A DNA stretch of 64,000 bases from a candidate division WOR-1 bacterium RIFOXYB2_FULL_46_45 (lineage in GTDB: Bacteria > Margulisbacteria > WOR-1 > XYC2-FULL-46-14), in NCBI GenBank assembly GCA_001771585.1, contig MEUE01000001.1, positions 434,001 to 498,000 on the forward strand, in the 5' to 3' direction. Shown here piece after piece: positions 1-64,000 of the stretch. The notes below the pieces were generated by a model. The model was not told the DNA's origin. It made no database searches and saw nothing but the letters and a program-made list of their open reading frames with translations. The position numbers and the translations under genes are program-made. Every line of letters starts with the position of its first letter. Within the stretch, counting starts at the first letter, position 1.

Positions 1-40
1 AATCTTAATAAGCATGATTTTATTATAACCTAAAATAACC

Positions 41-70
41 TGAAATTTTAGCGAGTTTTTGACGAAATAT
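41..70 (+). promoter_or_regulatory. Shared accessory-gene promoter motif, copy 1
   Basis: TGAAATTT lies at 41-48, followed by a 14-nt spacer and CGAAATAT at 63-70, just before the SD and ATG of the gene at 90. The same box and spacing recur at 13804, 25605(-), 25649 and 26872(-). The resemblance to copy 2 extends upstream (CCT-AAATAA-CTGAAATTT). The promoter role is inference from position and conservation. Confidence 0.6.
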
Positions 71-89
71 ATGTAGGAGGATAGCATAT

Positions 90-1973
90 ATGCCACCGGG
101 ACCAACAGCAACTGGACCAGTTGCAAGAGAAAGGCCTGTGCCCAGGACACCAAAACAAATTCCCGTTACCGGCGGTTCTGCTCTTATGCCTCGGGACATC
201 ACCATCGCGCCCACTACAGAAAGACGAACAATAGCAACCGTTCCAACCACACTGGAAAACATTAATCTCTCAACAAATGTAATAAACGAATTAAGAAATA
301 ATCGGCTAACCGATCTAAGCGAAGCCGAACAAACATTAAGAATCGATACGGGACTTAAAGAAATTGCCCGGATTAGATCAAATGCGGGGAAAAAAGAAGA
401 ACTGCAATTGGACCAGGTTGAAAAAGCAGAAGAAATAGGCCGTCTGGCATTATTGGCTAGCTTGCCTCCCAGATGGACAAAGGGATGGGAACCTCTTGTT
501 GAAGCAATTTTAGACAATGTTACAATAATAGAACTGGCTAGACATATTCAAGCAAGTGATCTGGTCTATTTTTGCGAAGCTTATCCTTTATTTAAAAAAA
601 TTCCGGTAAAACCGGAGAGTCCTGCCACCACAGCAAGAGACACGACTGCCGCTATAATCGCATGGGGAAGAACCATTGTTGAAACAATAATCCCCGGCAT
701 CGAAAGAGGATCAACCCAAATTATTGTTAATGCTTTTATGTGCGATCATACAAGAGATCTATTCTTCTCAACCTTAAAAACCGTGAAAATCGATAATCCC
801 GCTTTTGCAGAAAAAATGTGCACCACCTTGCTTTTGGCTGCGGATGAAATCAACGATATTCTTGGCGACACTACCGGCGGACAAGATTCGACGGCAAAAA
901 CAGAAAACTACATCGCCCGTTTAAACGATACAAACAAAGGCCGCGACAAAGAAGCAGCAGCTAGAGGAGCCATTGCTGTTATAAAAAAAGGAAGAAAAAA
1001 CAGTCTTTCTTTTAAGATTGCATCGGCAATTCTTGAAAGACAACCACTAGAAGCATTTGATCAATTATCGCAAGAATTATCCGCAACAAACAGTTCGATT
1101 TCCAGCCGCCTCCGCTTTTTTGCAAGCGGCCTTCCCGGCCTGCACTGGATCGGAGGAGAGACGAGAAGCATCTTTGATCTCATCCTGCAAATAATCAGCA
1201 ACATTAACTCTCCCGAACAATTAATGCAAATAATTAAATTGTTGGCGGAGCAAGACAACGGCGCCGCAAAAAAACTGCTGACTCATGCCATTGAAAGGTT
1301 GGACTATATAACAAGGTTGGGAATTTATGCCGGCACCACCTATCATCACAACATTGTTAATTTGTATTATTTACTGGAGGGCTCCTTATCTTTTTTTGAA
1401 TTTGCCAATCCAAAACAAACAATAAAAACCGCAATTGGGACGATTGAAGCGTTACGACAGCTTCATTTAACCCCCAAACAGACCGCGGAAACGATAAGGG
1501 CACTTTATACGGAAAATCCCGTTTTATATAGAATCGGGCTGCCTTATCTCCTAGAAAATCACGCGGAAAGAGAATTAAAGGACATTCTGGAATCTTCGCG
1601 AGGAGCAGAACGAATAGCCTCAATCCTCTCCATAATCGGATCGATCCTTCCCGCCGAAACCTACAACAGAAAAGAAGGCGAAGCAACTTCTATTTCCCAA
1701 GTCCCTCTTTTTGCCGAATTACAAATGGAGAAAATAATAAATCAGGATTATCGGCTCCCCTATTACAGGGCGCTCCAACCGGTTATTATAATGTTTTCGG
1801 ATGCCATAAAACAAGAAGAATTTAAACGCGTTGAAGATGCCCTGCGGGAAATAAAACAATATTTAGAAAGAACAAAAAAGACCCCTTATGAATTAGAGGA
1901 TATTCTGGGAGCCCTTTTAACAAAGAGCTTGGAAATTATGCTGATTTTAAAAGGTCAAGCGCGCCCCGAATAG
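90..1973 (+). CDS. Lineage-specific hypothetical protein, all-helical (627 aa)
   Basis: I do not recognise this family. AGGAGG at 75-80 fixes the ATG at 90. Residues 1 to about 50 are rich in Pro, Thr and Arg and look disordered. The rest reads as a long run of amphipathic helices, perhaps a HEAT-like solenoid. There is no signal peptide, membrane segment or obvious catalytic motif, so it is probably cytoplasmic. The last 38 nt lie antisense inside the 3' end of thiE, so the C-terminal residues are written on the complement of thiE codons. It carries the shared TGAAATTT-N14 promoter motif found before other unknown genes here, so it probably belongs to that regulon. No function is assigned. 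Confidence 0.75.
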   Translation: MPPGPTATGPVARERPVPRTPKQIPVTGGSALMPRDITIAPTTERRTIATVPTTLENINLSTNVINELRNNRLTDLSEAEQTLRIDTGLKEIARIRSNAGKKEELQLDQVEKAEEIGRLALLASLPPRWTKGWEPLVEAILDNVTIIELARHIQASDLVYFCEAYPLFKKIPVKPESPATTARDTTAAIIAWGRTIVETIIPGIERGSTQIIVNAFMCDHTRDLFFSTLKTVKIDNPAFAEKMCTTLLLAADEINDILGDTTGGQDSTAKTENYIARLNDTNKGRDKEAAARGAIAVIKKGRKNSLSFKIASAILERQPLEAFDQLSQELSATNSSISSRLRFFASGLPGLHWIGGETRSIFDLILQIISNINSPEQLMQIIKLLAEQDNGAAKKLLTHAIERLDYITRLGIYAGTTYHHNIVNLYYLLEGSLSFFEFANPKQTIKTAIGTIEALRQLHLTPKQTAETIRALYTENPVLYRIGLPYLLENHAERELKDILESSRGAERIASILSIIGSILPAETYNRKEGEATSISQVPLFAELQMEKIINQDYRLPYYRALQPVIIMFSDAIKQEEFKRVEDALREIKQYLERTKKTPYELEDILGALLTKSLEIMLILKGQARPE

Positions 1974-2910
1974 CAGCTACCCGATCTATCCCAACGGCTT
2001 TAATTTTCGAAATATTATTTCTATTTATCCCACCGATTGCCACAACCGGAACTTTTAGCTTTTCACTTATAACTTTTAACTTTTGAGCCCCAATTCCATT
2101 TTTCCCCGGCTTCGACGGTGTCTCAAAAATATTCCCGATAGCTATATAATCGGCCCCGGCTCTTTGGGCTTTCAACGCTTCGGCCAAATTGTGCGTTGAA
2201 ACTCCGATCAATTTATCGGGACCAAGAATTTTTCGGGCCTTCTTCGGATTCCCGTCTTTTTGCCCCAAATGGACCCCGTCCGCATCAACCTTTTTAGCAA
2301 CTTCAACGCTGTCGTTGACAATAAAAACAACCCCCGCCTGCCGAGTTAGTTTTTGAACTTTCTTCGCCAGTTGTAAGTATTTTGCTTTGGAAGCGAATTT
2401 ATCGCGCAATTGAACTATTTTTATCCCGGCCTTGATTGCTTCTTTAACGATTTTTATATGATCCCTCATCGGATCGGTCACCAGATAGACCTCAAAATCG
2501 AGCTTGACCGCCTTTAAAACCTTCGGTTCCATCATGGTCTCGATTTCGTACAATTTAAAGCGGAGCGCCTTAAATTTTTTCCCTAAAGAAGCGTCAATAA
2601 GTTTTGAAAACTCTTCCAGTGAGCGCAGCGCCTCTTGTCCCCTTTTGATATTAGACTTAAAAATATCCGAAAGATTTTTTCTTTTACCTTCGGACTCGGT
2701 ATAAAGCCTGGCTCCGATATCTTTTCCCGCTTCGCGGGATTTTTCGGCTTTGAGGCAACTAACCGCTTGTTTCAATTGGGCGCGCAATGTTTTTGTTTCG
2801 GCGGTTAGTTTGGGGTCTTCAAGAATAAAACGGGCAATTTCTTCAACCACACGGATCCCTTCCATCGCCCGGTTGGCGTTGGCGTCAAGGACGCGGAGTA
2901 TTTTTTTCAT
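1936..2910 (-). CDS. thiE: Thiamine-phosphate synthase with N-terminal ThiD2-like domain
   Basis: ThiE joins HMP-pyrophosphate to the thiazole phosphate to make thiamine phosphate. The C-terminal TIM barrel shows VQLRDK, NDSVEVAKKVDADGVHLGQ, VSTHN, IGNIFETPSKPG and VVAIGGI. The first ~125 residues match the ThiD2-type domain (DANANRAMEGIRVVEE) fused to ThiE in several anaerobes. The start chosen is the ATG at 2910 (MKKILRVLD); an upstream ATG at 2949 would add 13 unlikely residues. The gene overlaps the end of panD by 26 nt and ends an operon. A short tandem repeat at 2050-2085 encodes QKLKVISEKLKV in the barrel. Its 3' end overlaps the convergent gene 90-1973. Confidence 0.9.
   Translation of the reverse strand: MKKILRVLDANANRAMEGIRVVEEIARFILEDPKLTAETKTLRAQLKQAVSCLKAEKSREAGKDIGARLYTESEGKRKNLSDIFKSNIKRGQEALRSLEEFSKLIDASLGKKFKALRFKLYEIETMMEPKVLKAVKLDFEVYLVTDPMRDHIKIVKEAIKAGIKIVQLRDKFASKAKYLQLAKKVQKLTRQAGVVFIVNDSVEVAKKVDADGVHLGQKDGNPKKARKILGPDKLIGVSTHNLAEALKAQRAGADYIAIGNIFETPSKPGKNGIGAQKLKVISEKLKVPVVAIGGINRNNISKIKAVGIDRVAAIRGALDLLKSA
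2050..2085 (-). repeat. In-frame short tandem repeat inside thiE
   Basis: AACTTTTAGC/AACTTTTAAC-type units are repeated with little variation and read in frame as K-L-K-V-(I)-S-E-K-L-K-V. A related A/T-rich unit occurs in panB at 8881-8930. Insertion is inferred because ThiE homologues normally have unrelated sequence between the phosphate-binding loop and VVAIGGI. Confidence 0.6.
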
Positions 2911-3229
2911 CCGGTAAAACAATCTTTGGTTTAAAAGAAGCGGCCTCATCCGGAGTCAGCATGGCGTAGGACAAGATAATGACCTTGTCGCCGATTTTTC
3001 CCAACCGCGCCGCCGGCCCGCGCAATCCGATCTCCCCTTTTTCCCCTTCAATCACGTAAGTTTCAAAACGGTTACCGTTGTCGGCATTTATGACCTGAAC
3101 CTTTTCGTGCAAAAGGATCCCGGAGGCGGACATCAAATCGGGGCAAATGGCAATGCTCCCCATGTAATTTAATTCGGAGGAGGTTAAGGCCCCCATATGG
3201 ATTTTTGACTTAAGAAGCGTTAAAAACAT
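2885..3229 (-). CDS. panD: Aspartate 1-decarboxylase
   Basis: This pyruvoyl enzyme makes beta-alanine from aspartate for pantothenate and CoA. The self-cleavage site G24-S25 is visible in NYMGSIAI, and the family's K9 and the ALTSSELNY segment are present. Its length of 114 aa is normal. It has its own promoter, a TG-extended TATAAT at 3238-3243 ending 8 nt before the ATG, so the message should be almost leaderless. thiE follows with a 26-nt overlap. panB, the other pantothenate gene in the window, lies upstream in the same gene string. Confidence 0.93.
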   Translation of the reverse strand: MFLTLLKSKIHMGALTSSELNYMGSIAICPDLMSASGILLHEKVQVINADNGNRFETYVIEGEKGEIGLRGPAARLGKIGDKVIILSYAMLTPDEAASFKPKIVLPDEKNTPRP

Positions 3230-3237
3230 ACCCTTAA

Positions 3238-3243
3238 ATTATA
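3238..3243 (-). promoter_or_regulatory. -10 box of panD, near-leaderless
   Basis: The minus strand reads TGTTATAAT, an extended -10, with 8 nt between the box and the panD ATG. No SD fits in that gap. No clear -35 is visible, as is common for extended -10 promoters. Confidence 0.6.
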
Positions 3244-3250
3244 ACATATT

Positions 3251-4315
3251 CTAGACGCGGGTGCGGTTGGCGAGAGCGGAAAAAGAGACCTTGGATCCCT
3301 TGCCGATATAACACCAGCTCCCCACCACGCTCTCTTTGATCTGGGAGGATGAAAGGATGATCGAATCGGACCAAATGACACTGTCTAAAATTTTTGAGCC
3401 GCGGCTCACCACCACCCGGTCGCCGATCACCGAATTTTTAATTTCAACCTCGTCTTCAATCACCGTGTGGTCGCCGATCAAAACCGATCCTTTGAATTCG
3501 GCCGTTTTGGAGATTTTTGAGTTCCGCCCGATCCAATTGGCCGAAGAGATCCTTGAACCCGGGATATGCACCCCGACTTTACCCAGCATCGCGTCCCGAT
3601 TGGCCTCCAGATAAGTTTTTATCGTGCCGACATCCGACCAGTAGCCGAGCATCTTATAGCCGTAAAGCGCCCTCCCTTCCGCGGCCAAAAGAGGAAAGAG
3701 CTCTTTTCCAAAATCATACGGTTTCCCCTCCGGAATCATATCAAGGATCTCCGGCTCAAAAATATAGATCCCGGTATTGACCAGCCGCGAAAGCGCCTCT
3801 TCCTGCTTCGGCTTTTCCTGAAAGGCGGTTACGCGGCCGCTTTTTTCGTCCAAAACCACGACTCCGAACTGGGTCACATCGGAGACTTCGCAAAGGGCCA
3901 TCGTCGCCAAGACCCCTTTTTCTTTGTGAAAGGCAAGCATTTTGGAAAGATTGATGTCGGTCAAAGCGTCGGAGGAGAGGACTATAAAGGTCCGGTCAAT
4001 CCCCTCTCCCATTTTTTTTACCCCGCCGGCCGTACCCAAAAGTTTTTCTTCGTAGGAATAAGAAAGCGACACGCCGAACTTCTCTCCGTCCATAAAATAA
4101 TTCTCGATCTGTTCGGGGTGATAATGAATGTTGCAGGTAACCCGTTTGATCCCGTATCTTTTTAATAGTTCAAGATTGTGGAGCATGCACGGCTTGTTGA
4201 CTATCGGCATCATCGGCTTAGGAACCGCCGTCGTCAACGGCTCCAGCCGCGTCCCGTAACCGGCCGCCATGATCAAGGCTTGCGTCTCTTTTTCTTTCCT
4301 TCTTCCAAAGATCAT
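3251..4315 (-). CDS. NDP-sugar pyrophosphorylase (mannose/glucose-1-phosphate nucleotidyltransferase type)
   Basis: The protein transfers an NMP from an NTP to a sugar 1-phosphate to make a nucleotide sugar. The N-terminal Rossmann-like domain has the signature AAGYGTRLEPLTTAVPKPMMP (residues ~17-37), SSDALTD and QFGVV. Residues from ~245 to the end look like left-handed beta-helix hexapeptide repeats (IGDHTVIEDEVEIKNSVIGDRVVVSRGS), as in GMPP-type enzymes. It overlaps rpiB by 4 nt. Sugar specificity cannot be read from the sequence; a role in cell-surface glycan synthesis is inferred. Confidence 0.88.
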   Translation of the reverse strand: MIFGRRKEKETQALIMAAGYGTRLEPLTTAVPKPMMPIVNKPCMLHNLELLKRYGIKRVTCNIHYHPEQIENYFMDGEKFGVSLSYSYEEKLLGTAGGVKKMGEGIDRTFIVLSSDALTDINLSKMLAFHKEKGVLATMALCEVSDVTQFGVVVLDEKSGRVTAFQEKPKQEEALSRLVNTGIYIFEPEILDMIPEGKPYDFGKELFPLLAAEGRALYGYKMLGYWSDVGTIKTYLEANRDAMLGKVGVHIPGSRISSANWIGRNSKISKTAEFKGSVLIGDHTVIEDEVEIKNSVIGDRVVVSRGSKILDSVIWSDSIILSSSQIKESVVGSWCYIGKGSKVSFSALANRTRV

Positions 4316-4743
4316 TGTTCTATTTTCCTGATGCGGCGCAAATGCCTTTCGTCTCCGGAAAATTCTGTTTTAAGCCAGACATCGACGATCCGGTGCGCTT
4401 TGGCTCTGGTAACTTTACGGCCAGCCAAAGTTAAAATATTGACATCCCCGTGCTGGCGGCTCTGTTTGGCGATATAGGTATTATGCGCCAGCGCGGCGCG
4501 GATGCCAACCACCTTGTTGGCAACAATTGTGACCCCCACTCCCGATCCGCAGATTAGAATCCCACGATCGGCTACCCCCTTCGCTACCGCCTCCGCCGCC
4601 GGGCGGGCAAAATCCGGATAGTCGCACGATTCTTCGGAATTGGTCCCAAAATCGATCACTTCGTGTTTTTTTCTGGCCAGAAATTTTTTCAGGTCTTCTT
4701 TTAGCTTATATCCGGCATGGTCTGACGCCATTGCTATTTTCAT
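4312..4743 (-). CDS. rpiB: Ribose-5-phosphate isomerase B
   Basis: It interconverts ribose 5-phosphate and ribulose 5-phosphate in the pentose phosphate pathway. The hallmarks IAMASDHAGYKLKEDL at the N-terminus, FARPAAEAVA, ICGSGVGVTIVANKVVGIRAAL with the active-site Cys in CGSG, and HRIVDVWLKTEF near the end all fit RpiB/LacAB. The 143-aa length is normal. It overlaps pdxJ and the nucleotidyltransferase by 4 nt on either side, so it is translationally coupled in the operon. Confidence 0.94.
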   Translation of the reverse strand: MKIAMASDHAGYKLKEDLKKFLARKKHEVIDFGTNSEESCDYPDFARPAAEAVAKGVADRGILICGSGVGVTIVANKVVGIRAALAHNTYIAKQSRQHGDVNILTLAGRKVTRAKAHRIVDVWLKTEFSGDERHLRRIRKIEQ

Positions 4744-5426
4744 CTTATTGCCTCCCGCATTTCTTCAACTGCCTGCCGTATCCCCACAAAAACCGCCCTT
4801 ACTATTATACTAAATCCGATGTTCAATTCCTCTATCCCAGGAATTTTTAAGATCGGACCTATATTATTATAATCGATCCCGTGCCCGGCGTTTATTCTTA
4901 ATCCGATCAAACGAGCTTTCTGCACTGCTGTCCCAATCTTTCTGATCTCCCGATCTCCCAGTCTCCTGCTATACCGCCCCGTGTGAATCTCTATAAATCG
5001 CGCACCAAGGACGGCAGCTTCTTCTACTTGTTTTAGATCCGGATCAATAAACAAACTGACGTCTATCCCCTTATCTTGCAACTTATCAATTGTCTTCTTT
5101 AGTTTTGAAGTTAGGTGCAGGCCGCCTTCCGTTGTAACCTCCCGCCTCTTCTCGGGAACCAAAGTAACCATATCGGGTTTGATCTTGAGAGCAATTTTCA
5201 GCATCTCGTCGGTTGCGGCCATTTCCATATCCAAGCGGGTCGGAAGTTGACGCAATCTCTTTAAATCGCGATCATTGATATGGCGGCGGTCTTCACGCAG
5301 GTGGCAGACGATCCCGTCGGCTCCGCCGGCGATACATTCCTTAGCGGCTTCTACCGGATCGGGAAAAGCTTCCAGCCGGGCTTGACGCAAGGTGGCGATG
5401 TGGTCTACATTTACTCCCAATCTCAT
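4740..5426 (-). CDS. pdxJ: Pyridoxine 5'-phosphate synthase
   Basis: PdxJ condenses 3-amino-2-oxopropyl phosphate with deoxyxylulose 5-phosphate to give pyridoxine 5'-phosphate. The start [31 protein letters not shown]-type strand [25 protein letters not shown] and INAGHGIDY are all family signatures. Its neighbour ispF also belongs to a deoxyxylulose-phosphate-derived pathway. A short tandem repeat at 4942-4969 lies in the segment after IHTGRYS, where this protein is shorter than and different from homologues. It overlaps ispF and rpiB by 4 nt each. Confidence 0.94.
4942..4969 (-). repeat. In-frame short tandem repeat inside pdxJ
   Basis: GATCTCCC-like units (plus strand) repeat about three times with small variation and read as [11 protein letters not shown] in PdxJ. 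The position corresponds to a loop after the conserved IHTGRY. An inserted repeat is inferred from nucleotide periodicity and poor match to the family here. Confidence 0.5.
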
Positions 5427-5899
5427 ACTTTTTTATGCGCCAGGCAGATCGCGTAAGCGGAGATCCCCTGTCCTTTCCCGGTAAAACCGAGCCCTTCTTC
5501 CGTTTTTGCCTTGATATTCACCTGGTCCGGATCAATCGTTAGGGCCTTCGCGATGCTTTCTTTCATTTCCCTAAAATAAGGGGTCAGCTTCGGCTTCTGG
5601 CAGACGATCGTCGCATCGATATTATTGATGCTTGATTCCTTAAGTTCAATCAACTCGGTAATTTTTTCCAAAAGTTTCATGCTTGAGATCCCCTTATACT
5701 GCGGATCGGTGTCCGGAAAATGTTCACCGATACAGCCGGCCGAGAGCGCCCCCAAAATCGCGTCGATCACGGCGTGAACCAAAACATCGGCGTCGGAGTG
5801 GCCCAGCAATCCTTTTTCAAAAGGGATTTCCACTCCACCCAAAATAAGTTTGCGGCCTTTTCTTAGTTTATGGACATCGTAACCAATTCCTACCCGCAT
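5423..5899 (-). CDS. ispF: 2-C-methyl-D-erythritol 2,4-cyclodiphosphate synthase
   Basis: This is the MEP-pathway enzyme that cyclises CDP-ME 2-phosphate to MEcPP with release of CMP. Metal ligands D8 and H10 are in [42 protein letters not shown] and [21 protein letters not shown] are all present. Length is normal for the family (158 aa). It overlaps tyrS by 10 nt and pdxJ by 4 nt. ispH of the same pathway heads this gene string 7.8 kb upstream. Confidence 0.95.
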
Positions 5900-7062
5900 A
5901 TCACCCTCACGTATTTTAATTTTCCGACATTAAGCACAATTTCCAAAGAAAGATCGGCTTCAAATTTATCGTCCGCGACTTTTTGGTCGTTTACCCTGAC
6001 TCCGCCCTGCGAAATCAGCCTTCTCGCCTCCCCTTTTGAAGAAGCCAGCCCGGTTTTGACCATCAGGTCAAGGATGTTGGCCTTTTTTTCTTTTATTTTA
6101 ATCAGCAGGATATCTTGCGGAAGTTTTTTTTCCTTAAAGACCGCCTCAAATTCCTGCTCGGCCGCAATGGCCTTTTTCTCGTCGTAGAATCTGGCAACGA
6201 TCGTCTTTGCCAGGATCATTTTGGCCTCTTTGGGATGCATCCTTTTGATCTCTTCGGGAGACATCTCCGTTAACAGCGTAAAATAACGGTGCATCAGGGC
6301 ATCGGAAATCGACATCGTCTTCCCAAAAATTTCGGAAGGGGGCTCGGTAACGCCAATATAATTCCCGAGCGATTTGCTCATTTTTTGCACGCCGTCGGTC
6401 CCCTCAAGAATAGGCACGGTTAAAATAACCTGCGGCTCCTGTTTAAATTCCCTTTGCAGTTCGCGCCCGACCAAAAGATTAAATTTCTGGTCGGTGCCGC
6501 CGATTTCAAGATCGGACTTCAAATGGACCGAATCGTAGCCCTGGATCAGAGGATATAAAAATTCGTGGATTGAGATCGGCCGCTCTTTTTCAAAGCGGGT
6601 CATAAAATCTTCCCGCTCCAGCATCCGGGCAACGGTGTATTTTCCGGCCAGGTTAATCAGATCGGCCATTTTTAGGTCCGCCAGCCAGTTGCTGTTGTAA
6701 ACTACTTCGGTCTTTTTGGGATCAAGAATCTTGAAAACCTGCTTTTGGTAGGTTTTGGCGTTTTCTTTGACCTCTTCCGGCGACAAAATCGGCCGGGTCT
6801 CCGACTTTCCGGTCGGATCTCCAATCATGGCGGTAAAATCTCCGATCAAAAAGATCACATGGTGGCCCAGGTCCTGGAATTGCTTAAGTTTGTTTAAAAC
6901 AACGGTATGGCCAAGATGAATATCGGGAGCCGACGGGTCCGCCCCCCATTTTATCCTGAGCGGCTTGTTCCGCTTAAGTTTGCAGATCAGCTCCTCTTCG
7001 GGAAGAAGCTCAACAATGTTCTCTTTTATAATCCTTAAATGTTTTTCAACGTCTATTTGCAT
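5890..7062 (-). CDS. tyrS: Tyrosyl-tRNA synthetase
   Basis: TyrRS charges tRNA-Tyr. The class I signature appears as [11 protein letters not shown] (residues ~50-60) and the KMSKS loop as [27 protein letters not shown] binds tyrosine and tRNA. The C-terminal ~60 residues form an S4 RNA-binding domain ([21 protein letters not shown]). This is the TyrZ-like type with HLGH. It overlaps aroB by 10 nt and ispF by 10 nt. No T-box leader exists because the gene is embedded in an operon. Confidence 0.95.
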
Positions 7063-8072
7063 ATGAATTCGTTAAGCGCCTCCGCGATTTTTTGCGGCGG
7101 GATATCGTCCCGTATTTCAACCGATCCGATCGCGGTGGGGAGTACCAGTTTTATTTTTCCGCCGCGAACTTTTTTGTCCAGCTTGATCGCCTCAAGAATT
7201 TTGCGGGCGGGAATCCCCTTTACGTATGTCGGGAGCTTAAATTTGTCGACCAGTTTCCAGATTCTTTCCAGAAAATCCGGATCAAGCATCCCGGCTTTAA
7301 CCGCGATGACGGAGGCGGCCACCATACCGATCGCGACCGCTTCGCCGTGGGAAATTTTGCGGTATTTGGAAAGGGTCTCGATCGCGTGTCCGATGGTGTG
7401 CCCAAAATTGAGGATCATCCTCCCCCCGCCGGTCTCTCTTTCGTCTCCCGCGACCACTTCGGCTTTTATGCGGGCGCATTCGAAAATGATTTTTTCCATC
7501 TCCATCCGTCCGGATTCCAACAATTCAAAAAGATACGGCGATTGTATTACTCCGTATTTGATGACCTCGGCCATCCCGTTCCTCAGCTCTTTTTCGGGGA
7601 GCGTTTTTAAAGTGTCGGTATCGATTATAACTTTTGACGGCTGGTAGAAAGCGCCGATCAGGTTTTTACCTTTGGAATGGTCAACGCCGGTCTTCCCACC
7701 GATTGAAGAATCGACTTGCGCCAAAAGAGTGGTCGGGACTTGAATCAAATTGATCCCGCGCATGTAAGTCGCCGCGGCAAAGCCGGCTATGTCCCCCACC
7801 ACTCCGCCGCCCAAAGCTACAATAGTATCGTCCCGGGAAATTTTCCACTCCGCTAATTTATCCCAAATTTTTTCAACCATCGCGACGGTCTTGTATCTTT
7901 CGCCCCGCGGAATCAGGATCACCCTTGCCCCTAGACCCTTGACCCTTGACCTGTATAATTTATAGACCAACGGATCTGAAATAATTACTCCCGGAATCTT
8001 TTCCAGTATTTTGGAGCCGATAACAATGTCATAGCCACGCTCGCCCAGCTCAACCCTTATTTTTTTATCCAT
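7053..8072 (-). CDS. aroB: 3-dehydroquinate synthase
   Basis: AroB is an NAD- and metal-dependent enzyme making 3-dehydroquinate from [23 protein letters not shown] (residues ~89-107), [29 protein letters not shown] and [12 protein letters not shown] with metal ligands are all seen. It overlaps aroK by 16 nt, so two shikimate genes are coupled. Heptamer-like repeats at 7921-7953 encode the segment after [11 protein letters not shown] in the N-terminal domain. Confidence 0.95.
7921..7953 (-). repeat. In-frame short tandem repeat inside aroB
   Basis: ACCCTTG heptamers (plus strand) repeat about four times with one interruption. They read in frame as part of [12 protein letters not shown] in the variable N-terminal domain of AroB. 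Confidence 0.5.
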
Positions 8073-8536
8073 TTCACAATCTCCTCCACCACTTGGTCAA
8101 CCGACAACGCGGTCGTATCAATTTTAAAATCGGCCGCTTTCTCATAGGCCGGCTTTCTTTGTTCCAGCAAATCCCGTCTCAACAAAGGACGATTATTCGT
8201 CTGTTCCAACCGTTTGAAAACCGTCTCTTCGTCAACCCAAAGCAGGATCAGCGGCCCCAAGCGCTTGAGCATTGTAACATTTTCATCGCGCAAAATCATG
8301 CCTCCGCCGGTAGCAACGACAAAATTATCGTAATCTTGAAGGGTTTTTACAACTTCGGTTTCGAGATCGCGGAAATATTTCTCCCCTTTCTTTTCAAAGA
8401 TATCGGGGATCATCATCTTTTCGGTCTTCTCGATGAGAGGGTCGGTGTCAAGAAACTGCATGGAGAGCCGCTCGGCCAATTTTTGGCCGACCGCGGACTT
8501 TCCGCTCCCCATAAAGCCGATTAAGATAATGTTCAT
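8057..8536 (-). CDS. aroK: Shikimate kinase
   Basis: It phosphorylates shikimate at the 3-hydroxyl. Walker A is GFMGSGKSAVG (residues 7-17). The shikimate-binding DTD follows in FLDTDPLIE, then KYFRDLETEVV and the GGG of VATGGGMIL. The lid Arg is in NNRPLL. At 159 aa it is normal though slightly short. It directly follows tRNA-Arg(CCT) in the operon and overlaps aroB by 16 nt. Confidence 0.94.
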   Translation of the reverse strand: MNIILIGFMGSGKSAVGQKLAERLSMQFLDTDPLIEKTEKMMIPDIFEKKGEKYFRDLETEVVKTLQDYDNFVVATGGGMILRDENVTMLKRLGPLILLWVDEETVFKRLEQTNNRPLLRRDLLEQRKPAYEKAADFKIDTTALSVDQVVEEIVKWIKK

Positions 8537-8547
8537 TTTTAAATAAG

Positions 8548-8621
8548 CGTCCCCGAGAGGATTTGAACCTCCGACCTACGGTTTAGGAAACCGGCGCTCT
8601 ATCCAGCTGAGCTACGGGGAC
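8548..8621 (-). tRNA. tRNA-Arg (anticodon CCT)
   Basis: The 74-nt cloverleaf has acceptor GTCCCCG/CGGGGAC with discriminator G, D-stem GCTC/GAGC, anticodon loop TTCCTAA giving CCT, a 5-nt variable loop, and T-arm GGAGG-TTCGAAT-CCTCT. The outer anticodon-stem pair is a C-U mismatch. CCA is not encoded, consistent with the CCA-adding type enzyme at 20525. It sits between panB and aroK in the same orientation, with a private promoter just upstream. Confidence 0.95.
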
Positions 8622-8626
8622 ATAAG

Positions 8627-8632
8627 ATTATA
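8627..8632 (-). promoter_or_regulatory. -10 box for tRNA-Arg
   Basis: A perfect TATAAT on the minus strand ends 5 nt before the first tRNA base. TTCAAA lies 16 nt further upstream in the 3' end of panB and could serve as -35. This suggests the tRNA is transcribed independently of the surrounding operon. Confidence 0.6.
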
Positions 8633-8636
8633 ATAA

Positions 8637-9374
8637 TTATATGCTTTCTTTGAACTCAATTAAAGCACTTTTAATTATATTACGTAAGTTCGACCGTTTT
8701 TTCACAAACTTGGGGGGATTTTCATATAGCCCCAGCAGATCGGCGGTCACCAGAACCTGCCCGTCGCAGTGAGAGCCGGAGCCGATCCCAATCGTCGGGA
8801 TTTTGAGCGCTTTTGTGATTTGCGCCGCAATTTTCTCGTCCACCATCTCCAATACTACAGCAAAACAACCGGCTTGCTCTAACTTTTTAGCTTTGGCTTT
8901 GAGCTTTTCACTTTGCACTTTGCACTTAAATCCCGTTTGATTAACTGACTGTGGCGTAAAGCCGAGGTGTCCCACAACCGGAATCCCCGCTTTCACGATA
9001 GCTTTGACGGCCTCCGTGTATTCCGCGCCCTCAAGTTTGACCGCATTGGCGCCGGCCTTGATCAGATCAACCGCTGAACACAAGGCATGTTCTACCCCTT
9101 GCTGAAAAGTACCAAAAGGCAGGTCGGCAACAATCATAGAATTTTGTACAACGCGGGCAACCGCCTGGGTGTGGATCACCATCTCCATCAAAGTTACCGG
9201 GACGGTATTTTTGTAGCCCAACGCGACATTTCCCAAAGAATCGCCGACTAAAATGATATCAATCCCCGTTTCGTCCAAAATTTTGGCGAAAAGGGAATCA
9301 TAGGCGGTCAGCATCGAAATTTTGCGGACCCCTTTTAACTTTTTGATGCCTGCGGCTGTTTGTGTTTTTTCCAT
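8637..9374 (-). CDS. panB: 3-methyl-2-oxobutanoate hydroxymethyltransferase
   Basis: PanB makes ketopantoate from alpha-ketoisovalerate and methylene-tetrahydrofolate. MLTAYDSLFAKI, VGDSLGNVALGY, MIVADLPFGTFQ, AGANAVKLEGA, PVVGHLGFTPQSVNQTG, VLEMV and IGIGSGSHCDGQVLV are the conserved blocks. The segment after GFK (KVQSEKLKAKAKK) is encoded by a short tandem repeat and replaces the usual YRVQGK region. It overlaps cdaA by 40 nt, so the first ~13 codons are shared with the cdaA 3' end. At 245 aa it is slightly shorter than usual. Confidence 0.93.
   Translation of the reverse strand: MEKTQTAAGIKKLKGVRKISMLTAYDSLFAKILDETGIDIILVGDSLGNVALGYKNTVPVTLMEMVIHTQAVARVVQNSMIVADLPFGTFQQGVEHALCSAVDLIKAGANAVKLEGAEYTEAVKAIVKAGIPVVGHLGFTPQSVNQTGFKCKVQSEKLKAKAKKLEQAGCFAVVLEMVDEKIAAQITKALKIPTIGIGSGSHCDGQVLVTADLLGLYENPPKFVKKRSNLRNIIKSALIEFKESI
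8881..8930 (-). repeat. In-frame short tandem repeat inside panB
   Basis: Units of the type AGCTTTTG/ACTTTGC (plus strand) are repeated about six times. They read in frame as a Lys-rich K-V-Q-S-E-K-L-K-A-K-A-K-K stretch. The unit resembles the one inside thiE at 2050-2085. Confidence 0.6.
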
Positions 9375-10138
9375 GGGAGATTAAGATGCTGTTCGCGGTC
9401 AAGAGAGAAAAGCTTTTCTTCCAGCATCTCTTTGGTCAAAAAGCGGGTCAAATAGCCGTTCTCAGCCAAAGAGATGGTCCCGGTCGTTTCGGAAACAACA
9501 ATCACAATCGCGTCGGAGAGTTCGGTCAACCCGACCGCCGCCCGATGGCGGGTCCCCAGCCGCTTATCCAAAAGCCGCGATTCGGACAAGGGCAAAAGAC
9601 AGCTTGCTCCAAGCAAGCGGTCACCCTGGATAATCACCGCCCCGTCGTGAAGGGGAGATTTGGTCTGAAAGATCGAATAGATCAGCTCCGCCGAAAGAAG
9701 CGCGTCCATCCTGATCCCGGACTCAAGATATTCGTTTAACCCGGTTTTGCGTTCCAAAACGATCAGCGCCCCGATCTTGTTTTCGGACAACTGCTCAATC
9801 GCGCGGACCAAAGACCTCACAAAAAAAGAGCCGCTGCCCGAAGATGGAATTAAACCGCGAAAAAGCCGCCCCCGCCCCAATCTTTCGAGCGTCCGCCGCA
9901 ACTCCGGCTGGAAAACAATTATGACCAAAATCAAAAGGACCGCCGCAAATTTTTCAAAGAGCCAATTAATCGTATAAAGATTGGCCAGGTGCGCCACCAA
10001 ATAGAGAAAGAAAATAACCAGCACTCCACGCAAAAGCGCCCAGGCGCGGGTCCCTTGTAGCCACAAGATAACGTAATAAACGATGATCGAAACAATCGCG
10101 ATGTCAAGGAGATCCAGCCAGCGCAGTTCTAAGGGCAT
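9335..10138 (-). CDS. cdaA: Diadenylate cyclase (c-di-AMP synthase), CdaA type
   Basis: It makes cyclic di-AMP from two ATP at the membrane. Three N-terminal hydrophobic helices (residues ~10-80) are followed by the DAC domain with the catalytic DGA (SPLHDGAVII) and RHR (GTRHRAAVGLTE) motifs. Its length of 267 aa is typical of CdaA. No cdaR or glmM follows, unlike Firmicutes; it sits between lysA (10-nt overlap) and panB (40-nt overlap). Adjacent peptidoglycan-precursor genes (lysA here, dapL/dapF nearby) fit the usual cell-wall link of c-di-AMP. That link is inference. Confidence 0.93.
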   Translation of the reverse strand: MPLELRWLDLLDIAIVSIIVYYVILWLQGTRAWALLRGVLVIFFLYLVAHLANLYTINWLFEKFAAVLLILVIIVFQPELRRTLERLGRGRLFRGLIPSSGSGSFFVRSLVRAIEQLSENKIGALIVLERKTGLNEYLESGIRMDALLSAELIYSIFQTKSPLHDGAVIIQGDRLLGASCLLPLSESRLLDKRLGTRHRAAVGLTELSDAIVIVVSETTGTISLAENGYLTRFLTKEMLEEKLFSLDREQHLNLPWKKHKQPQASKS

Positions 10139-11382
10139 AGGTCCTCCTCAACTAAGTTTTCGTAAGTTTCACGCTTAATGATAGAAACTGCCTTGCCGTT
10201 CCCGACCATCACCATTGCCGGACGGGGAACGCGGTTGTAATTGCTGGACATCGAATAATTATACGCTCCGGTCGCAAAAACCGCCAGCAGATCATCTTCC
10301 TTGATTTCCGGCAATTTTATTTCTTTAATCAAAACGTCTCCCGATTCGCAAAAACGTCCGGCAACGCGATAAGTAATTTTTGGGGCTTCATTACGATTCG
10401 CGACCACCGCGTCGTATCTGGCATCGTAGAGGATCGGCCGCGGGTTATCCGACATCCCTCCGTCAACCATGGCGTATTTGCGGATGCCGGGAATATCTTT
10501 TACATAAGAAACAGTATAAAGTGTTATTCCCGCCTGGCCGACAATAGAACGTCCCGGCTCAAAAACCAGGCGCGGTGCAAAATTCTTTTTCGCTTTAACT
10601 TTCCCGATCACCTTTTCCAATAGCTCCGGCACCGGCGGGACTTCTTCGCCAAGATAAGAAATTCCCCAACCACCGCCCAGGTTTAATTCCTTCGCCCCTT
10701 CCGCCAGGGAAAAAAGTATGTCAACTTCGATTAAATACGGATCAATATCGAGAATTTGCGAGCCGATGTGGGCATGCAGTCCGATAAAATCAAGCCGCTT
10801 CGAATCCTTCGCGATTTTTACCGCCGAAGCGACTTCGCTCTTTTGCAGGCCGAATTTTGAATCGATCTTTCCGGTCTGGATAAACTCATGGGTGTGGGCT
10901 TCAATCCCCGGATTGACCCGAAAGAGGATCTCAACCTGTTTATCCATGCTTGAGCTGATCTCGTCCAGGTTCTTTAACTCCCTAAAATTATCGACGACAA
11001 ATTTTACGCCGTAGGCGATTCCCTCTTCAATCTCTTTGCGGCTCTTGTTGTTCCCGTGAAAATAAATCTTTTCCGGACCGATCCCGGCCTTTTTGGCGGT
11101 AAAAAGTTCCCCGCCGGACGAGACATCCGCCCCCAGCCCTTCATCCGCGATCATCTTTAAGATCGCGGTATTGCAGAGCGCTTTACTTGCATAAATCACC
11201 AGGGAGTCAGGATATTTTGATTTTAGGGTTGAAACGTACTGGCGGCAGTTGTGGCGGACGGTCAATTCGTCCAGGACATAAAGCGGGGTGCCAAATTGTT
11301 TGGCCAATTCGGTCGTGTCGCACCCGCCAATCTCCAAATGTCCCTTATCGTTTATCTTCGCGGTTAACGGCCGGTTGTTCAT
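10129..11382 (-). CDS. lysA: Diaminopimelate decarboxylase
   Basis: This PLP enzyme converts meso-diaminopimelate to lysine. The PLP lysine is in [10 protein letters not shown] (residues ~63-72), followed by [37 protein letters not shown], the active-site FCESGDVL and [12 protein letters not shown]. It overlaps cimA by 4 nt and cdaA by 10 nt. Together with dapL and dapF it indicates the LL-DAP aminotransferase route to lysine and peptidoglycan. Confidence 0.95.
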
Positions 11383-12932
11383 TTTATTAGTTTATACTCC
11401 AGTGAATCGGAGAGCGCCTGCCAGCTGGCTTCAATGACATTGGTTGAGACCCCGACTGTTCCCCATGACCCGTCGTCATCCGACGATTCGATGATAACGC
11501 GGACCTTGGCGGCGGTCCCGGCGTTGGAATCCAGAACCCGGACCTTGTAATCGGTCAGTTTGACGCTGTCCAGTTCCGGAAAGTATTCCCCAAGCGCCGA
11601 CCGGAGCGCGTCGTCAAGCGCATTGATCGGCCCATCCCCCTCCCCAGTCGCTTCAACCTCATCCCCTTTTACTTTTAATTTTATTCTCGCTTCAACAAAG
11701 GCCGGGCTCAATCCCTCTTTTGTATTTTGGATCTGAAAATCAACCAATTCAAAGTGCGGCTTGGTCTTTTTTATCGCCTTCTTAACCAGCAGTTCAAACG
11801 AGGCCTCCCCCTCTTCAAATTGGTACCCTTGATGCTCCAAATCCTTAAGTGTCCGGATCAGCTCTTTTATCTCGGGGGTCTCTTTTTTGATATCAACCCC
11901 GTAATCTTTGGCTTTGTAAACCAGATTGGAAATCCCGGAGAGTTCGGAAACCGTCACGCGGCGCTCGTTCCCGACCGCTTCGGGCTTAATATGTTCGTAG
12001 GTCTCCGGATTTTTTGACACCGCGGAGACATGGATTCCTCCCTTGTGGGAAAAGGCGGAGCGGCCGACAAAGGGCTGGTGGGGCGACTGCGGCAGGTTGG
12101 CGATTTCGGCGATATGCCGGGATATTTCGGTCAACCGCGTAAGCTGTTTGTCGGAAACACAATTGATCCCCATTTTCAGTTTCAGGATCGGAATAATCGA
12201 ACAGAGGTTGGCGTTGCCGCAGCGCTCGCCCAAACCGTTGATTGTCCCCTGAACATGGCTTACGCCGCCATAGACCGCCATTTCCGATACCGAAACCGCG
12301 CATTCCGAATCGTTGTGGGCATGGATCCCGAGCGGTTTTTTTACTTTTATTTTTATTTCGCTTATAATTCTCTGCGCCTCGTGGCTTAATGTTCCGCCGT
12401 TGGTATCGCAGAGGCAGAGGATATCGGCGCCGGCCTCTTCGGCCGCCTTTAAACATTTTAGTGCATATTCCGGATTGGCCTTATATCCGTCAAAAAAATG
12501 TTCGGCGTCAAAGACAACTTCGCGGCCGGCTTTTTTTACGTAAGCGATCGTTTCTTTAATCATCAAAAGATTTTCTTCAAGCGTCGTTTTCAGCGCGTCG
12601 GTAACTTGAAAGTCCCAGCATTTTCCAAAGATGGCGACAACCGGCGTTTTTGCTTCAAGGAGCGTCGCAATATTTTTATCGTCTTTTATATTGATATTGG
12701 GACGGCGGGTGGATGAAAAAGCGACGATTTTGGCTTTTTTTAGCTTTACTTTTTTAATGGCCTGAAAAAATTCGATATCTTTCGGGTTTGAACCGGGCCA
12801 GCCCCCTTCTATATAATGGATCCCCAACTCGTCCAAAAGTTTAGCGATTTTGATCTTGTCCTGTACCGTAAAAGAGACCCCTTCGGTCTGGGCTCCGTCG
12901 CGTAAAGTGGTATCAAAGAGGGTAAAACTCAT
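11379..12932 (-). CDS. cimA: (R)-citramalate synthase
   Basis: It condenses pyruvate and acetyl-CoA to citramalate for threonine-independent isoleucine synthesis. The N-terminal HMGL-like barrel starts with [18 protein letters not shown] and has [26 protein letters not shown] and the metal motif GIHAHND. The C-terminal ~150 residues form a LeuA-type regulatory dimer domain. The [10 protein letters not shown] sequence and the length (517 aa) match the citramalate synthase subfamily rather than LeuA. It overlaps ispH and lysA by 4 nt each. Confidence 0.92.
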
Positions 12933-13762
12933 GATACTGAAATTATATCACAAATCTCTTTTATCACCCAATCGGGTGTGGAGGCTCCCGCGGTTATTCC
13001 AATTTTGTTTTTATCACGAAGGCGAGGAAATATTTCCTCGCCTTCCTTTTTGTTTTGGATTTGATATGTCGGCGTTCCGGTCTTGGCGCAGAGCTCGGTT
13101 AGGCGCTTGGTATTGGCGCTCATCTTGTCGCCAATAATGAGCATCACATCAACTTTTTTTGCCAAATCAATCGCCGCTTTTTGTCTTTTTTGGGTCGCTC
13201 CGCAAATTGTTTTGTGGACTATTAAATCTTTGACTTTTCCCTGAAGATATTTTACGATCTCGTTAAAATTTTCTTCCGATTGGGTGGTTTGAGCGACAAC
13301 GCCGACCTTGTCTTGAAGGCGAGAAAATATATTCTCGCCTTCATCTTTCGATGAAACCACAATCCCCTTCCCCTCCGACCACCCCAAAATCCCCTTCACC
13401 TCCGGATGGTTTTTATCCCCGATGATAATCAGCTGGTATCCTTTTTCAACCATCTCTTGAGCCAATTTCTGCGCCCGCTTCACCCAGGAGCAGGTGGTAT
13501 CGATTATTTTCAGCTTTTTCTTTTTTGCCTCTTCATAAACCGAAGGCGGTACCCCGTGCGCCGAAATGAGCAAAGTTTCTCCGTCCTTAATCTCATTGAT
13601 ATCTTTGATGACTTTGATCCCCTGTTGTTTCAGCTTTTCTACTACTTGGGTATTGTGGACCAGGTTGCCCAGCATATAGATATCGCGGTGTTCTTTTGCC
13701 TTGTTGTAGGCAGCGGAAACCCCTTCGCAAAAACCGGAAGAATCAGCTATGAAGATTTGCAT
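12929..13762 (-). CDS. ispH: 4-hydroxy-3-methylbut-2-enyl diphosphate reductase
   Basis: This [4Fe-4S] enzyme makes IPP and DMAPP in the last MEP step. The three cluster cysteines are in GFCEGV (C12), DTTCSWV and [35 protein letters not shown] and [12 protein letters not shown] are also present. Two loops, [10 protein letters not shown] and [10 protein letters not shown], are encoded by two copies of the same palindromic repeat. It heads a 12-kb minus-strand gene string. A -10 box lies 9 nt before the ATG. Its first 20 bases recur at 15462-15481. Confidence 0.95.
13019..13044. repeat. Palindromic repeat in ispH, copy 1
   Basis: A perfect 26-bp palindrome with arms AAGGCGAGGAAAT and ATTTCCTCGCCTT. 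It is read in frame as part of [13 protein letters not shown] in IspH. The second copy at 13315-13342 has the same arms and the same reading frame. Confidence 0.85.
13315..13342. repeat. Palindromic repeat in ispH, copy 2
   Basis: Arms GAAGGCGAGAA and TTCTCGCCTTC are perfectly inverted around a 6-nt AATATA centre. It encodes [13 protein letters not shown], nearly the same peptide as copy 1. This suggests two insertions of one mobile palindrome into loops of an essential enzyme. Confidence 0.85.
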
Positions 13763-13764
13763 CT
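13745..13764 (+). repeat. Direct repeat, left copy, flanking gene 13838-15463
   Basis: AGCTATGAAGATTTGCATCT is identical to 15462-15481. Here it is the antisense of the ispH start codon region (MQIFIA). The two copies bracket the whole inserted gene and its promoter. Confidence 0.85.
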
Positions 13765-13771
13765 ACCCTAT

Positions 13772-13777
13772 ATTGTA
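13772..13777 (-). promoter_or_regulatory. -10 box of the ispH operon
   Basis: The minus strand reads TACAAT, ending 9 nt before the ispH ATG, with no SD between. The -35 is not clear. A leader of about 2-3 nt is inferred. Confidence 0.4.
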
Positions 13778-13803
13778 ATACAAAAGCAAGGATAAAAAAC
13801 AGG

Positions 13804-13833
13804 TGAAATTTATTCAAAAATCTTCGGATAAAT
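13804..13833 (+). promoter_or_regulatory. Shared accessory-gene promoter motif, copy 5
   Basis: TGAAATTT at 13804-13811, a 14-nt spacer, then GGATAAAT at 13826-13833, 4 nt before the ATG at 13838. The spacing is identical to the other four copies. The GATA of the second box aligns exactly. Confidence 0.6.
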
Positions 13834-13837
13834 AAAT

Positions 13838-15463
13838 ATGGGAACAGCACTTTCGGCGGCAAGAAGCCAACAATCATTACTGGGCTGGCCAAATTACCCT
13901 GCAGTAGCCCGGCCGGCCCCGCTTAGGACTGTCAAAACAGGCTGGCAGGAGCAGGCCGTCCATGTTGTAAACAATTCCCCTACTCCGGCACAGGACCTGA
14001 TGCCGTTTTATGACACCCATCTTCCCCGCGAAGTTACTCAAGTCATAATTGAAGCGGTAAAAGCGGATGGCGCCGCTAAACTGGCCCAGGCAATTGGGGT
14101 CATCAGGAGCCCGGAGGTTGAAAGGATAGCAAAAGAGATTGAAGCGATATCAAAAGAACTGGCAGGCCAAGTCCTGGTCGGCAATGAAAATTTTTATAAT
14201 TTATGTTCAACCAATGCTTTAATAATCCCCGCTGAATTAGATAATGATAAAACAAAACCGCAGTTAGAAGAAGTTCTGCCTTTTCTTTTTGTCAGCGAAC
14301 TTAGGGACATGCAATTGCTAGTCGGGCTGGCACAAGACCCCAAACTAAGAAGAGAAACAATTAGCAAGCGGCAATCCTACGCGCCAACGGAAGAGGCAAA
14401 CGAATTACGGGCAAGATTGCTTGAAAAGATAAAAGAGTTAAGGAGCGAACTACTAAGAATAGAACATAACTGGGAGGCCCTGAAGCTTCCCCGTAAAGCA
14501 AAAAATAGTATTGCCAGCAGAAGAACCGCCAAAAGGACATCCATCTCTGCGCAGATGATTGCCCTCTACGATGTCGATAAACAAATCAGCCACGATATTG
14601 CACGCTGTTTTGGAATAAGGTTTAGTCCTTTCCATCCTTGTTTGCACGGAATTGATCTTCTTCATGGCAGGAAAATGACCTTCTCGTACCATCTCCTTGA
14701 TCTGTGCGAGTCTTATTCCCATCTTATGCATGTAGCCTCTGTTCTGGAAACAAATTACTGCCGCCTGGGGGGAACATTGTTTCCGATAGAAGATTTTGAT
14801 CCGGCCGTAATTGGAAAAACAGCGGCAATAAATGCCTCTTTCCGCAACATGATGCCGTTAAATACCGGATCGCCGTCAAAAGCCGGGCATGTAAACTATC
14901 AACCCGATCCGGCAACCCCTCGTATAACCGGCTATCCGTCTATGCTCGAAATACTTTTATATAACTTACTTAAAAACCCGACCAGATTTATTGAGGAAGA
15001 GAAAGAAAGAGATTTTTTTGTTGACCTTGAGATACGTCCCGACCGTAAATTCCCTGATGTAGCCATCGCCACGGTTGAAGATAACGCAACCGGGTTCAAT
15101 GTTCATGCACTATTCCGGCGGGCGGTCGAAGAGGCGGAAAAGCAGAAAGAAAACGGAACAATCAATCTCTATCCCATACTAAAAAGGATCCTGGCCTGTA
15201 AAGATAAACCTTTCATGTTCCGCGGATTTACCGTCGGAGAGCTGATGGATATGGCTCTTCTGCCACGGCTCTCCGCAAGCTATAGGGACACAATTTCCTC
15301 CGGCATAGGACTTGATGAAGCCAACCATATCTGCCAGTTAAACGGCTGGGACATTATGATTACAAACACAACCACCGGCGGAGCGCTGGTCTGGATAATT
15401 ATGGGAGAGAAAGAAAAACTGGACAAAATTATCGCGAGAGAATTGGGGCAATTCATCCTTTAG
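13838..15463 (+). CDS. Histidine-kinase-like protein with degenerate GHKL ATPase domain
   Basis: The C-terminal third matches the GHKL ATPase fold of histidine kinases. An N-box-like LEILLYNLLKNPTRF lies at 370-384, a G1-like VEDNATGF at 413-420, a G2-like SSGIGLDEANHICQLNGW at 487-504, and TTGGALVWI at 512-520. H252 in ISHDIARCF could be the phospho-acceptor H-box. Residues ~180-215 are Glu/Arg-rich and may form a coiled coil. There is no membrane segment or sensor domain, and motifs deviate from consensus, so activity is uncertain. No SD precedes the ATG, which lies just after the shared promoter motif. The gene is bracketed by a 20-bp direct repeat and overlaps dapL by 4 nt. Confidence 0.6.
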   Translation: MGTALSAARSQQSLLGWPNYPAVARPAPLRTVKTGWQEQAVHVVNNSPTPAQDLMPFYDTHLPREVTQVIIEAVKADGAAKLAQAIGVIRSPEVERIAKEIEAISKELAGQVLVGNENFYNLCSTNALIIPAELDNDKTKPQLEEVLPFLFVSELRDMQLLVGLAQDPKLRRETISKRQSYAPTEEANELRARLLEKIKELRSELLRIEHNWEALKLPRKAKNSIASRRTAKRTSISAQMIALYDVDKQISHDIARCFGIRFSPFHPCLHGIDLLHGRKMTFSYHLLDLCESYSHLMHVASVLETNYCRLGGTLFPIEDFDPAVIGKTAAINASFRNMMPLNTGSPSKAGHVNYQPDPATPRITGYPSMLEILLYNLLKNPTRFIEEEKERDFFVDLEIRPDRKFPDVAIATVEDNATGFNVHALFRRAVEEAEKQKENGTINLYPILKRILACKDKPFMFRGFTVGELMDMALLPRLSASYRDTISSGIGLDEANHICQLNGWDIMITNTTTGGALVWIIMGEKEKLDKIIARELGQFIL

Positions 15464-16608
15464 CTATGAAGATTTGCATCTTTTAATCTTTTGATAGCCA
15501 GCTTTATCCGCTCTTTTGGGATTGTAAACGCGAACCGGACATAGCCTTCGCCGGAGGGGCCGTAGCCGGAACCGGGGACAACCAGGATCCCGCATTTGTC
15601 GAGCAGTTTTTCGGTAAAAGAGGCGGAGGTTTCACCTTTTGGAACCGGAACCCACATATAAAAGGTCGCTTTCGGTTTCGGTAATTTAAAACCAAGTGAA
15701 GACAGCCCATCATATAAAACATCCCTTCTCTCTTGAAAAAACAGATTGTTTTGGGCAACACAATCCTGCGAAGAAGAGAGGGCCGTTATCGCCGCCAGCT
15801 GGATCGCTTTGAAAACACCGGAATCAATATTGGACTTGATCGTCGCCAGGGCCGAAACCGCGTCTTTATTCCCCACCGCCATCCCGATCCTCCACCCGGT
15901 CATATTATAAGTTTTTGAAAGCGAATGGAATTCGATCGTCACCTCTTTCGCCCCCGGAATTTCTAAAACACTAATCGGCTTATAGCCGTCATATCCCATC
16001 TCCGAATAAGCCAGATCGGAAACGAGCAGGATATTATTCTCTCTGCAAAAATTTACGCATTGCTCAAAAAAGTCCTTTTCTGCTACCGCTGCCGTCGGAT
16101 TGTTCGGATAATTGATATATAAAAGTTTGGCCCTCTTAACAATATTTGCCGGAATCTTTTTTAGATCAGGAACTAAAGGGATGAGATACGGTTCCCCGCC
16201 GGCCAGGATAGTAGAAATTTTATAGACCGGATAAGAGGGGTCGGGGACCAGCGTAACATCTCCCGGATCGACAAAAGCGAGCGGCAGATGGGCCAGCCCT
16301 TCTTTGGAACCGATCAGCGCGCAAACTTCGGTTGCAGGATCGAGCAAAACATTAAAACGCTTCTTATACCAGTCTGCGACCGCCTTGCGGAATAAGGGCT
16401 CTCCTTTTGAGGTTGGATAATTTTCCGCCTCGGTGGTCGGCAAAACCTCCCGCATTTTGGAAATAATATGTTCCGGCGTCGGCAGGTCCGGATCACCGAT
16501 CCCAAAATCGATAACGTCTATCCCTTTTTTGACAAGCTCCGCTTTCTTCTCTTCAATTTTTACGAACAGATACGGGGGGATTTTATCCAAACGTTTCGAT
16601 TTTCTCAT
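15460..16608 (-). CDS. dapL: LL-diaminopimelate aminotransferase
   Basis: This class I/II PLP aminotransferase makes LL-DAP directly from tetrahydrodipicolinate. The start RLDKIPPYLFVKIEEKKAEL, FGIGDPDLPTP, NYPNNPTAA, the PLP-lysine region FHSLSKTYNMTGWRIGMAVGN and the final YVRFAFT are typical of DapL. dapF follows 4 nt overlapped upstream (16605), so the pair is one operon for the DapL branch. The last codons (DANLHS) are written on the right copy of the 20-bp repeat. Confidence 0.9.
   Translation of the reverse strand: MRKSKRLDKIPPYLFVKIEEKKAELVKKGIDVIDFGIGDPDLPTPEHIISKMREVLPTTEAENYPTSKGEPLFRKAVADWYKKRFNVLLDPATEVCALIGSKEGLAHLPLAFVDPGDVTLVPDPSYPVYKISTILAGGEPYLIPLVPDLKKIPANIVKRAKLLYINYPNNPTAAVAEKDFFEQCVNFCRENNILLVSDLAYSEMGYDGYKPISVLEIPGAKEVTIEFHSLSKTYNMTGWRIGMAVGNKDAVSALATIKSNIDSGVFKAIQLAAITALSSSQDCVAQNNLFFQERRDVLYDGLSSLGFKLPKPKATFYMWVPVPKGETSASFTEKLLDKCGILVVPGSGYGPSGEGYVRFAFTIPKERIKLAIKRLKDANLHS
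15462..15481 (+). repeat. Direct repeat, right copy, flanking gene 13838-15463
   Basis: An exact 20-bp match to 13745-13764. It starts within the stop codon of the kinase-like gene and covers the last codons of dapL. The length and placement resemble a target-site duplication around the inserted segment. Confidence 0.85.
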
Positions 16609-17405
16609 AATGTATATTCTCCCGTAAAAACCGTCTCCGCCGGTCCGCGCATTAAGATATGTTTGTCATCGCGGTTCCATTCAATATCCAAATTCCCGCC
16701 GGGAAGGGTAACAATTACTTCCTGATCGGTCTTTCCCTCCGTCACTGCGGCCGCAACGGCGGCGCAAGCGCCGGTGCCGCAAGCGAGTGTCTCTCCCGCC
16801 CCTCTCTCCCACACCTTCACTTCAATATGCTTCCGGTCGATTATTTTGACAAATTCCACATTGGTTCTATTTGGAAAATGGGGATGGTTTTCAATTTTAG
16901 GGCCCACTTCCTGTAAGTTAACCGCATCAAGGTCGTCAACAAAAATCACCGCATGCGGATTCCCCATCGAAACTTCGTGGATTTTAAAGTCGTAAGTACT
17001 AAGTACTAAGTCGTAAGTATTAAGTATTTGGGGAATTCCCATATCTACTTCGACCGCCGCCGCCTGTCCTTTTTCCGCCATCACCGCGGGGAGCATTATT
17101 CCGGCTTTGGTTTCAACCGACAAAAGCTCTTTCTTGTTCTCCATCGTATCGTAGAGGTATTTCGCGAAGCAGCGGATCCCGTTGCCGCACATCTCCGGCT
17201 CTGAACCATCGGGATTAAAGATTTGCATTCTGGCGTCGGCCTTGTCGGAGGGCAAAACCAGGATCAGACCGTCCGCCCCGATCCCAAAGTTCCGGTCACA
17301 GACATCCTCTGCCAGTTGAGGAAGATCAATCCCTTCCAGTTTTTCACAGCGGCAATCAACCAGCACAAAATCGTTGCCGAGACCGTGCATCTTGGTAAAC
17401 TTCAT
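16605..17405 (-). CDS. dapF: Diaminopimelate epimerase
   Basis: It epimerises LL-DAP to meso-DAP with two catalytic cysteines, seen in PEMCGNGIRCF and LACGTGACAA. The N-terminus MKFTKMHGLGNDFVLVD and VSMGNPHAVIFV also fit. A tandem repeat at 16989-17029 encodes NTYDLVLSTYDFK just before VSMGNPHA, where homologues differ. The gene is led by a near-consensus TATACT only 6 nt before the ATG, so the mRNA should be leaderless. It overlaps dapL by 4 nt. Confidence 0.95.
   Translation of the reverse strand: MKFTKMHGLGNDFVLVDCRCEKLEGIDLPQLAEDVCDRNFGIGADGLILVLPSDKADARMQIFNPDGSEPEMCGNGIRCFAKYLYDTMENKKELLSVETKAGIMLPAVMAEKGQAAAVEVDMGIPQILNTYDLVLSTYDFKIHEVSMGNPHAVIFVDDLDAVNLQEVGPKIENHPHFPNRTNVEFVKIIDRKHIEVKVWERGAGETLACGTGACAAVAAAVTEGKTDQEVIVTLPGGNLDIEWNRDDKHILMRGPAETVFTGEYTL
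16989..17029 (-). repeat. In-frame short tandem repeat inside dapF
   Basis: GTCGTAAGTACTAAG-type units with the core TAAGTACTAAGTA recur, nearly tandem and partly palindromic. They read in frame as LNTYDLVLSTYDF. Confidence 0.6.
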
Positions 17406-17411
17406 AGATAT

Positions 17412-17417
17412 AGTATA
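17412..17417 (-). promoter_or_regulatory. -10 box of dapF-dapL, leaderless
   Basis: TATACT on the minus strand ends 6 nt before the dapF ATG. TTAACA is 18 nt upstream as a plausible -35. With a usual 6-8 nt start-site distance, transcription would begin at or next to the ATG. Confidence 0.6.
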
Positions 17418-17438
17418 GCAAAAGTTTAAATTAAATGT

Positions 17439-17444
17439 TAATAT
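17439..17444 (+). promoter_or_regulatory. -10 box of the AbiEii pair, leaderless
   Basis: TGTTAATAT (an extended -10) ends 6 nt before the ATG at 17451. No SD is present. It is divergent from the dapF promoter within 45 nt. Confidence 0.45.
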
Positions 17445-17450
17445 TTATCC

Positions 17451-17651
17451 ATGATTTGGGATTATAAAGAAACCGAATATAAAAAGCAGGCTAAAGCCGA
17501 TCCAATTTGGCATCTTGAACGGCTCATTAATTATGGTTTAAACGGTGAAAAAATCAATAAAGAACTGCTTAAAAAATATCTCCCTCAGTTGAAAATTCCG
17601 GAAAATAGGAAAAACTTCTTGGAATTGTTATTATGGAACAAGCCGTTTTAA
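17451..17651 (+). CDS. Small protein upstream of AbiEii-type toxin, putative partner
   Basis: A 66-aa charged protein starting MIWDYKETEYKK, with no signal or membrane segment and no DNA-binding motif I can name. It overlaps the AbiEii-like gene by 19 nt, so the two are translationally coupled. The position suggests the antitoxin or accessory partner of the nucleotidyltransferase, but it is much smaller than classical AbiEi. Function is inferred from context only. Confidence 0.65.
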   Translation: MIWDYKETEYKKQAKADPIWHLERLINYGLNGEKINKELLKKYLPQLKIPENRKNFLELLLWNKPF

Positions 17652-18283
17652 CGGAAACACAAAAAACTGCCATTAAAACAGTGGGATCGGAGCCAAAGCT
17701 ATCCGGTTTTTATCTGAGCGGCGGCACCGCTTTATCGGGCTACTACCTGCAACACCGCTGGTCGGATGATTTGGATTTTTTTACCGACCAAAAACCAGAC
17801 CTTGTTTTCCTGCATAGCTTTATAGAGAAGCTAAAAGCTACGATTGGAGCTAACTCGGTACGCTATGAGCGGCTCAACGACCGCAATATCTTCTTCCTGC
17901 AAACTGGCCGTGAAGAATTAAAGATGGAATTCAGCGAGTATCCATTCCCCCAACTGGAAAAATCAGTTGTTAAGGACGGCATAAAAATTGACAGTTTAAG
18001 GGATATCGCCGCCAATAAGCTGATGGCCATGCTGGACCGATTTGATCCAAAAGATTTTGTCGATCTTTTTTTTCTTTTAAAGGGTTTTAAACTGGACACT
18101 ATTCGCAAAGATGTTGAGAAAAAATTTGGAATCAAGGTTGATGATGTTTTTCTGGGCGGCGAACTGGCAAAAGTAAAACGGGTAGAAGCTTTGCCCAAAA
18201 TGATTAAAAAAATTACCGCTCAAGAATTGAAAGATTTTTTCTCTCAAAAAGCCAAAGAATTAGAATCGAAGGTTATTGAATAA
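17633..18283 (+). CDS. Nucleotidyltransferase, AbiEii/AbiGii toxin family
   Basis: The family signature is clear: LSGGTALSGYYLQHRWSDDLDFFT (residues ~28-51) with the GG-T catalytic loop and the DLD metal-binding pair. IDSLRDIAANKLMAML and DPKDFVDLFFLL follow at ~125-150. AbiEii proteins are nucleotidyltransferase toxins of type IV-like or coupled toxin-antitoxin systems acting in phage defence. The preceding 66-aa gene overlaps it. Its convergent neighbour queD starts 4 nt beyond its stop. Confidence 0.85.
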   Translation: MEQAVLTETQKTAIKTVGSEPKLSGFYLSGGTALSGYYLQHRWSDDLDFFTDQKPDLVFLHSFIEKLKATIGANSVRYERLNDRNIFFLQTGREELKMEFSEYPFPQLEKSVVKDGIKIDSLRDIAANKLMAMLDRFDPKDFVDLFFLLKGFKLDTIRKDVEKKFGIKVDDVFLGGELAKVKRVEALPKMIKKITAQELKDFFSQKAKELESKVIE

Positions 18284-18286
18284 AAC

Positions 18287-18628
18287 TCAACTGTAGCTTG
18301 CGCATGCTTTATCCGACTCCCATACGATTACCTTTGAGGCCTTGATCCTATTATATATCTCCCTGGCCAAATTTTCAGCCGTAGGATTTTGTTTAGCAAA
18401 AAGAGGAAGCTCGTTTAAATTGTGATGGTCGAATTCTTCGAGCACTTTCTTAAGCTCCGCTTTGATCTCCGTAAAATCCTTGAGCATCCCGGTTTGATCA
18501 AGCTTAGTTCCGGAAATAAAAACCTGGACCTTGAAAGTGTGCCCATGCAGGTTCTCGCATTTTCCCTTATACCCCCGCAGCTGATGCGCCGCGGAGAAAG
18601 TGTCCTCAACCATCAGTTCATAAGTCAA
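18287..18628 (-). CDS. queD: 6-carboxytetrahydropterin synthase (QueD family)
   Basis: The PTPS-fold enzyme converts dihydroneopterin triphosphate to 6-carboxytetrahydropterin for queuosine-type nucleosides. Zinc-ligand motifs FSAAHQLRG and CENLHGHTFKVQV with catalytic Cys, FDHHNLNELP, PTAENLAREI and a terminal WESDKACASY are present. It is short (113 aa), as usual for bacterial QueD. It overlaps murI by 11 nt. No other queuosine gene is in the window. Confidence 0.9.
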   Translation of the reverse strand: MTYELMVEDTFSAAHQLRGYKGKCENLHGHTFKVQVFISGTKLDQTGMLKDFTEIKAELKKVLEEFDHHNLNELPLFAKQNPTAENLAREIYNRIKASKVIVWESDKACASYS

Positions 18629-19481
18629 TTTTCTTCACTCCCAAAATATTTTTTCCCAACAGTTTCGATCCCAAAACCTCAAACTGGGCCGGGGAGCCGG
18701 TAACATAATAAGCGACCCGTCCCTCGGTCAAGTCCCCGTTAAAAAGAGAGCAGGAAGCCAAAATGCTTTTTGCCTCGGCTACCGCTTCAATTGCCGGATC
18801 TATCAGCTCAACTTTTATTATATCACGCAGAATTCCGGCAAGATGCGGATAGTGGGTACAACCCAAAATCAGCGTGTCCACCTCCGCCGCCTTGATCGGA
18901 GCCAGATATTCTTCCGCTACTTTGCGGGTCTCTTCCGCTTCAATAAATCCCCCTTCAATTAAAGGAACAAAGAGCGGACAGGCCTCCTCAGTAACTTCCG
19001 CCCCCGGAAGCGCTTTTTTAAAGGCGTGGGTTGAGATCGTGTTCTGGGTGGCGATAACACCGATCTTCTTATTTTTGGAAACGCTAAGCGCCGCCCGCGC
19101 CCCCGGCTCAATCATCGAAACGATCGGAAAATCATACTGGTCTTTGACCTTTTGATAGGCGATCGCGGAAGAGGTCCCGCAGGCCATGATCACCAGCTTG
19201 ACCCCCTCCCCGGCAAAAAAGTTTAAGATCTCACAATTTATTTTTAGTATCTCGGCCGGAGATCTCCCTCCATAAGGCACTCTCGCGGTATCGGCCAGAT
19301 AGATGGCGTTCTCATGCGGAAGCTGTTTTAAAACTTCGGCCAAAACCGTAAGCCCCCCCACCCCGGAATCAAAGAGTCCGATCGGAGAATTCCGGTTTGC
19401 CCGTTTCGGGTTTTTCTTTGGTATTATCTGTTCAAAGACCGGATCAATGTTTGACTTTTGTATCTTTTCGATTTCCGCCAT
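18618..19481 (-). CDS. murI: Glutamate racemase
   Basis: It provides D-glutamate for peptidoglycan. Catalytic cysteines are in VIMACGTSSA and LGCTHYPHL. IGLFDSGVGGLTVLAEVL and ADTARVPYGGRS are hallmark motifs. The N-terminal ~30 residues before SPIGLFDSG are extra and Lys-rich. The start overlaps the end of amiC by 38 nt, and a later start is possible. It sits with the cell-wall amidase, consistent with envelope work. Confidence 0.92.
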   Translation of the reverse strand: MAEIEKIQKSNIDPVFEQIIPKKNPKRANRNSPIGLFDSGVGGLTVLAEVLKQLPHENAIYLADTARVPYGGRSPAEILKINCEILNFFAGEGVKLVIMACGTSSAIAYQKVKDQYDFPIVSMIEPGARAALSVSKNKKIGVIATQNTISTHAFKKALPGAEVTEEACPLFVPLIEGGFIEAEETRKVAEEYLAPIKAAEVDTLILGCTHYPHLAGILRDIIKVELIDPAIEAVAEAKSILASCSLFNGDLTEGRVAYYVTGSPAQFEVLGSKLLGKNILGVKKIDL

Positions 19482-20553
19482 TAAAATACTCCTTGATTCC
19501 GTCTGAAACCGCCGCCGCGACTTTTTTCAAGAACCGGTCGCTCGCCGCGAGATTCGCCTCTTCCGGGTTAGTGAGATAGCACGGCTCAACGATCACCGCC
19601 GGCATCAGCGCATGGTGTACCGTATAAAGTTTTGCACGGCGCACCCCGTTGTCCCGCCTCCCCAGTTTTTCTCGCAGGTTTTTATGCATAATTTCAGCCA
19701 ATTTTAAGCTTCTGGCCGTATAGTAGTAGGTCTCGGTCCCGTTCATCCTGGAATTATAGGTGGCATTATAGTGCAAGCCGACATAAATATCGGCATCGAT
19801 GCGGTTGGTAAAAGCGGTCACCTCGGCAAGGTCGATCTTAACATTCTTTTTTCTGGTCAAATAAACCGTCGCACCCTGCTGTTTTAAAAACTCAACCAGA
19901 TAATTCGCGGTCTTAAGCGTCAGATTCTTTTCGACCAGTCCCCCTATTCCAAAAGCTCCGGGATCGGCTCCGCCATGCCCCGGGTCGATGACTATGATCT
20001 TGCCTTTAAGGACTTTTGAGTACGGGCGGGTCTGTGACCCGCCCCTACCATTATCACTCTCCACTTCTTCCCTCACCACCACCCTCTCCACCCTCACAAT
20101 CTGGGGGGCTACTTTCTTAACCTCCATAACGGGAGCAACCGGATCGGCTGCCGGCTCTTCCTGTAAATTATGGACATAAGGCCGGCTCTTGTCCCTGACC
20201 TCTATCACAACCTTATTCTGCCCGAAGATCGAGGCCTCTTCATAATCGACCGAATAAGCAAGATCAAAAACAATGCGGGTTGAACTTCCGGTCCTGACTT
20301 TTGTAATCCTTTTGCTTTTAATTTTCGGAAAGGTTTTGGTTTTGATCTTAATCCCCGTCAAGTCAACAACCAGCCGGGAGGGATTATCAAGGAGCATCAC
20401 TTTTGGCTTGATGTATTCCGAAGTGTTGATAGTAACGGTATCGTAGTATTTATGACAATCGATCTCAATGCCGGCCAGCTCGGCGCTCCTGCCGACCTGC
20501 GCGAGTAAGATAAATAAAACAATGCTACTTAATAAGTTTAAGAAGTATTTCAC
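19444..20553 (-). CDS. amiC: N-acetylmuramoyl-L-alanine amidase with AMIN domain
   Basis: This secreted zinc amidase cleaves the stem peptide from peptidoglycan during division. Residues 1-23 form a signal peptide. Residues ~27-130 look like an AMIN targeting domain (SRLVVDLTGIK, TRIVFDLAY). A linker of ~45 residues follows, then Amidase_3 with IVIDPGHGGADPGA, GLVEKNLTLK, VGLHYNAT and IVEPCYLTNPEEA. The linker contains an in-frame palindromic repeat at 20021-20050 (NGRGGSQTRPYS). AMIN domains suggest a diderm envelope (family knowledge). It overlaps the CCA-type gene by 29 nt. Confidence 0.9.
   Translation of the reverse strand: MKYFLNLLSSIVLFILLAQVGRSAELAGIEIDCHKYYDTVTINTSEYIKPKVMLLDNPSRLVVDLTGIKIKTKTFPKIKSKRITKVRTGSSTRIVFDLAYSVDYEEASIFGQNKVVIEVRDKSRPYVHNLQEEPAADPVAPVMEVKKVAPQIVRVERVVVREEVESDNGRGGSQTRPYSKVLKGKIIVIDPGHGGADPGAFGIGGLVEKNLTLKTANYLVEFLKQQGATVYLTRKKNVKIDLAEVTAFTNRIDADIYVGLHYNATYNSRMNGTETYYYTARSLKLAEIMHKNLREKLGRRDNGVRRAKLYTVHHALMPAVIVEPCYLTNPEEANLAASDRFLKKVAAAVSDGIKEYFNGGNRKDTKVKH
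20021..20050. repeat. GC-rich palindromic repeat inside amiC linker
   Basis: Arms GGGCGGGTC and GACCCGCCC are inverted around TGT, with a further TAC/CTA edge. This GGGGCGGGT...ACCCGCCCC type is a dispersed repeat in many unrelated bacterial genomes (family knowledge). It is translated in frame within the low-complexity linker. Confidence 0.75.
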
Positions 20554-21847
20554 GTTGGTTTAAGGCGGGATCATCGATCACTTTTTCCAGCAGAGAATTC
20601 AAGGTCTCTCCAACTTTAGGGCTCGGCCCGATTTGTAAAATTTGCATGACATCCTGGCCGTTCACCGCCAGATCGGAAACTTTAAGGGCATTTTCATCGG
20701 CAACAATCTTGTCAATCCGTTTTTTTAGTTCCAAAAGATAGCCCGAATCGATCTCCCGCTCCATCGCGGAGGTATCCGCGATACGCAGGGCAAAAAGGTC
20801 AAGAAGGTTTTCCATCCCCACCCGATTTATAAACCGCCGCACCGCCGCATCTGTCCAACTGCTTTCGTAGTTGAACATATGGTTTTTTATAAGATTTATT
20901 ACCTTATTCGTAAGCTCATTTCCAAACTTCAACCGCTTAAGGATAGCGTAAGCGATCTCTCCTCCCTTCTGGTCGTGGCCGTAAAAATGGTCGCCGTCTT
21001 TGCACTCCGGTTTTGAGATATCGTGGAGAAGGGCCGCCAGCCGGACTGCCGGACGATCCTTTGGCGCCGCGTCGCAGGCATAAAGAGAGTGATAAAAAAC
21101 GTCATACTTGTGGAACTCGCGCGGCTGTTTGACTCCAACCGCCAAGACCAGCTCGGGGATAAAAAGATTAAGCAGGCCGGTCTTCAACATATAATCGAAA
21201 CAGATTGAAGGATAGTCGGCTTTGGTTAAAACCTTGATGATCTCATCGTGGATCCGCTCCCGCGCCACCTTTTGTACCACGTTCAGCGATTGTTTAACTG
21301 CCGAAAGGGTCTTTTTTTCGATCTTAAAGTTGAGCTGGGCGGCAAAGCGGCAGGCGCGGACGGTCCGCAGGCCGTCCTCAAAAAAGCGCGCCAGCGGGTC
21401 TCCCACCGTCCTTATGATTTTTTTCTTGAGATCTTTTTGGCCGTTATATTCGTCAACCAATTCCCCTTTGACCGGGTCAAACGCCATGGCGTTGACGGTA
21501 AAATCGCGGCGGCTCAAATCTTCGTGCAGTTCTTTCGAAAAGTTGACGATAGAAGGATGCCGGCCGTCCAGGTAGCGCCCTTCGGTTCGAAAGGTGGTCA
21601 CTTCGTATTTTCCGTCTTCCAAAATAATCAGCTGGGTGCCAAATTCAAGTCCGGTCGGGACGACTTTTTGGAAACTCTGCGCCACCTCTTCGGGCCTGGC
21701 ATCGGTTGTGAGGTCCCATTCGTCCGGACATTTTCCCATGAGGAGATCGCGGACCGAGCCGCCAACCAGATAGCATTTAAATCCCCGGTCCTGCAGTTTT
21801 TTTACGATCTCCATGGCCCCATGGGGTATTTGGAATTGTTCAAACAT
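20525..21847 (-). CDS. CCA-adding enzyme / tRNA nucleotidyltransferase (class II) with HD domain
   Basis: A class II nucleotidyltransferase that builds or repairs tRNA CCA ends or adds poly(A). YLVGGSVRDLLMG (residues ~26-38) with DEWDLTTDARPEEV carries the catalytic acidic pair, here E-W-D instead of D-x-D. RRDFTVNAMA, DGLRTVRACRFAAQL and the ERIHDEIIKVL segment follow. The C-terminal half has an HD motif (ALLHDISKPE). The window's tRNA lacks an encoded CCA, so CCA addition is needed. A -10 box lies 8 nt before the ATG. It overlaps amiC. Confidence 0.9.
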   Translation of the reverse strand: MFEQFQIPHGAMEIVKKLQDRGFKCYLVGGSVRDLLMGKCPDEWDLTTDARPEEVAQSFQKVVPTGLEFGTQLIILEDGKYEVTTFRTEGRYLDGRHPSIVNFSKELHEDLSRRDFTVNAMAFDPVKGELVDEYNGQKDLKKKIIRTVGDPLARFFEDGLRTVRACRFAAQLNFKIEKKTLSAVKQSLNVVQKVARERIHDEIIKVLTKADYPSICFDYMLKTGLLNLFIPELVLAVGVKQPREFHKYDVFYHSLYACDAAPKDRPAVRLAALLHDISKPECKDGDHFYGHDQKGGEIAYAILKRLKFGNELTNKVINLIKNHMFNYESSWTDAAVRRFINRVGMENLLDLFALRIADTSAMEREIDSGYLLELKKRIDKIVADENALKVSDLAVNGQDVMQILQIGPSPKVGETLNSLLEKVIDDPALNQREILLKLIK

Positions 21848-21855
21848 ATGTCGAT

Positions 21856-21861
21856 AGTTTA
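21856..21861 (-). promoter_or_regulatory. -10 box of the CCA-transferase operon, near-leaderless
   Basis: TAAACT on the minus strand, 8 nt before the ATG at 21847, with TTGTAG 17 nt upstream. It overlaps the divergent promoter of the gene at 21892. Confidence 0.45.
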
Positions 21862-21863
21862 CC

Positions 21864-21885
21864 TTAAATATTTCTGTGCTACAAT
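21864..21885 (+). promoter_or_regulatory. Leaderless promoter of the DUF4015 gene
   Basis: A TACAAT -10 at 21880-21885, with TTTACC 16 nt upstream as -35 (partly outside this span, 21858-21863). Only six bases (AGCCGC) separate the box from the ATG and no SD exists, so the transcript should be leaderless. Confidence 0.55.
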
Positions 21886-21891
21886 AGCCGC

Positions 21892-22905
21892 ATGAAGCGC
21901 TTCCTCTTCTCCTTTTTGGCCCTGGTTATCCTTTTCTCTCTTTCGGCTTCGATCGCAAAAGAGAAACGGACCGCGGACAAAGGGCTTTACATCACCTATT
22001 GGATCAGCCAGACCCGGAACCGTTTTGATTATATAAAAAAGCAGGCCAAAGCGGCCGGGTTCAATACTTTGATAATTGATGTGAAACAAAAAATCGAAGC
22101 ACCATTAATCCCCCTTGTGAAAAGCCGGTCGCTAAATGACAGATACGAAGTACAGGCGGATCCGTGGCTTACTCAATTGGTAAAGGAACTGCATGAGGAA
22201 GGTTTTATTGTTTCCGGTAGAATTGTGGTTTTCAAAGACGACCATCTGGCGATCGCGCGGCCGGACCTGGCGATCACCGGCTACCGGGACCGTAAAGGTG
22301 GCCGCTGGGTTTCTCCTCATCTCAAAGAGGTCCGGTTATATAATGCCTTGATCGCGGAGATCGCGGCCAAATCGGGGATCGATGAAGTCCAATTTGATTA
22401 TATCCGCTTTCCGGCAGAGGGAGCGATCCCAACCGACCGAAGGTCAAAGGTTGACGCCATTAACCAGTTTTTGAAAGAGGCAAAAGAACGGCTGCAAAAA
22501 TACGATGTTTCGATCGCGGTTGATATTTTCGGAGTGACCGCCTGGCAGAGCGACTTTGACATCAAGACACTTGGTCAAAGCATTGAAGCGATGGCGGAAT
22601 ATATTGATGTCTTATGCCCAATGCTCTACCCTTCGCATTTCCACAACGGCTATGATGGTTTTGCGAATCCGGGAGACCACCCGTATTATTTTATTAACAG
22701 CGGAGTCGCAAAATCGCTTGAGTTGATCGGTGATAAGAAGGTTAAACTGGTCCCGTGGCTCCAGGGCTTCGCGCTGGGGACCAACAACTTCGGCAAGAAT
22801 TATATCCAACAGCAGATCAATGCCTGCACCGATGAAGGAGTTTCCAGTTTTCTAATCTGGAACGCGGGGAATAGATACGATAGTTTGCCGGTAAAAAACA
22901 ACTAG
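21892..22905 (+). CDS. Secreted DUF4015-type putative glycoside hydrolase
   Basis: Residues 1-22 form a signal peptide (MKRFLFSFLALVILFSLSASIA), cleaved near SIAKEK. The rest is one TIM-barrel-like domain resembling the DUF4015 putative glycosyl hydrolase family. GLYITYWISQTRN opens the barrel, then TLIIDVKQK, RIVVFKDDHLA, DEVQFDYIRFPAEG with acidic candidates, VDIFGVTAW, CPMLYPSHF and FLIWNAGNRYD follow. The substrate is unknown; a role in cell-wall or surface glycan turnover is inferred. It converges on and overlaps the DHH-like gene by 4 nt. Confidence 0.85.
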   Translation: MKRFLFSFLALVILFSLSASIAKEKRTADKGLYITYWISQTRNRFDYIKKQAKAAGFNTLIIDVKQKIEAPLIPLVKSRSLNDRYEVQADPWLTQLVKELHEEGFIVSGRIVVFKDDHLAIARPDLAITGYRDRKGGRWVSPHLKEVRLYNALIAEIAAKSGIDEVQFDYIRFPAEGAIPTDRRSKVDAINQFLKEAKERLQKYDVSIAVDIFGVTAWQSDFDIKTLGQSIEAMAEYIDVLCPMLYPSHFHNGYDGFANPGDHPYYFINSGVAKSLELIGDKKVKLVPWLQGFALGTNNFGKNYIQQQINACTDEGVSSFLIWNAGNRYDSLPVKNN

Positions 22906-24284
22906 GCTGCCACCGCCATTCCCCCAAAAACTCGCTTCGGCCTATTTAATGCGATCAAATGCAATTGATAATATTTCATCGCCAAATCTTTTAATGTAAA
23001 TATTTCGTCGCATTCATATCCGCCTTTCCGGCAATATGCTCGTGCCACTTCCAATTCTTGCTCAATCGTTTTTTCGGCATCCGGCAACAGCGCCCGAATT
23101 ATTTTTTTACAGCTTTCTGCCCGTCTTTCTCTCGGGATAATCCCAATAAAATCATCCAATATCAGAGCGGGAACAAGCCCTTTGCCAATCAGCTCGGTTA
23201 AATTAGCCCTCAACTGTTCGCGAAGATATTTGGTAATTTCAACACTAATGTCTGTCGGCGTTAATATACTTCCCGTATCCTGATTTTTTGCGGATCCCCC
23301 TGCCACATTACGACCGCCCCAGCTGTCCTGATCCAAAAGAATAGGCAGCCTCCACTCTCTCCTTTTTTTGTTTTCTGCGATTCGAAGATTTACCCATAGT
23401 CCTGTCAAATCAAAATCGGCCATGGTGGGGTTTTGCCCTACAACATATGTATTTCTTCCTTCTTGTGACGAAACAATACGGATCGTCAAAGCATGCCGAT
23501 CGGCCTGATAAATAACAACCGGCGGAAGAGAAGCGTCCGTTACCAAAGAGACCTCTTCCCCTGTCCAATAAGGAATAATAGTTCCCTTACTGATTGCCAG
23601 CTCTCTTGCCGCCTTTAATTTTGCCAATTCCCCTTCATATAAATCGGAAAAACCCTCAATATTATTAAGCATCAGGGGAATGGCATCTAGAACATCATTA
23701 AAAAGCTTCTGCTGATCCAACGGAGAAAGCTTAAAAAATGGCAGATGAAAACTGTTCTTCCCGAATATCATGGCATTAATGGTTAGTGCCAATTTCATCG
23801 CATCGTCTCCGACCTCTTCAATATAATCGCCGTAACGGGACGCCGCGGACAGAAGTTTTTTATCGGTATCGGTTAAATTAAATTCTAATTTGGGAGAAAG
23901 AGCAACAAAAGTGGAGCAGACGCTGTCTAAATCAATATGATCGACAATAACGGCATAATCGCCTGTAAATTCGGAACGTCTTGTTTCATAAGCATGTATC
24001 GCGACTTCGGTTGCCGTCTTACCCGGATTTGCCCCGTCATGATGGTCGAAATTGCCAACTAAAAGAGAACTAATATCCCCCACGCCCGCATCTGATAATG
24101 CCTGTCTTGACCTGCCCAAAGCAAAATCAACGGTAATAACTCTTGTGCGGCTACAAACCAGAGAAGAAATTGTCTGCACCAATTCCTTCTGGCCAACCAA
24201 TGGACTTGCCAATGTTACCCCTTTTATTGCCGGCATAATTCTGGAAACAGAAACCGAAGCGGGACCCCCAATTCTTCCAACCAT
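22902..24284 (-). CDS. Lineage-specific protein with DHH-phosphoesterase-like motifs
   Basis: I do not recognise a named family. FDHHDGANPGKTATEVA (DHH at 80-82) and VDHIDLDSVCSTFVA (D115, H116, D118, D120, S121) resemble the metal-binding motifs of DHH-type phosphoesterases. They lie in the opposite order from the usual one. D153 in RYGDYIEE could be a further ligand. There is no signal peptide or membrane segment. It follows the HD-domain gene by 54 nt in the same direction, so the two probably form an operon driven by promoter copy 4. Phosphodiesterase activity is a guess. Confidence 0.5.
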   Translation of the reverse strand: MVGRIGGPASVSVSRIMPAIKGVTLASPLVGQKELVQTISSLVCSRTRVITVDFALGRSRQALSDAGVGDISSLLVGNFDHHDGANPGKTATEVAIHAYETRRSEFTGDYAVIVDHIDLDSVCSTFVALSPKLEFNLTDTDKKLLSAASRYGDYIEEVGDDAMKLALTINAMIFGKNSFHLPFFKLSPLDQQKLFNDVLDAIPLMLNNIEGFSDLYEGELAKLKAARELAISKGTIIPYWTGEEVSLVTDASLPPVVIYQADRHALTIRIVSSQEGRNTYVVGQNPTMADFDLTGLWVNLRIAENKKRREWRLPILLDQDSWGGRNVAGGSAKNQDTGSILTPTDISVEITKYLREQLRANLTELIGKGLVPALILDDFIGIIPRERRAESCKKIIRALLPDAEKTIEQELEVARAYCRKGGYECDEIFTLKDLAMKYYQLHLIALNRPKRVFGGMAVAA

Positions 24285-24338
24285 TTTGTTTTCTCCTGTT
24301 TAATGTTTTTTTACAATTCTCTCAGCCTAACCAATGAC

Positions 24339-25478
24339 CTACCTCCCCACCGCAAGTGGCGAAGAGATTTTTTTTCTTTTAGCAAATTCCTTTGCGGAAT
24401 CCGTACATAGATAATTAATATCTACCTCGTCTTGCAACCGTATTAATTGCAACCTGTCGGCATCCCATAACACAGCAATTAATTCTTTTATTAGTCCCCA
24501 TCCCCCTACCTCGGAATAATTCTCAATAATCGGAAACCCGCCATTGGGAGCCTTTCTGTCCGCATGATGCAAAACGGCAAACTCAATTGTTTTGACTTCT
24601 ATTTCCGTTAGATTAAATCTATTAACGATTGATTTACCCAGTTCAGCAGAGCGTCTGGCGTGTTCGGGGTCGGATCCGTCTGATTCTCTCCCGAGGTCAT
24701 GAATGAAAGCCGCAATGATTGCAGCCTTTTTGTGTTCCGGGCACTCAATTTGAGCAAGTTCCGCCGCAAGGTTTACAACTTCCAAAGTATGCCCCCATGG
24801 ATGATTTCTTGCGCTAGGTAATTTATAAATAGAGAAGCTTTCTTTCCTTAATTCAATTTCCCATTCTTCAATCTCCCGATAATCCAGGTCCAACTTTACC
24901 GGATTTTCGGCAATAAACATTTGTGAACCAGCGGGGATTACAACCTCCGGAAAGACAAAAGGCCGGCTCAGTCTGGTAGCCAACTTTTCATTATATTCCA
25001 TCAATGTAAGCGCGGTCATAAAATACTGCTCCGCTAATGGCTCTCTCCCGTTATTCACCGCTTTTTGCGCTTCATCATAAGCAAGCGCCTCCGCCGCATA
25101 GTTTGGCTCTTCTCCCCATGCACAATTCCCTCTTGCTCCAGAGTGTCTCATTAAAAAAGCAGTCAGATCCGGTACACGACCGGCTCTGTCAACAAACAGA
25201 GCATCCGCAACAAATGTTTTATTGGGATCAACAAACAACAAAACAGCAACCTCTCCCTGATGCATTGTTCCAATCCTGCTCCGGTCAATTGACGCAAGAT
25301 CGGGATAAGCATAAATACTGCCGGAACGGGAAAATGATCTCCACCACAGCGACATCAAAGCATCAAATTTCAAAAAAAGGGTCTTGGGCCTGGTTCCGCC
25401 CGTAAGGAGGGCAGGATTTTGACAAGCTAACGCAGCTCCATCTTCTGTTGTTAGGTGAACAACCGGAACCATCTTCAT
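24339..25478 (-). CDS. HD-domain metal-dependent phosphohydrolase with unknown N-terminal domain
   Basis: Residues ~225-345 form an HD domain: HPWGHTLEVV (H230), IAAFIHDLGRES (H260-D261), VLHHADRKAP (H304-H305, D307) and LWDADRLQL (D339/D341). Such domains hydrolyse phosphate esters of nucleotides. Residues 1-215 are of unknown type and have no membrane segment. The SD is weak and no other in-frame start exists before an upstream stop. Promoter copy 4 lies about 95 nt upstream. Pairing with a DHH-like gene invites comparison with nucleotide-second-messenger hydrolases, but the sequence does not prove it. Confidence 0.7.
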   Translation of the reverse strand: MKMVPVVHLTTEDGAALACQNPALLTGGTRPKTLFLKFDALMSLWWRSFSRSGSIYAYPDLASIDRSRIGTMHQGEVAVLLFVDPNKTFVADALFVDRAGRVPDLTAFLMRHSGARGNCAWGEEPNYAAEALAYDEAQKAVNNGREPLAEQYFMTALTLMEYNEKLATRLSRPFVFPEVVIPAGSQMFIAENPVKLDLDYREIEEWEIELRKESFSIYKLPSARNHPWGHTLEVVNLAAELAQIECPEHKKAAIIAAFIHDLGRESDGSDPEHARRSAELGKSIVNRFNLTEIEVKTIEFAVLHHADRKAPNGGFPIIENYSEVGGWGLIKELIAVLWDADRLQLIRLQDEVDINYLCTDSAKEFAKRKKISSPLAVGR

Positions 25479-25572
25479 CTGGAATAATTTCTCGGCAGAA
25501 AAAAGCTTGGGAGCATCTGCTCCGCAGGAACGAAATCTTAATGTTTATGAAATTGATATTGCCATAATTCTA

Positions 25573-25605
25573 TATATATATCGTTAAAATGAAAGCGAAA
25601 TTTCA
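25573..25605 (-). promoter_or_regulatory. Shared accessory-gene promoter motif, copy 4
   Basis: On the minus strand TGAAATTT (25605-25598) is followed by 14 nt and CGATATATATA. It points toward the HD-domain gene starting at 25478. The spacer ends with CATTTTAA, nearly the same as copy 3. Confidence 0.65.
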
Positions 25606-25648
25606 TCTATGATAAAACTTTTCTAAAACCATAAACCCTTAAATAATC

Positions 25649-25680
25649 TGAAATTTCCGCAGTTTTTTTTCGATATATAT
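25649..25680 (+). promoter_or_regulatory. Shared accessory-gene promoter motif, copy 2
   Basis: TGAAATTT at 25649-25656, a 14-nt spacer, then CGATATATAT at 25671-25680, followed by AGGAGG as in copy 1. It points to the gene at 25737. Confidence 0.65.
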
Positions 25681-25736
25681 ACAGAGGAGGTTAACGACGA
25701 TAGGCGGTCGACAAAAACTTATAAAGGGAGGAAAAA

Positions 25737-26171
25737 ATGCAAGCGATAAATCGATCATATCTCTCCGCAAGGGTTCATTACCAATCACGGCCCCTAAGAG
25801 AAAAGACATTGCACCTTGGACATTTAAGGGCATTGAGAATGGATGGGAATCGGAAAATCCTGCAATCTATTCAGCCAACAAGGCGAGGATGGGATATTTT
25901 AGATAGTATGATATCAAACGCTAATCTTGGATTTGGCACCCAAATTGACCTGGAAGAAGTTCGTATTAAAGTTTTAGAAAATGGCTTGCCTCCTCTTTTT
26001 GAGGAATTGGGCAAAATGCTCATGGCCTTAGAAGAAACCCCGAGTATGAATACCGAACCAATTATCGCCCATATGATTCATACTCAACCGGAAAGAATGG
26101 CAAGAGAACTTAAGGAATATTTAGATTTAGATATAACACAACTTACAGCAAGAAAACCTAATTGGTCTTAA
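25737..26171 (+). CDS. Lineage-specific hypothetical protein (144 aa)
   Basis: I do not recognise it. A strong GGGAGG SD at 25725-25730 decides the ATG. The N-terminal ~45 residues are basic (HYQSRPLREKTLHLGHLRALR) and the rest is acidic and helical. There is no signal peptide, membrane segment or Cys cluster. It lies under promoter copy 2. Its stop is 2 nt from the convergent 26174 gene. Its promoter and location tie it to the accessory group. Confidence 0.65.
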   Translation: MQAINRSYLSARVHYQSRPLREKTLHLGHLRALRMDGNRKILQSIQPTRRGWDILDSMISNANLGFGTQIDLEEVRIKVLENGLPPLFEELGKMLMALEETPSMNTEPIIAHMIHTQPERMARELKEYLDLDITQLTARKPNWS

Positions 26172-26173
26172 TT

Positions 26174-26803
26174 CTAAAGATATCTTAATTTCCGAAATAA
26201 CCATTCACCTTGCGCCTCTTTAGAAAGACTATTCCATTCCTTGACAAGTTTTGCTCCTCTTACAGAAGTTAAAAATAGTCTGCCTGCTGATACATATATG
26301 TGAGCTTCCGCTCCTTCTTCATGCATGCCAAAATGGATCATTTCACTTAATAAAGCGGCATAATCATCCAATGTTCTGATTTGCTCGTTCATTTCTCTTA
26401 ATTTTAAGGATATTGCCGCGCTAAGATCAAGTTCTCTGGCCTGCTCCATCTGACAACATAATTCGCGTGCAAGCATGGCGCCCCACTCCATAGTGGCCCA
26501 CAAATCTCTTCCAGGATTTTTAAGCAATGCTAAAGGCTGTTTTCTATCAGACGATCCTAAGTATTGGGCGATCCCATGAGCAATCCGTGGACCTTTCCCC
26601 CTTAATTCATTTATTTTATCCGCGCTCGCCCGGTATCCTCCAATATTATATCCGGGAACGGTTATTTTGATGCCCCTCCCGACAATATCCGCCGCCTTGC
26701 CCGCAATATTTTGGATCCGAACCGGAACGTTTCTTTTTGCCCAAGCCAAAGTACAAATAGCATGATATCCCAAGTTATATTTCATCGTAGTAATTCCTGT
26801 CAT
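26174..26803 (-). CDS. Lineage-specific hypothetical protein (209 aa)
   Basis: I do not recognise it. CAGGAG lies 10 nt before the ATG. The N-terminal ~60 residues (VPVRIQNIAGKAADIVGRG, VPGYNIGGYRASADK) are mixed. Residues ~105-160 look like helices with Cys-Cys in LARELCCQMEQ, and the end carries a short beta pair (AHIYVSAGRLFLTSV). No signal peptide or membrane segment is visible. It is preceded by promoter copy 3 and is divergent from the HExxH gene at 26927. Confidence 0.65.
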   Translation of the reverse strand: MTGITTMKYNLGYHAICTLAWAKRNVPVRIQNIAGKAADIVGRGIKITVPGYNIGGYRASADKINELRGKGPRIAHGIAQYLGSSDRKQPLALLKNPGRDLWATMEWGAMLARELCCQMEQARELDLSAAISLKLREMNEQIRTLDDYAALLSEMIHFGMHEEGAEAHIYVSAGRLFLTSVRGAKLVKEWNSLSKEAQGEWLFRKLRYL

Positions 26804-26840
26804 TGTTTTAATCTCCTGCTTTTAATTTGTTATGCCCTAT

Positions 26841-26872
26841 ATATATATCGTTAAAATTAAATGGAAATTTCA
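26841..26872 (-). promoter_or_regulatory. Shared accessory-gene promoter motif, copy 3
   Basis: On the minus strand TGAAATTT (26872-26865), a 14-nt spacer, then CGATATATAT (26850-26841), 37 nt before the ATG at 26803. Confidence 0.65.
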
Positions 26873-26913
26873 ATAAAACACGCAAGACACGCAAGATTGT
26901 AAAAACTTATCAC

Positions 26914-26919
26914 GATAAT
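26914..26919 (+). promoter_or_regulatory. Possible -10 box of the HExxH gene, leaderless
   Basis: GATAAT ends 7 nt before the ATG at 26927 and no SD is present. The upstream region does not contain a recognisable TGAAATTT box at the right distance, so this gene may use the housekeeping sigma factor or share control with the divergent gene. Confidence 0.35.
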
Positions 26920-26926
26920 ACTTTAT

Positions 26927-28243
26927 ATGGGAGAAGTAAATCCGGCAAAAAACGCCTGCCAGGGGGCAAAGTGCACCGTATCAAAAAAACAACTATCACA
27001 CTTTTTTGATTCGATACTTTTACCGGGCCAACAGAAGAAAGACCTTGATTACCCCCAAATAGATCAACTTTGCCAAAAACGCTACGGTAAATCATTTTAT
27101 GCTTTTTGCGGAGAATCCAAAATGTTCTCCGGAATATTTAGGAACGAATCGGAATTCAGGTCGGCCTTTGGAAAATATGTCACCAGATGGATCGCGGGAG
27201 ACCTCAACAAGGCGCTGCTGTTGTTTAATTCTTTAGCGGAAGAGGACAGTTTTTTCTTGGAAAGTGATGGCTCGCTATCGATGGGAGGCTTCGGAGGAAT
27301 GAATGCCCCTCATCAAGCGGTACTTGGTTTATTCAACCGTTTTTTTCAAGGCTGTTCCGTTGATTCTTCAGGCGGACTGCATGGGACCGCAAAAATAAAA
27401 GTTGACTGCGGATCAAATGAAAACAAAATCGAGGTTACAATTGATTTTGATAAAGGAACTATTTCCCCCCCCTTAAACCTTGTTTCTCCGCAATTCAAGA
27501 AAAACGGACGGCCAGTAGGAGGGCCGATCTCGTTCTCCGATCTCATGAAGTTTTTTGAGGTTTACCTTAAAAAAGACGAAAAAGGAGAAGCCCTTTTCAT
27601 AAAAACCGCATCCGGTGAATTTGCCGTAAATCCCAAAAGGGCGGAAGAATCGGCAATGAATGTATTTATGTTTTCTCTTGATATTGATACTATTAAACAT
27701 GAGTTTTTTCACGCCTTGTACGACAACAACTCCGAATATAAAGAAAAAGTGCTGGCTTTGGTTAGAAAATCTTCCCAAGAACAGCGCGAAGCGGCTGTAT
27801 TGGCCGCGGCCTGCGCCTACGACGTTTTTGATCCCGATGCGCCGGCAGTAACAAGAGATATCGTCATCGATGAAATGTATAATGCATATTCTATTGAAGA
27901 AAGATTTAACTTCCTGTCAATGCGGGGCGATCCGATGGTATTTAATGCCGAAAGATTCTGCGCAAAATATAGCCTGAAGGAAACCATTCTAAAGGGATAC
28001 CGAAGCATTGACGAGCTTCCAATTTCATCCGGAGAAAAATTAGAGCTCAGAAAAATCCTCTCTAGGCAAAACTTCGCGAAAGTTACAGAAGAAAAACTTC
28101 TATTGGACTTTCCTGGCACCGTACTCTCTGCCATTACCGACATGTCATCACTGCGCAATCTGTTAATGAAAAATGAACCGGAATTTTACCAAAAGGCGGT
28201 TTCCGCCCGAAAACAGCTGGTTGATTGGGCGGACAATCCTTAA
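26927..28243 (+). CDS. Lineage-specific protein with HExxH metalloprotease motif
   Basis: The motif DTIKHEFFHALYDNN (H258, E259, H262) is a canonical zinc-metallopeptidase HExxH. E316 in VIDEMYNAY, 54 residues on, could be the third ligand as in gluzincins. Residues 1-230 are of unknown type, with Cys at 11 and 16. A Gly-rich SMGGFGGMNAPHQ lies at ~118-130. No signal peptide or membrane segment is seen, so it should act inside the cell unless exported otherwise. It ends by overlapping the convergent glycosyltransferase by 4 nt. Protease function is inferred from the motif only. Confidence 0.65.
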   Translation: MGEVNPAKNACQGAKCTVSKKQLSHFFDSILLPGQQKKDLDYPQIDQLCQKRYGKSFYAFCGESKMFSGIFRNESEFRSAFGKYVTRWIAGDLNKALLLFNSLAEEDSFFLESDGSLSMGGFGGMNAPHQAVLGLFNRFFQGCSVDSSGGLHGTAKIKVDCGSNENKIEVTIDFDKGTISPPLNLVSPQFKKNGRPVGGPISFSDLMKFFEVYLKKDEKGEALFIKTASGEFAVNPKRAEESAMNVFMFSLDIDTIKHEFFHALYDNNSEYKEKVLALVRKSSQEQREAAVLAAACAYDVFDPDAPAVTRDIVIDEMYNAYSIEERFNFLSMRGDPMVFNAERFCAKYSLKETILKGYRSIDELPISSGEKLELRKILSRQNFAKVTEEKLLLDFPGTVLSAITDMSSLRNLLMKNEPEFYQKAVSARKQLVDWADNP

Positions 28244-29403
28244 GACCTATTCTTCTTCGCGATAATCTCGTGATAAAACCCGATAATCTTATCGGTAATC
28301 TTGTCCCAATTATAAATATCTTCGCACATCTTGCGGCCGTATTTGCCCATTTCGATTGCTTTCGCGGGATCGGACAAGACCAGCATAATTTTCTCCGCCA
28401 AATCTTTCGGATCAAACGGCTCGGCAATGTAGCCGGCTTTGCCGTTGTCGATAACCGAATTTACTCCGCGGATGTTGGAAGCGACCACCGCGGTGCGGCA
28501 GGCCATCGCCTCAAGCTGGACAATCCCGAAAGCTTCAAGAGAATTAATTGACGGCAGAACAAAACAGATCGAATTGGCGTAATTTGTAATAAGCTGTTCA
28601 AAGGTCAAAACCCCCTGGAACTCGACATGATCCCCCACCCCAAACCTTTTAATCAACGCTTCAAGATGCGCCTTCTCTTCCCCCTCCCCGCAAATCAATA
28701 CTTTAAGGTCGGGGAATTTGCGCAGGATGAGCGGAATAGCGCGAATGAGGTAATCAACTCCCTTGTTCGCCGCCAAGCGGCCGACAAAGACCACCTGGTT
28801 CTTGTTCTTGGTCTTTTCGGAGATATTCAGTTTCTCGATCATCTTGTCAAACCCTTCCAGATGTACCCCGATCGGAGCGGTGTAATGGGGAACTTCGCGC
28901 AGAACCGGGGAACCGGCGGCATAAGATTCGGTCGTCGCCAAAACTCCGTCCGCCTGCTTGACCCAGAATTTGGCATAAGCGGCCAAAAGACCGTTAAAGG
29001 CCTCCCTCAAAAACTTCGGAATCGGAATCCCCATAAATTTTTCAAACATTAAAACGTCGCAATGGTAGGTGACCATCACCGGAGCTTTAATTTTACCAAC
29101 TACCGAACGGACAAAGGAGACCGCCGGAGCGTGGCAGTGGACAATATCGTATCCTTCGCACATTTTGGGATTAAAAGACATTGTAATCGGAAGATAAGCG
29201 ACATCGATCGCCGGCAGGCGGATTATTTTGAAACCCTCTTTAGCCGTCTCCTCCGCCGGAGCGTGCTTGTTGATCGGGACATTATTGGTGATAACGGTAA
29301 CCTCGTGTCCTTTTTTTACCAGTTCGGTTGAAAGATCCTTAACATATTTTTCGGTCCCGCCGGTGTGGGGATAAAAGTACGGAGTCAGCATCAATATCTT
29401 CAT
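28240..29403 (-). CDS. Glycosyltransferase family 4
   Basis: A GT-B retaining glycosyltransferase for cell-surface glycans or glycolipids. The N-terminal donor-side opening is MKILMLTPYFYPHTGGTEKYVKDLS. HCHAPAVSFV, the acceptor-domain FVGRLAANKGVDYLIRAI and VLICGEGEEK, and the nucleotide-sugar signature SLEAFGIVQLEAMACRTAVVAS with the E-x7-E glutamates all fit GT4. It overlaps the radical SAM gene by 4 nt and ends the recO operon. The sugar donor is unknown. Confidence 0.9.
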   Translation of the reverse strand: MKILMLTPYFYPHTGGTEKYVKDLSTELVKKGHEVTVITNNVPINKHAPAEETAKEGFKIIRLPAIDVAYLPITMSFNPKMCEGYDIVHCHAPAVSFVRSVVGKIKAPVMVTYHCDVLMFEKFMGIPIPKFLREAFNGLLAAYAKFWVKQADGVLATTESYAAGSPVLREVPHYTAPIGVHLEGFDKMIEKLNISEKTKNKNQVVFVGRLAANKGVDYLIRAIPLILRKFPDLKVLICGEGEEKAHLEALIKRFGVGDHVEFQGVLTFEQLITNYANSICFVLPSINSLEAFGIVQLEAMACRTAVVASNIRGVNSVIDNGKAGYIAEPFDPKDLAEKIMLVLSDPAKAIEMGKYGRKMCEDIYNWDKITDKIIGFYHEIIAKKNRS

Positions 29404-30269
29404 TTTTTTTGCCTCCTATATAACCAATCCAAAAATCGATACCTATCAAATCCGACTGCAAAAGATGGTAGCATATACGGCCAGCGCATGCAAGACACGC
29501 AAATATCTTCTTTACCCTCCCTCCCCGCCTGGTTAAAAAAGCAGGGAGAAGCAAAACGGCCGGAAGGAAGAACCGTGATCACCGTCTCTGCCGCGCGGCA
29601 GCGCGGACGGGCAATATTGTTCCCGCGGTTTTTTATAAACTCCAGAACCGCCGGATGGATAAAGACATTTTTTCTTTTGGCAAAATAGCGGATAGAATCG
29701 AGAGTTGCCTTTTCAAACCCCTGGGTACCGGAAAAATCGTAAACCGGGTTCAAATAGCAGTTGATATTGAACTTGTCGCAAAATTCAACCATCTCGGGAA
29801 GATAAAGAACGCTGTCCCGCGTTAGCGTGTAAAAAATTACCGCGTTTTCTTTGAGTCGCGTGGCGGTCTCGATGCTTTTAATTACTTTATTAAAAAGCGG
29901 ACGCCCGCGGCTCCGGTTGTGCTCTTCGGCGAAGGGATAATCGAGAGAAAAATATAAAGTATCGAGGAGCCCTTTGATCTCCTCGGCCCGGTCCGGATAA
30001 AGGAGACAATTTGTAGAAAGCGACGTTTTTAGCCCGATCTTTTTAGCTTTTTCAAGAAAGAGCCCCAGTTTTTCGTAAAGGAGCGGCTCCCCTCCGGTGA
30101 TGTGAAGTTCTTCCACCCCCCGTTCACGGACATTCTCCAAAACAATTAATATTTTTTCGGTCGGCGCCTCTTGGTATTTTTCCTCTTTTTGATAGGACGG
30201 ATTGCTCCAAACGTCGCAAAATTCGCACTCTACATTACAACGCAGGGTTAGATAGAATTGGCAGATCAC
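29400..30269 (-). CDS. Radical SAM protein with SPASM-like C-terminal cysteines
   Basis: The radical SAM cluster CNVECEFC (C11, C15, C18) opens the protein. ITGGEPLLYEKLG binds SAM, and STNCLLYPD and YFSLDYP complete the barrel. Near the C-terminus Cys residues in RPRCRAAET, FASPCFF and DICVSCMRW could ligate an auxiliary cluster. Such enzymes modify peptides or small molecules; the substrate is not evident. It sits between an MFS transporter and a GT4 gene with 4-nt overlaps. Confidence 0.85.
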   Translation of the reverse strand: MICQFYLTLRCNVECEFCDVWSNPSYQKEEKYQEAPTEKILIVLENVRERGVEELHITGGEPLLYEKLGLFLEKAKKIGLKTSLSTNCLLYPDRAEEIKGLLDTLYFSLDYPFAEEHNRSRGRPLFNKVIKSIETATRLKENAVIFYTLTRDSVLYLPEMVEFCDKFNINCYLNPVYDFSGTQGFEKATLDSIRYFAKRKNVFIHPAVLEFIKNRGNNIARPRCRAAETVITVLPSGRFASPCFFNQAGREGKEDICVSCMRWPYMLPSFAVGFDRYRFLDWLYRRQKK

Positions 30270-31483
30270 GCCTCTTTAAACTCCGGCAGGAAGATGCCAA
30301 TGATTCCCATGCCGAAAACCATAAGGCCTAAAAGGGCCAAAGAGAACGGAACGGAAAAGAAATCGGCAACAAAGCCGAAAATTATCACCGGAAAAGTAAA
30401 GGCGGAATTGATCAGCATGTTCTGGACCCCAAAAACCCTTCCTCTGATCTGCCGGGGAATCTGATTCTGCAAAATTGTCTGCGCGGTGGAAGTGATAAAA
30501 ATATTACCGATTCCAAGGCATAAGATCAGGAAGAGCGCCGGCCAAAGCTCATGAATATAAGCAATCCCGATCAAAACCAGCCCTGAAAAGATTAGGCTCC
30601 CGATCACAATGATCCCCTTTTTCACATGCTGGCTGATCTTTTCAAGCAATCCCATTCCCAAAAGCATTCCCGCCCCGATCACCAGGATCAAATAACCGAA
30701 GCTGTGTTCACCAATACCCAAAACATCCTTGGCGTAGCTTATGGCAAGAAGAGAGAGAACCGCTACCGCGGAGGAGGCGATAAAAAGCTTGAGTAGCGCG
30801 TATTGCACCACCGGATTGCGGCGGATAAATTCAAAACCCATCCTTAAATCGTCCAAGACCGGCTTCTCTTTGTTCCACAACTGTTCCCTTAACTTGAAAG
30901 GGATGAGCAAAATCGCCACGGCAGAGATAAAATAGAGCGCGGCCGAAATGACATAAGTGGCCTTGTCGCCAAACAGGTTGACCAGCGGAGCCCCCAAACC
31001 GAAACCGACCACGGATGAGACCATCCAGGTAACCATAAAGAGCGAATTGGCGACTATCAAGTGCTTTTTGTCGACGATCTCCGGGATGGTGCTCGTTTCC
31101 GCCGGAGCAAAAAACTGCATGGCGGTATAAATTAAAATGCTGATCAAAAAGATCAGGAAGAGCGACTTTGAAGCCAGCGGAATAATCAGCAGGACCAAAA
31201 GCCCGCGGATAATATTGCAAACCAGAAGGATCCCCTTGCGGTCAAACTTATCCACATAAACTCCCGCCAATGAAGCGAAGAGCACGGATGGTATCCCGAA
31301 AGCCAAAAGCGGGACCGCTACCCCCAGGTTGCTGTGGGTCAAATTGTAAGCGGTAATCATCAAAAGATAGACAAAGACCCGGTCGGCGGTCTGCGAAGTG
31401 ACCTGCGCCAGCCAGAGCAGCAGGAAGCGGGCGTTTGATAAGACCGCTATAAACCGGGAACCATGGCCTGTTGTTTCCACCAT
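30266..31483 (-). CDS. MFS transporter
   Basis: A 12-helix major facilitator superfamily permease with the loop 2-3 motif GVYVDKFDRKGILL and related SLAGVY, plus hydrophobic helices throughout. The large central loop (LREQLWNKEKPVLDDLRMGFEFIRRNP) is typical of the enterobactin/macrolide-exporter-like MFS group. Its substrate is unknown and efflux is likely. It overlaps recO by 37 nt and the radical SAM gene by 4 nt. Confidence 0.88.
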   Translation of the reverse strand: MVETTGHGSRFIAVLSNARFLLLWLAQVTSQTADRVFVYLLMITAYNLTHSNLGVAVPLLAFGIPSVLFASLAGVYVDKFDRKGILLVCNIIRGLLVLLIIPLASKSLFLIFLISILIYTAMQFFAPAETSTIPEIVDKKHLIVANSLFMVTWMVSSVVGFGLGAPLVNLFGDKATYVISAALYFISAVAILLIPFKLREQLWNKEKPVLDDLRMGFEFIRRNPVVQYALLKLFIASSAVAVLSLLAISYAKDVLGIGEHSFGYLILVIGAGMLLGMGLLEKISQHVKKGIIVIGSLIFSGLVLIGIAYIHELWPALFLILCLGIGNIFITSTAQTILQNQIPRQIRGRVFGVQNMLINSAFTFPVIIFGFVADFFSVPFSLALLGLMVFGMGIIGIFLPEFKEA

Positions 31484-31980
31484 CTTATATCCTTATCCAA
31501 ATGCTCCGCGATCAGATCCTCGGGGAACCGATCGGAGCGGTACAAACCTTCGACCTTCAAATAGTTTATCTCAAAAAATTTTACTACATAATTGGGATCA
31601 ATGCCATCCGCCAGTTTTGAAAACGACGAAAAGAGGAGGTTAAAAAGCCGCCGGTTCTTCTGGCCCCTCAAGACCGAAAAACCGATTATTCGGACAAAAT
31701 AAAAACCGAGATTAAGAAAGAGCGAATTTTCACGCAATGGCTGGAAAGAGTTGATGACCTCCACCTGGCTTAGGATATCGAGGTTCCTCCCCTCCGCCGC
31801 CAGGACCTCAACCAGAGAGAAGGTCTCCAGCCGCCCGCCAAAACGGGAGGTCGGCCGCTTGGACCCTTTGGCAATAACGGATATCTTGCCAAGGTCACGG
31901 GTAAAGATTGTGACCAGTTTACCGGATTCTTCAAACGGGTGGCTGCCGAGGACGATCCCCGTTGCCTTATAGAGAGCCAT
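31447..31980 (-). CDS. recO: DNA repair protein RecO, short form
   Basis: RecO loads RecA with RecR and anneals ssDNA. The N-terminal OB fold is clear: YKATGIVLGSHPFEESGKLVTIFTRDLGKISVIAKGSKRPTS. The helical middle follows, but the protein stops at 177 aa, against ~240 in typical RecO, with no zinc-finger cysteines at the end. A -10 TAGAAT ends 8 nt before the ATG. It heads the recO-MFS-SAM-GT operon. Confidence 0.85.
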   Translation of the reverse strand: MALYKATGIVLGSHPFEESGKLVTIFTRDLGKISVIAKGSKRPTSRFGGRLETFSLVEVLAAEGRNLDILSQVEVINSFQPLRENSLFLNLGFYFVRIIGFSVLRGQKNRRLFNLLFSSFSKLADGIDPNYVVKFFEINYLKVEGLYRSDRFPEDLIAEHLDKDIRWWKQQAMVPGL

Positions 31981-31988
31981 AGGGAATT

Positions 31989-31994
31989 ATTCTA
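31989..31994 (-). promoter_or_regulatory. -10 box of the recO operon, near-leaderless
   Basis: TAGAAT on the minus strand, 8 nt before the recO ATG, with no SD. The -35 region would fall into the GGCGGCATAATTGCTGGG repeat at 32005-32022. Confidence 0.45.
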
Positions 31995-32004
31995 ACACAA
32001 AACG

Positions 32005-32022
32005 GGCGGCATAATTGCTGGG
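32005..32022 (+). repeat. 18-bp repeat GGCGGCATAATTGCTGGG, copy 1
   Basis: Identical to 32633-32650 in the same orientation and one mismatch from 34077-34060 (minus). Two copies bracket element A. The spacing GG-N10-GC resembles a sigma-54 -24/-12 promoter. Confidence 0.75.
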
Positions 32023-32626
32023 AGTATGAAGAGAAGACTCGAATTTCTATCACAAATCAATAATCCCGAATGAATTCGAATGAAAGGGTCTCAAATAAAA
32101 GTCCCAAATCCTCGAATTTAATCTCGAAGGAGGAAATAAAATGGAAGAAAAAATTGTGTACAAAGAACTTAGCTATAGAATCATGGGAATTCTTTTTGAT
32201 GTCCACAATACCATGGGGGGCGGCTATCAAGAAAAATATTACCAAAAAGCCATTAAATTATCCCTTGTTGAACAAAAAATCCCCTTCCTTGAACAAGTCC
32301 GGACAGACCTTGTCGTGCACGGGCAAATAATTGGCAGATATTATATTGACTTTGTGATTGATCACAAGGTTGTGCTGGAAATTAAGTCAAGAATAAATTT
32401 CTCAAAAAGAGATATTATACAAGTGTTGGGATATCTAAGGCAAAGCAACCTGAATCTTGGCATTTTGGCTTCCTTTTCAACAGACGGCTTAAAATACAAG
32501 CGTATTTTGAAAGGGTTCGAGAATCGATTCGAGCATTCGAGTCCTTAATTCGGGACACGCCCTGTTCGCATTGATTCGAGAGGTTGATTCGTGATAGAAA
32601 TTCGGGACTATTTCCCCCATATTCCC
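32020..32626 (+). mobile_element. Inverted-repeat element A carrying a GxxExxY gene
   Basis: Terminal inverted repeats of ~41 nt start GGGAGTATG (32020) and, on the complement of the right end, GGGAATATG (32626). Both continue into CGAATTTCTATCAC(A/G)AATCAA. The single gene inside is the GxxExxY protein at 32141. There is no transposase. A deleted copy in the opposite orientation lies at 33843-34062. The flanking 18-bp direct repeat could be a target duplication. Confidence 0.75.
32141..32548 (+). CDS. GxxExxY protein
   Basis: The signature is G-G-G-Y-Q-E-K-Y-Y-Q-K in NTMGGGYQEKYYQKAI (the GxxExxY motif), then FVIDHKVVLEIKS and SKRDIIQVLGYLRQSNLNLGILASF. This fits the TIGR04256-type family, with the D/E-x-K core typical of PD-(D/E)XK nuclease-like folds. 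These 120-135-aa proteins occur in many candidate phyla next to repeats, and their function is unknown. GGAGG at 32129 marks the start. Its surrounding inverted repeats make it the only cargo of element A. Confidence 0.9.
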   Translation: MEEKIVYKELSYRIMGILFDVHNTMGGGYQEKYYQKAIKLSLVEQKIPFLEQVRTDLVVHGQIIGRYYIDFVIDHKVVLEIKSRINFSKRDIIQVLGYLRQSNLNLGILASFSTDGLKYKRILKGFENRFEHSSP

Positions 32627-32630
32627 AAAA

Positions 32631-32647
32631 TTGGCGGCATAATTGCT
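32631..32647 (+). promoter_or_regulatory. Sigma-54-like promoter before the NtrC-type gene
   Basis: TTGGCGGCATAATTGCT matches the -24/-12 pattern YTGGC-N7-TTGCW with GG and GC exactly 10 nt apart. The predicted start lies ~12 nt on, leaving a short leader with AAGGAG before the ATG at 32682. The sequence is also part of the 18-bp repeat, so it may be coincidental. Confidence 0.45.
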
Positions 32648-32650
32648 GGG
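32633..32650 (+). repeat. 18-bp repeat GGCGGCATAATTGCTGGG, copy 2
   Basis: Identical to 32005-32022, at the right flank of element A. It overlaps the sigma-54-like motif in front of the NtrC-type regulator. Confidence 0.75.
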
Positions 32651-32681
32651 TATATGTTAAAATTTGTAAGGAGAATAAAAA

Positions 32682-33839
32682 ATGCCTAAAAATAAGCCAA
32701 AAATCCTCATTATCGAAGATGAAGATGTCATGCAGCAAACCCTCAAATCAATCCTAAAAAGAGATTATGACCCGCGCCCGGTCGACTCCGGCTTTATCGG
32801 GGTGGAAGAGGTCAAGAAGGGAGATTATTCAACCATTCTGCTCGACCTGTGCCTGCCAAAGATGGACGGGGTTGAAACCCTAAAGAAAATCAAAGAAGTT
32901 GATAAAAATATCCCGATCATCATCGTCTCCGCTTCAAAAGACATCAAGTCGGCGGTAGAATGCATGAAGCTCTCCGCTTTTGACTATGTCTCAAAACCGT
33001 TTGAAGTGGACGAACTGCTGGCCGTGATCGAAAAGGCGCAGAAGCTTTTTGATCTCCAGCGCGAAAACAATTATTTAAAAGAGAGCTTGAAGGAAGCGAC
33101 CCGCTATTCCGACCTGATCGGAGAGTCGGAAAAGATAAAGAAACTTCGCGAGATGATAAAATCAATTGCCCCTACCCCCTCTACTGTTTTGATAACCGGC
33201 GAATCGGGATCAGGGAAAGAGATCGTGGCCAAAGAGATCCATGCCAATTCTACCCGTTCCAACCAGCCCTTTATCGCCATAAACTGCGCCGCCATCCCCG
33301 AGAACCTGCTTGAATCGGAGCTCTTCGGCCATGAGCGGGGATCATTTACCGGGGCGGTGGAACGGCGGATCGGCAAATTCGAGCTGGCGAACTACGGCAC
33401 CCTTTTTCTGGATGAGATCGGCTGTATGTCGGGGGCGATGCAGTCAAAATTACTCCGTGTCCTTGAAGAGCGGACGATCCAGCGGGTTGGAGGGAACACC
33501 CCCATTTCAATTGATGTCCGGATCATCGCCGCCACCAATATCGATTTTGAGAAAGAGATAAGTGAAAAACGGTTCCGGCAGGACCTGTTTTATCGGCTGA
33601 ATGTTATTCCGGTGGCACTGGCGCCTTTAAGGGAGAGAAAAGAGGACATCCCGCTTTTTGTCGAATATTTTATCGGAAAATTCAACGCGGTCTTGAATAA
33701 AAAAGTCAAAGGTATCTCCCCCGAAGCGCTGGCCCAGCTGATCAATTATCCCTTCCCCGGAAATGTGCGGGAATTGCAGAACCTAATCGAGCGGGCAGTA
33801 GTCCTCTGCGGCGGGAATATGATTAAGGCGGTCTTTTAA
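32682..33839 (+). CDS. NtrC-family sigma-54-dependent response regulator lacking DNA-binding domain
   Basis: The receiver domain (residues 1-120) has the phospho-acceptor D55 in [11 protein letters not shown] and K107 in FDYVSKPFE. The AAA+ domain shows Walker [23 protein letters not shown] (the sigma-54 GAFTGA loop with Ser), Walker [10 protein letters not shown] and the sensor [16 protein letters not shown]. The protein stops at 385 aa just after this, so the usual Fis-type helix-turn-helix is missing. It may act from solution or be a truncated gene. AAGGAG fixes the start. It lies between inverted copies A and B of the element. Confidence 0.9.
33762..33839 (+). repeat. 3' end of NtrC-type gene, first copy of a 78-bp duplication
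   Basis: Encodes [19 protein letters not shown].. and the stop. It matches 34095-34172 with 10 substitutions in 78 positions. All but one (Met to Thr) are synonymous. Confidence 0.9.
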
Positions 33840-33842
33840 GCT

Positions 33843-34062
33843 GGGAATAGTCCCGAATTTTTATCTCAAATCAACCTCTCAAATCAATGCGAATAGGGCC
33901 GGTCCCGAATTAAGGACTCGAATGCTCGAATCGATTCTCGAACCCTTTCAAGCTTCGAGATTAAATTCGAGGATTTGGGACTTTTATTTGAGACCCTTTC
34001 ATTCGAATTCATTCGGGATTATTGATTTGCGATAAGAATTCGAGTCTTCTTTCACTACTCCC
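33843..34062 (-). mobile_element. Element B, internally deleted inverted copy of element A
   Basis: The reverse complement matches the left ~115 nt and right ~100 nt of element A, joined directly at GAAG/CTTGAAAGGG where A has the GxxExxY gene. The ends GGGAGTAG and GGGAATAG form terminal inverted repeats. It sits directly after the stop codon of the NtrC-type gene. It has no coding capacity and looks like a MITE-type derivative. Confidence 0.75.
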
Positions 34063-34077
34063 AGCAATTTTGCCGCC
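34060..34077 (-). repeat. 18-bp repeat GGCGGCAAAATTGCTGGG, copy 3
   Basis: One mismatch from copies at 32005 and 32633, in inverted orientation. It flanks element B on the same side as copy 1 flanks element A. Confidence 0.7.
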
Positions 34078-34094
34078 AGTTTTAGCTAAAAAAG

Positions 34095-34172
34095 AATGTG
34101 CGGGAATTACAGAACCTAATTGAACGGGCAGTCGTCTTGTGCGGTGGGAATACGATTAAAGCAGTCTTTTAA
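34095..34172 (+). pseudogene. Remnant of a second NtrC-type gene (3' end only)
   Basis: The frame reads [25 protein letters not shown] and stop, matching the end of the gene at 32682. Nine of ten nucleotide differences are silent, so the two sequences diverged while both were translated. Only this 26-codon tail remains, right after element B. It overlaps the end of the patatin gene by 17 nt. Confidence 0.7.
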
Positions 34173-34929
34173 TCTCCGCCAGTTTCTTTTCCGCAGCATG
34201 TTCTCCGGCCTTGATCAGAGCCGCGGCTTTGTTGAAATCAGTATGCCAGATGTCCGGTGAAATGTCCGGTTCAATCAAAATATCGGCCGCTTCCCTTTGA
34301 GGAGCGGTCAGCTTCTTTATCGCCAGATCGATCGCCCGCCCCATGATTCGAACCGGATTGTCAGGATCGCGCTTCAAACTGTGCGACGGGATAACATCTA
34401 CCGCAATCCGAATATCCGTTTCAAGCAGGCCGACCGGAAGATTATCGGCGCCCCCCCCGTCAATCAGCGTCCTCCCCCCAATTTTTTTGGGGGTAAAAAT
34501 CCCGGGAAAAGCACAACTGGCGGAAACCGCGCGGCTGACTCTGCCGCTTTTTAAAACCACCCGCTCCCCCGTCTTTATATCCTGTGCCACCATCACAATC
34601 GGAATATTGGCCTCGTCAAAATTGACCTTTCCGATCTCACGTTCGATTAACTGGACGATCTCATCCTCCGCGAAAGGATTGATCTGGCTGACCGAAACGG
34701 TAAAAATATTGAAAAATTTCTTTTTGGCGATATCTTCCATGTACTCGGGGTCGATCCCAAAAGCAAAGAGGGAACCGATCACAGCACCCGAAGAAGTGGC
34801 AGAGATAAAATCGATTGGGATCTTATTTTTTTTCAGCACTTTGAGGACGCCGATATGGGCCAGTCCCCTGGCCACCCCGCCGCCCAGCGCCAGCCCAATC
34901 TTCTTTTGGAACCAGGGAAGTTTTATCAT
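34156..34929 (-). CDS. Patatin-like phospholipase (RssA/YchK type)
   Basis: A serine acyl hydrolase of the patatin family acting on lipids. The oxyanion hole GGGVARGLAHIGVL is at residues 16-29. The nucleophile elbow is ISATSSGAVIG (A-x-S-x-G, where most have G-x-S-x-G). The catalytic Asp is in LIDGGGADNLPVG. The length (257 aa) fits single-domain bacterial patatins. It overlaps serA by 4 nt and ends that operon. Confidence 0.9.
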   Translation of the reverse strand: MIKLPWFQKKIGLALGGGVARGLAHIGVLKVLKKNKIPIDFISATSSGAVIGSLFAFGIDPEYMEDIAKKKFFNIFTVSVSQINPFAEDEIVQLIEREIGKVNFDEANIPIVMVAQDIKTGERVVLKSGRVSRAVSASCAFPGIFTPKKIGGRTLIDGGGADNLPVGLLETDIRIAVDVIPSHSLKRDPDNPVRIMGRAIDLAIKKLTAPQREAADILIEPDISPDIWHTDFNKAAALIKAGEHAAEKKLAEIKRLL

Positions 34930-36506
34930 GCAAACTTGATTAGGCGGGCATCAAAGATGCCGTCAATCTTCTTTAATTCGTTGAGGGCCTCTTCCGCGAC
35001 CGGATTATCAATATTTAAAACCATAACCGCCTTCTCCCCAACCTTCTGCCTCCCCACATCCATTGAGGCAATATTAATATTATGCTTACCCAAAAGCGAG
35101 CCGACCTTCCCGATCATCCCGGGGCGGTCGATATTGCCCAGGACCAAAAGATAACCGACCGGAGAAGCATCGATTGAAAAACCGTCCAGGTTGACCAGCT
35201 TGAAATCGTTCTTGCCAAAAACGGTCCCGCCGACTTCATGCGTCGCTTTGTCGGTAACAATTTTAATCACGATCAAGCTCGCAAAATTCTTTACCTCTTT
35301 TTGTTTCTTTTCGGTAACTTCAACCTTGCGCTCCTTGGCGATAAACTGCGCGTTGACAAAGTTAACGGTCGGACCAAGCAGCGGCTCCAGCATCCCTTTT
35401 AATGCCGCCGAAGTTAAGGGGGCAACCTCAAACTCGGCAATTTCGCCGGAATAGGCGATTTCCACTTTTGAAATCCCTCCCTGTATCAGCTGGCCGGCCA
35501 GGCTCCCCAATTTTTCCGCCAGCGGAATAAAGGGCTGGATCTTTTGGAGCACTTCCGCCTTGAATGAAGGTATATTGACCGGCGAGCGGGCAATTCCCCC
35601 CTTCAAAACCTCGATGATCTGCTCAACGACGTCGATCGCCACGTTGACCTGCGCCTCTTCGGTTGAGGCCCCCAGATGCGGAGTAACAATCACGTTGTCC
35701 AATTCAAATAAAGGAGACGCTTCGCACGGCTCTTTTTCAAAAACATCAATTGCCGCCGCGGCAACCTGCCCCGATTTAAGGGCGTCATACAAATCTTTCT
35801 CATTAATAATTCCACCGCGGGCGACGTTTAATATTCTGACCCCTTTTTTCATCTTCGCGATTGAATCTTTGTTGATCAAATTGAGGGTCTCTTTGTTCTT
35901 TGGCAGATGCAGGGTGATAAAGTCGGCTTTGGCAAAAAGCGCGTCCAAGCTCGTAAGCTCAATCCCCAAACTTTTCGCGTATTCTTCGGAGATAAAAGGA
36001 TCGTAGCCGGCGACTTTCATCCCCAGTCCAATGGCGCAGGAAGCAACATGGCGGCCGATCTTGCCAAGCCCCAAAACTCCCAGCGTTTTTCCAAAAACTT
36101 CTATCCCTTTAAACGATTTTTTGTCCCATTTGCCGGCTTTTAGTTTGGAGCAGGCCTGCGGAACATAGCGCGACATCGACATCAGCATGGCGATGGTATG
36201 CTCGGCGGCAGCGATGGTATTCCCTTCGGGAGAGTTGACGACAATGATCCCGCGTTTGGTGGCGGAAGGGAGATCGACATTATCAACCCCCACCCCGGCG
36301 CGGCCGATGATCTTTAGTTTATTGGCCGCTTCGATTATTTTTGGGGTAACTTTGGTATCGGAGCGGATCACCAGCCCCTCGTAATCCCCGATAATTTTTA
36401 CCAGTTCATCTTCGGGTAATCCGGTCTTCATATCGGCTTCAATTCCGGCGTCTTTTAACATTTTCAATCCGACTTCGGCAATTTTGTCAGAGGCAAGCAC
36501 TTTCAT
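34926..36506 (-). CDS. serA: D-3-phosphoglycerate dehydrogenase
   Basis: The first enzyme of serine synthesis, oxidising 3-phosphoglycerate with NAD. The Rossmann fold is GVLGLGKIGRHVASCAIGLGMKVAGYDP (~145-172). The catalytic Arg is in NVARGGIINEK, with Glu in FEKEP and His in TPHLGAST. The C-terminal half has the intervening domain and an ACT domain (GNIDRPGMIGKVGSLLGKHNINIASMDVGR). At 526 aa it is the long, ACT-containing type. AGGAG with good spacing fixes the start, and TATAAT at 36543-36548 supplies a promoter. The class V aminotransferase at 37284 is the likely partner in serine metabolism. Confidence 0.95.
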   Translation of the reverse strand: MKVLASDKIAEVGLKMLKDAGIEADMKTGLPEDELVKIIGDYEGLVIRSDTKVTPKIIEAANKLKIIGRAGVGVDNVDLPSATKRGIIVVNSPEGNTIAAAEHTIAMLMSMSRYVPQACSKLKAGKWDKKSFKGIEVFGKTLGVLGLGKIGRHVASCAIGLGMKVAGYDPFISEEYAKSLGIELTSLDALFAKADFITLHLPKNKETLNLINKDSIAKMKKGVRILNVARGGIINEKDLYDALKSGQVAAAAIDVFEKEPCEASPLFELDNVIVTPHLGASTEEAQVNVAIDVVEQIIEVLKGGIARSPVNIPSFKAEVLQKIQPFIPLAEKLGSLAGQLIQGGISKVEIAYSGEIAEFEVAPLTSAALKGMLEPLLGPTVNFVNAQFIAKERKVEVTEKKQKEVKNFASLIVIKIVTDKATHEVGGTVFGKNDFKLVNLDGFSIDASPVGYLLVLGNIDRPGMIGKVGSLLGKHNINIASMDVGRQKVGEKAVMVLNIDNPVAEEALNELKKIDGIFDARLIKFA

Positions 36507-36542
36507 AGCATAATCTCCTTTCGTTAGTAGGAATTTATACTA

Positions 36543-36548
36543 GATTAT
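36543..36548 (-). promoter_or_regulatory. -10 box of serA
   Basis: Extended TGTTATAAT on the minus strand, with TTAAAG 17 nt upstream. Unlike most leading genes here, it leaves a ~30-nt leader that carries an SD. Confidence 0.55.
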
Positions 36549-36555
36549 AACATAC

Positions 36556-37275
36556 CTAATACGCAACTTTAAGCAGGCACAATCCCTGTGGCGGGGCGCA
36601 GAAGCGGCGGGGTTTTTGGTTGAGCCCGGCTTCAACCAAGGCTCCAACCATCAGCCGGACCATTTTGTACAAAAAGCCATTACCAGTGAACTTATAACTT
36701 ATAACCGATAAATTATAACCTTCCCAAATGGTCACGAATTTTTTCTTAACAGATACTTTATAAAGAGTGCGAACAAAGTTTGTATCGTCCCCTCCAGCGG
36801 CGCAAAAGGAGGAAAAGTCGCGGGTCCCGACTAAAGTTTTTGCCTTCTTTTTCATCTTAGCCAAATCAAGCTTCGGTTTTACGTGCCAAGCAAGATTCAA
36901 CAAAACCGGCGGCAAAATTTCGCCGTTATAAATTAAATATTCGTAGGTCTTCTTCTTGGCATCGTATCGGGCATTGAAACTATCCTTAACTTTCTTTGCC
37001 TCTATTATCCTTATATCATCGGGAAGCAAACCATTGAGGGCTTTAGGGATTTTTGGGATTGGAACGGATTTGTTTTCTGTTTTAAAATTTACGACGTTTT
37101 GTAAAGCATGGACACCGGAATCGGTACGGGAAGATGATATTAATTTGATCTCCTCACCGAAAAGTTTCCGCAGCGCCTGCTCCAGTTCGCCGCGGATCGT
37201 CCTTTTTCCCGGCTGGAGCTCATAGCCGCAAAAATTAGTCCCATCGTATTGGAGGGTTAGTTTGAGGTTGCGCAT
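36556..37275 (-). CDS. truA: tRNA pseudouridine synthase A
   Basis: It isomerises uridines 38-40 of tRNA anticodon arms. The catalytic Asp lies in SSRTDSGVHALQNVVNF, with LQYDGTNFCGYELQPGKRTIRGELEQAL at the start and GNGFLYKMVRLMVGALVEAG near the end. A repeat at 36688-36720 encodes EGYNLSVISYKF before GNGFLYKM and is an inserted segment. It lies 9 nt after the aminotransferase gene. Confidence 0.95.
   Translation of the reverse strand: MRNLKLTLQYDGTNFCGYELQPGKRTIRGELEQALRKLFGEEIKLISSSRTDSGVHALQNVVNFKTENKSVPIPKIPKALNGLLPDDIRIIEAKKVKDSFNARYDAKKKTYEYLIYNGEILPPVLLNLAWHVKPKLDLAKMKKKAKTLVGTRDFSSFCAAGGDDTNFVRTLYKVSVKKKFVTIWEGYNLSVISYKFTGNGFLYKMVRLMVGALVEAGLNQKPRRFCAPPQGLCLLKVAY
36688..36720 (-). 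repeat. In-frame short tandem repeat inside truA
   Basis: ACTTATAA / ATTATAAC units repeat about four times and read in frame as NLSVISYK. The position before the invariant GNGFLYKMVR is normally a short beta strand. Confidence 0.6.
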
Positions 37276-37283
37276 TGATAGCG

Positions 37284-38438
37284 CTAAACCATCAGCTCCA
37301 TCGCCGCTTTAACGCCGGCGCCAAAGTTGATCTTGGCTCCCAAGCGTTTAAAGAGGACCTCAAGCGCGGCAAAAGCGCCGATTAAGTCAAAAGAATCGAC
37401 ATAACCCAAATGCCCGATGCGGAAGATTTTTCCCTGCAGTTCCGACTGTCCGGGCGCGATCTCCATCCCAAAATCTTCTCTCATCAGTTTCCTGACCTCT
37501 TCCGCATCAACTCCGTCCGGCGGAAAAATTGCGGTAACGGCCGGAGATGCGTGCGCGTCATCGGCCAGAAGCTTTAATCCTAAGGCCCTTGAAGCGGTCC
37601 TAAGCAAGTCGCGGTTTGCTTTATGCCTGGCAAAAACATTCTCTCTTCCCTCTTCCTGCAGCATCTTGATCCCCTCTCTCATCCCAAAAATCAAAGATTC
37701 CGGAGGAGTGGTATAAGTGTGTCCTTTGGGCGCCTGTTCTTTCATCAAACCAAAATCCCAGTAATGCTTGGGGCATTTTGAGGTTTCATATGCTTTCCAG
37801 GCGCGAGCTGAAATTGATACCGCGGCAACTCCCGGAGGGACCATAAACGCTTTTTGGGAACCGGAAACAACCACATCCAAATCCCAAGAATCGGTCTTAA
37901 GCGGAGCGGCCATCATGCCGGAGACGGCGTCGACAATAACCAAAGCGTCGGGCTGGGCGGAACGAACCGTTTTTGCCAGAACTTCAACATCGTTTAAAAC
38001 GCCGGTTGAGGTCTCGTTTTGCTGAAAAAAAACCGCTTTGACCGGTCCTTTTTTTAATTCGGCCTTCAAAACTTCCGGATCGGCCGGTTTTCCTCTCTCA
38101 AATTTAACGTCGTTGACCTCCGCTCCGTACGCTTTGCAAATTTTGGCAAAACGGGAACCGAAGTTTCCGATATTCAAAACGATAACTTTATCTCCGGGAG
38201 ATAAAGTATTAACAACGGCAGTTTCCATCCCGCCGGTGCCGGATGACGGATAAATAAATATCTGGTTTTTTGTTTCATAAGCCCAGCGCAGTCCCTCCAT
38301 AACCTCTTTCATCACCGCAGAAAACAGGGGACCGCGGTGGCCGATCATATCGTGATTCATGGCGGATAAAATGCGGGTCGGGATCGGGGTTGGGCCGGGA
38401 ATCATCAAGTTATACTTAATTAACTTCCTCTTCTCCAT
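37284..38438 (-). CDS. Class V aminotransferase (alanine/serine-glyoxylate or phosphoserine type)
   Basis: A PLP aminotransferase of fold type I class V. The N-terminal MIPGPTPIPTRILSAMNHDMIGHRG, YPSSGTGGMETAVVN, the NETSTGVLND segment and the PLP-lysine region VVSGSQKAFMVPPGVAAVSIS match the alanine-glyoxylate family. Linkage to serA suggests it serves as the phosphoserine or serine transaminase in this organism. That is inference. GGAGG with 7-nt spacing fixes the start. It overlaps the preceding small gene by 23 nt. Confidence 0.9.
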   Translation of the reverse strand: MEKRKLIKYNLMIPGPTPIPTRILSAMNHDMIGHRGPLFSAVMKEVMEGLRWAYETKNQIFIYPSSGTGGMETAVVNTLSPGDKVIVLNIGNFGSRFAKICKAYGAEVNDVKFERGKPADPEVLKAELKKGPVKAVFFQQNETSTGVLNDVEVLAKTVRSAQPDALVIVDAVSGMMAAPLKTDSWDLDVVVSGSQKAFMVPPGVAAVSISARAWKAYETSKCPKHYWDFGLMKEQAPKGHTYTTPPESLIFGMREGIKMLQEEGRENVFARHKANRDLLRTASRALGLKLLADDAHASPAVTAIFPPDGVDAEEVRKLMREDFGMEIAPGQSELQGKIFRIGHLGYVDSFDLIGAFAALEVLFKRLGAKINFGAGVKAAMELMV

Positions 38439-38772
38439 GGTCTCTCCTCCATTTCACTTCGACAAATTTTTCGCCTTTAGAAAATTTATACTCGTGCTCT
38501 CCCTTATAGGCGTGGGATAAAGCCTTGCCAATCTTTAATGCGAGGTTGTGGTCGGTGGTTTCAACAACGATGCCGCCGTTGGCCTTTTCAATTGTCGAAA
38601 CACGGTGCGAAGGATTCTTCTCTTCGGCCAGCCGGCCTTCGTGGTTTATCAGGTTAACAATCTCTTCTTTGTGGTCAACCAAAAAAGTCCCCGATAATTC
38701 TATTCTTCCGCCCTGCTCCAATTGTTTATGATCCCGAAACCCTTCATAATGTCTCGTTATCGGCCCTTTCAT
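38416..38772 (-). CDS. Conserved hypothetical protein (118 aa, BCAM0308-like)
   Basis: The C-terminal region GGIVVETTDHNLALKIGKALSHAYKGEHEYKF..EKFVEVKWRRD resembles the BCAM0308-type small proteins of unknown function. The usual N-terminal zinc CxxC pair of that family is missing here. The length, strong basic/acidic content and AGAGGTGAT SD are clear. It lies 7 nt after rpsI and before the aminotransferase. Confidence 0.6.
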   Translation of the reverse strand: MKGPITRHYEGFRDHKQLEQGGRIELSGTFLVDHKEEIVNLINHEGRLAEEKNPSHRVSTIEKANGGIVVETTDHNLALKIGKALSHAYKGEHEYKFSKGEKFVEVKWRRDHGEEEVN

Positions 38773-38779
38773 CTTTATA

Positions 38780-39223
38780 TCACCTCTTTGTAAACTGGAA
38801 GGCCTTTCTGGCTCTCTTCAATCCGGCCTTCTTTCTCTCTTTTTCCCTCGGGTCGCGTTTTAAAAGATCAAGCGAACGCAGGATCTTCCTAAAATCGGGA
38901 TTAAAATCAACCAGCGCGCGGGCAACACCCATCCGGATCGCGTCCGCCTGCGACGGAACCCCGCCCCCGTAAACCTCCGCCTTCAAATTGAAAGCCGGAG
39001 CGGAAACAGCGTTGAACGGCACTTCAACCAGTTTAAGCAAAATTTCCCTGCCGCAAAAATATTCTTTCAGCTCCTTGCCATTAACAATGCGCGCCCCATC
39101 GCCCGGAACAAGATGGACCCTGGCGATGGCTCTTTTCCTTCTGCCGGTCCCATAAAACAGATTATCCTTTTTCTTGTGGGAAGCCTTTTTCCTGGGCTTC
39201 TTCTTTTCCTGTGTTTCCTCCAT
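38780..39223 (-). CDS. rpsI: 30S ribosomal protein S9
   Basis: FYGTGRRKRAIARVHLVPG, GVPSQADAIRMGVARAL and a C-terminal tail ending RARKAFQFTKR that reaches the P site identify S9. The first ~22 residues are an extra Lys-rich extension. AGGAGGAG fixes the start. rplM precedes it by 8 nt, the usual rplM-rpsI pair. Confidence 0.95.
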   Translation of the reverse strand: MEETQEKKKPRKKASHKKKDNLFYGTGRRKRAIARVHLVPGDGARIVNGKELKEYFCGREILLKLVEVPFNAVSAPAFNLKAEVYGGGVPSQADAIRMGVARALVDFNPDFRKILRSLDLLKRDPREKERKKAGLKRARKAFQFTKR

Positions 39224-39231
39224 GTCTCCTC

Positions 39232-39621
39232 CTATGCCTTGATCGTTAAATTCCGCATGATCGCCCGGCCCAGCCTCCCTTTGGGAAGCATGCCGGAAAC
39301 CGCCTGGCGGATCACTCTTGCCGGATTCTTTTTGATCATAACTTCAAAGTTGAACAATTTATCTCCGCCCGGATAGCCGGAATGGCTGAAATAGGTCTTT
39401 CCTTTTTCTTTTTTTCCGGTGACAGTAACCGCTCCGGCATTAATAACCGTGACGGAATCGCCGCCGTCCATATGTGGCGTAAAAGTTACCTTGTTTTTTC
39501 CACGCAGGATCCCAGCAACTATAACTGCCAGGCGCCCCAGGACTATTCCCTTCGCGTCAATAACCTGGTTCCCTTTTTTTATATCGGAATGTTTAAGCAG
39601 AAAGGTCTTATTTCTTTTCAT
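39232..39621 (-). CDS. rplM: 50S ribosomal protein L13
   Basis: VIDAKGIVLGRLAVIVAGILRGKNKVTFTPHMDGGDSVTVINA and RAVSGMLPKGRLGRAIMRNL identify L13. The start is put at MKRNKTFLL (39621) because GAGGAG lies 8 nt upstream; an ATG at 39642 would add seven residues. It overlaps the end of rplQ by 14 nt. Confidence 0.93.
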   Translation of the reverse strand: MKRNKTFLLKHSDIKKGNQVIDAKGIVLGRLAVIVAGILRGKNKVTFTPHMDGGDSVTVINAGAVTVTGKKEKGKTYFSHSGYPGGDKLFNFEVMIKKNPARVIRQAVSGMLPKGRLGRAIMRNLTIKA

Positions 39622-39982
39622 CTTTTTTCTCCTCGGCAACAAGTTCCAGAAGGGCCATCATCGCCGCGTCTCCTTTCCGCGCCCCCAGCCGGATTATTCT
39701 GGTATAGCCGCCGGGACGGTTTAAATAGGTTTTGCCAAGCTCCATGATCTTTTTGACCACTTCCTTGTTGATCAGGTCCGACTCGATCGTTCTTCTCGCG
39801 GCTACCGTGTCAACCTTCGCCTTGGTGATAAGCTTTTCAATTATCCTTCTAACCTGCTTTGCCCTGGGCAGGGTCAGCTTGATCTTGCCGTGTTTCACGA
39901 TCGCCTCAACCTGGGCGACAAGCATACTCATTCGCGCGGTGGTCTTGCGGCTTAATCCTTTTACTTTCAGACGGTGTCTCAT
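39608..39982 (-). CDS. rplQ: 50S ribosomal protein L17
   Basis: MRHRLKVKGLSRKTTARMSMLVAQVEAIVKHGKI and the GGYTRIIRLGARKGDAA end identify L17. MRHR is the conserved start, so the ATG at 39982 is chosen over 40003. It follows rpoA within 1 nt, as in the alpha operon. Confidence 0.93.
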   Translation of the reverse strand: MRHRLKVKGLSRKTTARMSMLVAQVEAIVKHGKIKLTLPRAKQVRRIIEKLITKAKVDTVAARRTIESDLINKEVVKKIMELGKTYLNRPGGYTRIIRLGARKGDAAMMALLELVAEEKKDEKK

Positions 39983-39983
39983 T

Positions 39984-40934
39984 TTATTTCTCTTTCCCTT
40001 CACCCTTCAGCGACAGTTTGTATTCCGACAGCTTCTCGCGGACTTCTTTTAATGATTTTAGTCCGAAATTCTTAAACTTCATCATCTCTGCCGCCGAGTA
40101 GCCCATCAGTTCGCCGATGGTCGAAACGTTCGCTTTCTTCAGGCAGTTTAACGATCTGGCGGAAAGCTCCAGGTCGTCAAGATTCATGTCCAGTACGGCC
40201 GAATCCGTTTCTGACCTGGTTTCGTTTGATCCGGCAAAAACCTCGGCCGGTTCTCCGATATGAATAAACATATTGATGTGGGAAGCCAGGATCTTGGCAC
40301 TCTCTTTGACCGCTTCTTCCGGTTTGATCGCCCCGTTGGTCCAGACGTGCAGAATCAGGCGGTCATAATTGATTTCCTGTCCGACACGAATCTCCTCCGT
40401 AACCAGGTTGACCTTTAAGACCGGAGTGAAGACCGAGTCAATCGGAATGGTCCCAACCGAAAGGTTCGGCTTTTTATTCGCTTCGGAGGTGACATATCCT
40501 TTTCCGCGCTCAACAATCATCTCAAGCTCAAGTTTCCCGCCCGAATCAAGGGTGGCGATGACCTGGTCTTTGTTTATGATCTCTATTTCGGCATCGTGCT
40601 CAATGTCACCGGCAGTTAGGACCCCTTTCTTCTTGCTTGACAGGGTTATAATCTTTGGAGTATCGGAATATGACTTAATTACCAGCCTTTTAATGTTTAA
40701 GATGAGCTGTAGAACATCTTCAACTACTCCCGGAATGGTCGAAAACTCGTGAGATATCCCTTCTATCTTGATTGAAGAAACCGCCGCTCCGTTTAGGGAA
40801 GAGAGCAGAACCCTGCGCAAGGCGTTGCCAAGCGTTGAGCCGTAACCGCGCTCAAGGGGCTCAACTATAAACCGCCCGTAGTTCGCGGATTCTTCCTCGT
40901 ATTTTACCCATGGTTTTTCGCCTAATCTTATCAT
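39984..40934 (-). CDS. rpoA: RNA polymerase alpha subunit
   Basis: The N-terminal assembly domain contains FIVEPLERGYGSTLGNALRRVLLSSLNGAAV and EISHEFSTIPGVVEDV. The C-terminal domain (from ~245) has LDDLELSARSLNCLKKANVSTIGELMGYS and NFGLKSLKEVREKL, which bind UP elements and activators. At 316 aa it is normal. The gene is 16 nt after rpsD. Confidence 0.96.
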   Translation of the reverse strand: MIRLGEKPWVKYEEESANYGRFIVEPLERGYGSTLGNALRRVLLSSLNGAAVSSIKIEGISHEFSTIPGVVEDVLQLILNIKRLVIKSYSDTPKIITLSSKKKGVLTAGDIEHDAEIEIINKDQVIATLDSGGKLELEMIVERGKGYVTSEANKKPNLSVGTIPIDSVFTPVLKVNLVTEEIRVGQEINYDRLILHVWTNGAIKPEEAVKESAKILASHINMFIHIGEPAEVFAGSNETRSETDSAVLDMNLDDLELSARSLNCLKKANVSTIGELMGYSAAEMMKFKNFGLKSLKEVREKLSEYKLSLKGEGKEK

Positions 40935-40950
40935 CTGTTTTCCTCCTTAT

Positions 40951-41559
40951 TTAACGCGAATAATATTCGACGATCATCGGGACTACGATCATCTTTTCGG
41001 TGTCTTCCGCTCCGGGCAGGTGCGCTACCCGCCCTTTATAATTTTCACTCTCAAAAATCAGCCAGGAGGGCGGAGTAAAATCGGCCAGCTTCTCTTTCAA
41101 AGAAGCCAGGATTGTTTCCGACAGTACCAGCTCATCCCCCGCCGAAACTTGGTAGGAAGGAACGTTGACCTTTTGACCGTTGACCTTAACCTTCCCGTGA
41201 CGGGCCAGCTGCCTGGCCATGGCACGAGAAGCGGAAAAACCGAGTTTAAAAACCACGTTGTCAAGCCGCCGTTCCAAAAGTATAAGCAAATTCTGGCCGG
41301 TGTCGCCCTTGATCTTCCTGGCCTTTTCAAAATAGTTTTCAAACTGCCTTTCGTTCAAGCCATAAATGCGGCGGGCTTTCTGCTTCTCTCTCAAACGCTT
41401 TGAATATTCGGTCGGCCGAACCATTTTGTCGCCGTGCTGTCCGGGCGGATATTTGCGCCTTTCAACCGGACACTTGGGAGAATTGCATTTATCTCCCTTT
41501 AAAAAGAGTTTCTCTTTTTCTCGCCTGCAAAGCTTACATTTTAATTTTACTCTTCCCAT
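40951..41559 (-). CDS. rpsD: 30S ribosomal protein S4, zinc form
   Basis: It starts MGRVKLKCKLCRREKEKLFLKGDKCNSPKCPVERRKYPPGQHG with four Cys likely binding zinc. The S4 domain RRLDNVVFKLGFSASRAMARQLARHGKVKVNGQKVNVPSY follows. At 202 aa it is normal. It is 1 nt from rpsK. Confidence 0.96.
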   Translation of the reverse strand: MGRVKLKCKLCRREKEKLFLKGDKCNSPKCPVERRKYPPGQHGDKMVRPTEYSKRLREKQKARRIYGLNERQFENYFEKARKIKGDTGQNLLILLERRLDNVVFKLGFSASRAMARQLARHGKVKVNGQKVNVPSYQVSAGDELVLSETILASLKEKLADFTPPSWLIFESENYKGRVAHLPGAEDTEKMIVVPMIVEYYSR

Positions 41560-41991
41560 TTATACTCTCCTCCGCTTTTTGGGGCGGCAGCCGTTATGCG
41601 GAATCGGTGTAACATCTTTAATGGAAACGACATCCAAGCCGCTCCCCTGCAGGGCGCGGATCGCCGTTTCTCGTCCGGAACCCGGTCCTTTAACCAGAAC
41701 ATCGATTTCCCGTAGTCCCCCTTCAACCGCTTTGCGTCCGGCCGCTTCGGCAGCCGACTGGGCCGCGAACGGGGTCCCTTTTTTGGTCCCCTTGAAGCCA
41801 ACCGCTCCGGAAGAAGAAGAGACCAAAACATTTCCGGAAGCGTCCGCGATCGTCACGATGGTATTGTTAAAGGTCGCCTTAATATGAGCGGTCCCGCGGC
41901 TGATCCCGCCTTTGAATTTTTTCCTTCTGACAACTTTTTCCGTTTTTTCGGTCTTTTCCGCTTGTTGTTCGACAATTTTTTCTTCAGCCAT
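41560..41991 (-). CDS. rpsK: 30S ribosomal protein S11
   Basis: [39 protein letters not shown] and [18 protein letters not shown] identify S11. The first ~25 residues form an extra Glu/Lys-rich tail. It is 2 nt after rpsM and 1 nt before rpsD in the alpha-type cluster. Confidence 0.96.
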
Positions 41992-41993
41992 TT

Positions 41994-42377
41994 TTATGTC
42001 TTACCCTCCTCTTTCCTTCTTCCGCTCCCGACCGTCTTACGCGTTCCGCGCCGGGTGCGGGCATTGGTCTTTGATCTCTGCCCGTGTACTGGCAGGTTTT
42101 TTCGATGGCGATTGCCGCGATAAGAGCCCATGTCGATCAAGCGCTTAATATTTTGCGAAACTTCTTTTCTTAAGTCCCCTTCAACCATAAAAGCTTTAAG
42201 AGCTTCACGCAGAGCCACCACTTGCGCTTCGGTCAAATTTTTCACCTTGGTAAACGGATCAATTTTGATCTCTTTTAAAATAGTCGCGCTCAAAGTCGAA
42301 CCGATCCCGTAAATATAGGTCAACGCCACTTCGATATTTTTATTAAGCGGCAAATCCACTCCTGCGATTCTGGCCAT
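41994..42377 (-). CDS. rpsM: 30S ribosomal protein S13
   Basis: [63 protein letters not shown] identify S13. It begins the rpsM-rpsK-rpsD-rpoA-rplQ group, 9 nt after rpmJ, with AGGAGG upstream. Confidence 0.96.
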
Positions 42378-42386
42378 GTTTCCTCC

Positions 42387-42500
42387 TTATCCTTGTCTTT
42401 GCTTGTGCTTGGGATTTTCACAAATCACCCGCACGCGCCCTTCTCTTCTTATTATTTTGCACTTGTCGCAAATCTTTTTTACCGACGATCTTACTTTCAT
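42387..42500 (-). CDS. rpmJ: 50S ribosomal protein L36
   Basis: A 37-residue protein reading [19 protein letters not shown] then [22 protein letters not shown] with C27 and H32 forms the zinc ribbon of L36. It fills the gap between infA and rpsM, the classical infA-rpmJ-rpsM order. Confidence 0.96.
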
Positions 42501-42509
42501 CTTATGCTC

Positions 42510-42725
42510 CTATTTTCCCCGAAACGTGATCCTGCCCCGGGTCAGGTCGTAGGGAGAAATCTCCACTTTAACCTTGTCTCCCGGAAGAATCCTAATAAAA
42601 TGCTTCCTGATCTTCCCTGAAATATGGGACAGGATAACCTGCCCGGTTTCAAGTTCTACCCTGAAAGTGGCGTTTGGCAGCGCCTCAACTACTTTTCCTT
42701 CCAATTCAATAACGTCTTTAGCCAT
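42510..42725 (-). CDS. infA: Translation initiation factor IF-1
   Basis: [69 protein letters not shown] is a textbook single OB-fold IF-1 (71 aa). Its ATG overlaps the adk stop by 1 nt (adk ends 42725). No map gene separates it from adk, unlike many spc operons. Confidence 0.96.
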
Positions 42726-43339
42726 TAAACCTTCAAGGTCTCAAGCAGCCGCCCAAAAATATCCTCGATCTCTCCAACCCCGTTAACTTCAATGAGTTTT
42801 TCGCGATCCTTATAAAAGTCTACCAGCGGTTTGGTATTCTCCACATAAACCTCATAGCGGCTTCTGATCACATCTTCTTTATCGTCTTCTCTCTGGTAGA
42901 GCTCTCCGCCGCATTTGTCACAGGTCCCCGGCCGGCTGTAGACCGTCCGGCAGGCGCGGCAGCTGAAACGCTTTGAATTGCGCCTCACCACTTCGTCAAG
43001 CGGAATATCAAAATAAACGACGCTGTATTCCATATCTTCCAAAACTTCATCCAGCGCTTCGGCCTGCGCTTTTGAACGCGGGAACCCGTCCAAAATAAAT
43101 CCGTTTTCGCAATCGACATTGCTCAACCGTTCTTTGACCAGGTCGATCGTCAGCTGGTCCGGAACCAGCTTCCCCTGGTTCATATACTGTTCGGCCTTTC
43201 TTCCCAACTCACTTTGCGCGGCGATCGCGTCCCGCAGCATATCGCCAACCGCGATATGCGGAAGCTCAAGCTTGTCCGCCAGCTTGACCGCCTGCGTCCC
43301 TTTTCCGGAACCCGGTGGACCCATTAAAATTACTATCAT
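42725..43339 (-). CDS. adk: Adenylate kinase, zinc-LID type
   Basis: The P-loop [15 protein letters not shown] is at residues 7-21, with [22 protein letters not shown] and [16 protein letters not shown] following. The LID contains four Cys ([20 protein letters not shown]) for structural zinc, with R-flanked ends. It balances AMP, ADP and ATP. It overlaps secY by 4 nt. Confidence 0.96.
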
Positions 43340-44598
43340 GCCAACAACCCCTCGTATTGCCTGGTAACCAGATGCGTTTCGACCTGTCTTACTAAATCAA
43401 GGGCCACTCCAACCACGATTAAAAGCGCGGTTGAACCGAGCCCCTGGAAACTGGTGATTTTGGTAACTCCTTCCACAATCGTCGGTATAAGGGCGATCGT
43501 CGCCAAAAAGAGCGCCCCGACAAAAGTCAGCCGGCTGATCGTAAAATCAAGAAAGTCGGCGGTCGGTTTTCCCGGCCGGATGCCTAGGATAAAACCGCCG
43601 TATTTTTTGATGTTGTTGGCCAGCTCGGTCGGATTAAAAGTTATAGCCGTATAAAAATAGGTGAAAAAGAAAATCAGGGCAAAATAAAGGACCATATAAA
43701 ACCAGCCCCCCGGCGCCAGAAAATCGGAAATCGCTTTCATAAACGGGAGCGGGACAAACTGCGCTATCGTCGCCGGAAAAAGCAGGACCGAAGAGGCAAA
43801 GATGATCGGGATGACCCCCCCCTGATTGATCTTTAACGGAATAAAAGTGTTCCCCCCACCCAGCATCTTGCGCCCCACCACCCGCTTGGCATACTGGACC
43901 GGTATTTTTCTCTGGCCTTCCTGTATAAAAACAATCGCCACAATCAGGACGATAAAAGAGAGCAGGAGAAAAATAACGCCAATCAGACTGGCTCCTCCCA
44001 CCACCAAGGTATAGGTATTGGCAATGTAGCTGGGAAGCCTCGCTATGATTCCGACAAAGATCAGCATGGAGGCGCCGTTTCCCAAGCCCCGTTCCGTGAT
44101 CAATTCACCAATCCACATAACCAGGGTTGAACCGGCGGTCAAAGAGACGACCGTCAAAAAAACAAAGAGCGGAAAATTGATCCCCGGCTGTACCACTCCT
44201 CTCATCCAAAAGGCCATCCCAAACGATTGGAAGGCGGCCAGACAAATTGAAAGATAACGGGTGTATTGCGAAATCTGTTTTCTGCCCGCTTCTCCCTCTT
44301 TGGAAAGCTGTTCCAGAGTTGGGATCACAATCGTCAAAAGTTGCATAATAATCGACGCGTTGATGTAGGGAACGATTCCCATCGCGAAGACCGAAAAGCG
44401 CATCAGCGCACCGCCGGTGAACATATCCAGAAAACCGACCAGGCTCCCTTTGGAGAAGAGCGCCGCCAATTTAGAGGCGTCAACTCCCGGAACCGGAACA
44501 TGGGCACCAAACCGGAAGACCAAAATCATAGCAACGGTAAACAAGATTTTTTTCTTTAGGTCCGGTATGGTAAAAAATGCCCTGAAAACATTTAACAT
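43336..44598 (-). CDS. secY: Preprotein translocase subunit SecY
   Basis: A ten-helix channel protein. [60 protein letters not shown] and the cytoplasmic loop [33 protein letters not shown] are conserved. At 420 aa it is normal. It overlaps rplO by 7 nt. Confidence 0.96.
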
Positions 44599-44999
44599 TT
44601 AACGATTGATCCTCCCGCTTTTTCAATCTTTGTGACGGCGGACTTGCTGAAAGCGGCCGCCGAAACTTTGAGCGCCTTTTTAATCTCGCCGCTCCCCAAA
44701 ATCTTTACCGGCTTTTCAAATTTTGAAAAGTCGGCCTCTTTTTCGTACTTATTTAATTCTTCGAGGTTGATCGGCAAATATTCGGTCTTGAATAAAAGGT
44801 TTTTAAACCCGCGTTTTTTGGGAAGCCGGCGATAAAGCGGGGTCTGCCCCCCTTCAAAACGGCGCCCCTTGGTTCCGCCGGAACGGCTGGTCTGCCCCTT
44901 GTGTCCGCGGCAGCAAGTTTTTCCGTGGCCGGAACCGGTCCCGCGCCCAACCCTCTTTTTGTATTTTCTCTTGTTTTTTAGGTTGGAAAGATTATACAT
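44592..44999 (-). CDS. rplO: 50S ribosomal protein L15
   Basis: [61 protein letters not shown] identify L15. The start at 44999 has AGGAG 7 nt upstream and is chosen over 45053. It overlaps rpsE by 8 nt, so rpmD (L30), usually between them, is absent. Confidence 0.94.
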
Positions 45000-45528
45000 T
45001 AACTTTCTCCTGCATATATTTAATGTGCATCTTTTTTCCGCGCAGCGCTTCAATGTGTTCCTGCTCCCTCAAATTGAGGAGCGCGCTAATCGTCGCGCGG
45101 GCAACGTTGACCGCGTTGCTGGATCCGATTGATTTTGCCACCGCGTCGCGGACCCCCGCTAATTCTAAAACGACTCTGACGGAGCCGCCGGCAATAACAC
45201 CGGTTCCGGTCGCCGCCGGACGGATGACAACCGAACTGGCTCCCAGTTTTCCCCTGGTTTCATGGGGAATCGTCCCGCCGATCATCGGTATCGTTATTAA
45301 TTCTTTCTTCGCCGCGTCCATCGCTTTGCGGATCGCGGAAACTACTTCGGAGGCTTTGCCCAGCCCCATCCCGACTCTTCCCTTCTTGTCGCCAATAACG
45401 GTTAGAACGCGAAAACCGAGCCGTTTCCCTCCGGAGACTACTTTGGTGACGCGTCGAACCTGCACCACCCGTTCTTCAAATTCTTTTGGTTCCTGGGAAC
45501 GATTGTCCCTGCGCATATCTCTTCTCAT
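44992..45528 (-). CDS. rpsE: 30S ribosomal protein S5
   Basis: [86 protein letters not shown] and [16 protein letters not shown] identify S5. A charged N-terminal extension of ~16 residues precedes the domain. It lies 2 nt from rplR. Confidence 0.96.
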
Positions 45529-45530
45529 GG

Positions 45531-45851
45531 CTAAAAATCCAGTCCTCCTTTGCGGGCGGCATCGGCCAGCGCCTTGAGCCTCCCGTGGTACAAAAATTCT
45601 CCCTTATCAAAAACAACTTTTTTTACACCGGCTTTTATCGCGGCTTGAGCGAGCGCTTCTCCAACCTTTTGGGCCGCCGCTATATTTGAGCCTTTTTCAA
45701 GCTTCAGGCTTGAAGCCGAAGCAAGGGTCTTGCCGGAAAAATCTTCGACAACCTGCGCGAAAATATTGTTGTTGGAACGGTATACCGAAAGCCGCGGACG
45801 CTCCGTTGTTCCGATAATTTTTCTTTTTTTCTTAATTATCCTTCTCTTCAT
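45531..45851 (-). CDS. rplR: 50S ribosomal protein L18
   Basis: [76 protein letters not shown] identify L18, which binds 5S rRNA. At 106 aa it is slightly short, lacking part of the N-terminal tail. Confidence 0.95.
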
Positions 45852-45854
45852 GGT

Positions 45855-46412
45855 TTATTTTGCCCCTCCGGCACTCTTGGCCGCCTTACCCGCTTTTCTT
45901 CTGACGTGTTCCCCATCATAAGAAACACCCTTTGCTTTATAGGGTTCAACCGGACGTGAATAACGGACATTCTGGGCCACCTGCCCAACCAATTGCTTGT
46001 CAATTCCGGAAACACTGATCTTGTTCTGCCCTTCGATCGAAAAACTTATTCCCGCCGGCGGAACAAATTCGATCGGATGCGAATAGCCAAGCTGCATAAC
46101 CAGTTTTTTGCCGTCCACCTGCGCGCGATAACCGACGCCGGAAAGAAGCAAAACTTTTTTAAACTCGACGGCAACACCCGTAATCATCCCTTTTAGCAGC
46201 GCCCGATACAAGCCGTGCTTGGCTCTAACCGGAGCCGATTCCTTGGTGCGTACCACGAACAGGGTCTTTTCTTTTAATTCAACCTTGATATTCGGATCGT
46301 CAATAACCCTTTCCAGGGTCCCTTTGGCTCCGGTAACGGTTACCTTGTTCCCGTCTATTTTCACCTTTACTCCCGCCGGGACTTCAATTGGTTGTCTTCC
46401 TATTCTTGACAT
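45855..46412 (-). CDS. rplF: 50S ribosomal protein L6
   Basis: MSRIGRQPIEVPAGVKVKIDGNKVTVTGAKGTLER, the second domain FVPPAGISFSIEGQNKISVSGIDKQLVGQVAQNVRYSRPVEPYKAKGVSYDGEHVRRKAGK identify L6. Its length (185 aa) is normal. Confidence 0.96.
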   Translation of the reverse strand: MSRIGRQPIEVPAGVKVKIDGNKVTVTGAKGTLERVIDDPNIKVELKEKTLFVVRTKESAPVRAKHGLYRALLKGMITGVAVEFKKVLLLSGVGYRAQVDGKKLVMQLGYSHPIEFVPPAGISFSIEGQNKISVSGIDKQLVGQVAQNVRYSRPVEPYKAKGVSYDGEHVRRKAGKAAKSAGGAK

Positions 46413-46425
46413 TGCTCTTTTTCTC

Positions 46426-46839
46426 CTACCAAATCTTAAGCAGGACTTCCCCGCCCAGCTTTTCGCGCCGGGCCGAAGAATCCGTCTTAAGTCCTTTTGA
46501 CGTTGAAATCACATAAGCTCCAAAACCGCCCATCAAACGGTTTAATTCACCGACCTGCCGGTAGACACGACAACCCGGACGGCTCACCCTTTTAATATCG
46601 GTAATCGCCGAATACTTCGGCTTGCCATATTGATCAAGCCCGTATTTTAACCTGATCCGCAGTTGTTTTTTATCCCCACGGACAATCTCTTCGCAATTAT
46701 TGATAAAACCTTCTTCTTTCAAAAGATTGGCAATGGCAAGCTTTACCTTGGAAGCGGGAAGGTCAACAATCTCTTTCCTGCGTAAGATCCCCGCTTTTAC
46801 TCGAACTATCAAATCAGCAATTGTGTCTGTAACAGTCAT
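46426..46839 (-). CDS. rpsH: 30S ribosomal protein S8
   Basis: DTIADLIVRVKAGILRRKEIVDLPASKVKLAIANLLKEEGFI, KRVSRPGCRVYRQVGELNRLMGGFGAYVISTSKG identify S8. It often represses the spc operon by binding its mRNA near rplE; no such site could be verified here. Confidence 0.95.
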   Translation of the reverse strand: MTVTDTIADLIVRVKAGILRRKEIVDLPASKVKLAIANLLKEEGFINNCEEIVRGDKKQLRIRLKYGLDQYGKPKYSAITDIKRVSRPGCRVYRQVGELNRLMGGFGAYVISTSKGLKTDSSARREKLGGEVLLKIW

Positions 46840-46857
46840 GGTCTCTCCTTTTTCATT

Positions 46858-47043
46858 TCACCAGCTCGCCTTTTTTACGCCGGGAAGCTGTCCTTTGTGA
46901 GCCAAGCCCCTAAAACACATTCTACAAAGTCCGAATCTTCTCATATAGGCCCGAGCCCTCCCGCAGATTCCGCAACGGTTCTTTATCCTGACTTTAAACT
47001 TTGGTCCTTTTCTTTTTCTCTCCAGCCATGCTTTTTTTGCCAT
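46858..47043 (-). CDS. rpsZ: 30S ribosomal protein S14, zinc type
   Basis: A 61-aa short S14. [22 protein letters not shown] shows the four zinc cysteines of the C+ type. It is placed between rplE and rpsH as usual. Confidence 0.96.
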
Positions 47044-47046
47044 ATT

Positions 47047-47598
47047 TTACATCCTTATAAAAGGGATTCCCAACCCTACGAGAACCGCCTGCGCCTCTTC
47101 GTTTGTTTTGGCGGTGGTAACGATTGTTATGTTCATCCCTCGGGCCTTGTCAACCTTATCATAATCAATCTCCGGAAAAATCAACTGATCGCGGATACCA
47201 AAAGAATAATTTCCGCGCCCGTCAAACGACTTCAGGTTTAGCCCTTTAAAATCGCGTACCCTAGGCAGACAGACATTGATCAGCTTGTTTAAGAACCGGT
47301 ACATCCTGTCTCCGCGCAAAGTTACCATCCCGCCGATCGGATCGTTTTTTTTCAGTTTAAAATTGGCGATTGCCTTTTTGGCTATTTTCTTGACCGGCGC
47401 CTGTCCGGTGATCAGTTTTATTTCAAGAAGAGCGGTTTCGGTCGCTTTGGGATTGGTCGTCCCTTCCGAAACTCCGCAGGAGACAACCACTTTGACGATC
47501 CGCGGGATCGCCAGAGGATTTTTGGCTCCGAATTTTTCAAGAAGCGCCGGTATTATCTCTTTTTTGTATTTTTCTTTTAACGAAAAAACTTTGGACAT
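47047..47598 (-). CDS. rplE: 50S ribosomal protein L5
   Basis: [66 protein letters not shown] and [38 protein letters not shown] identify L5, the central-protuberance 5S rRNA binder. 183 aa is normal. It overlaps rplX by 1 nt. Confidence 0.96.
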
Positions 47599-47894
47599 TA
47601 TTTCTCCTTATCTACAACTTCTTTGCATTTCACGCAAACCCGTTTCCCGTCAACTTTTCCGGTCCGCGCCGGCTTGTGGCAGCGCGGGCAGACCAGCATC
47701 AACTTTGGGATCCTAAGAGCGTTCGGCCGTTCGATGATCCCCCCCTTAAAATTCTGGGTCGCCTTTTGGTGTTTCTTGATCATATTGACCCCTTCAACGA
47801 CCGCGGTTCCTTTTTTTGGGAGTACCCTTAGTATCTTCCCTTTCTTCCCCTTGTCTTTTCCCGATAAAATAATTACCATATCGCCTTTTTTCAT
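47598..47894 (-). CDS. rplX: 50S ribosomal protein L24, with zinc-ribbon tail
   Basis: The KOW motif [41 protein letters not shown] starts L24. The end [25 protein letters not shown] has two CxxC pairs likely binding zinc. At 98 aa it is typical of the zinc-tailed form. Confidence 0.95.
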
Positions 47895-48262
47895 TATACA
47901 ACCTCAGGAGCCAGGGAAATAATTTTCATAAATTGCTGGTCACGCAATTCCCTGGCGACCGGACCAAAAATACGGGTCCCGCGCGGATTGTTGTCTTTGT
48001 CGATAACTACCGCGGCATTTTCGTCAAAACAAACATAAGAACCGTCTTCTCTGCGAATTTTGTTTTTTACCCTCACCACCACAGCCCGTACTCTTTCGGC
48101 GTCTTTTATCGCGGCATGCGGTTTGGCCTTTTTAACCACTCCAATTATAATCTTTCCGATTGAAGCATAGCGGCTGTAGGAATGCCCCAGTATCCGGATA
48201 CAAAGAATCTCTTCCGCTCCGGAATTATCCGCTATTTTAAGCCTGGATTGGACCTGAATCAT
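47894..48262 (-). CDS. rplN: 50S ribosomal protein L14
   Basis: [87 protein letters not shown] identifies L14. 122 aa is normal. It overlaps rpsQ by 26 nt, with the rplN start inside the S17 tail. Confidence 0.96.
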
Positions 48263-48596
48263 CTTTTTTCTCCTCTTTTTTCTCCGTGGAAACCACTACC
48301 GGCTTCTTGTGCAACGGTCCGGGGCGTTTCCTCTCGATCACTTTTTCAAAACCGACTACCTGGTCGATCTTCCAACGTTTTTCGCGCGAGAGCGGACGGG
48401 TCTCCGAAATGATAACCACATCCCCAATTTTGCACTTATTTTCCGGATCGTGCGCTTTGAAACGCTTATAACTTTTTAGGGTCTTTTGGAAGAGCGGATG
48501 GCGAAAAACCCGCTCAACCCTCACCACCGCGGTTTTGTTCATGCGGTCGCTGACCACAACCCCCTTCCTGGTCTTTACAATCGGTTTCTTTTCCAT
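48237..48596 (-). CDS. rpsQ: 30S ribosomal protein S17, extended
   Basis: [74 protein letters not shown] is the S17 OB fold. The protein runs to 119 aa instead of ~85 because of a C-terminal Lys/Glu-rich tail. The tail overlaps rplN by 26 nt, which may explain the extension. Confidence 0.94.
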
Positions 48597-48784
48597 TAAC
48601 TTTTCTCCCTTAATACGGTCAATATCCGGGCAATTTCCCGCTTAACCTGCCTCTTCTCCATCGGATTTTTTAATTCCCCCCTGGCTTTCCCAAAACGAAG
48701 TTCCCGCTGTTTCTTTCGGAGCTCTTCGATTTTTTTCTCCAGTTCTTTTTTATCGTGTTTTTTTAATTCCGATGCTTTGCTCAT
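48596..48784 (-). CDS. rpmC: 50S ribosomal protein L29
   Basis: A 62-aa two-helix protein: ELEKKIEELRKKQRELRFGKARGELKNPMEKRQVKREIARILTVLREK. It overlaps rplP by 4 nt and rpsQ by 1 nt in the usual rplP-rpmC-rpsQ order. Confidence 0.95.
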   Translation of the reverse strand: MSKASELKKHDKKELEKKIEELRKKQRELRFGKARGELKNPMEKRQVKREIARILTVLREKS

Positions 48785-49188
48785 TTTCTCACCACTCTAA
48801 CCGCGAAAGGAAGCTTAAATGCGGCCAAACGGAAAGCTTCCACCGCCGCTTCGTAAGTTACTCCTGTAACTTCATATAAAATATGTCCCGGTTTTACCGG
48901 CAGGGCGTAGCCGATCGGCGCCCCTTTTCCTCCGCCCATGCGGGTCTCCGCGGCGCGGGCGGTAACCGGTTTATCAGCACAACCCCTTACCCAGACTTTT
49001 CCGCCCCGTTTCATGCAATGGGTCAGAGCTTTTCTTCCCGCTTCAATCTGGTTGGTCTTCAAATAGCCGATCTCCAAAATCTGCAGACCGAATTCTCCAA
49101 AGACCAAGGTGTTTCCACGGCTGGCCTTCCCGCGCAATCTCCTGCGCTGTGATTTCCTAAATTTTGTTTTCTTTGGTGTCAGTCCCAC
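48781..49188 (-). CDS. rplP: 50S ribosomal protein L16
   Basis: TPKKTKFRKSQRRRLRGKASRGNTLVFGEFGLQILEIGYLKTNQIEAGRKALTHCMKRGGKVWVR and RMGGGKGAPIGYALPVKPGHILYEV identify L16. At 135 aa it is normal. It overlaps rpsC by 32 nt. Confidence 0.95.
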   Translation of the reverse strand: MGLTPKKTKFRKSQRRRLRGKASRGNTLVFGEFGLQILEIGYLKTNQIEAGRKALTHCMKRGGKVWVRGCADKPVTARAAETRMGGGKGAPIGYALPVKPGHILYEVTGVTYEAAVEAFRLAAFKLPFAVRVVRK

Positions 49189-49831
49189 TTTTTATTACCT
49201 CTTTACCGGCTATCATATCTCCGGTATAAACCCAAACTTTGATCCCGATAATTCCGTAGATCGTCTGCGCTTCGGCGGTTCCGTAATCGATCTTTGCCCT
49301 AAGGGTGTGCAAAGGAACGCGCCCCATCCGGTAACACTCTTTGCGCGCGATTTCGGCCCCGTCAAGCCGCCCGGCGCACCTGATCTTGACCCCTTTGGCA
49401 TGCGCCCGTAAAACCTTTGAAACCGCCTGCTTCATCGTCCGGCGAAAAGAGATCCTTCTCTCCAGCTGTCCGGCCACCGATTCGGCCACCAGCTGGGCGT
49501 TGATCTCCGCGTTTTTCTCTTCATGGATATTGAGCTGAATCTGCTTCCCGATCTTTTTGATCAAAGCGTCGCGAACCACCGCGATATCCCGCCCGCCCCG
49601 CCCGATGATCAGCCCCGGCTTGGCGGTGTAAAGATCAACCGTGATCTGGTTGGCTCGGCGCGAAAGTTTTATTTTTGAAACACCGGCCTTATAAAGATGC
49701 TCTTTGAGATATTTTCTGATCTCAACGTCTTCACTCAACAATTCGGCATAGTTGTGATTCGCGTACCAGTTTGTATCCCAGTCCTCGGTTATCCTGATCC
49801 TAAGCCCTCTTGGATTTATTTTTTGTCCCAT
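49157..49831 (-). CDS. rpsC: 30S ribosomal protein S3
   Basis: MGQKINPRGLRIRITEDWDTNWYA starts it. The KH motif GLIIGRGGRDIAVVRDALIKKIGKQIQLNIHE and AQLVAESVAGQLERRISFRRTMKQAVSKVLRAHAKGVKIRCAGRLDGAEIARKE follow. It is 224 aa, 1 nt after rplV. Confidence 0.96.
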   Translation of the reverse strand: MGQKINPRGLRIRITEDWDTNWYANHNYAELLSEDVEIRKYLKEHLYKAGVSKIKLSRRANQITVDLYTAKPGLIIGRGGRDIAVVRDALIKKIGKQIQLNIHEEKNAEINAQLVAESVAGQLERRISFRRTMKQAVSKVLRAHAKGVKIRCAGRLDGAEIARKECYRMGRVPLHTLRAKIDYGTAEAQTIYGIIGIKVWVYTGDMIAGKEVIKSGTDTKENKI

Positions 49832-50161
49832 TTATTGTTTCTCCCTGACTTCTATCGTCACATGCGATAATCTTTTCTTAATCGGCGCACCCCGGCCGCG
49901 AGACTGCGCCCGAAAACGTTTAAGCATCCCGGCGGAATCCACAAAAATTTCGGCAACAATCAATTTGTGCGGATCCTGGCGCGAATTATTCTTAGCGTTG
50001 GCCACCGCCGATTTTACCAGCTTCTCCACAATCCTGGCTCCTTTTTGCGGTAAGGCCTTTAAAAGATAAAGAACCTCGTCGCAGTTTTTCCCGCGAACAA
50101 CATTTACAATCTTCCGCAACTTGAGAGGCGAACTCCTTACGTATTTAAATTTTGCTTTCAT
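49832..50161 (-). CDS. rplV: 50S ribosomal protein L22
   Basis: KFKYVRSSPLKLRKIVNVVRGKNCDEVLYLLKALPQKGARIVEKLVKSAVANAKNNSRQDPHKLIVAEIFVDSAGMLKRFRAQSRGRGAPIKKRLSHVTIEV identifies L22, which lines the exit tunnel. It has normal length (109 aa). Confidence 0.95.
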   Translation of the reverse strand: MKAKFKYVRSSPLKLRKIVNVVRGKNCDEVLYLLKALPQKGARIVEKLVKSAVANAKNNSRQDPHKLIVAEIFVDSAGMLKRFRAQSRGRGAPIKKRLSHVTIEVREKQ

Positions 50162-50166
50162 CTTTT

Positions 50167-50454
50167 TTATGCCGGCGCGGGAGCGGTTTTGTCCGTCATC
50201 ACCCCGTGTCCTTTAAACAACCTGGTATGGGAAAATTCCCCCAGCTTGTGTCCGACCATGTTTTCGTTGATATAAACCGGTATGTGCTTCCGGCCGTTGT
50301 GGACCGCGATCGTAAACCCGACCATTTCCGGAATGATGGTTGACCGGCGCGACCAGGTCTTGATTACCTGTTTCTTCCCGCTTTTTATCATCTTCTCAAT
50401 TTTTTGGATCAGATGCGCGTCAACAAACGGTCCTTTTTTACGTGATCTTCCCAT
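50167..50454 (-). CDS. rpsS: 30S ribosomal protein S19
   Basis: [83 protein letters not shown] identifies S19. It is 1 nt from rplB and 5 nt from rplV. Confidence 0.96.
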
Positions 50455-50455
50455 A

Positions 50456-51286
50456 TTAAACCGGTCTCCTTGATAAAATAAATCTGTCCGAAGGGCGTTT
50501 GCCTCTTCTGGTTTTGTACCCTAAAGTCGGCTTTCCCCACGGGGTCAAAGGTCCGGGATGTCCGATCGGAGCTCTTCCTTCTCCTCCGCCGTGCGGATGG
50601 TCGCAGGGGTTCATGACGGAACCGCGAACCTTGGGCCTCCTTCCGAGGAATCTGCTCATGCCGGCTTTTCCCAGCGAAATGTTTTGCGCGTCGGTATTTC
50701 CAACCTGGCCAATCGTAGCACGACATTCGAGGTTGAGCATCCTCTGTTCTCCCGAAGGCATCTTCACAATCGCATAGCCGCTCTCTTTGCCCAGCAGCAT
50801 GATCCCCGCTCCGGCGCCGCGGGCAATCTGTCCGCCCTTCCCCGGCTTAAGCTCAACATTGTGAATGGTGGTCCCAACCGGGATCAACTTGATCGGGAGG
50901 CAATTGCCGACTTCTATCTCGGCATTTGCTCCGGACATAACTTCCGCATCAACCGCAAGTCCAAGCGGCGCCAAAATATATCTTCTCTCTTTGTCTTCGT
51001 ATTCAAGCAGGGCAATTCGCGCGTTGCGGCACGGATCGTATTCAATTGCGATAACTTTTGCTTTCATATCGTCTTTATTTCTCTTAAAATCGATGATGCG
51101 GTACATCGTCTTGTTCCCGCCGCCGCGATGGCGCGCGGAAACCCAACCCCTGAAACCGCGGCCGCCGGTCTTTTTGAGCGGCGCAAGCAACGACTTTTCG
51201 GGAGTACTTTTTGTAATATCCGCGTGATCGTCTAGTATTCTGAATCTTTGTCCGGGCGTCAACGGCCTTTTTCTTACTAATCCCAT
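50456..51286 (-). CDS. rplB: 50S ribosomal protein L2
   Basis: [32 protein letters not shown], the [38 protein letters not shown] core and the conserved end [44 protein letters not shown] (peptidyl-transferase His) identify L2. 276 aa is normal. Confidence 0.96.
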
Positions 51287-51287
51287 G

Positions 51288-51563
51288 TTATACCTTTAAC
51301 TCCTCGATTACCGAACCCTCTTTCAGGGTAACGTAAGCTTTTTTATAGGAAGAGGTCTTGCCGACGCTCCTTCCGATCCTTCTTTCTTTTCCTCTAACCT
51401 TCAGGGTATTCACCTCGGCAACTTTTACCTTATAAATAGCTTCGATCGCTTTCTTGATTTCAATTTTTCCGGCGGAAATCGCGACCCTGAAAACATACTG
51501 GTTGACGGCGGCGGCTCCCAGCCCTTTTTCCGTTACGATCGGGGCAACAATGATATTTTTCAT
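51288..51563 (-). CDS. rplW: 50S ribosomal protein L23
   Basis: [62 protein letters not shown] identifies L23 of the exit-tunnel rim. The start at 51563 gives an ATGA overlap with rplD and matches family starts; the longer frame to 51620 is rejected. Confidence 0.94.
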
Positions 51564-52186
51564 AACAGGTTTTTCTCCAGTTCCAGTATTGCGCCTTTTT
51601 CCAAAACCAGGCACTCGCAATTTAAGAGATCAAAAATATTAACGGCTTCCGGCTTAACGATTATAAGCCCGGGAATATTTCTTCCCGCCAGCTCGACATT
51701 TTTATTTTCGGAAGAGAGCACCATCAAGATTTTCTTTTCCGACAAGCCGAGTTTTGAAAGCAACGCGACCATCTCTTTGGTCCTGGCTTTCATCAATTTA
51801 ATCTCATCGACAACTTTGAGCATCCCGTTTTCCAAACGGTCGGAGACAACCGTCCGCAAGGCCGCTTTCTTCATCTTTTTGGGAAGGGCAAAAGAATAGT
51901 CCCTCGGTTTCGGCCCGAAAGTGACTCCGCCGCCGTTCCAGAGAGGAGAACGGATGCTTCCCGAACGGGCGCGTCCGGTCCCTTTCTGTTTCCACGGTTT
52001 TCTTCCTCCGCCGCGCACCTCTCCCCTGGTTTTGGTGGAGTGGGTCCCGGCCCTCAAGCCTCCCCTGAAGGCGCGCAGTGCCTGGTGGACCAAAGCTTCT
52101 TTATATTTTGCGGTAAAGAGCCGGTCGTCACCGTTGATCGTTCCGCCCTCTTTTCCGTCTTTGTTTATTACTTTAATTTCAACCAT
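51560..52186 (-). CDS. rplD: 50S ribosomal protein L4
   Basis: ALVHQALRAFRGGLRAGTHSTKTRGEVRGGGRKPWKQKGTGRARSGSIRSPLWNGGGVTFGPKPRDYSFALPKKMKKAALRTVVSDR identifies L4 with its tunnel loop. It can repress the S10 operon in some bacteria. 208 aa. Confidence 0.96.
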   Translation of the reverse strand: MVEIKVINKDGKEGGTINGDDRLFTAKYKEALVHQALRAFRGGLRAGTHSTKTRGEVRGGGRKPWKQKGTGRARSGSIRSPLWNGGGVTFGPKPRDYSFALPKKMKKAALRTVVSDRLENGMLKVVDEIKLMKARTKEMVALLSKLGLSEKKILMVLSSENKNVELAGRNIPGLIIVKPEAVNIFDLLNCECLVLEKGAILELEKNLL

Positions 52187-52763
52187 TCTTTTTTCCTTTG
52201 TTTAATACGACGATCGCGTTGTCGCAGCCCGGGACCGCCCCTTTGAGCAAAATCATATTTTTTTCCAAATCAATCTTGACTATCAAAACATTTTTCTGGC
52301 TGACCGCTTCGTTCCCCATTCTTCCGGCCATCCGCATCCCCTTCAACACTCTTCCGGGGGTGGTGCCGGCGCCGATTGAACCGGGCAGACGGTGGAACTT
52401 GGAGCCGTGAGCCATGTCGCCGCGATGAAAATGATGGCGCTTAACCGTTCCCTGCGTCCCTTTTCCGATAGAGGTTCCGCTTACTTTAATCCTTTCCCCT
52501 TCGGCAAAAATATCGACTTTAAATTCCTGCCCCTTCACTATCCCTTCAACTTTGTCCGCTTTAAATTCTTTAAGATGGAGCGGCTTTTCTTTTTTCTTTT
52601 GTTTCATAAAGCCGATTTGGACCGCCCGATAGCCGTCTTTTTCCATTGTTTTAACCTGGTTAACAACACAAGGACCGGCTTCAATCACCGTTACCGGGAT
52701 CAAACGTCCTTCCTTGTCGTAAACCTGGGTCATCCCTATTTTTCTTCCGATTAATCCGTTCAT
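52179..52763 (-). CDS. rplC: 50S ribosomal protein L3
   Basis: [91 protein letters not shown] identify L3. At 194 aa it is at the short end. It overlaps rpsJ by 4 nt. Confidence 0.96.
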
Positions 52764-53074
52764 TTTAATTTTATCTCAATGTCGACACCGGCCGGCAGGT
52801 CAAGCTGCATCAGGGCGTCAACCGTCTCCTTTGGCGGATCCAGAATATCGATCAATCTTTTGTGCGTGCAAAGCTCAAAATGCTCGCGCGATTTTTTGTC
52901 GACGTGCGGCGAACGCAGCACGCAATGCACTTCTCGCGAGGTCGGCAAAGGAATCGGGCCGGTAACGTGCGCTCCCACTCTCTTTACCGTTTCGACAATT
53001 TTTACCGCGGACTGATCCAGTATCCGATGGTCAAAACTCTTAAGCCGTATTCTAATCTTTGATCTTTTTGTCAT
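52760..53074 (-). CDS. rpsJ: 30S ribosomal protein S10
   Basis: [97 protein letters not shown] identifies S10, also a NusB partner in antitermination. It follows fusA by 4 nt; no tuf lies between. Confidence 0.96.
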
Positions 53075-53078
53075 TTAT

Positions 53079-55157
53079 TTATTTCCCTTGCGCCTTCGCG
53101 ATTATTTCTTCGGAAACATTTTTCGGGACTTCCGCGTATTCCGAATATTCCATCGAATAGGTCCCTCTCCCCTGCGTCTTTGAACGCAGATCGGTTGAGT
53201 AGCCGAACATCGCGGAGAGCGGAACTTTGGACTTGATCGTTTGGATTCCGGCGTGGGAATCCATCCCTTCAATTCGTCCCCTGCGGCTGTTTAAGTCGCC
53301 GATGACATCTCCCATGTATTGTTCCGGAACTTCCACTTCCACCTTCATGATCGGCTCAAGCAAGACCGGCTTGCTTCTTGAAGCGGCCTCTTTGAAAGCC
53401 ATCGATCCGGCAATTTTAAAGGCGATTTCGGAAGAATCGACATCATGATAGGAACCGTCGAACAAGGTTGCCTTAAGGTCAATGGTCGGATAGCCGGCCA
53501 AAACTCCGGTGTTGATTGCTTCTTTTACTCCGGCTTCAACCGCCGGGATATATTCGCGCGGGATAGCCCCGCCGACGATATCGTTGACAAATTCAAAACC
53601 CTTCCCCGCTTCAAGCGGCTCAAGTTTTAAATAAACGTGACCGTATTGTCCACGGCCGCCGGTCTGACGAATAAATTTCCCTTCGGCTTCGGCAGCTCTG
53701 CGAATAGTCTCTTTATAAGCAACTTGCGGACGACCCACATTCGCTTCAACTTTAAATTCGCGCAAAAGCCGATCGACAATAATTTCAAGATGCAATTCTC
53801 CCATGCCGGAAATAATGGTCTGTCCGGTTTCCGGATCGGTCTTAATTCTGAAAGTCGGATCTTCTTCCGCCAATTTTTGAAGCGAGATGCCCAGTTTTTC
53901 CTGGTCGGCCTTGGTCTTCGGTTCAATCGCGACAAAAATGACCGGTTCCGGAAAGACGATCGATTCAAGCAAAATCGGCTTACCTTCAACGCAAAGCGAA
54001 TCTCCGGTTGAAGTATATTTTAAGCCGACCGCGGCGGCGATATCTCCCGCGTAAACTTCTTTTACCTCTTCCCGTTTGTTTGAATGCATCTGCAAAACCC
54101 GCCCGATCCTTTCTCTCTTGTCTTTTGAAACGTTTAAGATGTATGAACCAGATTCGAGAACTCCCGAATAGACCCTGAAAAAAGTCAGCCTTCCGACAAA
54201 AGGATCGGTCATGATCTTAAAAGCGAGAGCCGAAAAGGGCTCGTCGTCTTTGGCCAGCCTAGTATCCTCTTCTCCGGTCTTGGGATTGAGCCCCTTCACC
54301 GACTGAACCTCAAGCGGAGAAGGAAGAAAATCAACAATCGCGTCCAAAAGGGGCTGAACCCCTTTGTTCTTAAAAGAAGACCCGCAGCAGATCGGGATGA
54401 TCTTGGTAGCGATGGTCGCTTTTCTGATCCCGGATTTAATTTCGTCAACCGTGAGCTCTTTCCCGCTCAAATATTTTTCAAGCAGGGCGTCGTCGGCTTC
54501 GGCCGCCGCTTCCAGTAGCTGATGGCGGTAAACTTTTGCCTGTTCCAGAAGGTCCGCGGGAATCTCGTCGATCCTGAATTTTTGGCCAAGTTCGTCTTCG
54601 TAAATTATTGCTTTCATTTCGATCAGATCAACGACTCCGGCAAAACGTTCTTCCGCCCCGATCGGCAGCTGCAGAGGAACCGGATTGATCAGCAGGCGCT
54701 CTTTAATTTGTTTAACTACTCTCAAAAAATCGGCCCCGACCCGGTCCATCTTGTTGATAAAGACCATGCGCGGAACTTTGTAGCGGTTAGCCTGACGCCA
54801 GACCGTTTCCGACTGGGGCTGAACCCCGCCGACCGCGCAGAAAATAATTACAACTCCATCCAGCACCCGCATGGAGCGTTCCACTTCAACCGTAAAATCG
54901 ACGTGTCCGGGAGTGTCGATAATGTTAATCCGATAGTCCTTCCAGGTGGTGGTGGTGGCGGCGGAGGTGATGGTAATTCCTCTCTCCCTCTCCTGTTCCA
55001 TCCAATCCATCGTCGCGGTCCCTTCGTCCACGCTTCCCAGCTTGTGGACTTTTCCGGAATAGAAAAGAACCCTCTCTGTGGTGGTCGTCTTCCCCGCGTC
55101 GATATGAGCGGCGAAACCGATATTTCTATATTTTTCCATGTTATGTGATCGTGTCAT
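53079..55157 (-). CDS. fusA: Elongation factor G
   Basis: The translocation GTPase. G1 [12 protein letters not shown]2 region [20 protein letters not shown]3 DTPGHVDFT and G4 NKMDRVGAD are present. Domains II-V follow to 692 aa. The start [15 protein letters not shown] at 55157 has AGGTGG 10 nt upstream; the longer frame to 55247 would run into rpsG and is rejected. It is in the str order rpsL-rpsG-fusA. Confidence 0.95.
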
Positions 55158-55164
55158 TTTGTTT

Positions 55165-55635
55165 TTACCACCTAAAATGCGCGAAGGCCTTATTCGCCTC
55201 CGCGGTCTTGTGCATTGTCTCCCTGCTTTTGGCCGCCCCGCCGGCATTGTTGCAGGCGTCTATCAACTCTTGCGAGAGACGGTCGATCATCCCTTTTCCC
55301 GGACGCTTCCTGGCGGCATCCCTCAACCAGGACATCGCCAAAAGAACCCCGCGGTATTTCGGAACCTCAATCGGAACCTGATAGGTCGCACCGCCCACCC
55401 TTCTGGCTTTGACTTCCATGTAAGGAGTGGTGTTTTTTAAGGCCTGTTCAAAAATCTGGAGCGGCTCTTTCTTAATTTTGGCCGCGGCCTCCAGCAGGGA
55501 GCCGTAAACAATTTTTTCCGCCTTGCTCTTTTGTCCGCCCCACATCAACTTGTTGATGAATTTTTGCAGCAGCTCACTTCCGTAAACCGCGTCTTTGGGA
55601 ATCTTTCTTTTTATTATGCTTCTGCCTCTTGGCAT
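55165..55635 (-). CDS. rpsG: 30S ribosomal protein S7
   Basis: [70 protein letters not shown] region and [19 protein letters not shown] identify S7, which nucleates the 30S head. 156 aa is normal. Confidence 0.96.
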
Positions 55636-55638
55636 CGT

Positions 55639-56022
55639 TTATTTTCCTCCCTCTTTCGGCCGCTTCGCGCCGTAAAGAGAACGGCTCTGTCTTCTTTTTT
55701 CCACTCCGGTCGTATCAAGCGCCCCGCGCACAATGTGATATCTGACGCCGGGCAAATCCTTCACGCGGCCGCCTCTGACCAAAACGACAGAGTGCTCCTG
55801 GAGATTGTGCCCTTCTCCCGGAATGTAGGCCGAGACTTCAATTCCTCCGGCCAGTTTCACACGGGCCACTTTGCGCAAAGCCGAGTTCGGCTTTTTCGGT
55901 GTGGTGGTGTAAACTCTGACGCAAACCCCTCTTTTTAAGGGATTGCCGGAAAGCGCCGGCGCTTTGCTTTTCAAGGTCTTCCTTCCTCTTCCTTTCCTTA
56001 TCAATTGATTAGTTGTTGGCAT
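55639..56022 (-). CDS. rpsL: 30S ribosomal protein S12
   Basis: [104 protein letters not shown] is S12. K42 and K87-equivalent lysines ([18 protein letters not shown]) are the wild-type, streptomycin-sensitive form. Confidence 0.96.
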
Positions 56023-56025
56023 AAT

Positions 56026-59000
56026 TTATTTCTCCACGGTAGTCGCGACAAGATTCAAGTTGCGGTAAGACGCGAATCCGGTCCCGGCGGGAATCAACCT
56101 CCCTATTATAACATTTTCTTTCAATCCGTACATCTCATCTTCTTTTCCCTTGATTGCCGCTTCGGTTAAAATGCGCGCCGTCTCCTGAAAAGAAGCGGCC
56201 GAAATAAAACTTTCGGTAGTCAGCGAGGCCTTGGTTATTCCAAGCAGAACCTCTTCCCCTTCCGCTTTTTCTCCCTTAACTCCGGAGTTAAGGGTTTCAA
56301 GGGTGAGCTTGTCGATCAATTCTCCCGGAAGCAGGATCGTGTCGCCGGGCTTTATGATCCTGACCCGTTTGGTCATCTGGCGGACGATCACTTCAATGTG
56401 CTTGTCGTTGATCGTTACACCCTGCGAACGGTAGATCTTTTGGATTTCGTCGACAACGTGGATCTGCACCGGAAAGACCCCCAGTATCCGCAAAATATCG
56501 TGGGGATTAATGCTTCCGTAAGTGAGAGGAGCTCCCGCGTGGACGCGGTCGCCGCTCACAACCTTCAACCGTGTATCATAAGAAACGGGATATTCTTTAA
56601 CCTCTCCCTTGGAATTTTTTACTTTGATCAAGCGTGAACCTTCACGATCCGAAATGGTTATCTCACCGTCAATTTCGGATAAGATCGCCGAATCAGACGG
56701 GCGGCGCCCTTCAAACAATTCTTCAACTTTCGGAAGACCCTGAATAATGTCACGGGTCTTGCTCGGGTCGCGGCGGATTCCTTCAACCTTGGCCAGCATA
56801 TCGTAGGCGGAGATATCTTCCCCTTCACTCACATAAAGGCGCGAGCCGGCAATAATCTTATACGCTTCGCCAGGAGCAATGACAATTTCACTCTTGGTAA
56901 CTTTCAAAACCGAACCGGCAACACGGCTTACAATCGAGCTCGCTATCTCGTCTCCGGCTCCAACCTTGTCTCCCTCTTTTACAAAAACCTTCGCGCCGCT
57001 TGGCACCTCGTGGCTCTTTTCCACTTTGGGAGAATAGACAAAGATCTCCCCGTCTTTTTGGCTGATCTTCTCGCGTCCGCGGACTTCCGGCTCAATCCCG
57101 AAAAAGCGGATTTTCCCGGCGGCCGTTGAAACGACGTATTCGTAAGTCGGATCAAATTCGGCCAGAAGATCTCCCTGGTTGACCGAATCGTCTTCTTTAA
57201 CTTTTAAAAGGGCTCCGACCGGCAGGATGTAATTCTCGTGCTTGCTCTTTACCTTCAGCTCCAGATTTCCCTGTCGGGTAACCATCACCGTTTTTTTACC
57301 GGCTTCGTCTTCGGTCTTTTTCAATTCAACTCCCGCTCCGAATGAAACTTTTCCGGAGTGGCGGCTCTTGATCAGAACCTTGGCCGCTTTGTGCAGCGCG
57401 ACCCCTCCGATGTGGAAGGTACGCATGGTCAGCTGGGTTCCGGGCTCACCGATACTTTGCGCGGCAATCACTCCGACCGCCTCTCCCAGATTAACGGTAC
57501 GGCCGGTCGCGAGGTCTTTTCCGTAGCAGGCACTGCAAATTCCGCGCTTGCTCTCGCAACTTAAAGGAGAGCGGACCGTGATCTCTTCGATCCCGGCTTC
57601 GCGGATAAGTAAGGCGTCTTCTTCCGAAATCTCTTCACCCGCTTTTACGATAACTTTATTGGTGATCGGGTCGGTCACATTCGTAACCGGCCTCCGGTTG
57701 ATCACCCTCTGGTCAAGCGGAATAATTTCATCATAACCTTCCCTGACCGCCTTCAAAGTGATCCCTTCTTTGGTCCCGCAGTCGTCTTCAATGATCATGA
57801 CATCCTGCGAAACGTCAACCAGGCGACGGGTTAGGTATCCCGAATCGGCGGTACGCAATGCCGTGTCAACCAACCCTTTTCTGGCACCGTAAGAAGAGAT
57901 AAAAAATTCGGTTACGGTCAAACCTTCTTTAAAGTTTGTCAAAATCGGGATGTCAATAATGTTTCCGGAAGGATCGGCCATCAAGCCGCGGATACCGGCC
58001 AGCTGCCTTACCTGCTGAACATTCCCCCTGGCTCCGGAGAAGGCCATCATGTAAACAGAATTTAAGATATCAAATCCCTTGAGCATGGCATTGGTAACGT
58101 TTTCGGTGACATTGCTCCAAACGTCCAGGCTGCGCATGAATTTTTCGTTGACCGAAATTACACCGTCCTTGTGCTGACGCTCCAGGTCTTTGATCTCTTT
58201 TTTGGCCTCATCAATTATGGCTTCTTTCTCCGGGGGCACTTTGATATCTTCAATGGCAATTGAAACTCCGGCGATGGTGGCATATTTAAAACCGAGCCGC
58301 TTGATCTCGTCCGCCACCGAAGAGGTGACCGCCGCCCCAAAACGCTCGTTGCATTCCAAAATCAGTTTTTCAATGTCTTTCTTGTTGAAAACCTTGTTTA
58401 AATATTCCATCTTGGCATCGGGAAGGTGTCTTTTAACCGCGCGATCGATAGTATGATTAAGCTTGATCCTGCCGACCGTTGTTTCGATCAATTCGCCTTC
58501 GCGCATCACTTTTATTTTTGAATGCAGGTGAATCTTGTCCAGGTCGTGGGCGATCATCGCTTCCCAGTCGCCCGAGAAGACCATCCCCTGACCCAATTTT
58601 TGCCGCTCGTCCAGCACCGTCATATAGTAGGTTCCCAAAACCATGTCCTGGGTCGGAGTAACAACCGGACGCCCCGAAGCGGGAGACAAGATATTGTTTG
58701 ACGAAAGCATCAGCAAACTGGCTTCAACTTTCGCTTCGGTCAAAAGCGGCACGTGCACCGCCATTTGATCGCCGTCGAAATCGGCGTTGAAAGCGTTACA
58801 AACCAACGGATGGATTTGGATAGCTTTTCCTTCAACCAGAATCGGTTCAAAGGCCTGGATACCGAGACGGTGAAGGGTTGGCGCGCGGTTTAGGAGGACC
58901 GGATGGCCTTTAATCACTTCTTCCAACACATCCCAAACCATGATCTCTTCGCGTTCGATCTGGCGTTTGGCCGATTTGACATTTTGCGAGTAGCCGCGCT

Positions 59001-60159
59001 CAACCAGTTTCCTGACTACCAGCGGTTTGAAAAGCTCCAGCGCCATCCGCTTGGGAAGTCCGCACTGGTGCAACTTTAAAGTAGGTCCGACTACGATAAC
59101 CGAACGGCCGGAGTAGTCAACCCTCTTTCCCAAAAGATTTTGCCGGAAGCGTCCCTGCTTACCTTCTATAATATCGGTTAATGAACGGAGCGGCCGGCCG
59201 TTGGCCCCGACTACCGCCCTCTTTCTCCTGCGATTGTCGATTAAAACGTCAACCGCTTCCTGAAGCATCCTCTTTTCGTTCCGGATGATCATGTCCGGAG
59301 CGCCCATATTGATCATTTTTTTCAGGCGGTTGTTGCGGTTAAGAACCCGGCGGTAAAGGTCGTTTAGATCGGAGGTGGCAAACCTTCCTCCTTCAAGCTG
59401 AACCATCGGACGCAGGTCGGGAGGAATAACCGGAACAACATCCAGCACCATCCACTCGGGACGGTTGCCGGAAGAGTGAAACGATTCGGCCACTCTTAAA
59501 CGTTTAATTATCTTCAAACGTTTCTGCCCGTCTGAGGTCTTCATCTCTCTCCGTAATTTCTGAACCAGTTCAGGAATATCAACGCGCGATAAGAGCTCCA
59601 AAATTCCTTTGGCGCCGCTCTCGGCCTTGAACTTGTCGCCGTAGTTTTCGCGCGCTTCGGCGTATTCCGCTTCGCGCAAAACCGTTCCGACTTGAATGTT
59701 TGATTTTTCCATCTCATCGTCAACTTCGGTAACCAGGTAGGCATCGTAGTAAACGGTCTCTTCAAGCGCCCGAGCCGGGACGTCAAGCAGCATGGCCATA
59801 TATCCGGGAACCGAACGGAGGAACCAGATGTGGGCGACCGGCACCGCCAATTTGATGTGTCCCATCCTTTCGCGGCGGACACGGGAAGTGGTGACCTCAA
59901 CTCCGCAGCGTTCGCAGACAATTCCGCGATAGCGGACTCTTTTATATTTTCCGCAATGGCATTCCCAGTCCTTGACCGGTCCGAAAATCTTTTCGCAAAA
60001 GAGCCCGCGCCTCTCCGGTTTGAAAGTGCGGTAGTTGATCGTTTCGGGCTTTTCGACTTCGCCAAAGGACCAAGCCAAAATCTGCGACGGTGAAGCCAGG
60101 CCGATCTTCAAACGGTCAAAATCACTTAATTCTATTTCTGTCGTCCCAAATGGCGTCAT
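56026..60159 (-). CDS. rpoC: RNA polymerase beta' subunit
   Basis: The catalytic [14 protein letters not shown] carries the Mg-binding aspartates. The N-terminal zinc ribbon is [23 protein letters not shown], and the second zinc site is in [16 protein letters not shown]. The bridge helix and trigger loop region [26 protein letters not shown] is conserved. At 1377 aa it is a normal single polypeptide. It starts 5 nt after rpoB. Confidence 0.97.
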
Positions 60160-60164
60160 TTATT

Positions 60165-63100
60165 TCACCTCTTGCGGGCCGCTTGCTGCGGCGGCTTCCT
60201 TTTTTTGCTGTCTTCGTCGAGGATCATTTCTTTTCCGTCGGCAGTCAAGGCCTTGACATCCAACGCCAAACTGCGCAATTCTTTGATTAAGACCTTAAAC
60301 GATTCCGGAATACCGGGCTTGTCCATCGGCTTCCCTTTGATGATCGATTCATAAACTTTTGATCTTCCCAAAACATCGTCGGACTTGACGGTCAAAAGTT
60401 CCTGCAGTGTGTGCGACGCGCCATAGGCCTCCAGCGCCCAGACCTCCATTTCACCAAAACGCTGTCCTCCAAACTGGGCTTTTCCTCCCAGCGGCTGTTG
60501 GGTGATGAGCGAATATGGTCCGGTTGAACGGGCGTGCATCTTGTCGTCAACCAGGTGGATCAATTTCATGATATATGAATAGCCGACCGCGATCTTTCTT
60601 TCAAAGGCCTCGCCGGTGCGGCCGTCGCGCAATTCAACTTTGCCGCTCCCATCCACCCACTTTAGAGGGATGCTCTTTAATTCTTTCCTGACATAATCTT
60701 CGGACGAAAGCCCATAGGTCTCGTCAAACGGCGGAGCGGTGTAATACTTGCCGAGTTTTTTGGCGGCAAAACCGAGCAGAAGCTCAAAAATCTGTCCGAT
60801 ATTCATACGAGAAGGGACGCCCAGCGGATTCAAGACGATATCAACCGCGGTTCCGTCCGGAAGATACGGCATATCTTCTTCTTTCATAATCTTGGCGACA
60901 ACCCCTTTGTTTCCGTGGCGTCCGGCCAGTTTGTCGCCGATGCTTAACTTTCTCATCTGGGCAACATAGACACGGATCAATTCGTGAACCCCGGGAGAAA
61001 GTTCGTCTCCCTTGTCGCGTGAAAAAGTTCGTACATTTATAATTTTCCCGCCTTCACCCGGAGGGACTTTAAGGGAGGTGTCACGCATATCGCGCGCCTT
61101 GTCGCCAAAAATCGCGCGCAAAAGTTTTTCTTCGGCCGGAAGCTCGGTCTCACCTTTGGGAGTGACCTTGCCGACTAAAACTTCTCCCGGAAAAACTTCA
61201 GTCCCCGGACGGATCACTCCGCGTTCGTCCAGGTTGCGAAGCGCTTCTTCCGAAATATTTGGGATTTCGCGGGTAATCTCTTCCATCCCCAGCTTGGTGG
61301 AACGAACCTCAACCTCGTAGCGTTCGATGTGGATGGAAGTAAACAGGTCTTCTTTGACCAGCCGTTCGGAAACCAGGATGGCGTCTTCGTAGTTGTAACC
61401 TTCCCACGGCATCATCGCCACCAAAACATTTTGCCCCAGCGCCAATTCTCCCATGTCGGTTGCGGAACCGTCGGCTAAGACATCGTCTTTTTTGACGCTG
61501 TCGCCGACCGCCACGCGGGGACGCTCATGGATTAAAGTGTTTTGGTTGCTGCGGGAAAATTTGGTCAGCTCGTAGGTCTCTTTTTTTCCGCTTGAAGTGG
61601 AGATGACGATCTCTTCGGAGTTGACGGAAGAAATAGTCCCCGCGGATTTGGCCTTGATCACCGAACGCGAATCGTCGGCGACTTTCTTTTCGAGCCCGCT
61701 TCCTACAAAAGGAGCTTCGGGACGAAGGACCGGAACCGACTGCCGCTGCATGTTGGCTCCCATCAAGGTGCGGTTGGCGTCGTCGTGTTCGATAAACGGG
61801 ATCATCGCGGTTGAAACGCCGATCACCTGTTCGGGAACGACGCTTATATAGTCGACTTCTTTGGAGCGGGAAAACTGAAAGGCCCTCTTATAACGGACCG
61901 GCACCTGGGTATCTGTTATTTCGTTGTCTTTGTTTAAAGGGGTATCGCATGAAGCGATCCGGTACAAATCTTCGATATCGGCGGTAAGGTATTCGACTTT
62001 GTTGCTTACTTTGCCGTTGCTTACTTTAAAATAAGGAGTTTCAATAAAACCAAAATCATTGATCCTGCCGTAGGTGGCAAGCGAAGCGATCAAGCCGGCG
62101 TTGGGACCTTCGGGGGTTTCAATCGGACAGACCCTGCCGTAGTGACTCGGATGAATGTCGCGGACCTCGAAACCGGCCCGCTCGCGGGTCAAACCGCCCG
62201 GTCCCAAAGCCGAAAGACGGCGCTTGTGGGTCAATTCGGCCAAAGGATTAGTCTGATCCATAAACTGCGAAAGCTGTGAAGAGCCAAAAAATTCTTTGAT
62301 CACCGCCGACATTGGACGGACGTTTATCAGCGCCTGGGGAGCAACCCCCGATCCGGCCTTGGTAAGCATCGCCTCTTTGATCAGCCGCTCAATCCTGGTC
62401 AGCCCGATCCTAAATGTCCGGGTCAAAAGTTCCCCGACCGATCTGATCCGGCGGTTCCCCAAATGGTCAATATCATCGGTCAACCCTTCACCGTTATGCA
62501 ATTTAATTAAATAATCGATAATCCCCAAAATATCTTCTTTGGTCAAAACCGCGCTCTCCATGTCAACTTTGATCTCCAGCTTGCGATTTAACTTATAACG
62601 CCCAACCCTGCCCAGGTCATAACGCCGCTGGTTAAAGAAAAGGTTCGCCAGATATTGTTTGGCCCCTTCGTAGGTAGCCGGGTCTCCCGGACGCATCTTC
62701 TTGTAAATTTCGATCAAGGCGTCTTCTCTTGAAACGATCGGGCTCTCTTTTAAGGTGCGCTTACGGAATTCCCCCTCTGAAAGGACCTGAAGGATCTCTT
62801 TTTCGGTCGCCCCTATCGCGCAAAGAAAAGTGATAACTCCGATCTTTCTGGTTTTATTGATCCTGGCGTAAACGCACAGGTGGGCGTCGGTTTCGATTTC
62901 AAGCCAAGCTCCGCGGTCGGGAATGACCGTGGCATAATAGAGGGTGCGGTCCAGCTTTTCAATCCGTTTACTTTCTTTAAAGTAAACTCCCGGAGAACGG
63001 GTCAGCTGGCTGACAATAACCCGCTCGGCGCCGTTTATAATAAAGGTGCCGCGCTCGGTCATCATCGGCAGGTCGCACAAGAAGACATCCTGCACTTTGA

Positions 63101-63395
63101 CCTCTTTGGACTGCTTGTTTACCAGCTTGATCTCGACGTTTAGAGGAGATGCAAAGGTCATTTCGCGGATCAAAGACTCCCGGACCGAATATTTCGGTTT
63201 GTCAAACTCAAATTTTCCGGTGAAATACAATTCGTATTTTCCGTCGTAACTTTTGATCGGCGAGGCCGCTTTGAGCTCGTCTCTTAAGCCGGTCTCTTTG
63301 AACCATTCAAAAGATTTAAGCTGCATCTCCAGAAAATCCGGAGCGGTAACCGCCCTCCTCTTCTCGTCCGCCAGAAGGCTTATCCTTTCTCTCAT
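60165..63395 (-). CDS. rpoB: RNA polymerase beta subunit
   Basis: [43 protein letters not shown] is the rifampicin region with sensitive-type residues. [11 protein letters not shown]-like [48 protein letters not shown] and [24 protein letters not shown] are conserved. At 1076 aa it is shorter than the enterobacterial form, lacking lineage insertions. It lies 2 nt after rplL. Confidence 0.97.
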
Positions 63396-63397
63396 GC

Positions 63398-63769
63398 TTA
63401 TTTAATCTCCACCTTTGCCCCTTCGGCTTCGAGCTTCTGCTTCGCCTCCTGGGCTTTTTCCTTTTTAACTTTTTCAATCAGGGTCTTGGGGGCTCCGTCA
63501 ACCAGCTCTTTCGCCTCTTTGAGGCCCAAACCGGTCAGCTCCCTTACAACTTTCAATACCTGAATTTTTTTGTCTCCGGAAGAGGCCAAAACGACGTCAA
63601 ATTCGTCCTGCACTTCTTCCGCCGCCGCCGCACCCGCTCCGCCTGCCATGGCCATGACCGGTGCCGCCGCCGAAACGCCGAACTTTTCTTCGAATTTTTT
63701 TACCAAATCCGCCAGTTCCAAAACCGTCAAGCTTCCAACAGACGTAACAATTTCATCTAAATTTGCCAT
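63398..63769 (-). CDS. rplL: 50S ribosomal protein L7/L12
   Basis: The N-terminal dimer domain and Ala/Gly hinge ([15 protein letters not shown]) are followed by the C-terminal domain [68 protein letters not shown], which recruits GTPase factors. 123 aa. rplJ precedes it by 2 nt. Confidence 0.96.
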
Positions 63770-63771
63770 CT

Positions 63772-64000
63772 CTATTCACCTCCCTTTGCTTCTTGTCCTT
63801 TTTTATCTTTAATCGCGTTCAAAGAATACAACAGTTTTTTCAGTGTTCCCGCCAGGACATTGACGATCCCCTGCTTCGGACTGTTCATCGACTGCAGCAG
63901 CCGAACGATCAGCTCCTGCCTTCCGGGCAGTTTTGAAAGTTTTACAATCGCGTCTTTGCTCAAAAATTCGTCATTTAAAATTCCGCCGATAATTTCCGGC
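63772..64000 (-). CDS. rplJ: 50S ribosomal protein L10, C-terminal part (cut by window end)
   Basis: The open frame reaches the window edge and reads ...[41 protein letters not shown], then ITKLTALAT-like [26 protein letters not shown]. This is the C-terminal part of L10, the stalk base that binds L7/L12. The true start lies beyond 64000. Placement before rplL confirms it. Confidence 0.9.

Follow-up and report, generated by a model that had tools for sequence, protein, structure and literature searches.

A sigma-28-type promoter motif suggests that an uncultured class related to Cyanobacteria may have turned its swimming organelle into a secretion system

Promoter motif and associated genes

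The window, i.e. the whole 64,000-nt stretch of DNA analysed here, contains five copies of the two-box motif TGAAATTT-N14-SGAWAWAT. The first copy (TGAAATTT-N14-CGAAATAT; 41..70, + strand) lies 19 nt before the ATG at 90, with a Shine-Dalgarno sequence, and precedes a gene (90..1973, +) for a 627-aa protein with a Pro/Thr/Arg-rich N-terminus and no Pfam or NCBIfam family. The second copy (TGAAATTT-N14-GGATAAAT; 13804..13833, +) precedes the gene at 13838..15463 (+), for which a leaderless mRNA is predicted because its ATG follows the -10 box by only 4 nt. The 541-aa product contains degenerate GHKL/histidine-kinase-like ATPase motifs in its C-terminal third (HATPase_c match with E 0.07, below the cut-off) and is a paralogue of the product of L075, which is likewise motif-driven, and the N-terminus is conserved. 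The remaining copies have the form TGAAATTT-N14-CGATATAT. One of them (25576..25605, -) precedes a gene (24339..25478, -) for a 379-aa HD-domain phosphohydrolase-like protein, in which approximately 230 family-less residues precede the HD domain (residues 229-310, E 3e-7), while the copies at 25649..25678 (+) and 26843..26872 (-) precede genes for proteins of 144 aa (25737..26171, +) and 209 aa (26174..26803, -), both with basic N-termini and no family. AlphaFold models of two window targets, built from a two-row alignment in one case and a single sequence in the other, had mean pLDDT values of 35 and 39 and were unusable. A preliminary description of this DNA had reported five copies with a spacer of exactly 14 nt, all of which are present; its start positions were correct, and its ends for the last three copies were 2-3 nt too long. 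It had also noted that no motif precedes ribosomal operons, and indeed no copy lies ahead of the ribosomal-protein/rpoBC-like cluster of the window.

All five copies are entirely non-coding and have a same-strand gene start at most 100 nt away, a placement shared by 1.4% of random positions in the window, which is 95% coding. Dinucleotide shuffles of the window yielded a mean of 0.02 expected matches. A matrix of 44 columns, built from sites not in the window that had all been picked by the exact pattern, scored the five sites at 36-43 bits and the next best site at 7.5. The genome-wide scan that had been proposed in the preliminary description identified 37 exact matches across the 1.70 Mb source genome, compared to none for the reversed-pattern control. 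When the spacer was freed to 6-30 nt, 34 of 37 hits in the genome had N14 and two had N15, and the last one used a -35 box that already belonged to another counted hit. A genome of the same family contains 81 copies (in the SGATAWAT form), and the motif is present in all 22 sampled genomes of the class (Candidatus Saganbacteria/WOR-1, Margulisiibacteriota), with controls at zero in each. A chance origin of the motif is ruled out by the shuffles, genome counts, matrix scores and placement.

Putative sigma-28 factor and flagellar-type apparatus

The published sigma-28 promoter consensus is TAAAGTTT-n11-GCCGATAA (PMC2859248), with which the motif aligns as GAAA-N15-nnCGATAw, fitting in layout and box spacing and differing in the first base of the -35 box and the GC of GCCGATAA. 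In layout, the motif is thus a putative sigma-28 promoter. Of 91 sites, 20 are followed by a start codon 3-9 nt past the -10 box, 13 of these at exactly 4 nt, which is the distance that transcription starting at the A of the ATG would give. Two conserved boxes at fixed spacing would also suit a site bound by a dedicated activator or repressor protein, which would make the motif an operator and not a promoter; however, the boxes are not palindromic, their distance to leaderless ATGs is fixed, and their spacing is exactly that of sigma-28 boxes and is accompanied by a matching sigma gene. On this motif geometry, an operator is judged very unlikely.

The source genome encodes a FliA/WhiG-like sigma factor, whose gene is flanked by flgB and flgI and does not lie in the window, and orthologues were found in the same 22 class genomes as the motif. 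It matches PF04542 and PF04545 (sigma-70 regions 2 and 4), and its top NCBIfam match is TIGR02479 (E 1e-41). As its score of 143 bits falls below the curated TIGR02479 cut-off of 189.6 bits (22 class orthologues: 131-146), we refer to it as FliA/WhiG-like and not as a certified FliA. The preliminary description had suggested searching for a FliA/sigma-28-like gene without flagellar genes; such a sigma gene exists, but it resides within a flagellar-type operon. Its position there is identical in five separate contigs, and it is embedded in the operon in every genome examined. A search for the anti-sigma factor FlgM (PF04316) gave no match in the 22 class genomes and recovered it in the Escherichia coli, Bacillus subtilis and Thermotoga maritima controls.

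Further sigma factors of the source genome are the housekeeping RpoD, a 203-aa sigma factor, which was not found in the same-family relative with 81 sites, and an ECF sigma factor of approximately 160 aa, the only other alternative sigma factor common to both family genomes. Recognition by the latter would be in line with the resemblance of TGAAAT-N16-CGATAT to an ECF promoter layout, including ECF-like TGAAA (-35) and CG (-10) elements. Yet the ECF is absent from six of the 22 motif-bearing class genomes, among them G037 with 26 sites and the 100%-complete G004, and the conserved -10 box, CGATAWAT, exceeds those of ECF promoters in length. Autoregulation is common among ECF sigma factors, but no exact motif lies at the ECF's own gene. 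Based on its phylogenetic distribution the ECF is rejected as the reader of the motif, and we consider this the most improbable of the alternatives. The FliA/WhiG-like sigma factor very probably reads the motif, and the preliminary proposal of a sigma-28-like promoter serving an accessory regulon is supported by the genome counts, locked spacing, upstream placement, match to the published consensus and presence of this gene.

The operon that contains the sigma gene encodes a flagellar basal body and export apparatus and is conserved throughout the class. FlhA was identified in all 22 class genomes by profile search. FliM, FliN, FliF and FliE were identified by Pfam and FlgG by NCBIfam, and FliO, FliP, FliQ, FliR, FlhB (which retains the NPTH cleavage site), FliI, FliH and FliJ were assigned from sequence and gene order, and FlgB, FlgC, FlgF, FlgI, FlgH and FlgA from sequence and conserved order. 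Genes for the export gate, ATPase complex, rod, P-ring and L-ring and parts of the C-ring are all present. Flagellin, searched for with the Flagellin_N profile (PF00669) only, was detected in none of the 22 class genomes, and MotA/ExbB (PF01618) in one, which is not the source genome. FliG of the source genome comprises 172 aa and lacks the torque domain FliG_C.

A true flagellum with flagellin and stator proteins too diverged to detect, and a flagellum-associated regulon, would account for the retained rod, ring and C-ring genes, and diverged genes can escape profile searches. However, the flagellin and MotA/ExbB searches both succeeded in control genomes, flagellin was found in eight of 55 genomes of the phylum, all eight of these flagellated genomes carrying a second FlhA, and the missing FliG_C likewise argues against this alternative, which we regard as improbable. 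In our best reading, the apparatus would be a type III secretion system of the flagellar kind that lacks a filament and has its cargo controlled by its own sigma-28; retention of the P- and L-ring genes favours the flagellar branch over an injectisome (NF-T3SS).

Regulon targets and their proposed export

Neither flagellar operon of the source genome has an exact motif nearby, and the apparatus genes therefore do not stand out as regulon members. The class genomes have FlhA but no detectable flagellin or FlgM, and the source genome lacks MotA/ExbB and the FliG torque domain, which implies that filament genes are not the targets. Most targets are lineage-specific proteins, to which enzymes with N-terminal extensions are added. 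The initial statement that only lineage-specific genes carry the motif is slightly too strong genome-wide, where the targets include some divergent enzyme paralogues and two NtrC-type regulators, and a further site drives an apparent small RNA. In a PurA-like target, which coexists with a normal housekeeping PurA in the same genome, the domain begins at residue 43; kinase domains begin at 51 and 54 and a DHH domain at 64, and methyltransferases are also extended.

Residues 2-40 of the targets are enriched in Arg (9.4% vs 5.1% in controls, p=1e-7) and depleted in Asp/Glu (7.4% vs 11.4%, p=1e-5), and neither differs from controls in residues 101-140. Start codons for these statistics were chosen by rule, and the stricter tests are those relied on; an earlier, looser start choice gave the same direction with weaker significance, clear in the source genome and weak in genome G001. 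The bias is statistical, with no motif shared among target N-termini, which look like putative export signals.

Alternatively, the sigma-28 promoter might serve an ordinary cytosolic or surface stress or lifestyle regulon whose products are not substrates of the apparatus, as for WhiG in Streptomyces, a precedent for a sigma-28 uncoupled from flagella. Regulators (L005, L045, L042), a 6-phosphogluconate dehydrogenase-like (6PGD) protein without extension (L100) and an RRM protein are among the targets, and a few have Sec-type N-termini (L046, L122), and the regulon is therefore not pure cargo. Nevertheless, the embedding of the sigma gene in the export operon, the Arg-rich, acid-poor N-termini without Sec signals of most targets, and the additional N-terminal stretches of several enzyme paralogues speak against this alternative, which we consider rather unlikely, albeit the strongest competitor.

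The computed results comprise the motif, where it lies and how far it is conserved, the identity and setting of the sigma factor, the lack of the tested families and the N-terminal bias. We propose that a divergent FliA/WhiG-family sigma-28 recognises the motif as a promoter, which is well supported, and that its RNA polymerase would transcribe the targets, often as leaderless mRNAs. The operon would build an export apparatus consisting of rod, P/L rings, C-ring parts, ATPase and FliPQR-FlhBA gate. Since the sigma gene lies in the operon of a system without recognisable flagellin or stator, the regulon would stand in for the late filament genes, with dozens of lineage-specific proteins and N-terminally extended enzyme paralogues replacing the usual filament and chemotaxis targets. 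Judging from genes and N-termini, the filament-less apparatus may well export these products as effector-like substrates via signals in their first ~40 residues; this secretion step is reasonably, if not strongly, favoured, and the explanation as a whole, combining sigma-28 promoter and export of the regulon products, appears likely.

More broadly, an entire class near Cyanobacteria might have converted its flagellum to a protein-delivery machine, keeping the sigma-28 checkpoint, swapping the late regulon for fast-evolving effector-like cargo and licensing cargo expression by channel completion, a scenario for and against which we see an even balance. Kinases, RelA/SpoT-like proteins, methyltransferases, the PurA-like protein and other extended enzyme paralogues would constitute the effector-like cargo of such a machine. 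To our knowledge, no host is known for this lineage adjoining Cyanobacteria. In a search of mainly freely accessible literature on Margulisbacteria/Saganbacteria and flagella or secretion, we found no description of the system, and the main comparative paper on the group never mentions flagella, motility or secretion. If true, this would represent a second way, distinct from that of the injectisome, in which a flagellum evolved into a secretion system, and may show how sigma-28 control outlives the loss of motility. TGAAATTT-N14-CGATAWAT would then be a simple DNA signature by which the predicted cargo could be listed for every class genome, turning a dark proteome into a set of secreted proteins open to testing.

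Comparison with known systems

FliA-family sigma factors without a swimming flagellum are known from Streptomyces (WhiG) and Chlamydia (sigma-28); unlike the sigma factor described here, these are not known to be encoded in a flagellar export operon able to export the products of their regulon. With sigma-28 (FliA/WhiG) class 3 flagellar promoters the motif shares the TAAAGTTT-n11-GCCGATAA geometry (PMC2859248), as well as a FliA/WhiG-family sigma factor in a flagellar operon, but its -35 box TGAAATTT hardly varies, it does not retain the GC ahead of CGATA, its target genes encode neither flagellin nor chemotaxis proteins and no FlgM was found in the class genomes. In Campylobacter jejuni, the Feds are sigma-28-dependent non-flagellar proteins secreted via the flagellar export apparatus (PMC5223770). 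They and other flagellum-secreted proteins resemble the predicted sigma-28-dependent non-flagellar regulon reported here, for which export is predicted from the genes, yet C. jejuni combines four Feds with a working flagellum, whereas here tens of genes accompany an apparatus whose filament and motor are apparently gone. The export apparatus of Myxococcales and other NF-T3SS derives from a flagellum that lost its motility parts (Abby and Rocha, 2012, PMC3459982), as appears to be the case for the present system, known from its genes. While the Myxococcales systems lack FlgBCDE, FliE, FliG and FlgH, these are kept at least in part here, and compared to NF-T3SS the system is flagellar in gene content, with a rod, P/L rings and its own sigma-28.

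Occurrence and placement of the promoter motif

All five copies of TGAAATTT-N14-SGAWAWAT noted in the preliminary description were recovered with exactly 14 nt between the boxes, at 41-70(+), 13804-13833(+), 25605-25576(-), 25649-25678(+) and 26872-26843(-); the sites themselves stand, while three of their end coordinates had been off by 2-3 nt. Shuffled sequences predict 0.02 copies in the window. The genome of the bacterium itself (1,698,899 bases, 99.5% complete) contains 37 exact matches and none to the pattern read backwards. With the spacer left open (6-30 nt), 34 of 37 matches in this genome had N14 and two N15, the last being a second pairing of a -35 box already counted. A matrix trained exclusively on sites outside the window scored the five window sites at 36-43 bits, the runner-up at 7.5 and Markov shuffles at a mean maximum of 0.4 (overall maximum 15.8), a gap that is partly a product of definition because all training sites were picked by the exact pattern. 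The matrix scan identified no near-miss population in the window.

All five window sites lie in non-coding DNA with a same-strand gene start at most 100 nt away, a placement shared by 1.4% of random window positions, and an ORF of at least 80 aa begins within 100 nt of 35 of 38 own-genome sites (one N15 site among them). No motif copy occurs in window positions 39000-64000, an apparent ribosomal-protein/rpoBC cluster as judged by ORF sizes and sequence.

The earlier sigma-28 reading of the motif is supported by its geometry and by co-occurrence with a FliA/WhiG-like sigma factor. Aligned on AAA with the published consensus, TAAAGTTT-n11-GCCGATAA (PMC2859248), the motif likewise places CGATA 20 nt after the first A of AAA and can thus be written as GAAA-N15-nnCGATAw. 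Outside the boxes, the logos of own, family and other class genomes show A/T enrichment upstream, T where the spacer begins and ATATAG downstream. Of 91 sites in five genomes, 20 have a start codon 3-9 nt behind the -10 box. In 13 of these the gap is exactly 4 nt, and transcription would be expected to start on the A of ATG, yielding a leaderless mRNA; most remaining sites have a Shine-Dalgarno sequence farther downstream. One own-genome copy (L079:2528-2557(+), C3:375327) has no ORF behind it and precedes a ~70-nt stretch closed by a strong intrinsic terminator. This copy likely drives a sigma-28-dependent small RNA, and such ncRNAs are known from Campylobacter (PMC4626219).

Sigma factor and flagellar-type operons

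Four region-2 sigma factors are encoded in the genome: RpoD, a FliA/WhiG-like protein (P0006, outside the window), an ECF factor and a 203-aa protein. A same-family genome with 81 motif sites contains the first three types and lacks the 203-aa protein. TIGR02479 (FliA_WhiG) is the top NCBIfam match of P0006 (E 1e-41), although P0006 and all 22 class orthologues score under its curated cut-off. The motif (1-79 sites per class genome, zero in reversed controls) and the FliA/WhiG-like sigma were found in the identical 22 genomes of the class (Candidatus Saganbacteria/WOR-1, Margulisiibacteriota), beyond which the motif is scarce or missing. From family knowledge, we infer that this sigma recognises the motif. 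The ECF factor was rejected as motif reader, being absent from six motif-bearing class genomes (G004, G025, G029, G037, G042 and G046), of which G004 is 100% complete and G037 has 26 motif sites.

A search for a FliA-like or ECF sigma gene without flagellar genes had been suggested; a FliA-like gene was found, but inside a flagellar-type operon, between flgB and flgI alongside a short FlgJ-like ORF. The order fliK-flgF-flgG-flgA-flgH-flgI-sigma-flgB-flgC-fliE-fliF-fliG-fliH-fliI-fliJ is identical in the own genome, a family relative and three further class contigs. A second operon encodes fliK, a short FlgE/G-like gene, fliM, fliN, fliO, fliP, fliQ, fliR, flhB (NPTH retained in FlhB) and flhA.

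Profile searches identified Flagellin_N in none of the 22 class genomes and in 8 of 55 across the phylum (G003, G006, G010, G013, G017, G021, G024 and G028), and FlhA in 52 of 55. All eight flagellin-positive genomes have at least two FlhA matches, a pattern which suggests a true flagellum beside a flagellin-less system. MotA/ExbB was found in one of 22 class genomes and not in the own genome, whose FliG (172 aa) comprises the N domain and a partial M domain and lacks FliG_C. Because flagellin, MotA/ExbB and FliG_C are missing, the apparatus, judged by gene content, appears to be a flagellar export channel that lacks the filament, stator and torque ring.

Target genes and their N-termini

Most own-genome targets lack a Pfam family. 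The others include a PurA-like protein extended by 42 residues (an ordinary housekeeping PurA is also encoded), a PtsI-like protein (PTS_I match from residue 73), an FkbM methyltransferase (domain from residue 83), a radical SAM protein (from residue 35), a metallophosphoesterase (526 of 806), an HD protein, a LysM protein and a Com-like zinc ribbon. A third PurA-like ORF (C3:37402-38547, about 498 aa, weak match) adjoins a motif-driven gene. Two NtrC-type sigma-54 response regulators (L005 and L045, 62% identity) both have leaderless sigma-28 promoters, and a cascade from sigma-28 to sigma-54 through them is possible. Soluble histidine-kinase-like GHKL proteins are also targets; one, window gene 13838, shares a conserved N-terminus with a paralogue that is preceded by the same type of promoter. 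Targets in other class genomes include two Ser/Thr kinases (domains from residues 51 and 54), RelA/SpoT, DHH (from 64), methyltransferase (from about 105), GH8, FGE-sulfatase and MutS_V domain proteins. Target sets diverge strongly between genomes, with few targets alike in this partial sampling, as expected for fast-evolving cargo. At own-genome L076 (C1:802900), a leaderless target ORF ends after 22 codons and a 531-aa ORF runs on in another frame, reflecting a frameshift, an assembly error or a programmed shift.

N-termini of 69 targets and 95 controls were compared, using ATG starts with a Shine-Dalgarno or leaderless position and excluding hydrophobic N-termini. At residues 2-40, targets contain more Arg (9.4% vs 5.1%, p=1e-7) and less Asp+Glu (7.4% vs 11.4%, p=1e-5), and neither differs at residues 101-140. 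This group-level bias could represent an N-terminal export signal, and it differs from a Sec signal. No single N-terminal motif was found among targets, save a K[LI][ILV][SA]F start in several paralogues within one genome. N-termini of this kind are shared by G001 targets L088, L092, L099, L108, L110, L112 and L115 and by own-genome L027. Of these, L099 contains an FGE-sulfatase (C-type-lectin-like) domain, whose fold is frequently subject to diversification by DGRs.

Proposed mechanism and related systems

The proposed mechanism builds on the observed motif, its geometry and placement, the sigma identity, the conserved context, the missing filament and stator families and the N-terminal bias. 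The FliA/WhiG-like sigma would read the motif promoters, and the export gate, by family knowledge, would export the target products as cargo. Sigma release may be tied to channel completion by analogy with flagella, a speculative step because FlgM was found in none of the 22 class genomes. The NtrC-type regulators and soluble kinases among the targets resemble the FlgS/FlgR-sigma-54 arm of polar flagellates. Overall, a repurposed flagellar secretion system with its cargo list is probable, and secretion is predicted.

Our literature search turned up no description of a filament-less flagellar system that is shared across a class and has a sigma-28 cargo regulon of its own, and a Saganbacteria comparative-genomics paper mentions neither such a system nor such a regulon (PMC6349859). 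Nearest in logic to the regulon are the Campylobacter Feds, four sigma-28-dependent, flagellum-secreted proteins that operate alongside a working flagellum (PMC5223770). Nearest in evolution to the apparatus is the flagellum-derived non-flagellar T3SS, whose basal Myxo form is devoid of rod, FliE, FliG and L-ring genes (PMC3459982), whereas these are at least partly retained here.

Follow-up and report, generated by a model that had tools for sequence, protein, structure and literature searches.

In Arabidopsis, single non-transposon genes lie between direct repeats that are mostly genic and correspond to the sequence of the target site; as their origin, excision between tandem duplicates followed by reinsertion of the circle has been proposed (Woodhouse et al. 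2010, PMC2869330). The inserts that we describe below, from a candidate division WOR-1 bacterium and its relatives, share with these transposed genes direct repeats that match genic targets (here the ends of guaA, tyrA, rfbC, mdh and dapL/ispH), whereas the setting here is a bacterial rather than a eukaryote genome, the repeats measure 18-38 bp, and no donor copies turned up. A literature search for such single-gene insertions in bacteria returned nothing, but did bring up the plant parallel.

Two bacterial systems also invite comparison. Insertion sequences share the target-site duplication, with a direct repeat that abuts the insert, whereas the inserts here carry no transposase, have no terminal inverted repeats with the exception of one element, and are flanked by duplications that are long and variable. 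Integrative elements at gene 3' ends share direct repeats of 18-37 bp, several of them situated at 3' ends (guaA, rfbC, tyrA), yet the inserts here lack a recombinase, span only 0.6-1.7 kb, differ in their core at every site, and also target gene starts and promoters.

The dapL/ispH locus

Within the window (the whole stretch of 64,000 nucleotides that was analysed), the 20-mer AGCTATGAAGATTTGCATCT occurs at 13745-13764 and at 15462-15481, identical at 20/20 positions. Both the repeat and the presence between its copies of a kinase-like gene with its promoter had been claimed in the original prediction; the repeat proves exact at these positions on testing against the window and against shuffled sequence, and the 541-aa ORF is the only substantial gene enclosed. 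No third copy exists in the window even when 3 mismatches are allowed, the pair arose in 0/100 dinucleotide-preserving shuffles, and identity beyond the 20-mer is 0.12 and 0.17 on its two sides, so that the repeat cannot be extended either way. Within 6 kb in the window, pairs of at least 18 bp are otherwise limited to the promoter motif and an 18-mer flanking a GxxExxY gene, and when 666 kb of this genome were put through five Markov shuffles, no exact direct pair of at least 18 bp at 300-4000 bp spacing arose. Chance is consequently excluded as the source of the exact pair. The features of the locus are as follows.

12929-13762, minus strand: ispH (LytB), 277 aa
13745-13764, unstranded: repeat copy 1, the ispH start on the minus strand (AG+ATGCAAATCTTCATAGCT, MQIFIA)
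13765-15461, unstranded: putative inserted DNA between the two copies, 1697 bp (argued from the repeat and the parallel cases)
13772-13777, minus strand: probable ispH -10 (TACAAT) as judged from its sequence, within the insert, 9 nt from the ATG
13804-13834, plus strand: sigma-28-like regulon promoter TGAAATTT-N14-GGATAAATA, a weak -10 variant (class-wide motif, 0 control hits)
13838-15463, plus strand: atypical histidine-kinase-like gene, 541 aa (N-box LEILLYNLLKN, G1 VEDNATGF, G2 SSGIGLDEA, conserved H252)
15460-16608, minus strand: dapL (LL-diaminopimelate aminotransferase-like), 382 aa, tail KRLKDANLHS
15462-15481, unstranded: repeat copy 2, the last dapL codons on the minus strand (DANLHS plus the first stop base)

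Read on the minus strand, one 20-mer thus serves two reading frames, providing the ispH 5' end at copy 1 (ATG CAA ATC TTC ATA GCT, MQIFIA) and the dapL 3' end at copy 2 (GAT GCA AAT CTT CAT AGC T-AA, DANLHS and stop). The dapL stop TAA (15460-15462) and the stop TAG of the inserted gene (15461-15463) both draw on the first bases of copy 2. The dapL tail is of native length when compared with relatives, and relatives show a TATAAT-N6..8-start arrangement ahead of ispH comparable to the probable -10 listed above. The regulon promoter in the form TGAAATTT-N14-CGATATATA is found in 30/31 genomes of the class and resembles sigma-28 (FliA/SigD) sites.

Homologs of the 541-aa protein comprise a 30% identical paralog in its own genome, which is the only donor candidate there, and genes in two further genomes (G024 and G026); G009 gave a weak match. 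The four homologous sequences share an HD motif (H252), the N-box LEILLYNLLKN, G1 VEDNATGF and G2 SSGIGLDE, and a low-confidence structure model of the 541-aa protein (pLDDT 55) matches histidine-kinase cores, including HK853, DivL and others. The likeness to sensor histidine kinases (DHp-CA core) lies in the N, G1 and G2 boxes and in a conserved H252 within a long helix, whereas the protein differs from them in a sub-threshold HATPase_c match (E 0.07; one homolog is above the cut-off), in the lack of any HisKA-type Pfam match, in the protein or its homologs, beyond the HD motif at H252, and in having no sensor domain that a domain search recognised. "Kinase-like" is a reasonable label.

When one copy and the insert are removed in silico, DapL (382 aa) and IspH (277 aa) both remain the same as today's proteins, with dapL and ispH overlapping by 20 nt and the dapL stop becoming a TGA inside ispH. 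As neither protein is changed by the collapse, the arrangement is scarless, which is what an insertion into one 20-bp overlap would produce. The best reading of the locus, to which we assign a probability of roughly 0.6, is a target-duplicating insertion of the gene and its sigma-28-like promoter in about 1.7 kb. In that event, the piece carrying the promoter and the histidine-kinase-like gene would have entered the 20-nt overlap of dapL end and ispH start, and 20 bp of target would have been duplicated on insertion, leaving both housekeeping genes intact: dapL would retain copy 2 as its tail with a new stop supplied by the insert, and ispH would retain copy 1 as its start with its upstream region likewise supplied. 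The last codons of dapL do come from the repeat, as originally proposed, although insertion would have left the DapL protein unchanged. The repeat and the scarless collapse are observed, as is a matching anatomy at several other loci with stranded gene ends; that this locus arose as they did is our inference. Counting against it, the base composition of the insert is flat and carries no foreign mark.

Parallel inserts and stranded gene ends

A survey covering the window and a further 602 kb of its genome (666 kb, 39%, part of it chosen around regulon promoters) looked for exact direct repeats of at least 18 bp with unrelated flanks around ORFs, with inverted pairs taken for comparison. It returned 8 isolated repeats, representing seven firm single-unit inserts (duplications of 18, 20, 20, 22, 24, 28 and 37 bp) and one doubtful case, against 0 repeats of at least 18 bp in first-order Markov shuffles of like composition. 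Inverted pairs of that length occurred only at the GxxExxY copies and in one paralog cluster.

dapL/ispH (window, 13745/15462): histidine-kinase-like regulon gene, 20-bp repeat
GxxExxY gene (window, 32005/32633): 18-bp repeat
L200: AAA_14/DUF4143 ATPase, 24-bp repeat (38 bp with one mismatch)
L201: another AAA_14/DUF4143 ATPase, 37-bp repeat, of which the left copy is half a promoter
L207: sigma-28-like regulon gene between tyrA and pcm, 20-bp repeat
L257: MNT-HEPN pair behind guaA, 28-bp repeat
L262: nucleotidyltransferase gene, 22-bp repeat, of which the left copy is half a hairpin
L193: doubtful case, 19 bp consisting of a ribosome-binding site and ATGGC

Repeats at six further loci (L205, L209, L210, L267, L269, L273) were dropped as paralog or array effects. 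Among other genomes of the class, 398 kb of G011 hold one repeat-flanked insert, 100 kb of G004 hold one, around a third AAA_14/DUF4143 gene, and 378 kb of the sister genome G001 hold two clear ones, including a regulon gene (L322); three other repeats in G001 (L329, L334, L336) were dropped as the conserved starts of one gene family. The same search across 250 kb of E. coli MG1655 gave no genuine case.

At several of these sites the outer copy of the repeat is a recognisable fragment of the neighbouring gene. The guaA tail KPPSTIEWE with its stop is duplicated around the MNT-HEPN pair at L257, and the downstream outer copy keeps its own TGA. At L207, beyond the regulon gene, the pcm leader reads KAKEFRDGLFRTTPENG followed by a stop, which is the conserved TyrA tail motif of relatives (AKEFRDGLF), and this stranded tail ends in a TGA that overlaps the pcm ATG. 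In G001, rfbC now ends in DKDKVHPGIKGAIQF and a stop, while a stranded copy 1 kb away reads DKDKVHPTLKDADLF and a stop (tail PTLKDADLF); the rejoined RfbC can be aligned to RmlC chains of solved structure, with some of the alignments reaching its last residue. Beyond the AAA_14/DUF4143 gene of G004 lies a decayed outer copy of the mdh start, which reads MPKITVVGAVNVGEA. These remnants are polarised, those of guaA, tyrA and rfbC being 3' ends and that of mdh a 5' end. Such stranded gene ends demonstrate that targets do become duplicated in this lineage, and because the outer copies are fossils of interrupted genes, the insertion reading for dapL/ispH is strengthened.

The GxxExxY element differs from the other inserts in possessing near-terminal inverted repeats of 14 nt (CGAATTTCTATCAC) and a second copy nearby.

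32005-32022, unstranded: left copy of the 18-bp direct repeat around the GxxExxY gene
32141-32548, plus strand: GxxExxY / PDDEXK_3 gene, 135 aa
32633-32650, unstranded: right copy of the 18-bp direct repeat
33762-33842, unstranded: left copy of an 81-nt direct repeat (86% identical), the 3' end of an NtrC-type regulator gene
33843-34083, minus strand: second copy of the element, inverted, internally deleted, with chromosomal flank of copy 1
34095-34175, unstranded: right copy of the 81-nt direct repeat

The second copy sits within the duplicated 81-nt gene end and carries about 24 nt from outside copy 1, which suggests that sloppy copying, and not a recombinase, produced it.

The dapL-ispH junction in related genomes

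Our sample of the class comprised 31 genomes, with 1 other of the same family and 0 of the same genus, and a search for closer relatives among GTDB contigs returned only a distant spirochaete. In most genomes of the class dapL adjoins ispH, with a spacing of -4 to +5 nt in six relatives (G010, G014, G005, G011, G028 and G018) and gaps of 27 and 57 nt in two further ones, these readings being made partly by eye. Other relatives have the gap filled by unrelated genes, namely carotenoid-type genes, a Ser/Thr-kinase-like gene, a glycogen-synthase-like gene and a 613-aa ORF, and one same-genus pair shows both states (G028 is empty, with 1 nt, versus G022 with the 613-aa ORF). The tight spacing in the six relatives and this pair speak for the insertion reading. 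In the sister genome G001, two other, unrelated ORFs with the same promoter type occupy the gap, without a repeat. Occupancy is scattered across the IspH tree, in which deep support is weak; no flanking repeats above null level were found at the occupied junctions of other relatives, and no relative has the 20-nt overlap, two points that weigh against that reading.

The junction is, then, often invaded, although for this particular insert an empty site that would prove the event directly did not emerge. The original prediction had looked to a close relative for an empty site; none turned up, the sole same-family genome holding other sigma-28-like genes at the junction. The proposed insertion with duplicated target has partial support and stands as the favoured account, reinforced by the parallel loci with their fossil outer copies.

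Also against insertion as a unit, four relatives (G001, G006, G008 and G020) have an antisense sigma-28-like promoter at a distance of 30-80 nt from where ispH begins, with a degenerate form in G007, and so the promoter could predate the kinase insert. In some relatives it drives, in place of a gene, a conserved small RNA, for which an Rfam search gave no match over threshold. One alternative, which we consider unlikely, builds on these observations: the sigma-28-like and ispH promoters would be ancestral between dapL and ispH, the gene would have been swapped later, and the dapL-side 20-mer would have been patched in, as a short copy of the ispH start, when the new gene end joined dapL. Were the promoter ancestral in the family, the insert would not be one unit bounded by the 20-mers. 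The native length of the DapL tail also fits this account, which nevertheless demands that a templated 20-nt patch happened to yield a tail of just that length together with a stop; moreover, the parallel loci are plain target duplications with stranded fossils, and the scattered occupancy of the junction on the tree argues against it.

Other explanations and the joining step

Site-specific integration would make the repeats att cores (18-37 bp) of a tyrosine recombinase that worked in trans or has disappeared since. The repeat lengths fit, and the repeat lies at a gene 3' end in the cases of dapL, tyrA, rfbC and guaA, the last of which serves as an integration site elsewhere. We regard this as improbable, as no integrase gene occurs in any of the short inserts examined, each repeat differs in sequence, and the targets also include gene starts (L310), a promoter (L201) and terminator hairpins (L262). 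Still less credence attaches to transposition by a transposase supplied in trans that makes long target duplications. In its favour are the near-terminal inverted repeats and the second copy of the GxxExxY element, but terminal inverted repeats are absent from all other inserts examined, which have no common ends, duplication length varies, and the second GxxExxY copy holds flank from outside the first. On the dapL/ispH insert itself the longest exact terminal match is 6 nt, and no transposase was found in this insert or in the others. Coincidence between two similar reading-frame edges is barely conceivable: translated in the frame of dapL, the start of ispH often yields an xAN-like tail, yet the identity is complete, lies flush with the gene edges and was never recovered by shuffling.

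Returning to target-duplicating insertion, we suggest that repair or replication would join a captured fragment and then go back 18-38 nt upstream (more in decayed cases). The going-back step, and with it the duplications, would probably stem from staggered-break fill-in or template switching. Ku-dependent end joining was rejected, Ku being found in 0/31 genomes of the class by a search that detected the B. subtilis positive control.

Implications for gene gain and the regulon

The wider finding is the recurrent insertion of single genes without a transposase in this lineage, a pattern that points to a not yet described way for bacteria to gain genes singly. Lone orphan and toxin-antitoxin-like genes are common in bacteria, and their transposon-free landing between housekeeping genes is seldom visible; here the scars are legible as variable-length target duplications and stranded gene ends, so that the joining step can be put to the test, and other genomes can be searched for repeats in the same way. 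More tentatively, and at somewhat less than even odds, one general transposase-free process may place lone genes, each equipped with its own promoter, at the edges of other genes and duplicate 18-40+ bp of target, with regulon orphans, AAA_14/DUF4143 ATPases, toxin-antitoxin-like pairs and nucleotidyltransferases as its cargo, and may constitute a main route of gene turnover in the class.

It had also been proposed that such insertion explains how members of the regulon spread, and this is only partly supported, the link to the regulon being modest. Most repeat-flanked inserts are non-regulon genes, and most of the regulon promoters sampled (dozens) have no flanking repeat; in favour of the proposal, regulon genes occupy repeat-flanked inserts at three loci, two in this genome (the window locus and L207) and one in the sister genome (L322).

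Insertions at other loci

Direct repeats of 20-37 bp bracket three AAA_14/DUF4143 ATPase genes, which lie in two genomes, and judging from these flanking repeats the genes look as if they were mobile. A MNT-HEPN gene pair is inserted behind guaA in the source genome (G000), where a 28-bp duplication corresponds to the guaA 3' end, and in the sister genome (G001) insert sequence replaces the tail of rfbC, the former tail (PTLKDADLF*) being stranded 1 kb downstream. The stretches concerned are as follows:

L200 5588-7158 (G000), AAA_14/DUF4143 ATPase gene
L201 3469-4805 (G000), AAA_14/DUF4143 ATPase gene
L310 12030-13368 (G004, another genome of the class), AAA_14/DUF4143 ATPase gene
L257 15620-16399 (G000:C1), MNT-HEPN gene pair behind guaA
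L326 13038-14066 (G001:C79), rfbC with insert

Within the window itself a GxxExxY-type element occurs twice, and its second copy is bracketed by an 81-nt duplication (86%) of the 3' end of an NtrC-type regulator:

31999-32650, first copy
33762-34175, second copy, inverted, ORF absent

Regulon promoters, associated sequences and a repeat array

The sigma-28-like motif TGAAATTT-N14-CGATATATA is present in 30 of the 31 class genomes (28 sites in G000 and 80 in G001), and its reversed control gave 0 matches. Behind regulon promoters in G001 stands a paralogous family whose starts are conserved (K[LI]ISFD), and an ORF resembling its members is located between dapL and ispH in that genome. The family loci are listed here, followed by a separate G000 array in which repeats of 26-74 bp occur with AGAGAGGG palindromes:

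L329, L336, L334 and L007 117-956 (G001), paralogous family
L273 8740-10150 (G000:C3), repeat array

Downstream of the TGAAATTT-N14-CGATATATATATAG promoter we also observed a conserved RNA of ~60-80 nt:

L039, L095, L099, L053, L097, L041, L042 and L047, conserved RNA loci
G000:C3:375327 and C1:1009259, further sites

This RNA carries the motifs CATACCTT, TTTCACC and TCGA, together with a terminator hairpin (loop CCTGTT) in which 7 of 11 pairs show compensatory changes. An Rfam search with the sigma-28-driven RNA returned no family; the RNA model matches 26/31 class genomes.

Structure of ispH

Two in-frame palindromes of ~28 nt each, GAAGGCGAGGAAATATTTCCTCGCCTTC and an 89% copy, lie within ispH and are similar to in-gene palindromic elements:

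13018-13045, ispH palindrome
13315-13342, ispH palindrome

Both encode the peptide EGE[EN]IF[PS]RL, and in comparison with the window ispH, the G001 IspH protein is without the second palindrome peptide. In several relatives (L007 1480-1501; L012; L013; L009; L024) TATAAT sits only 6-8 nt upstream of the ispH start codon, and this proximity suggests that the ispH mRNA is leaderless, or almost so, in these relatives.
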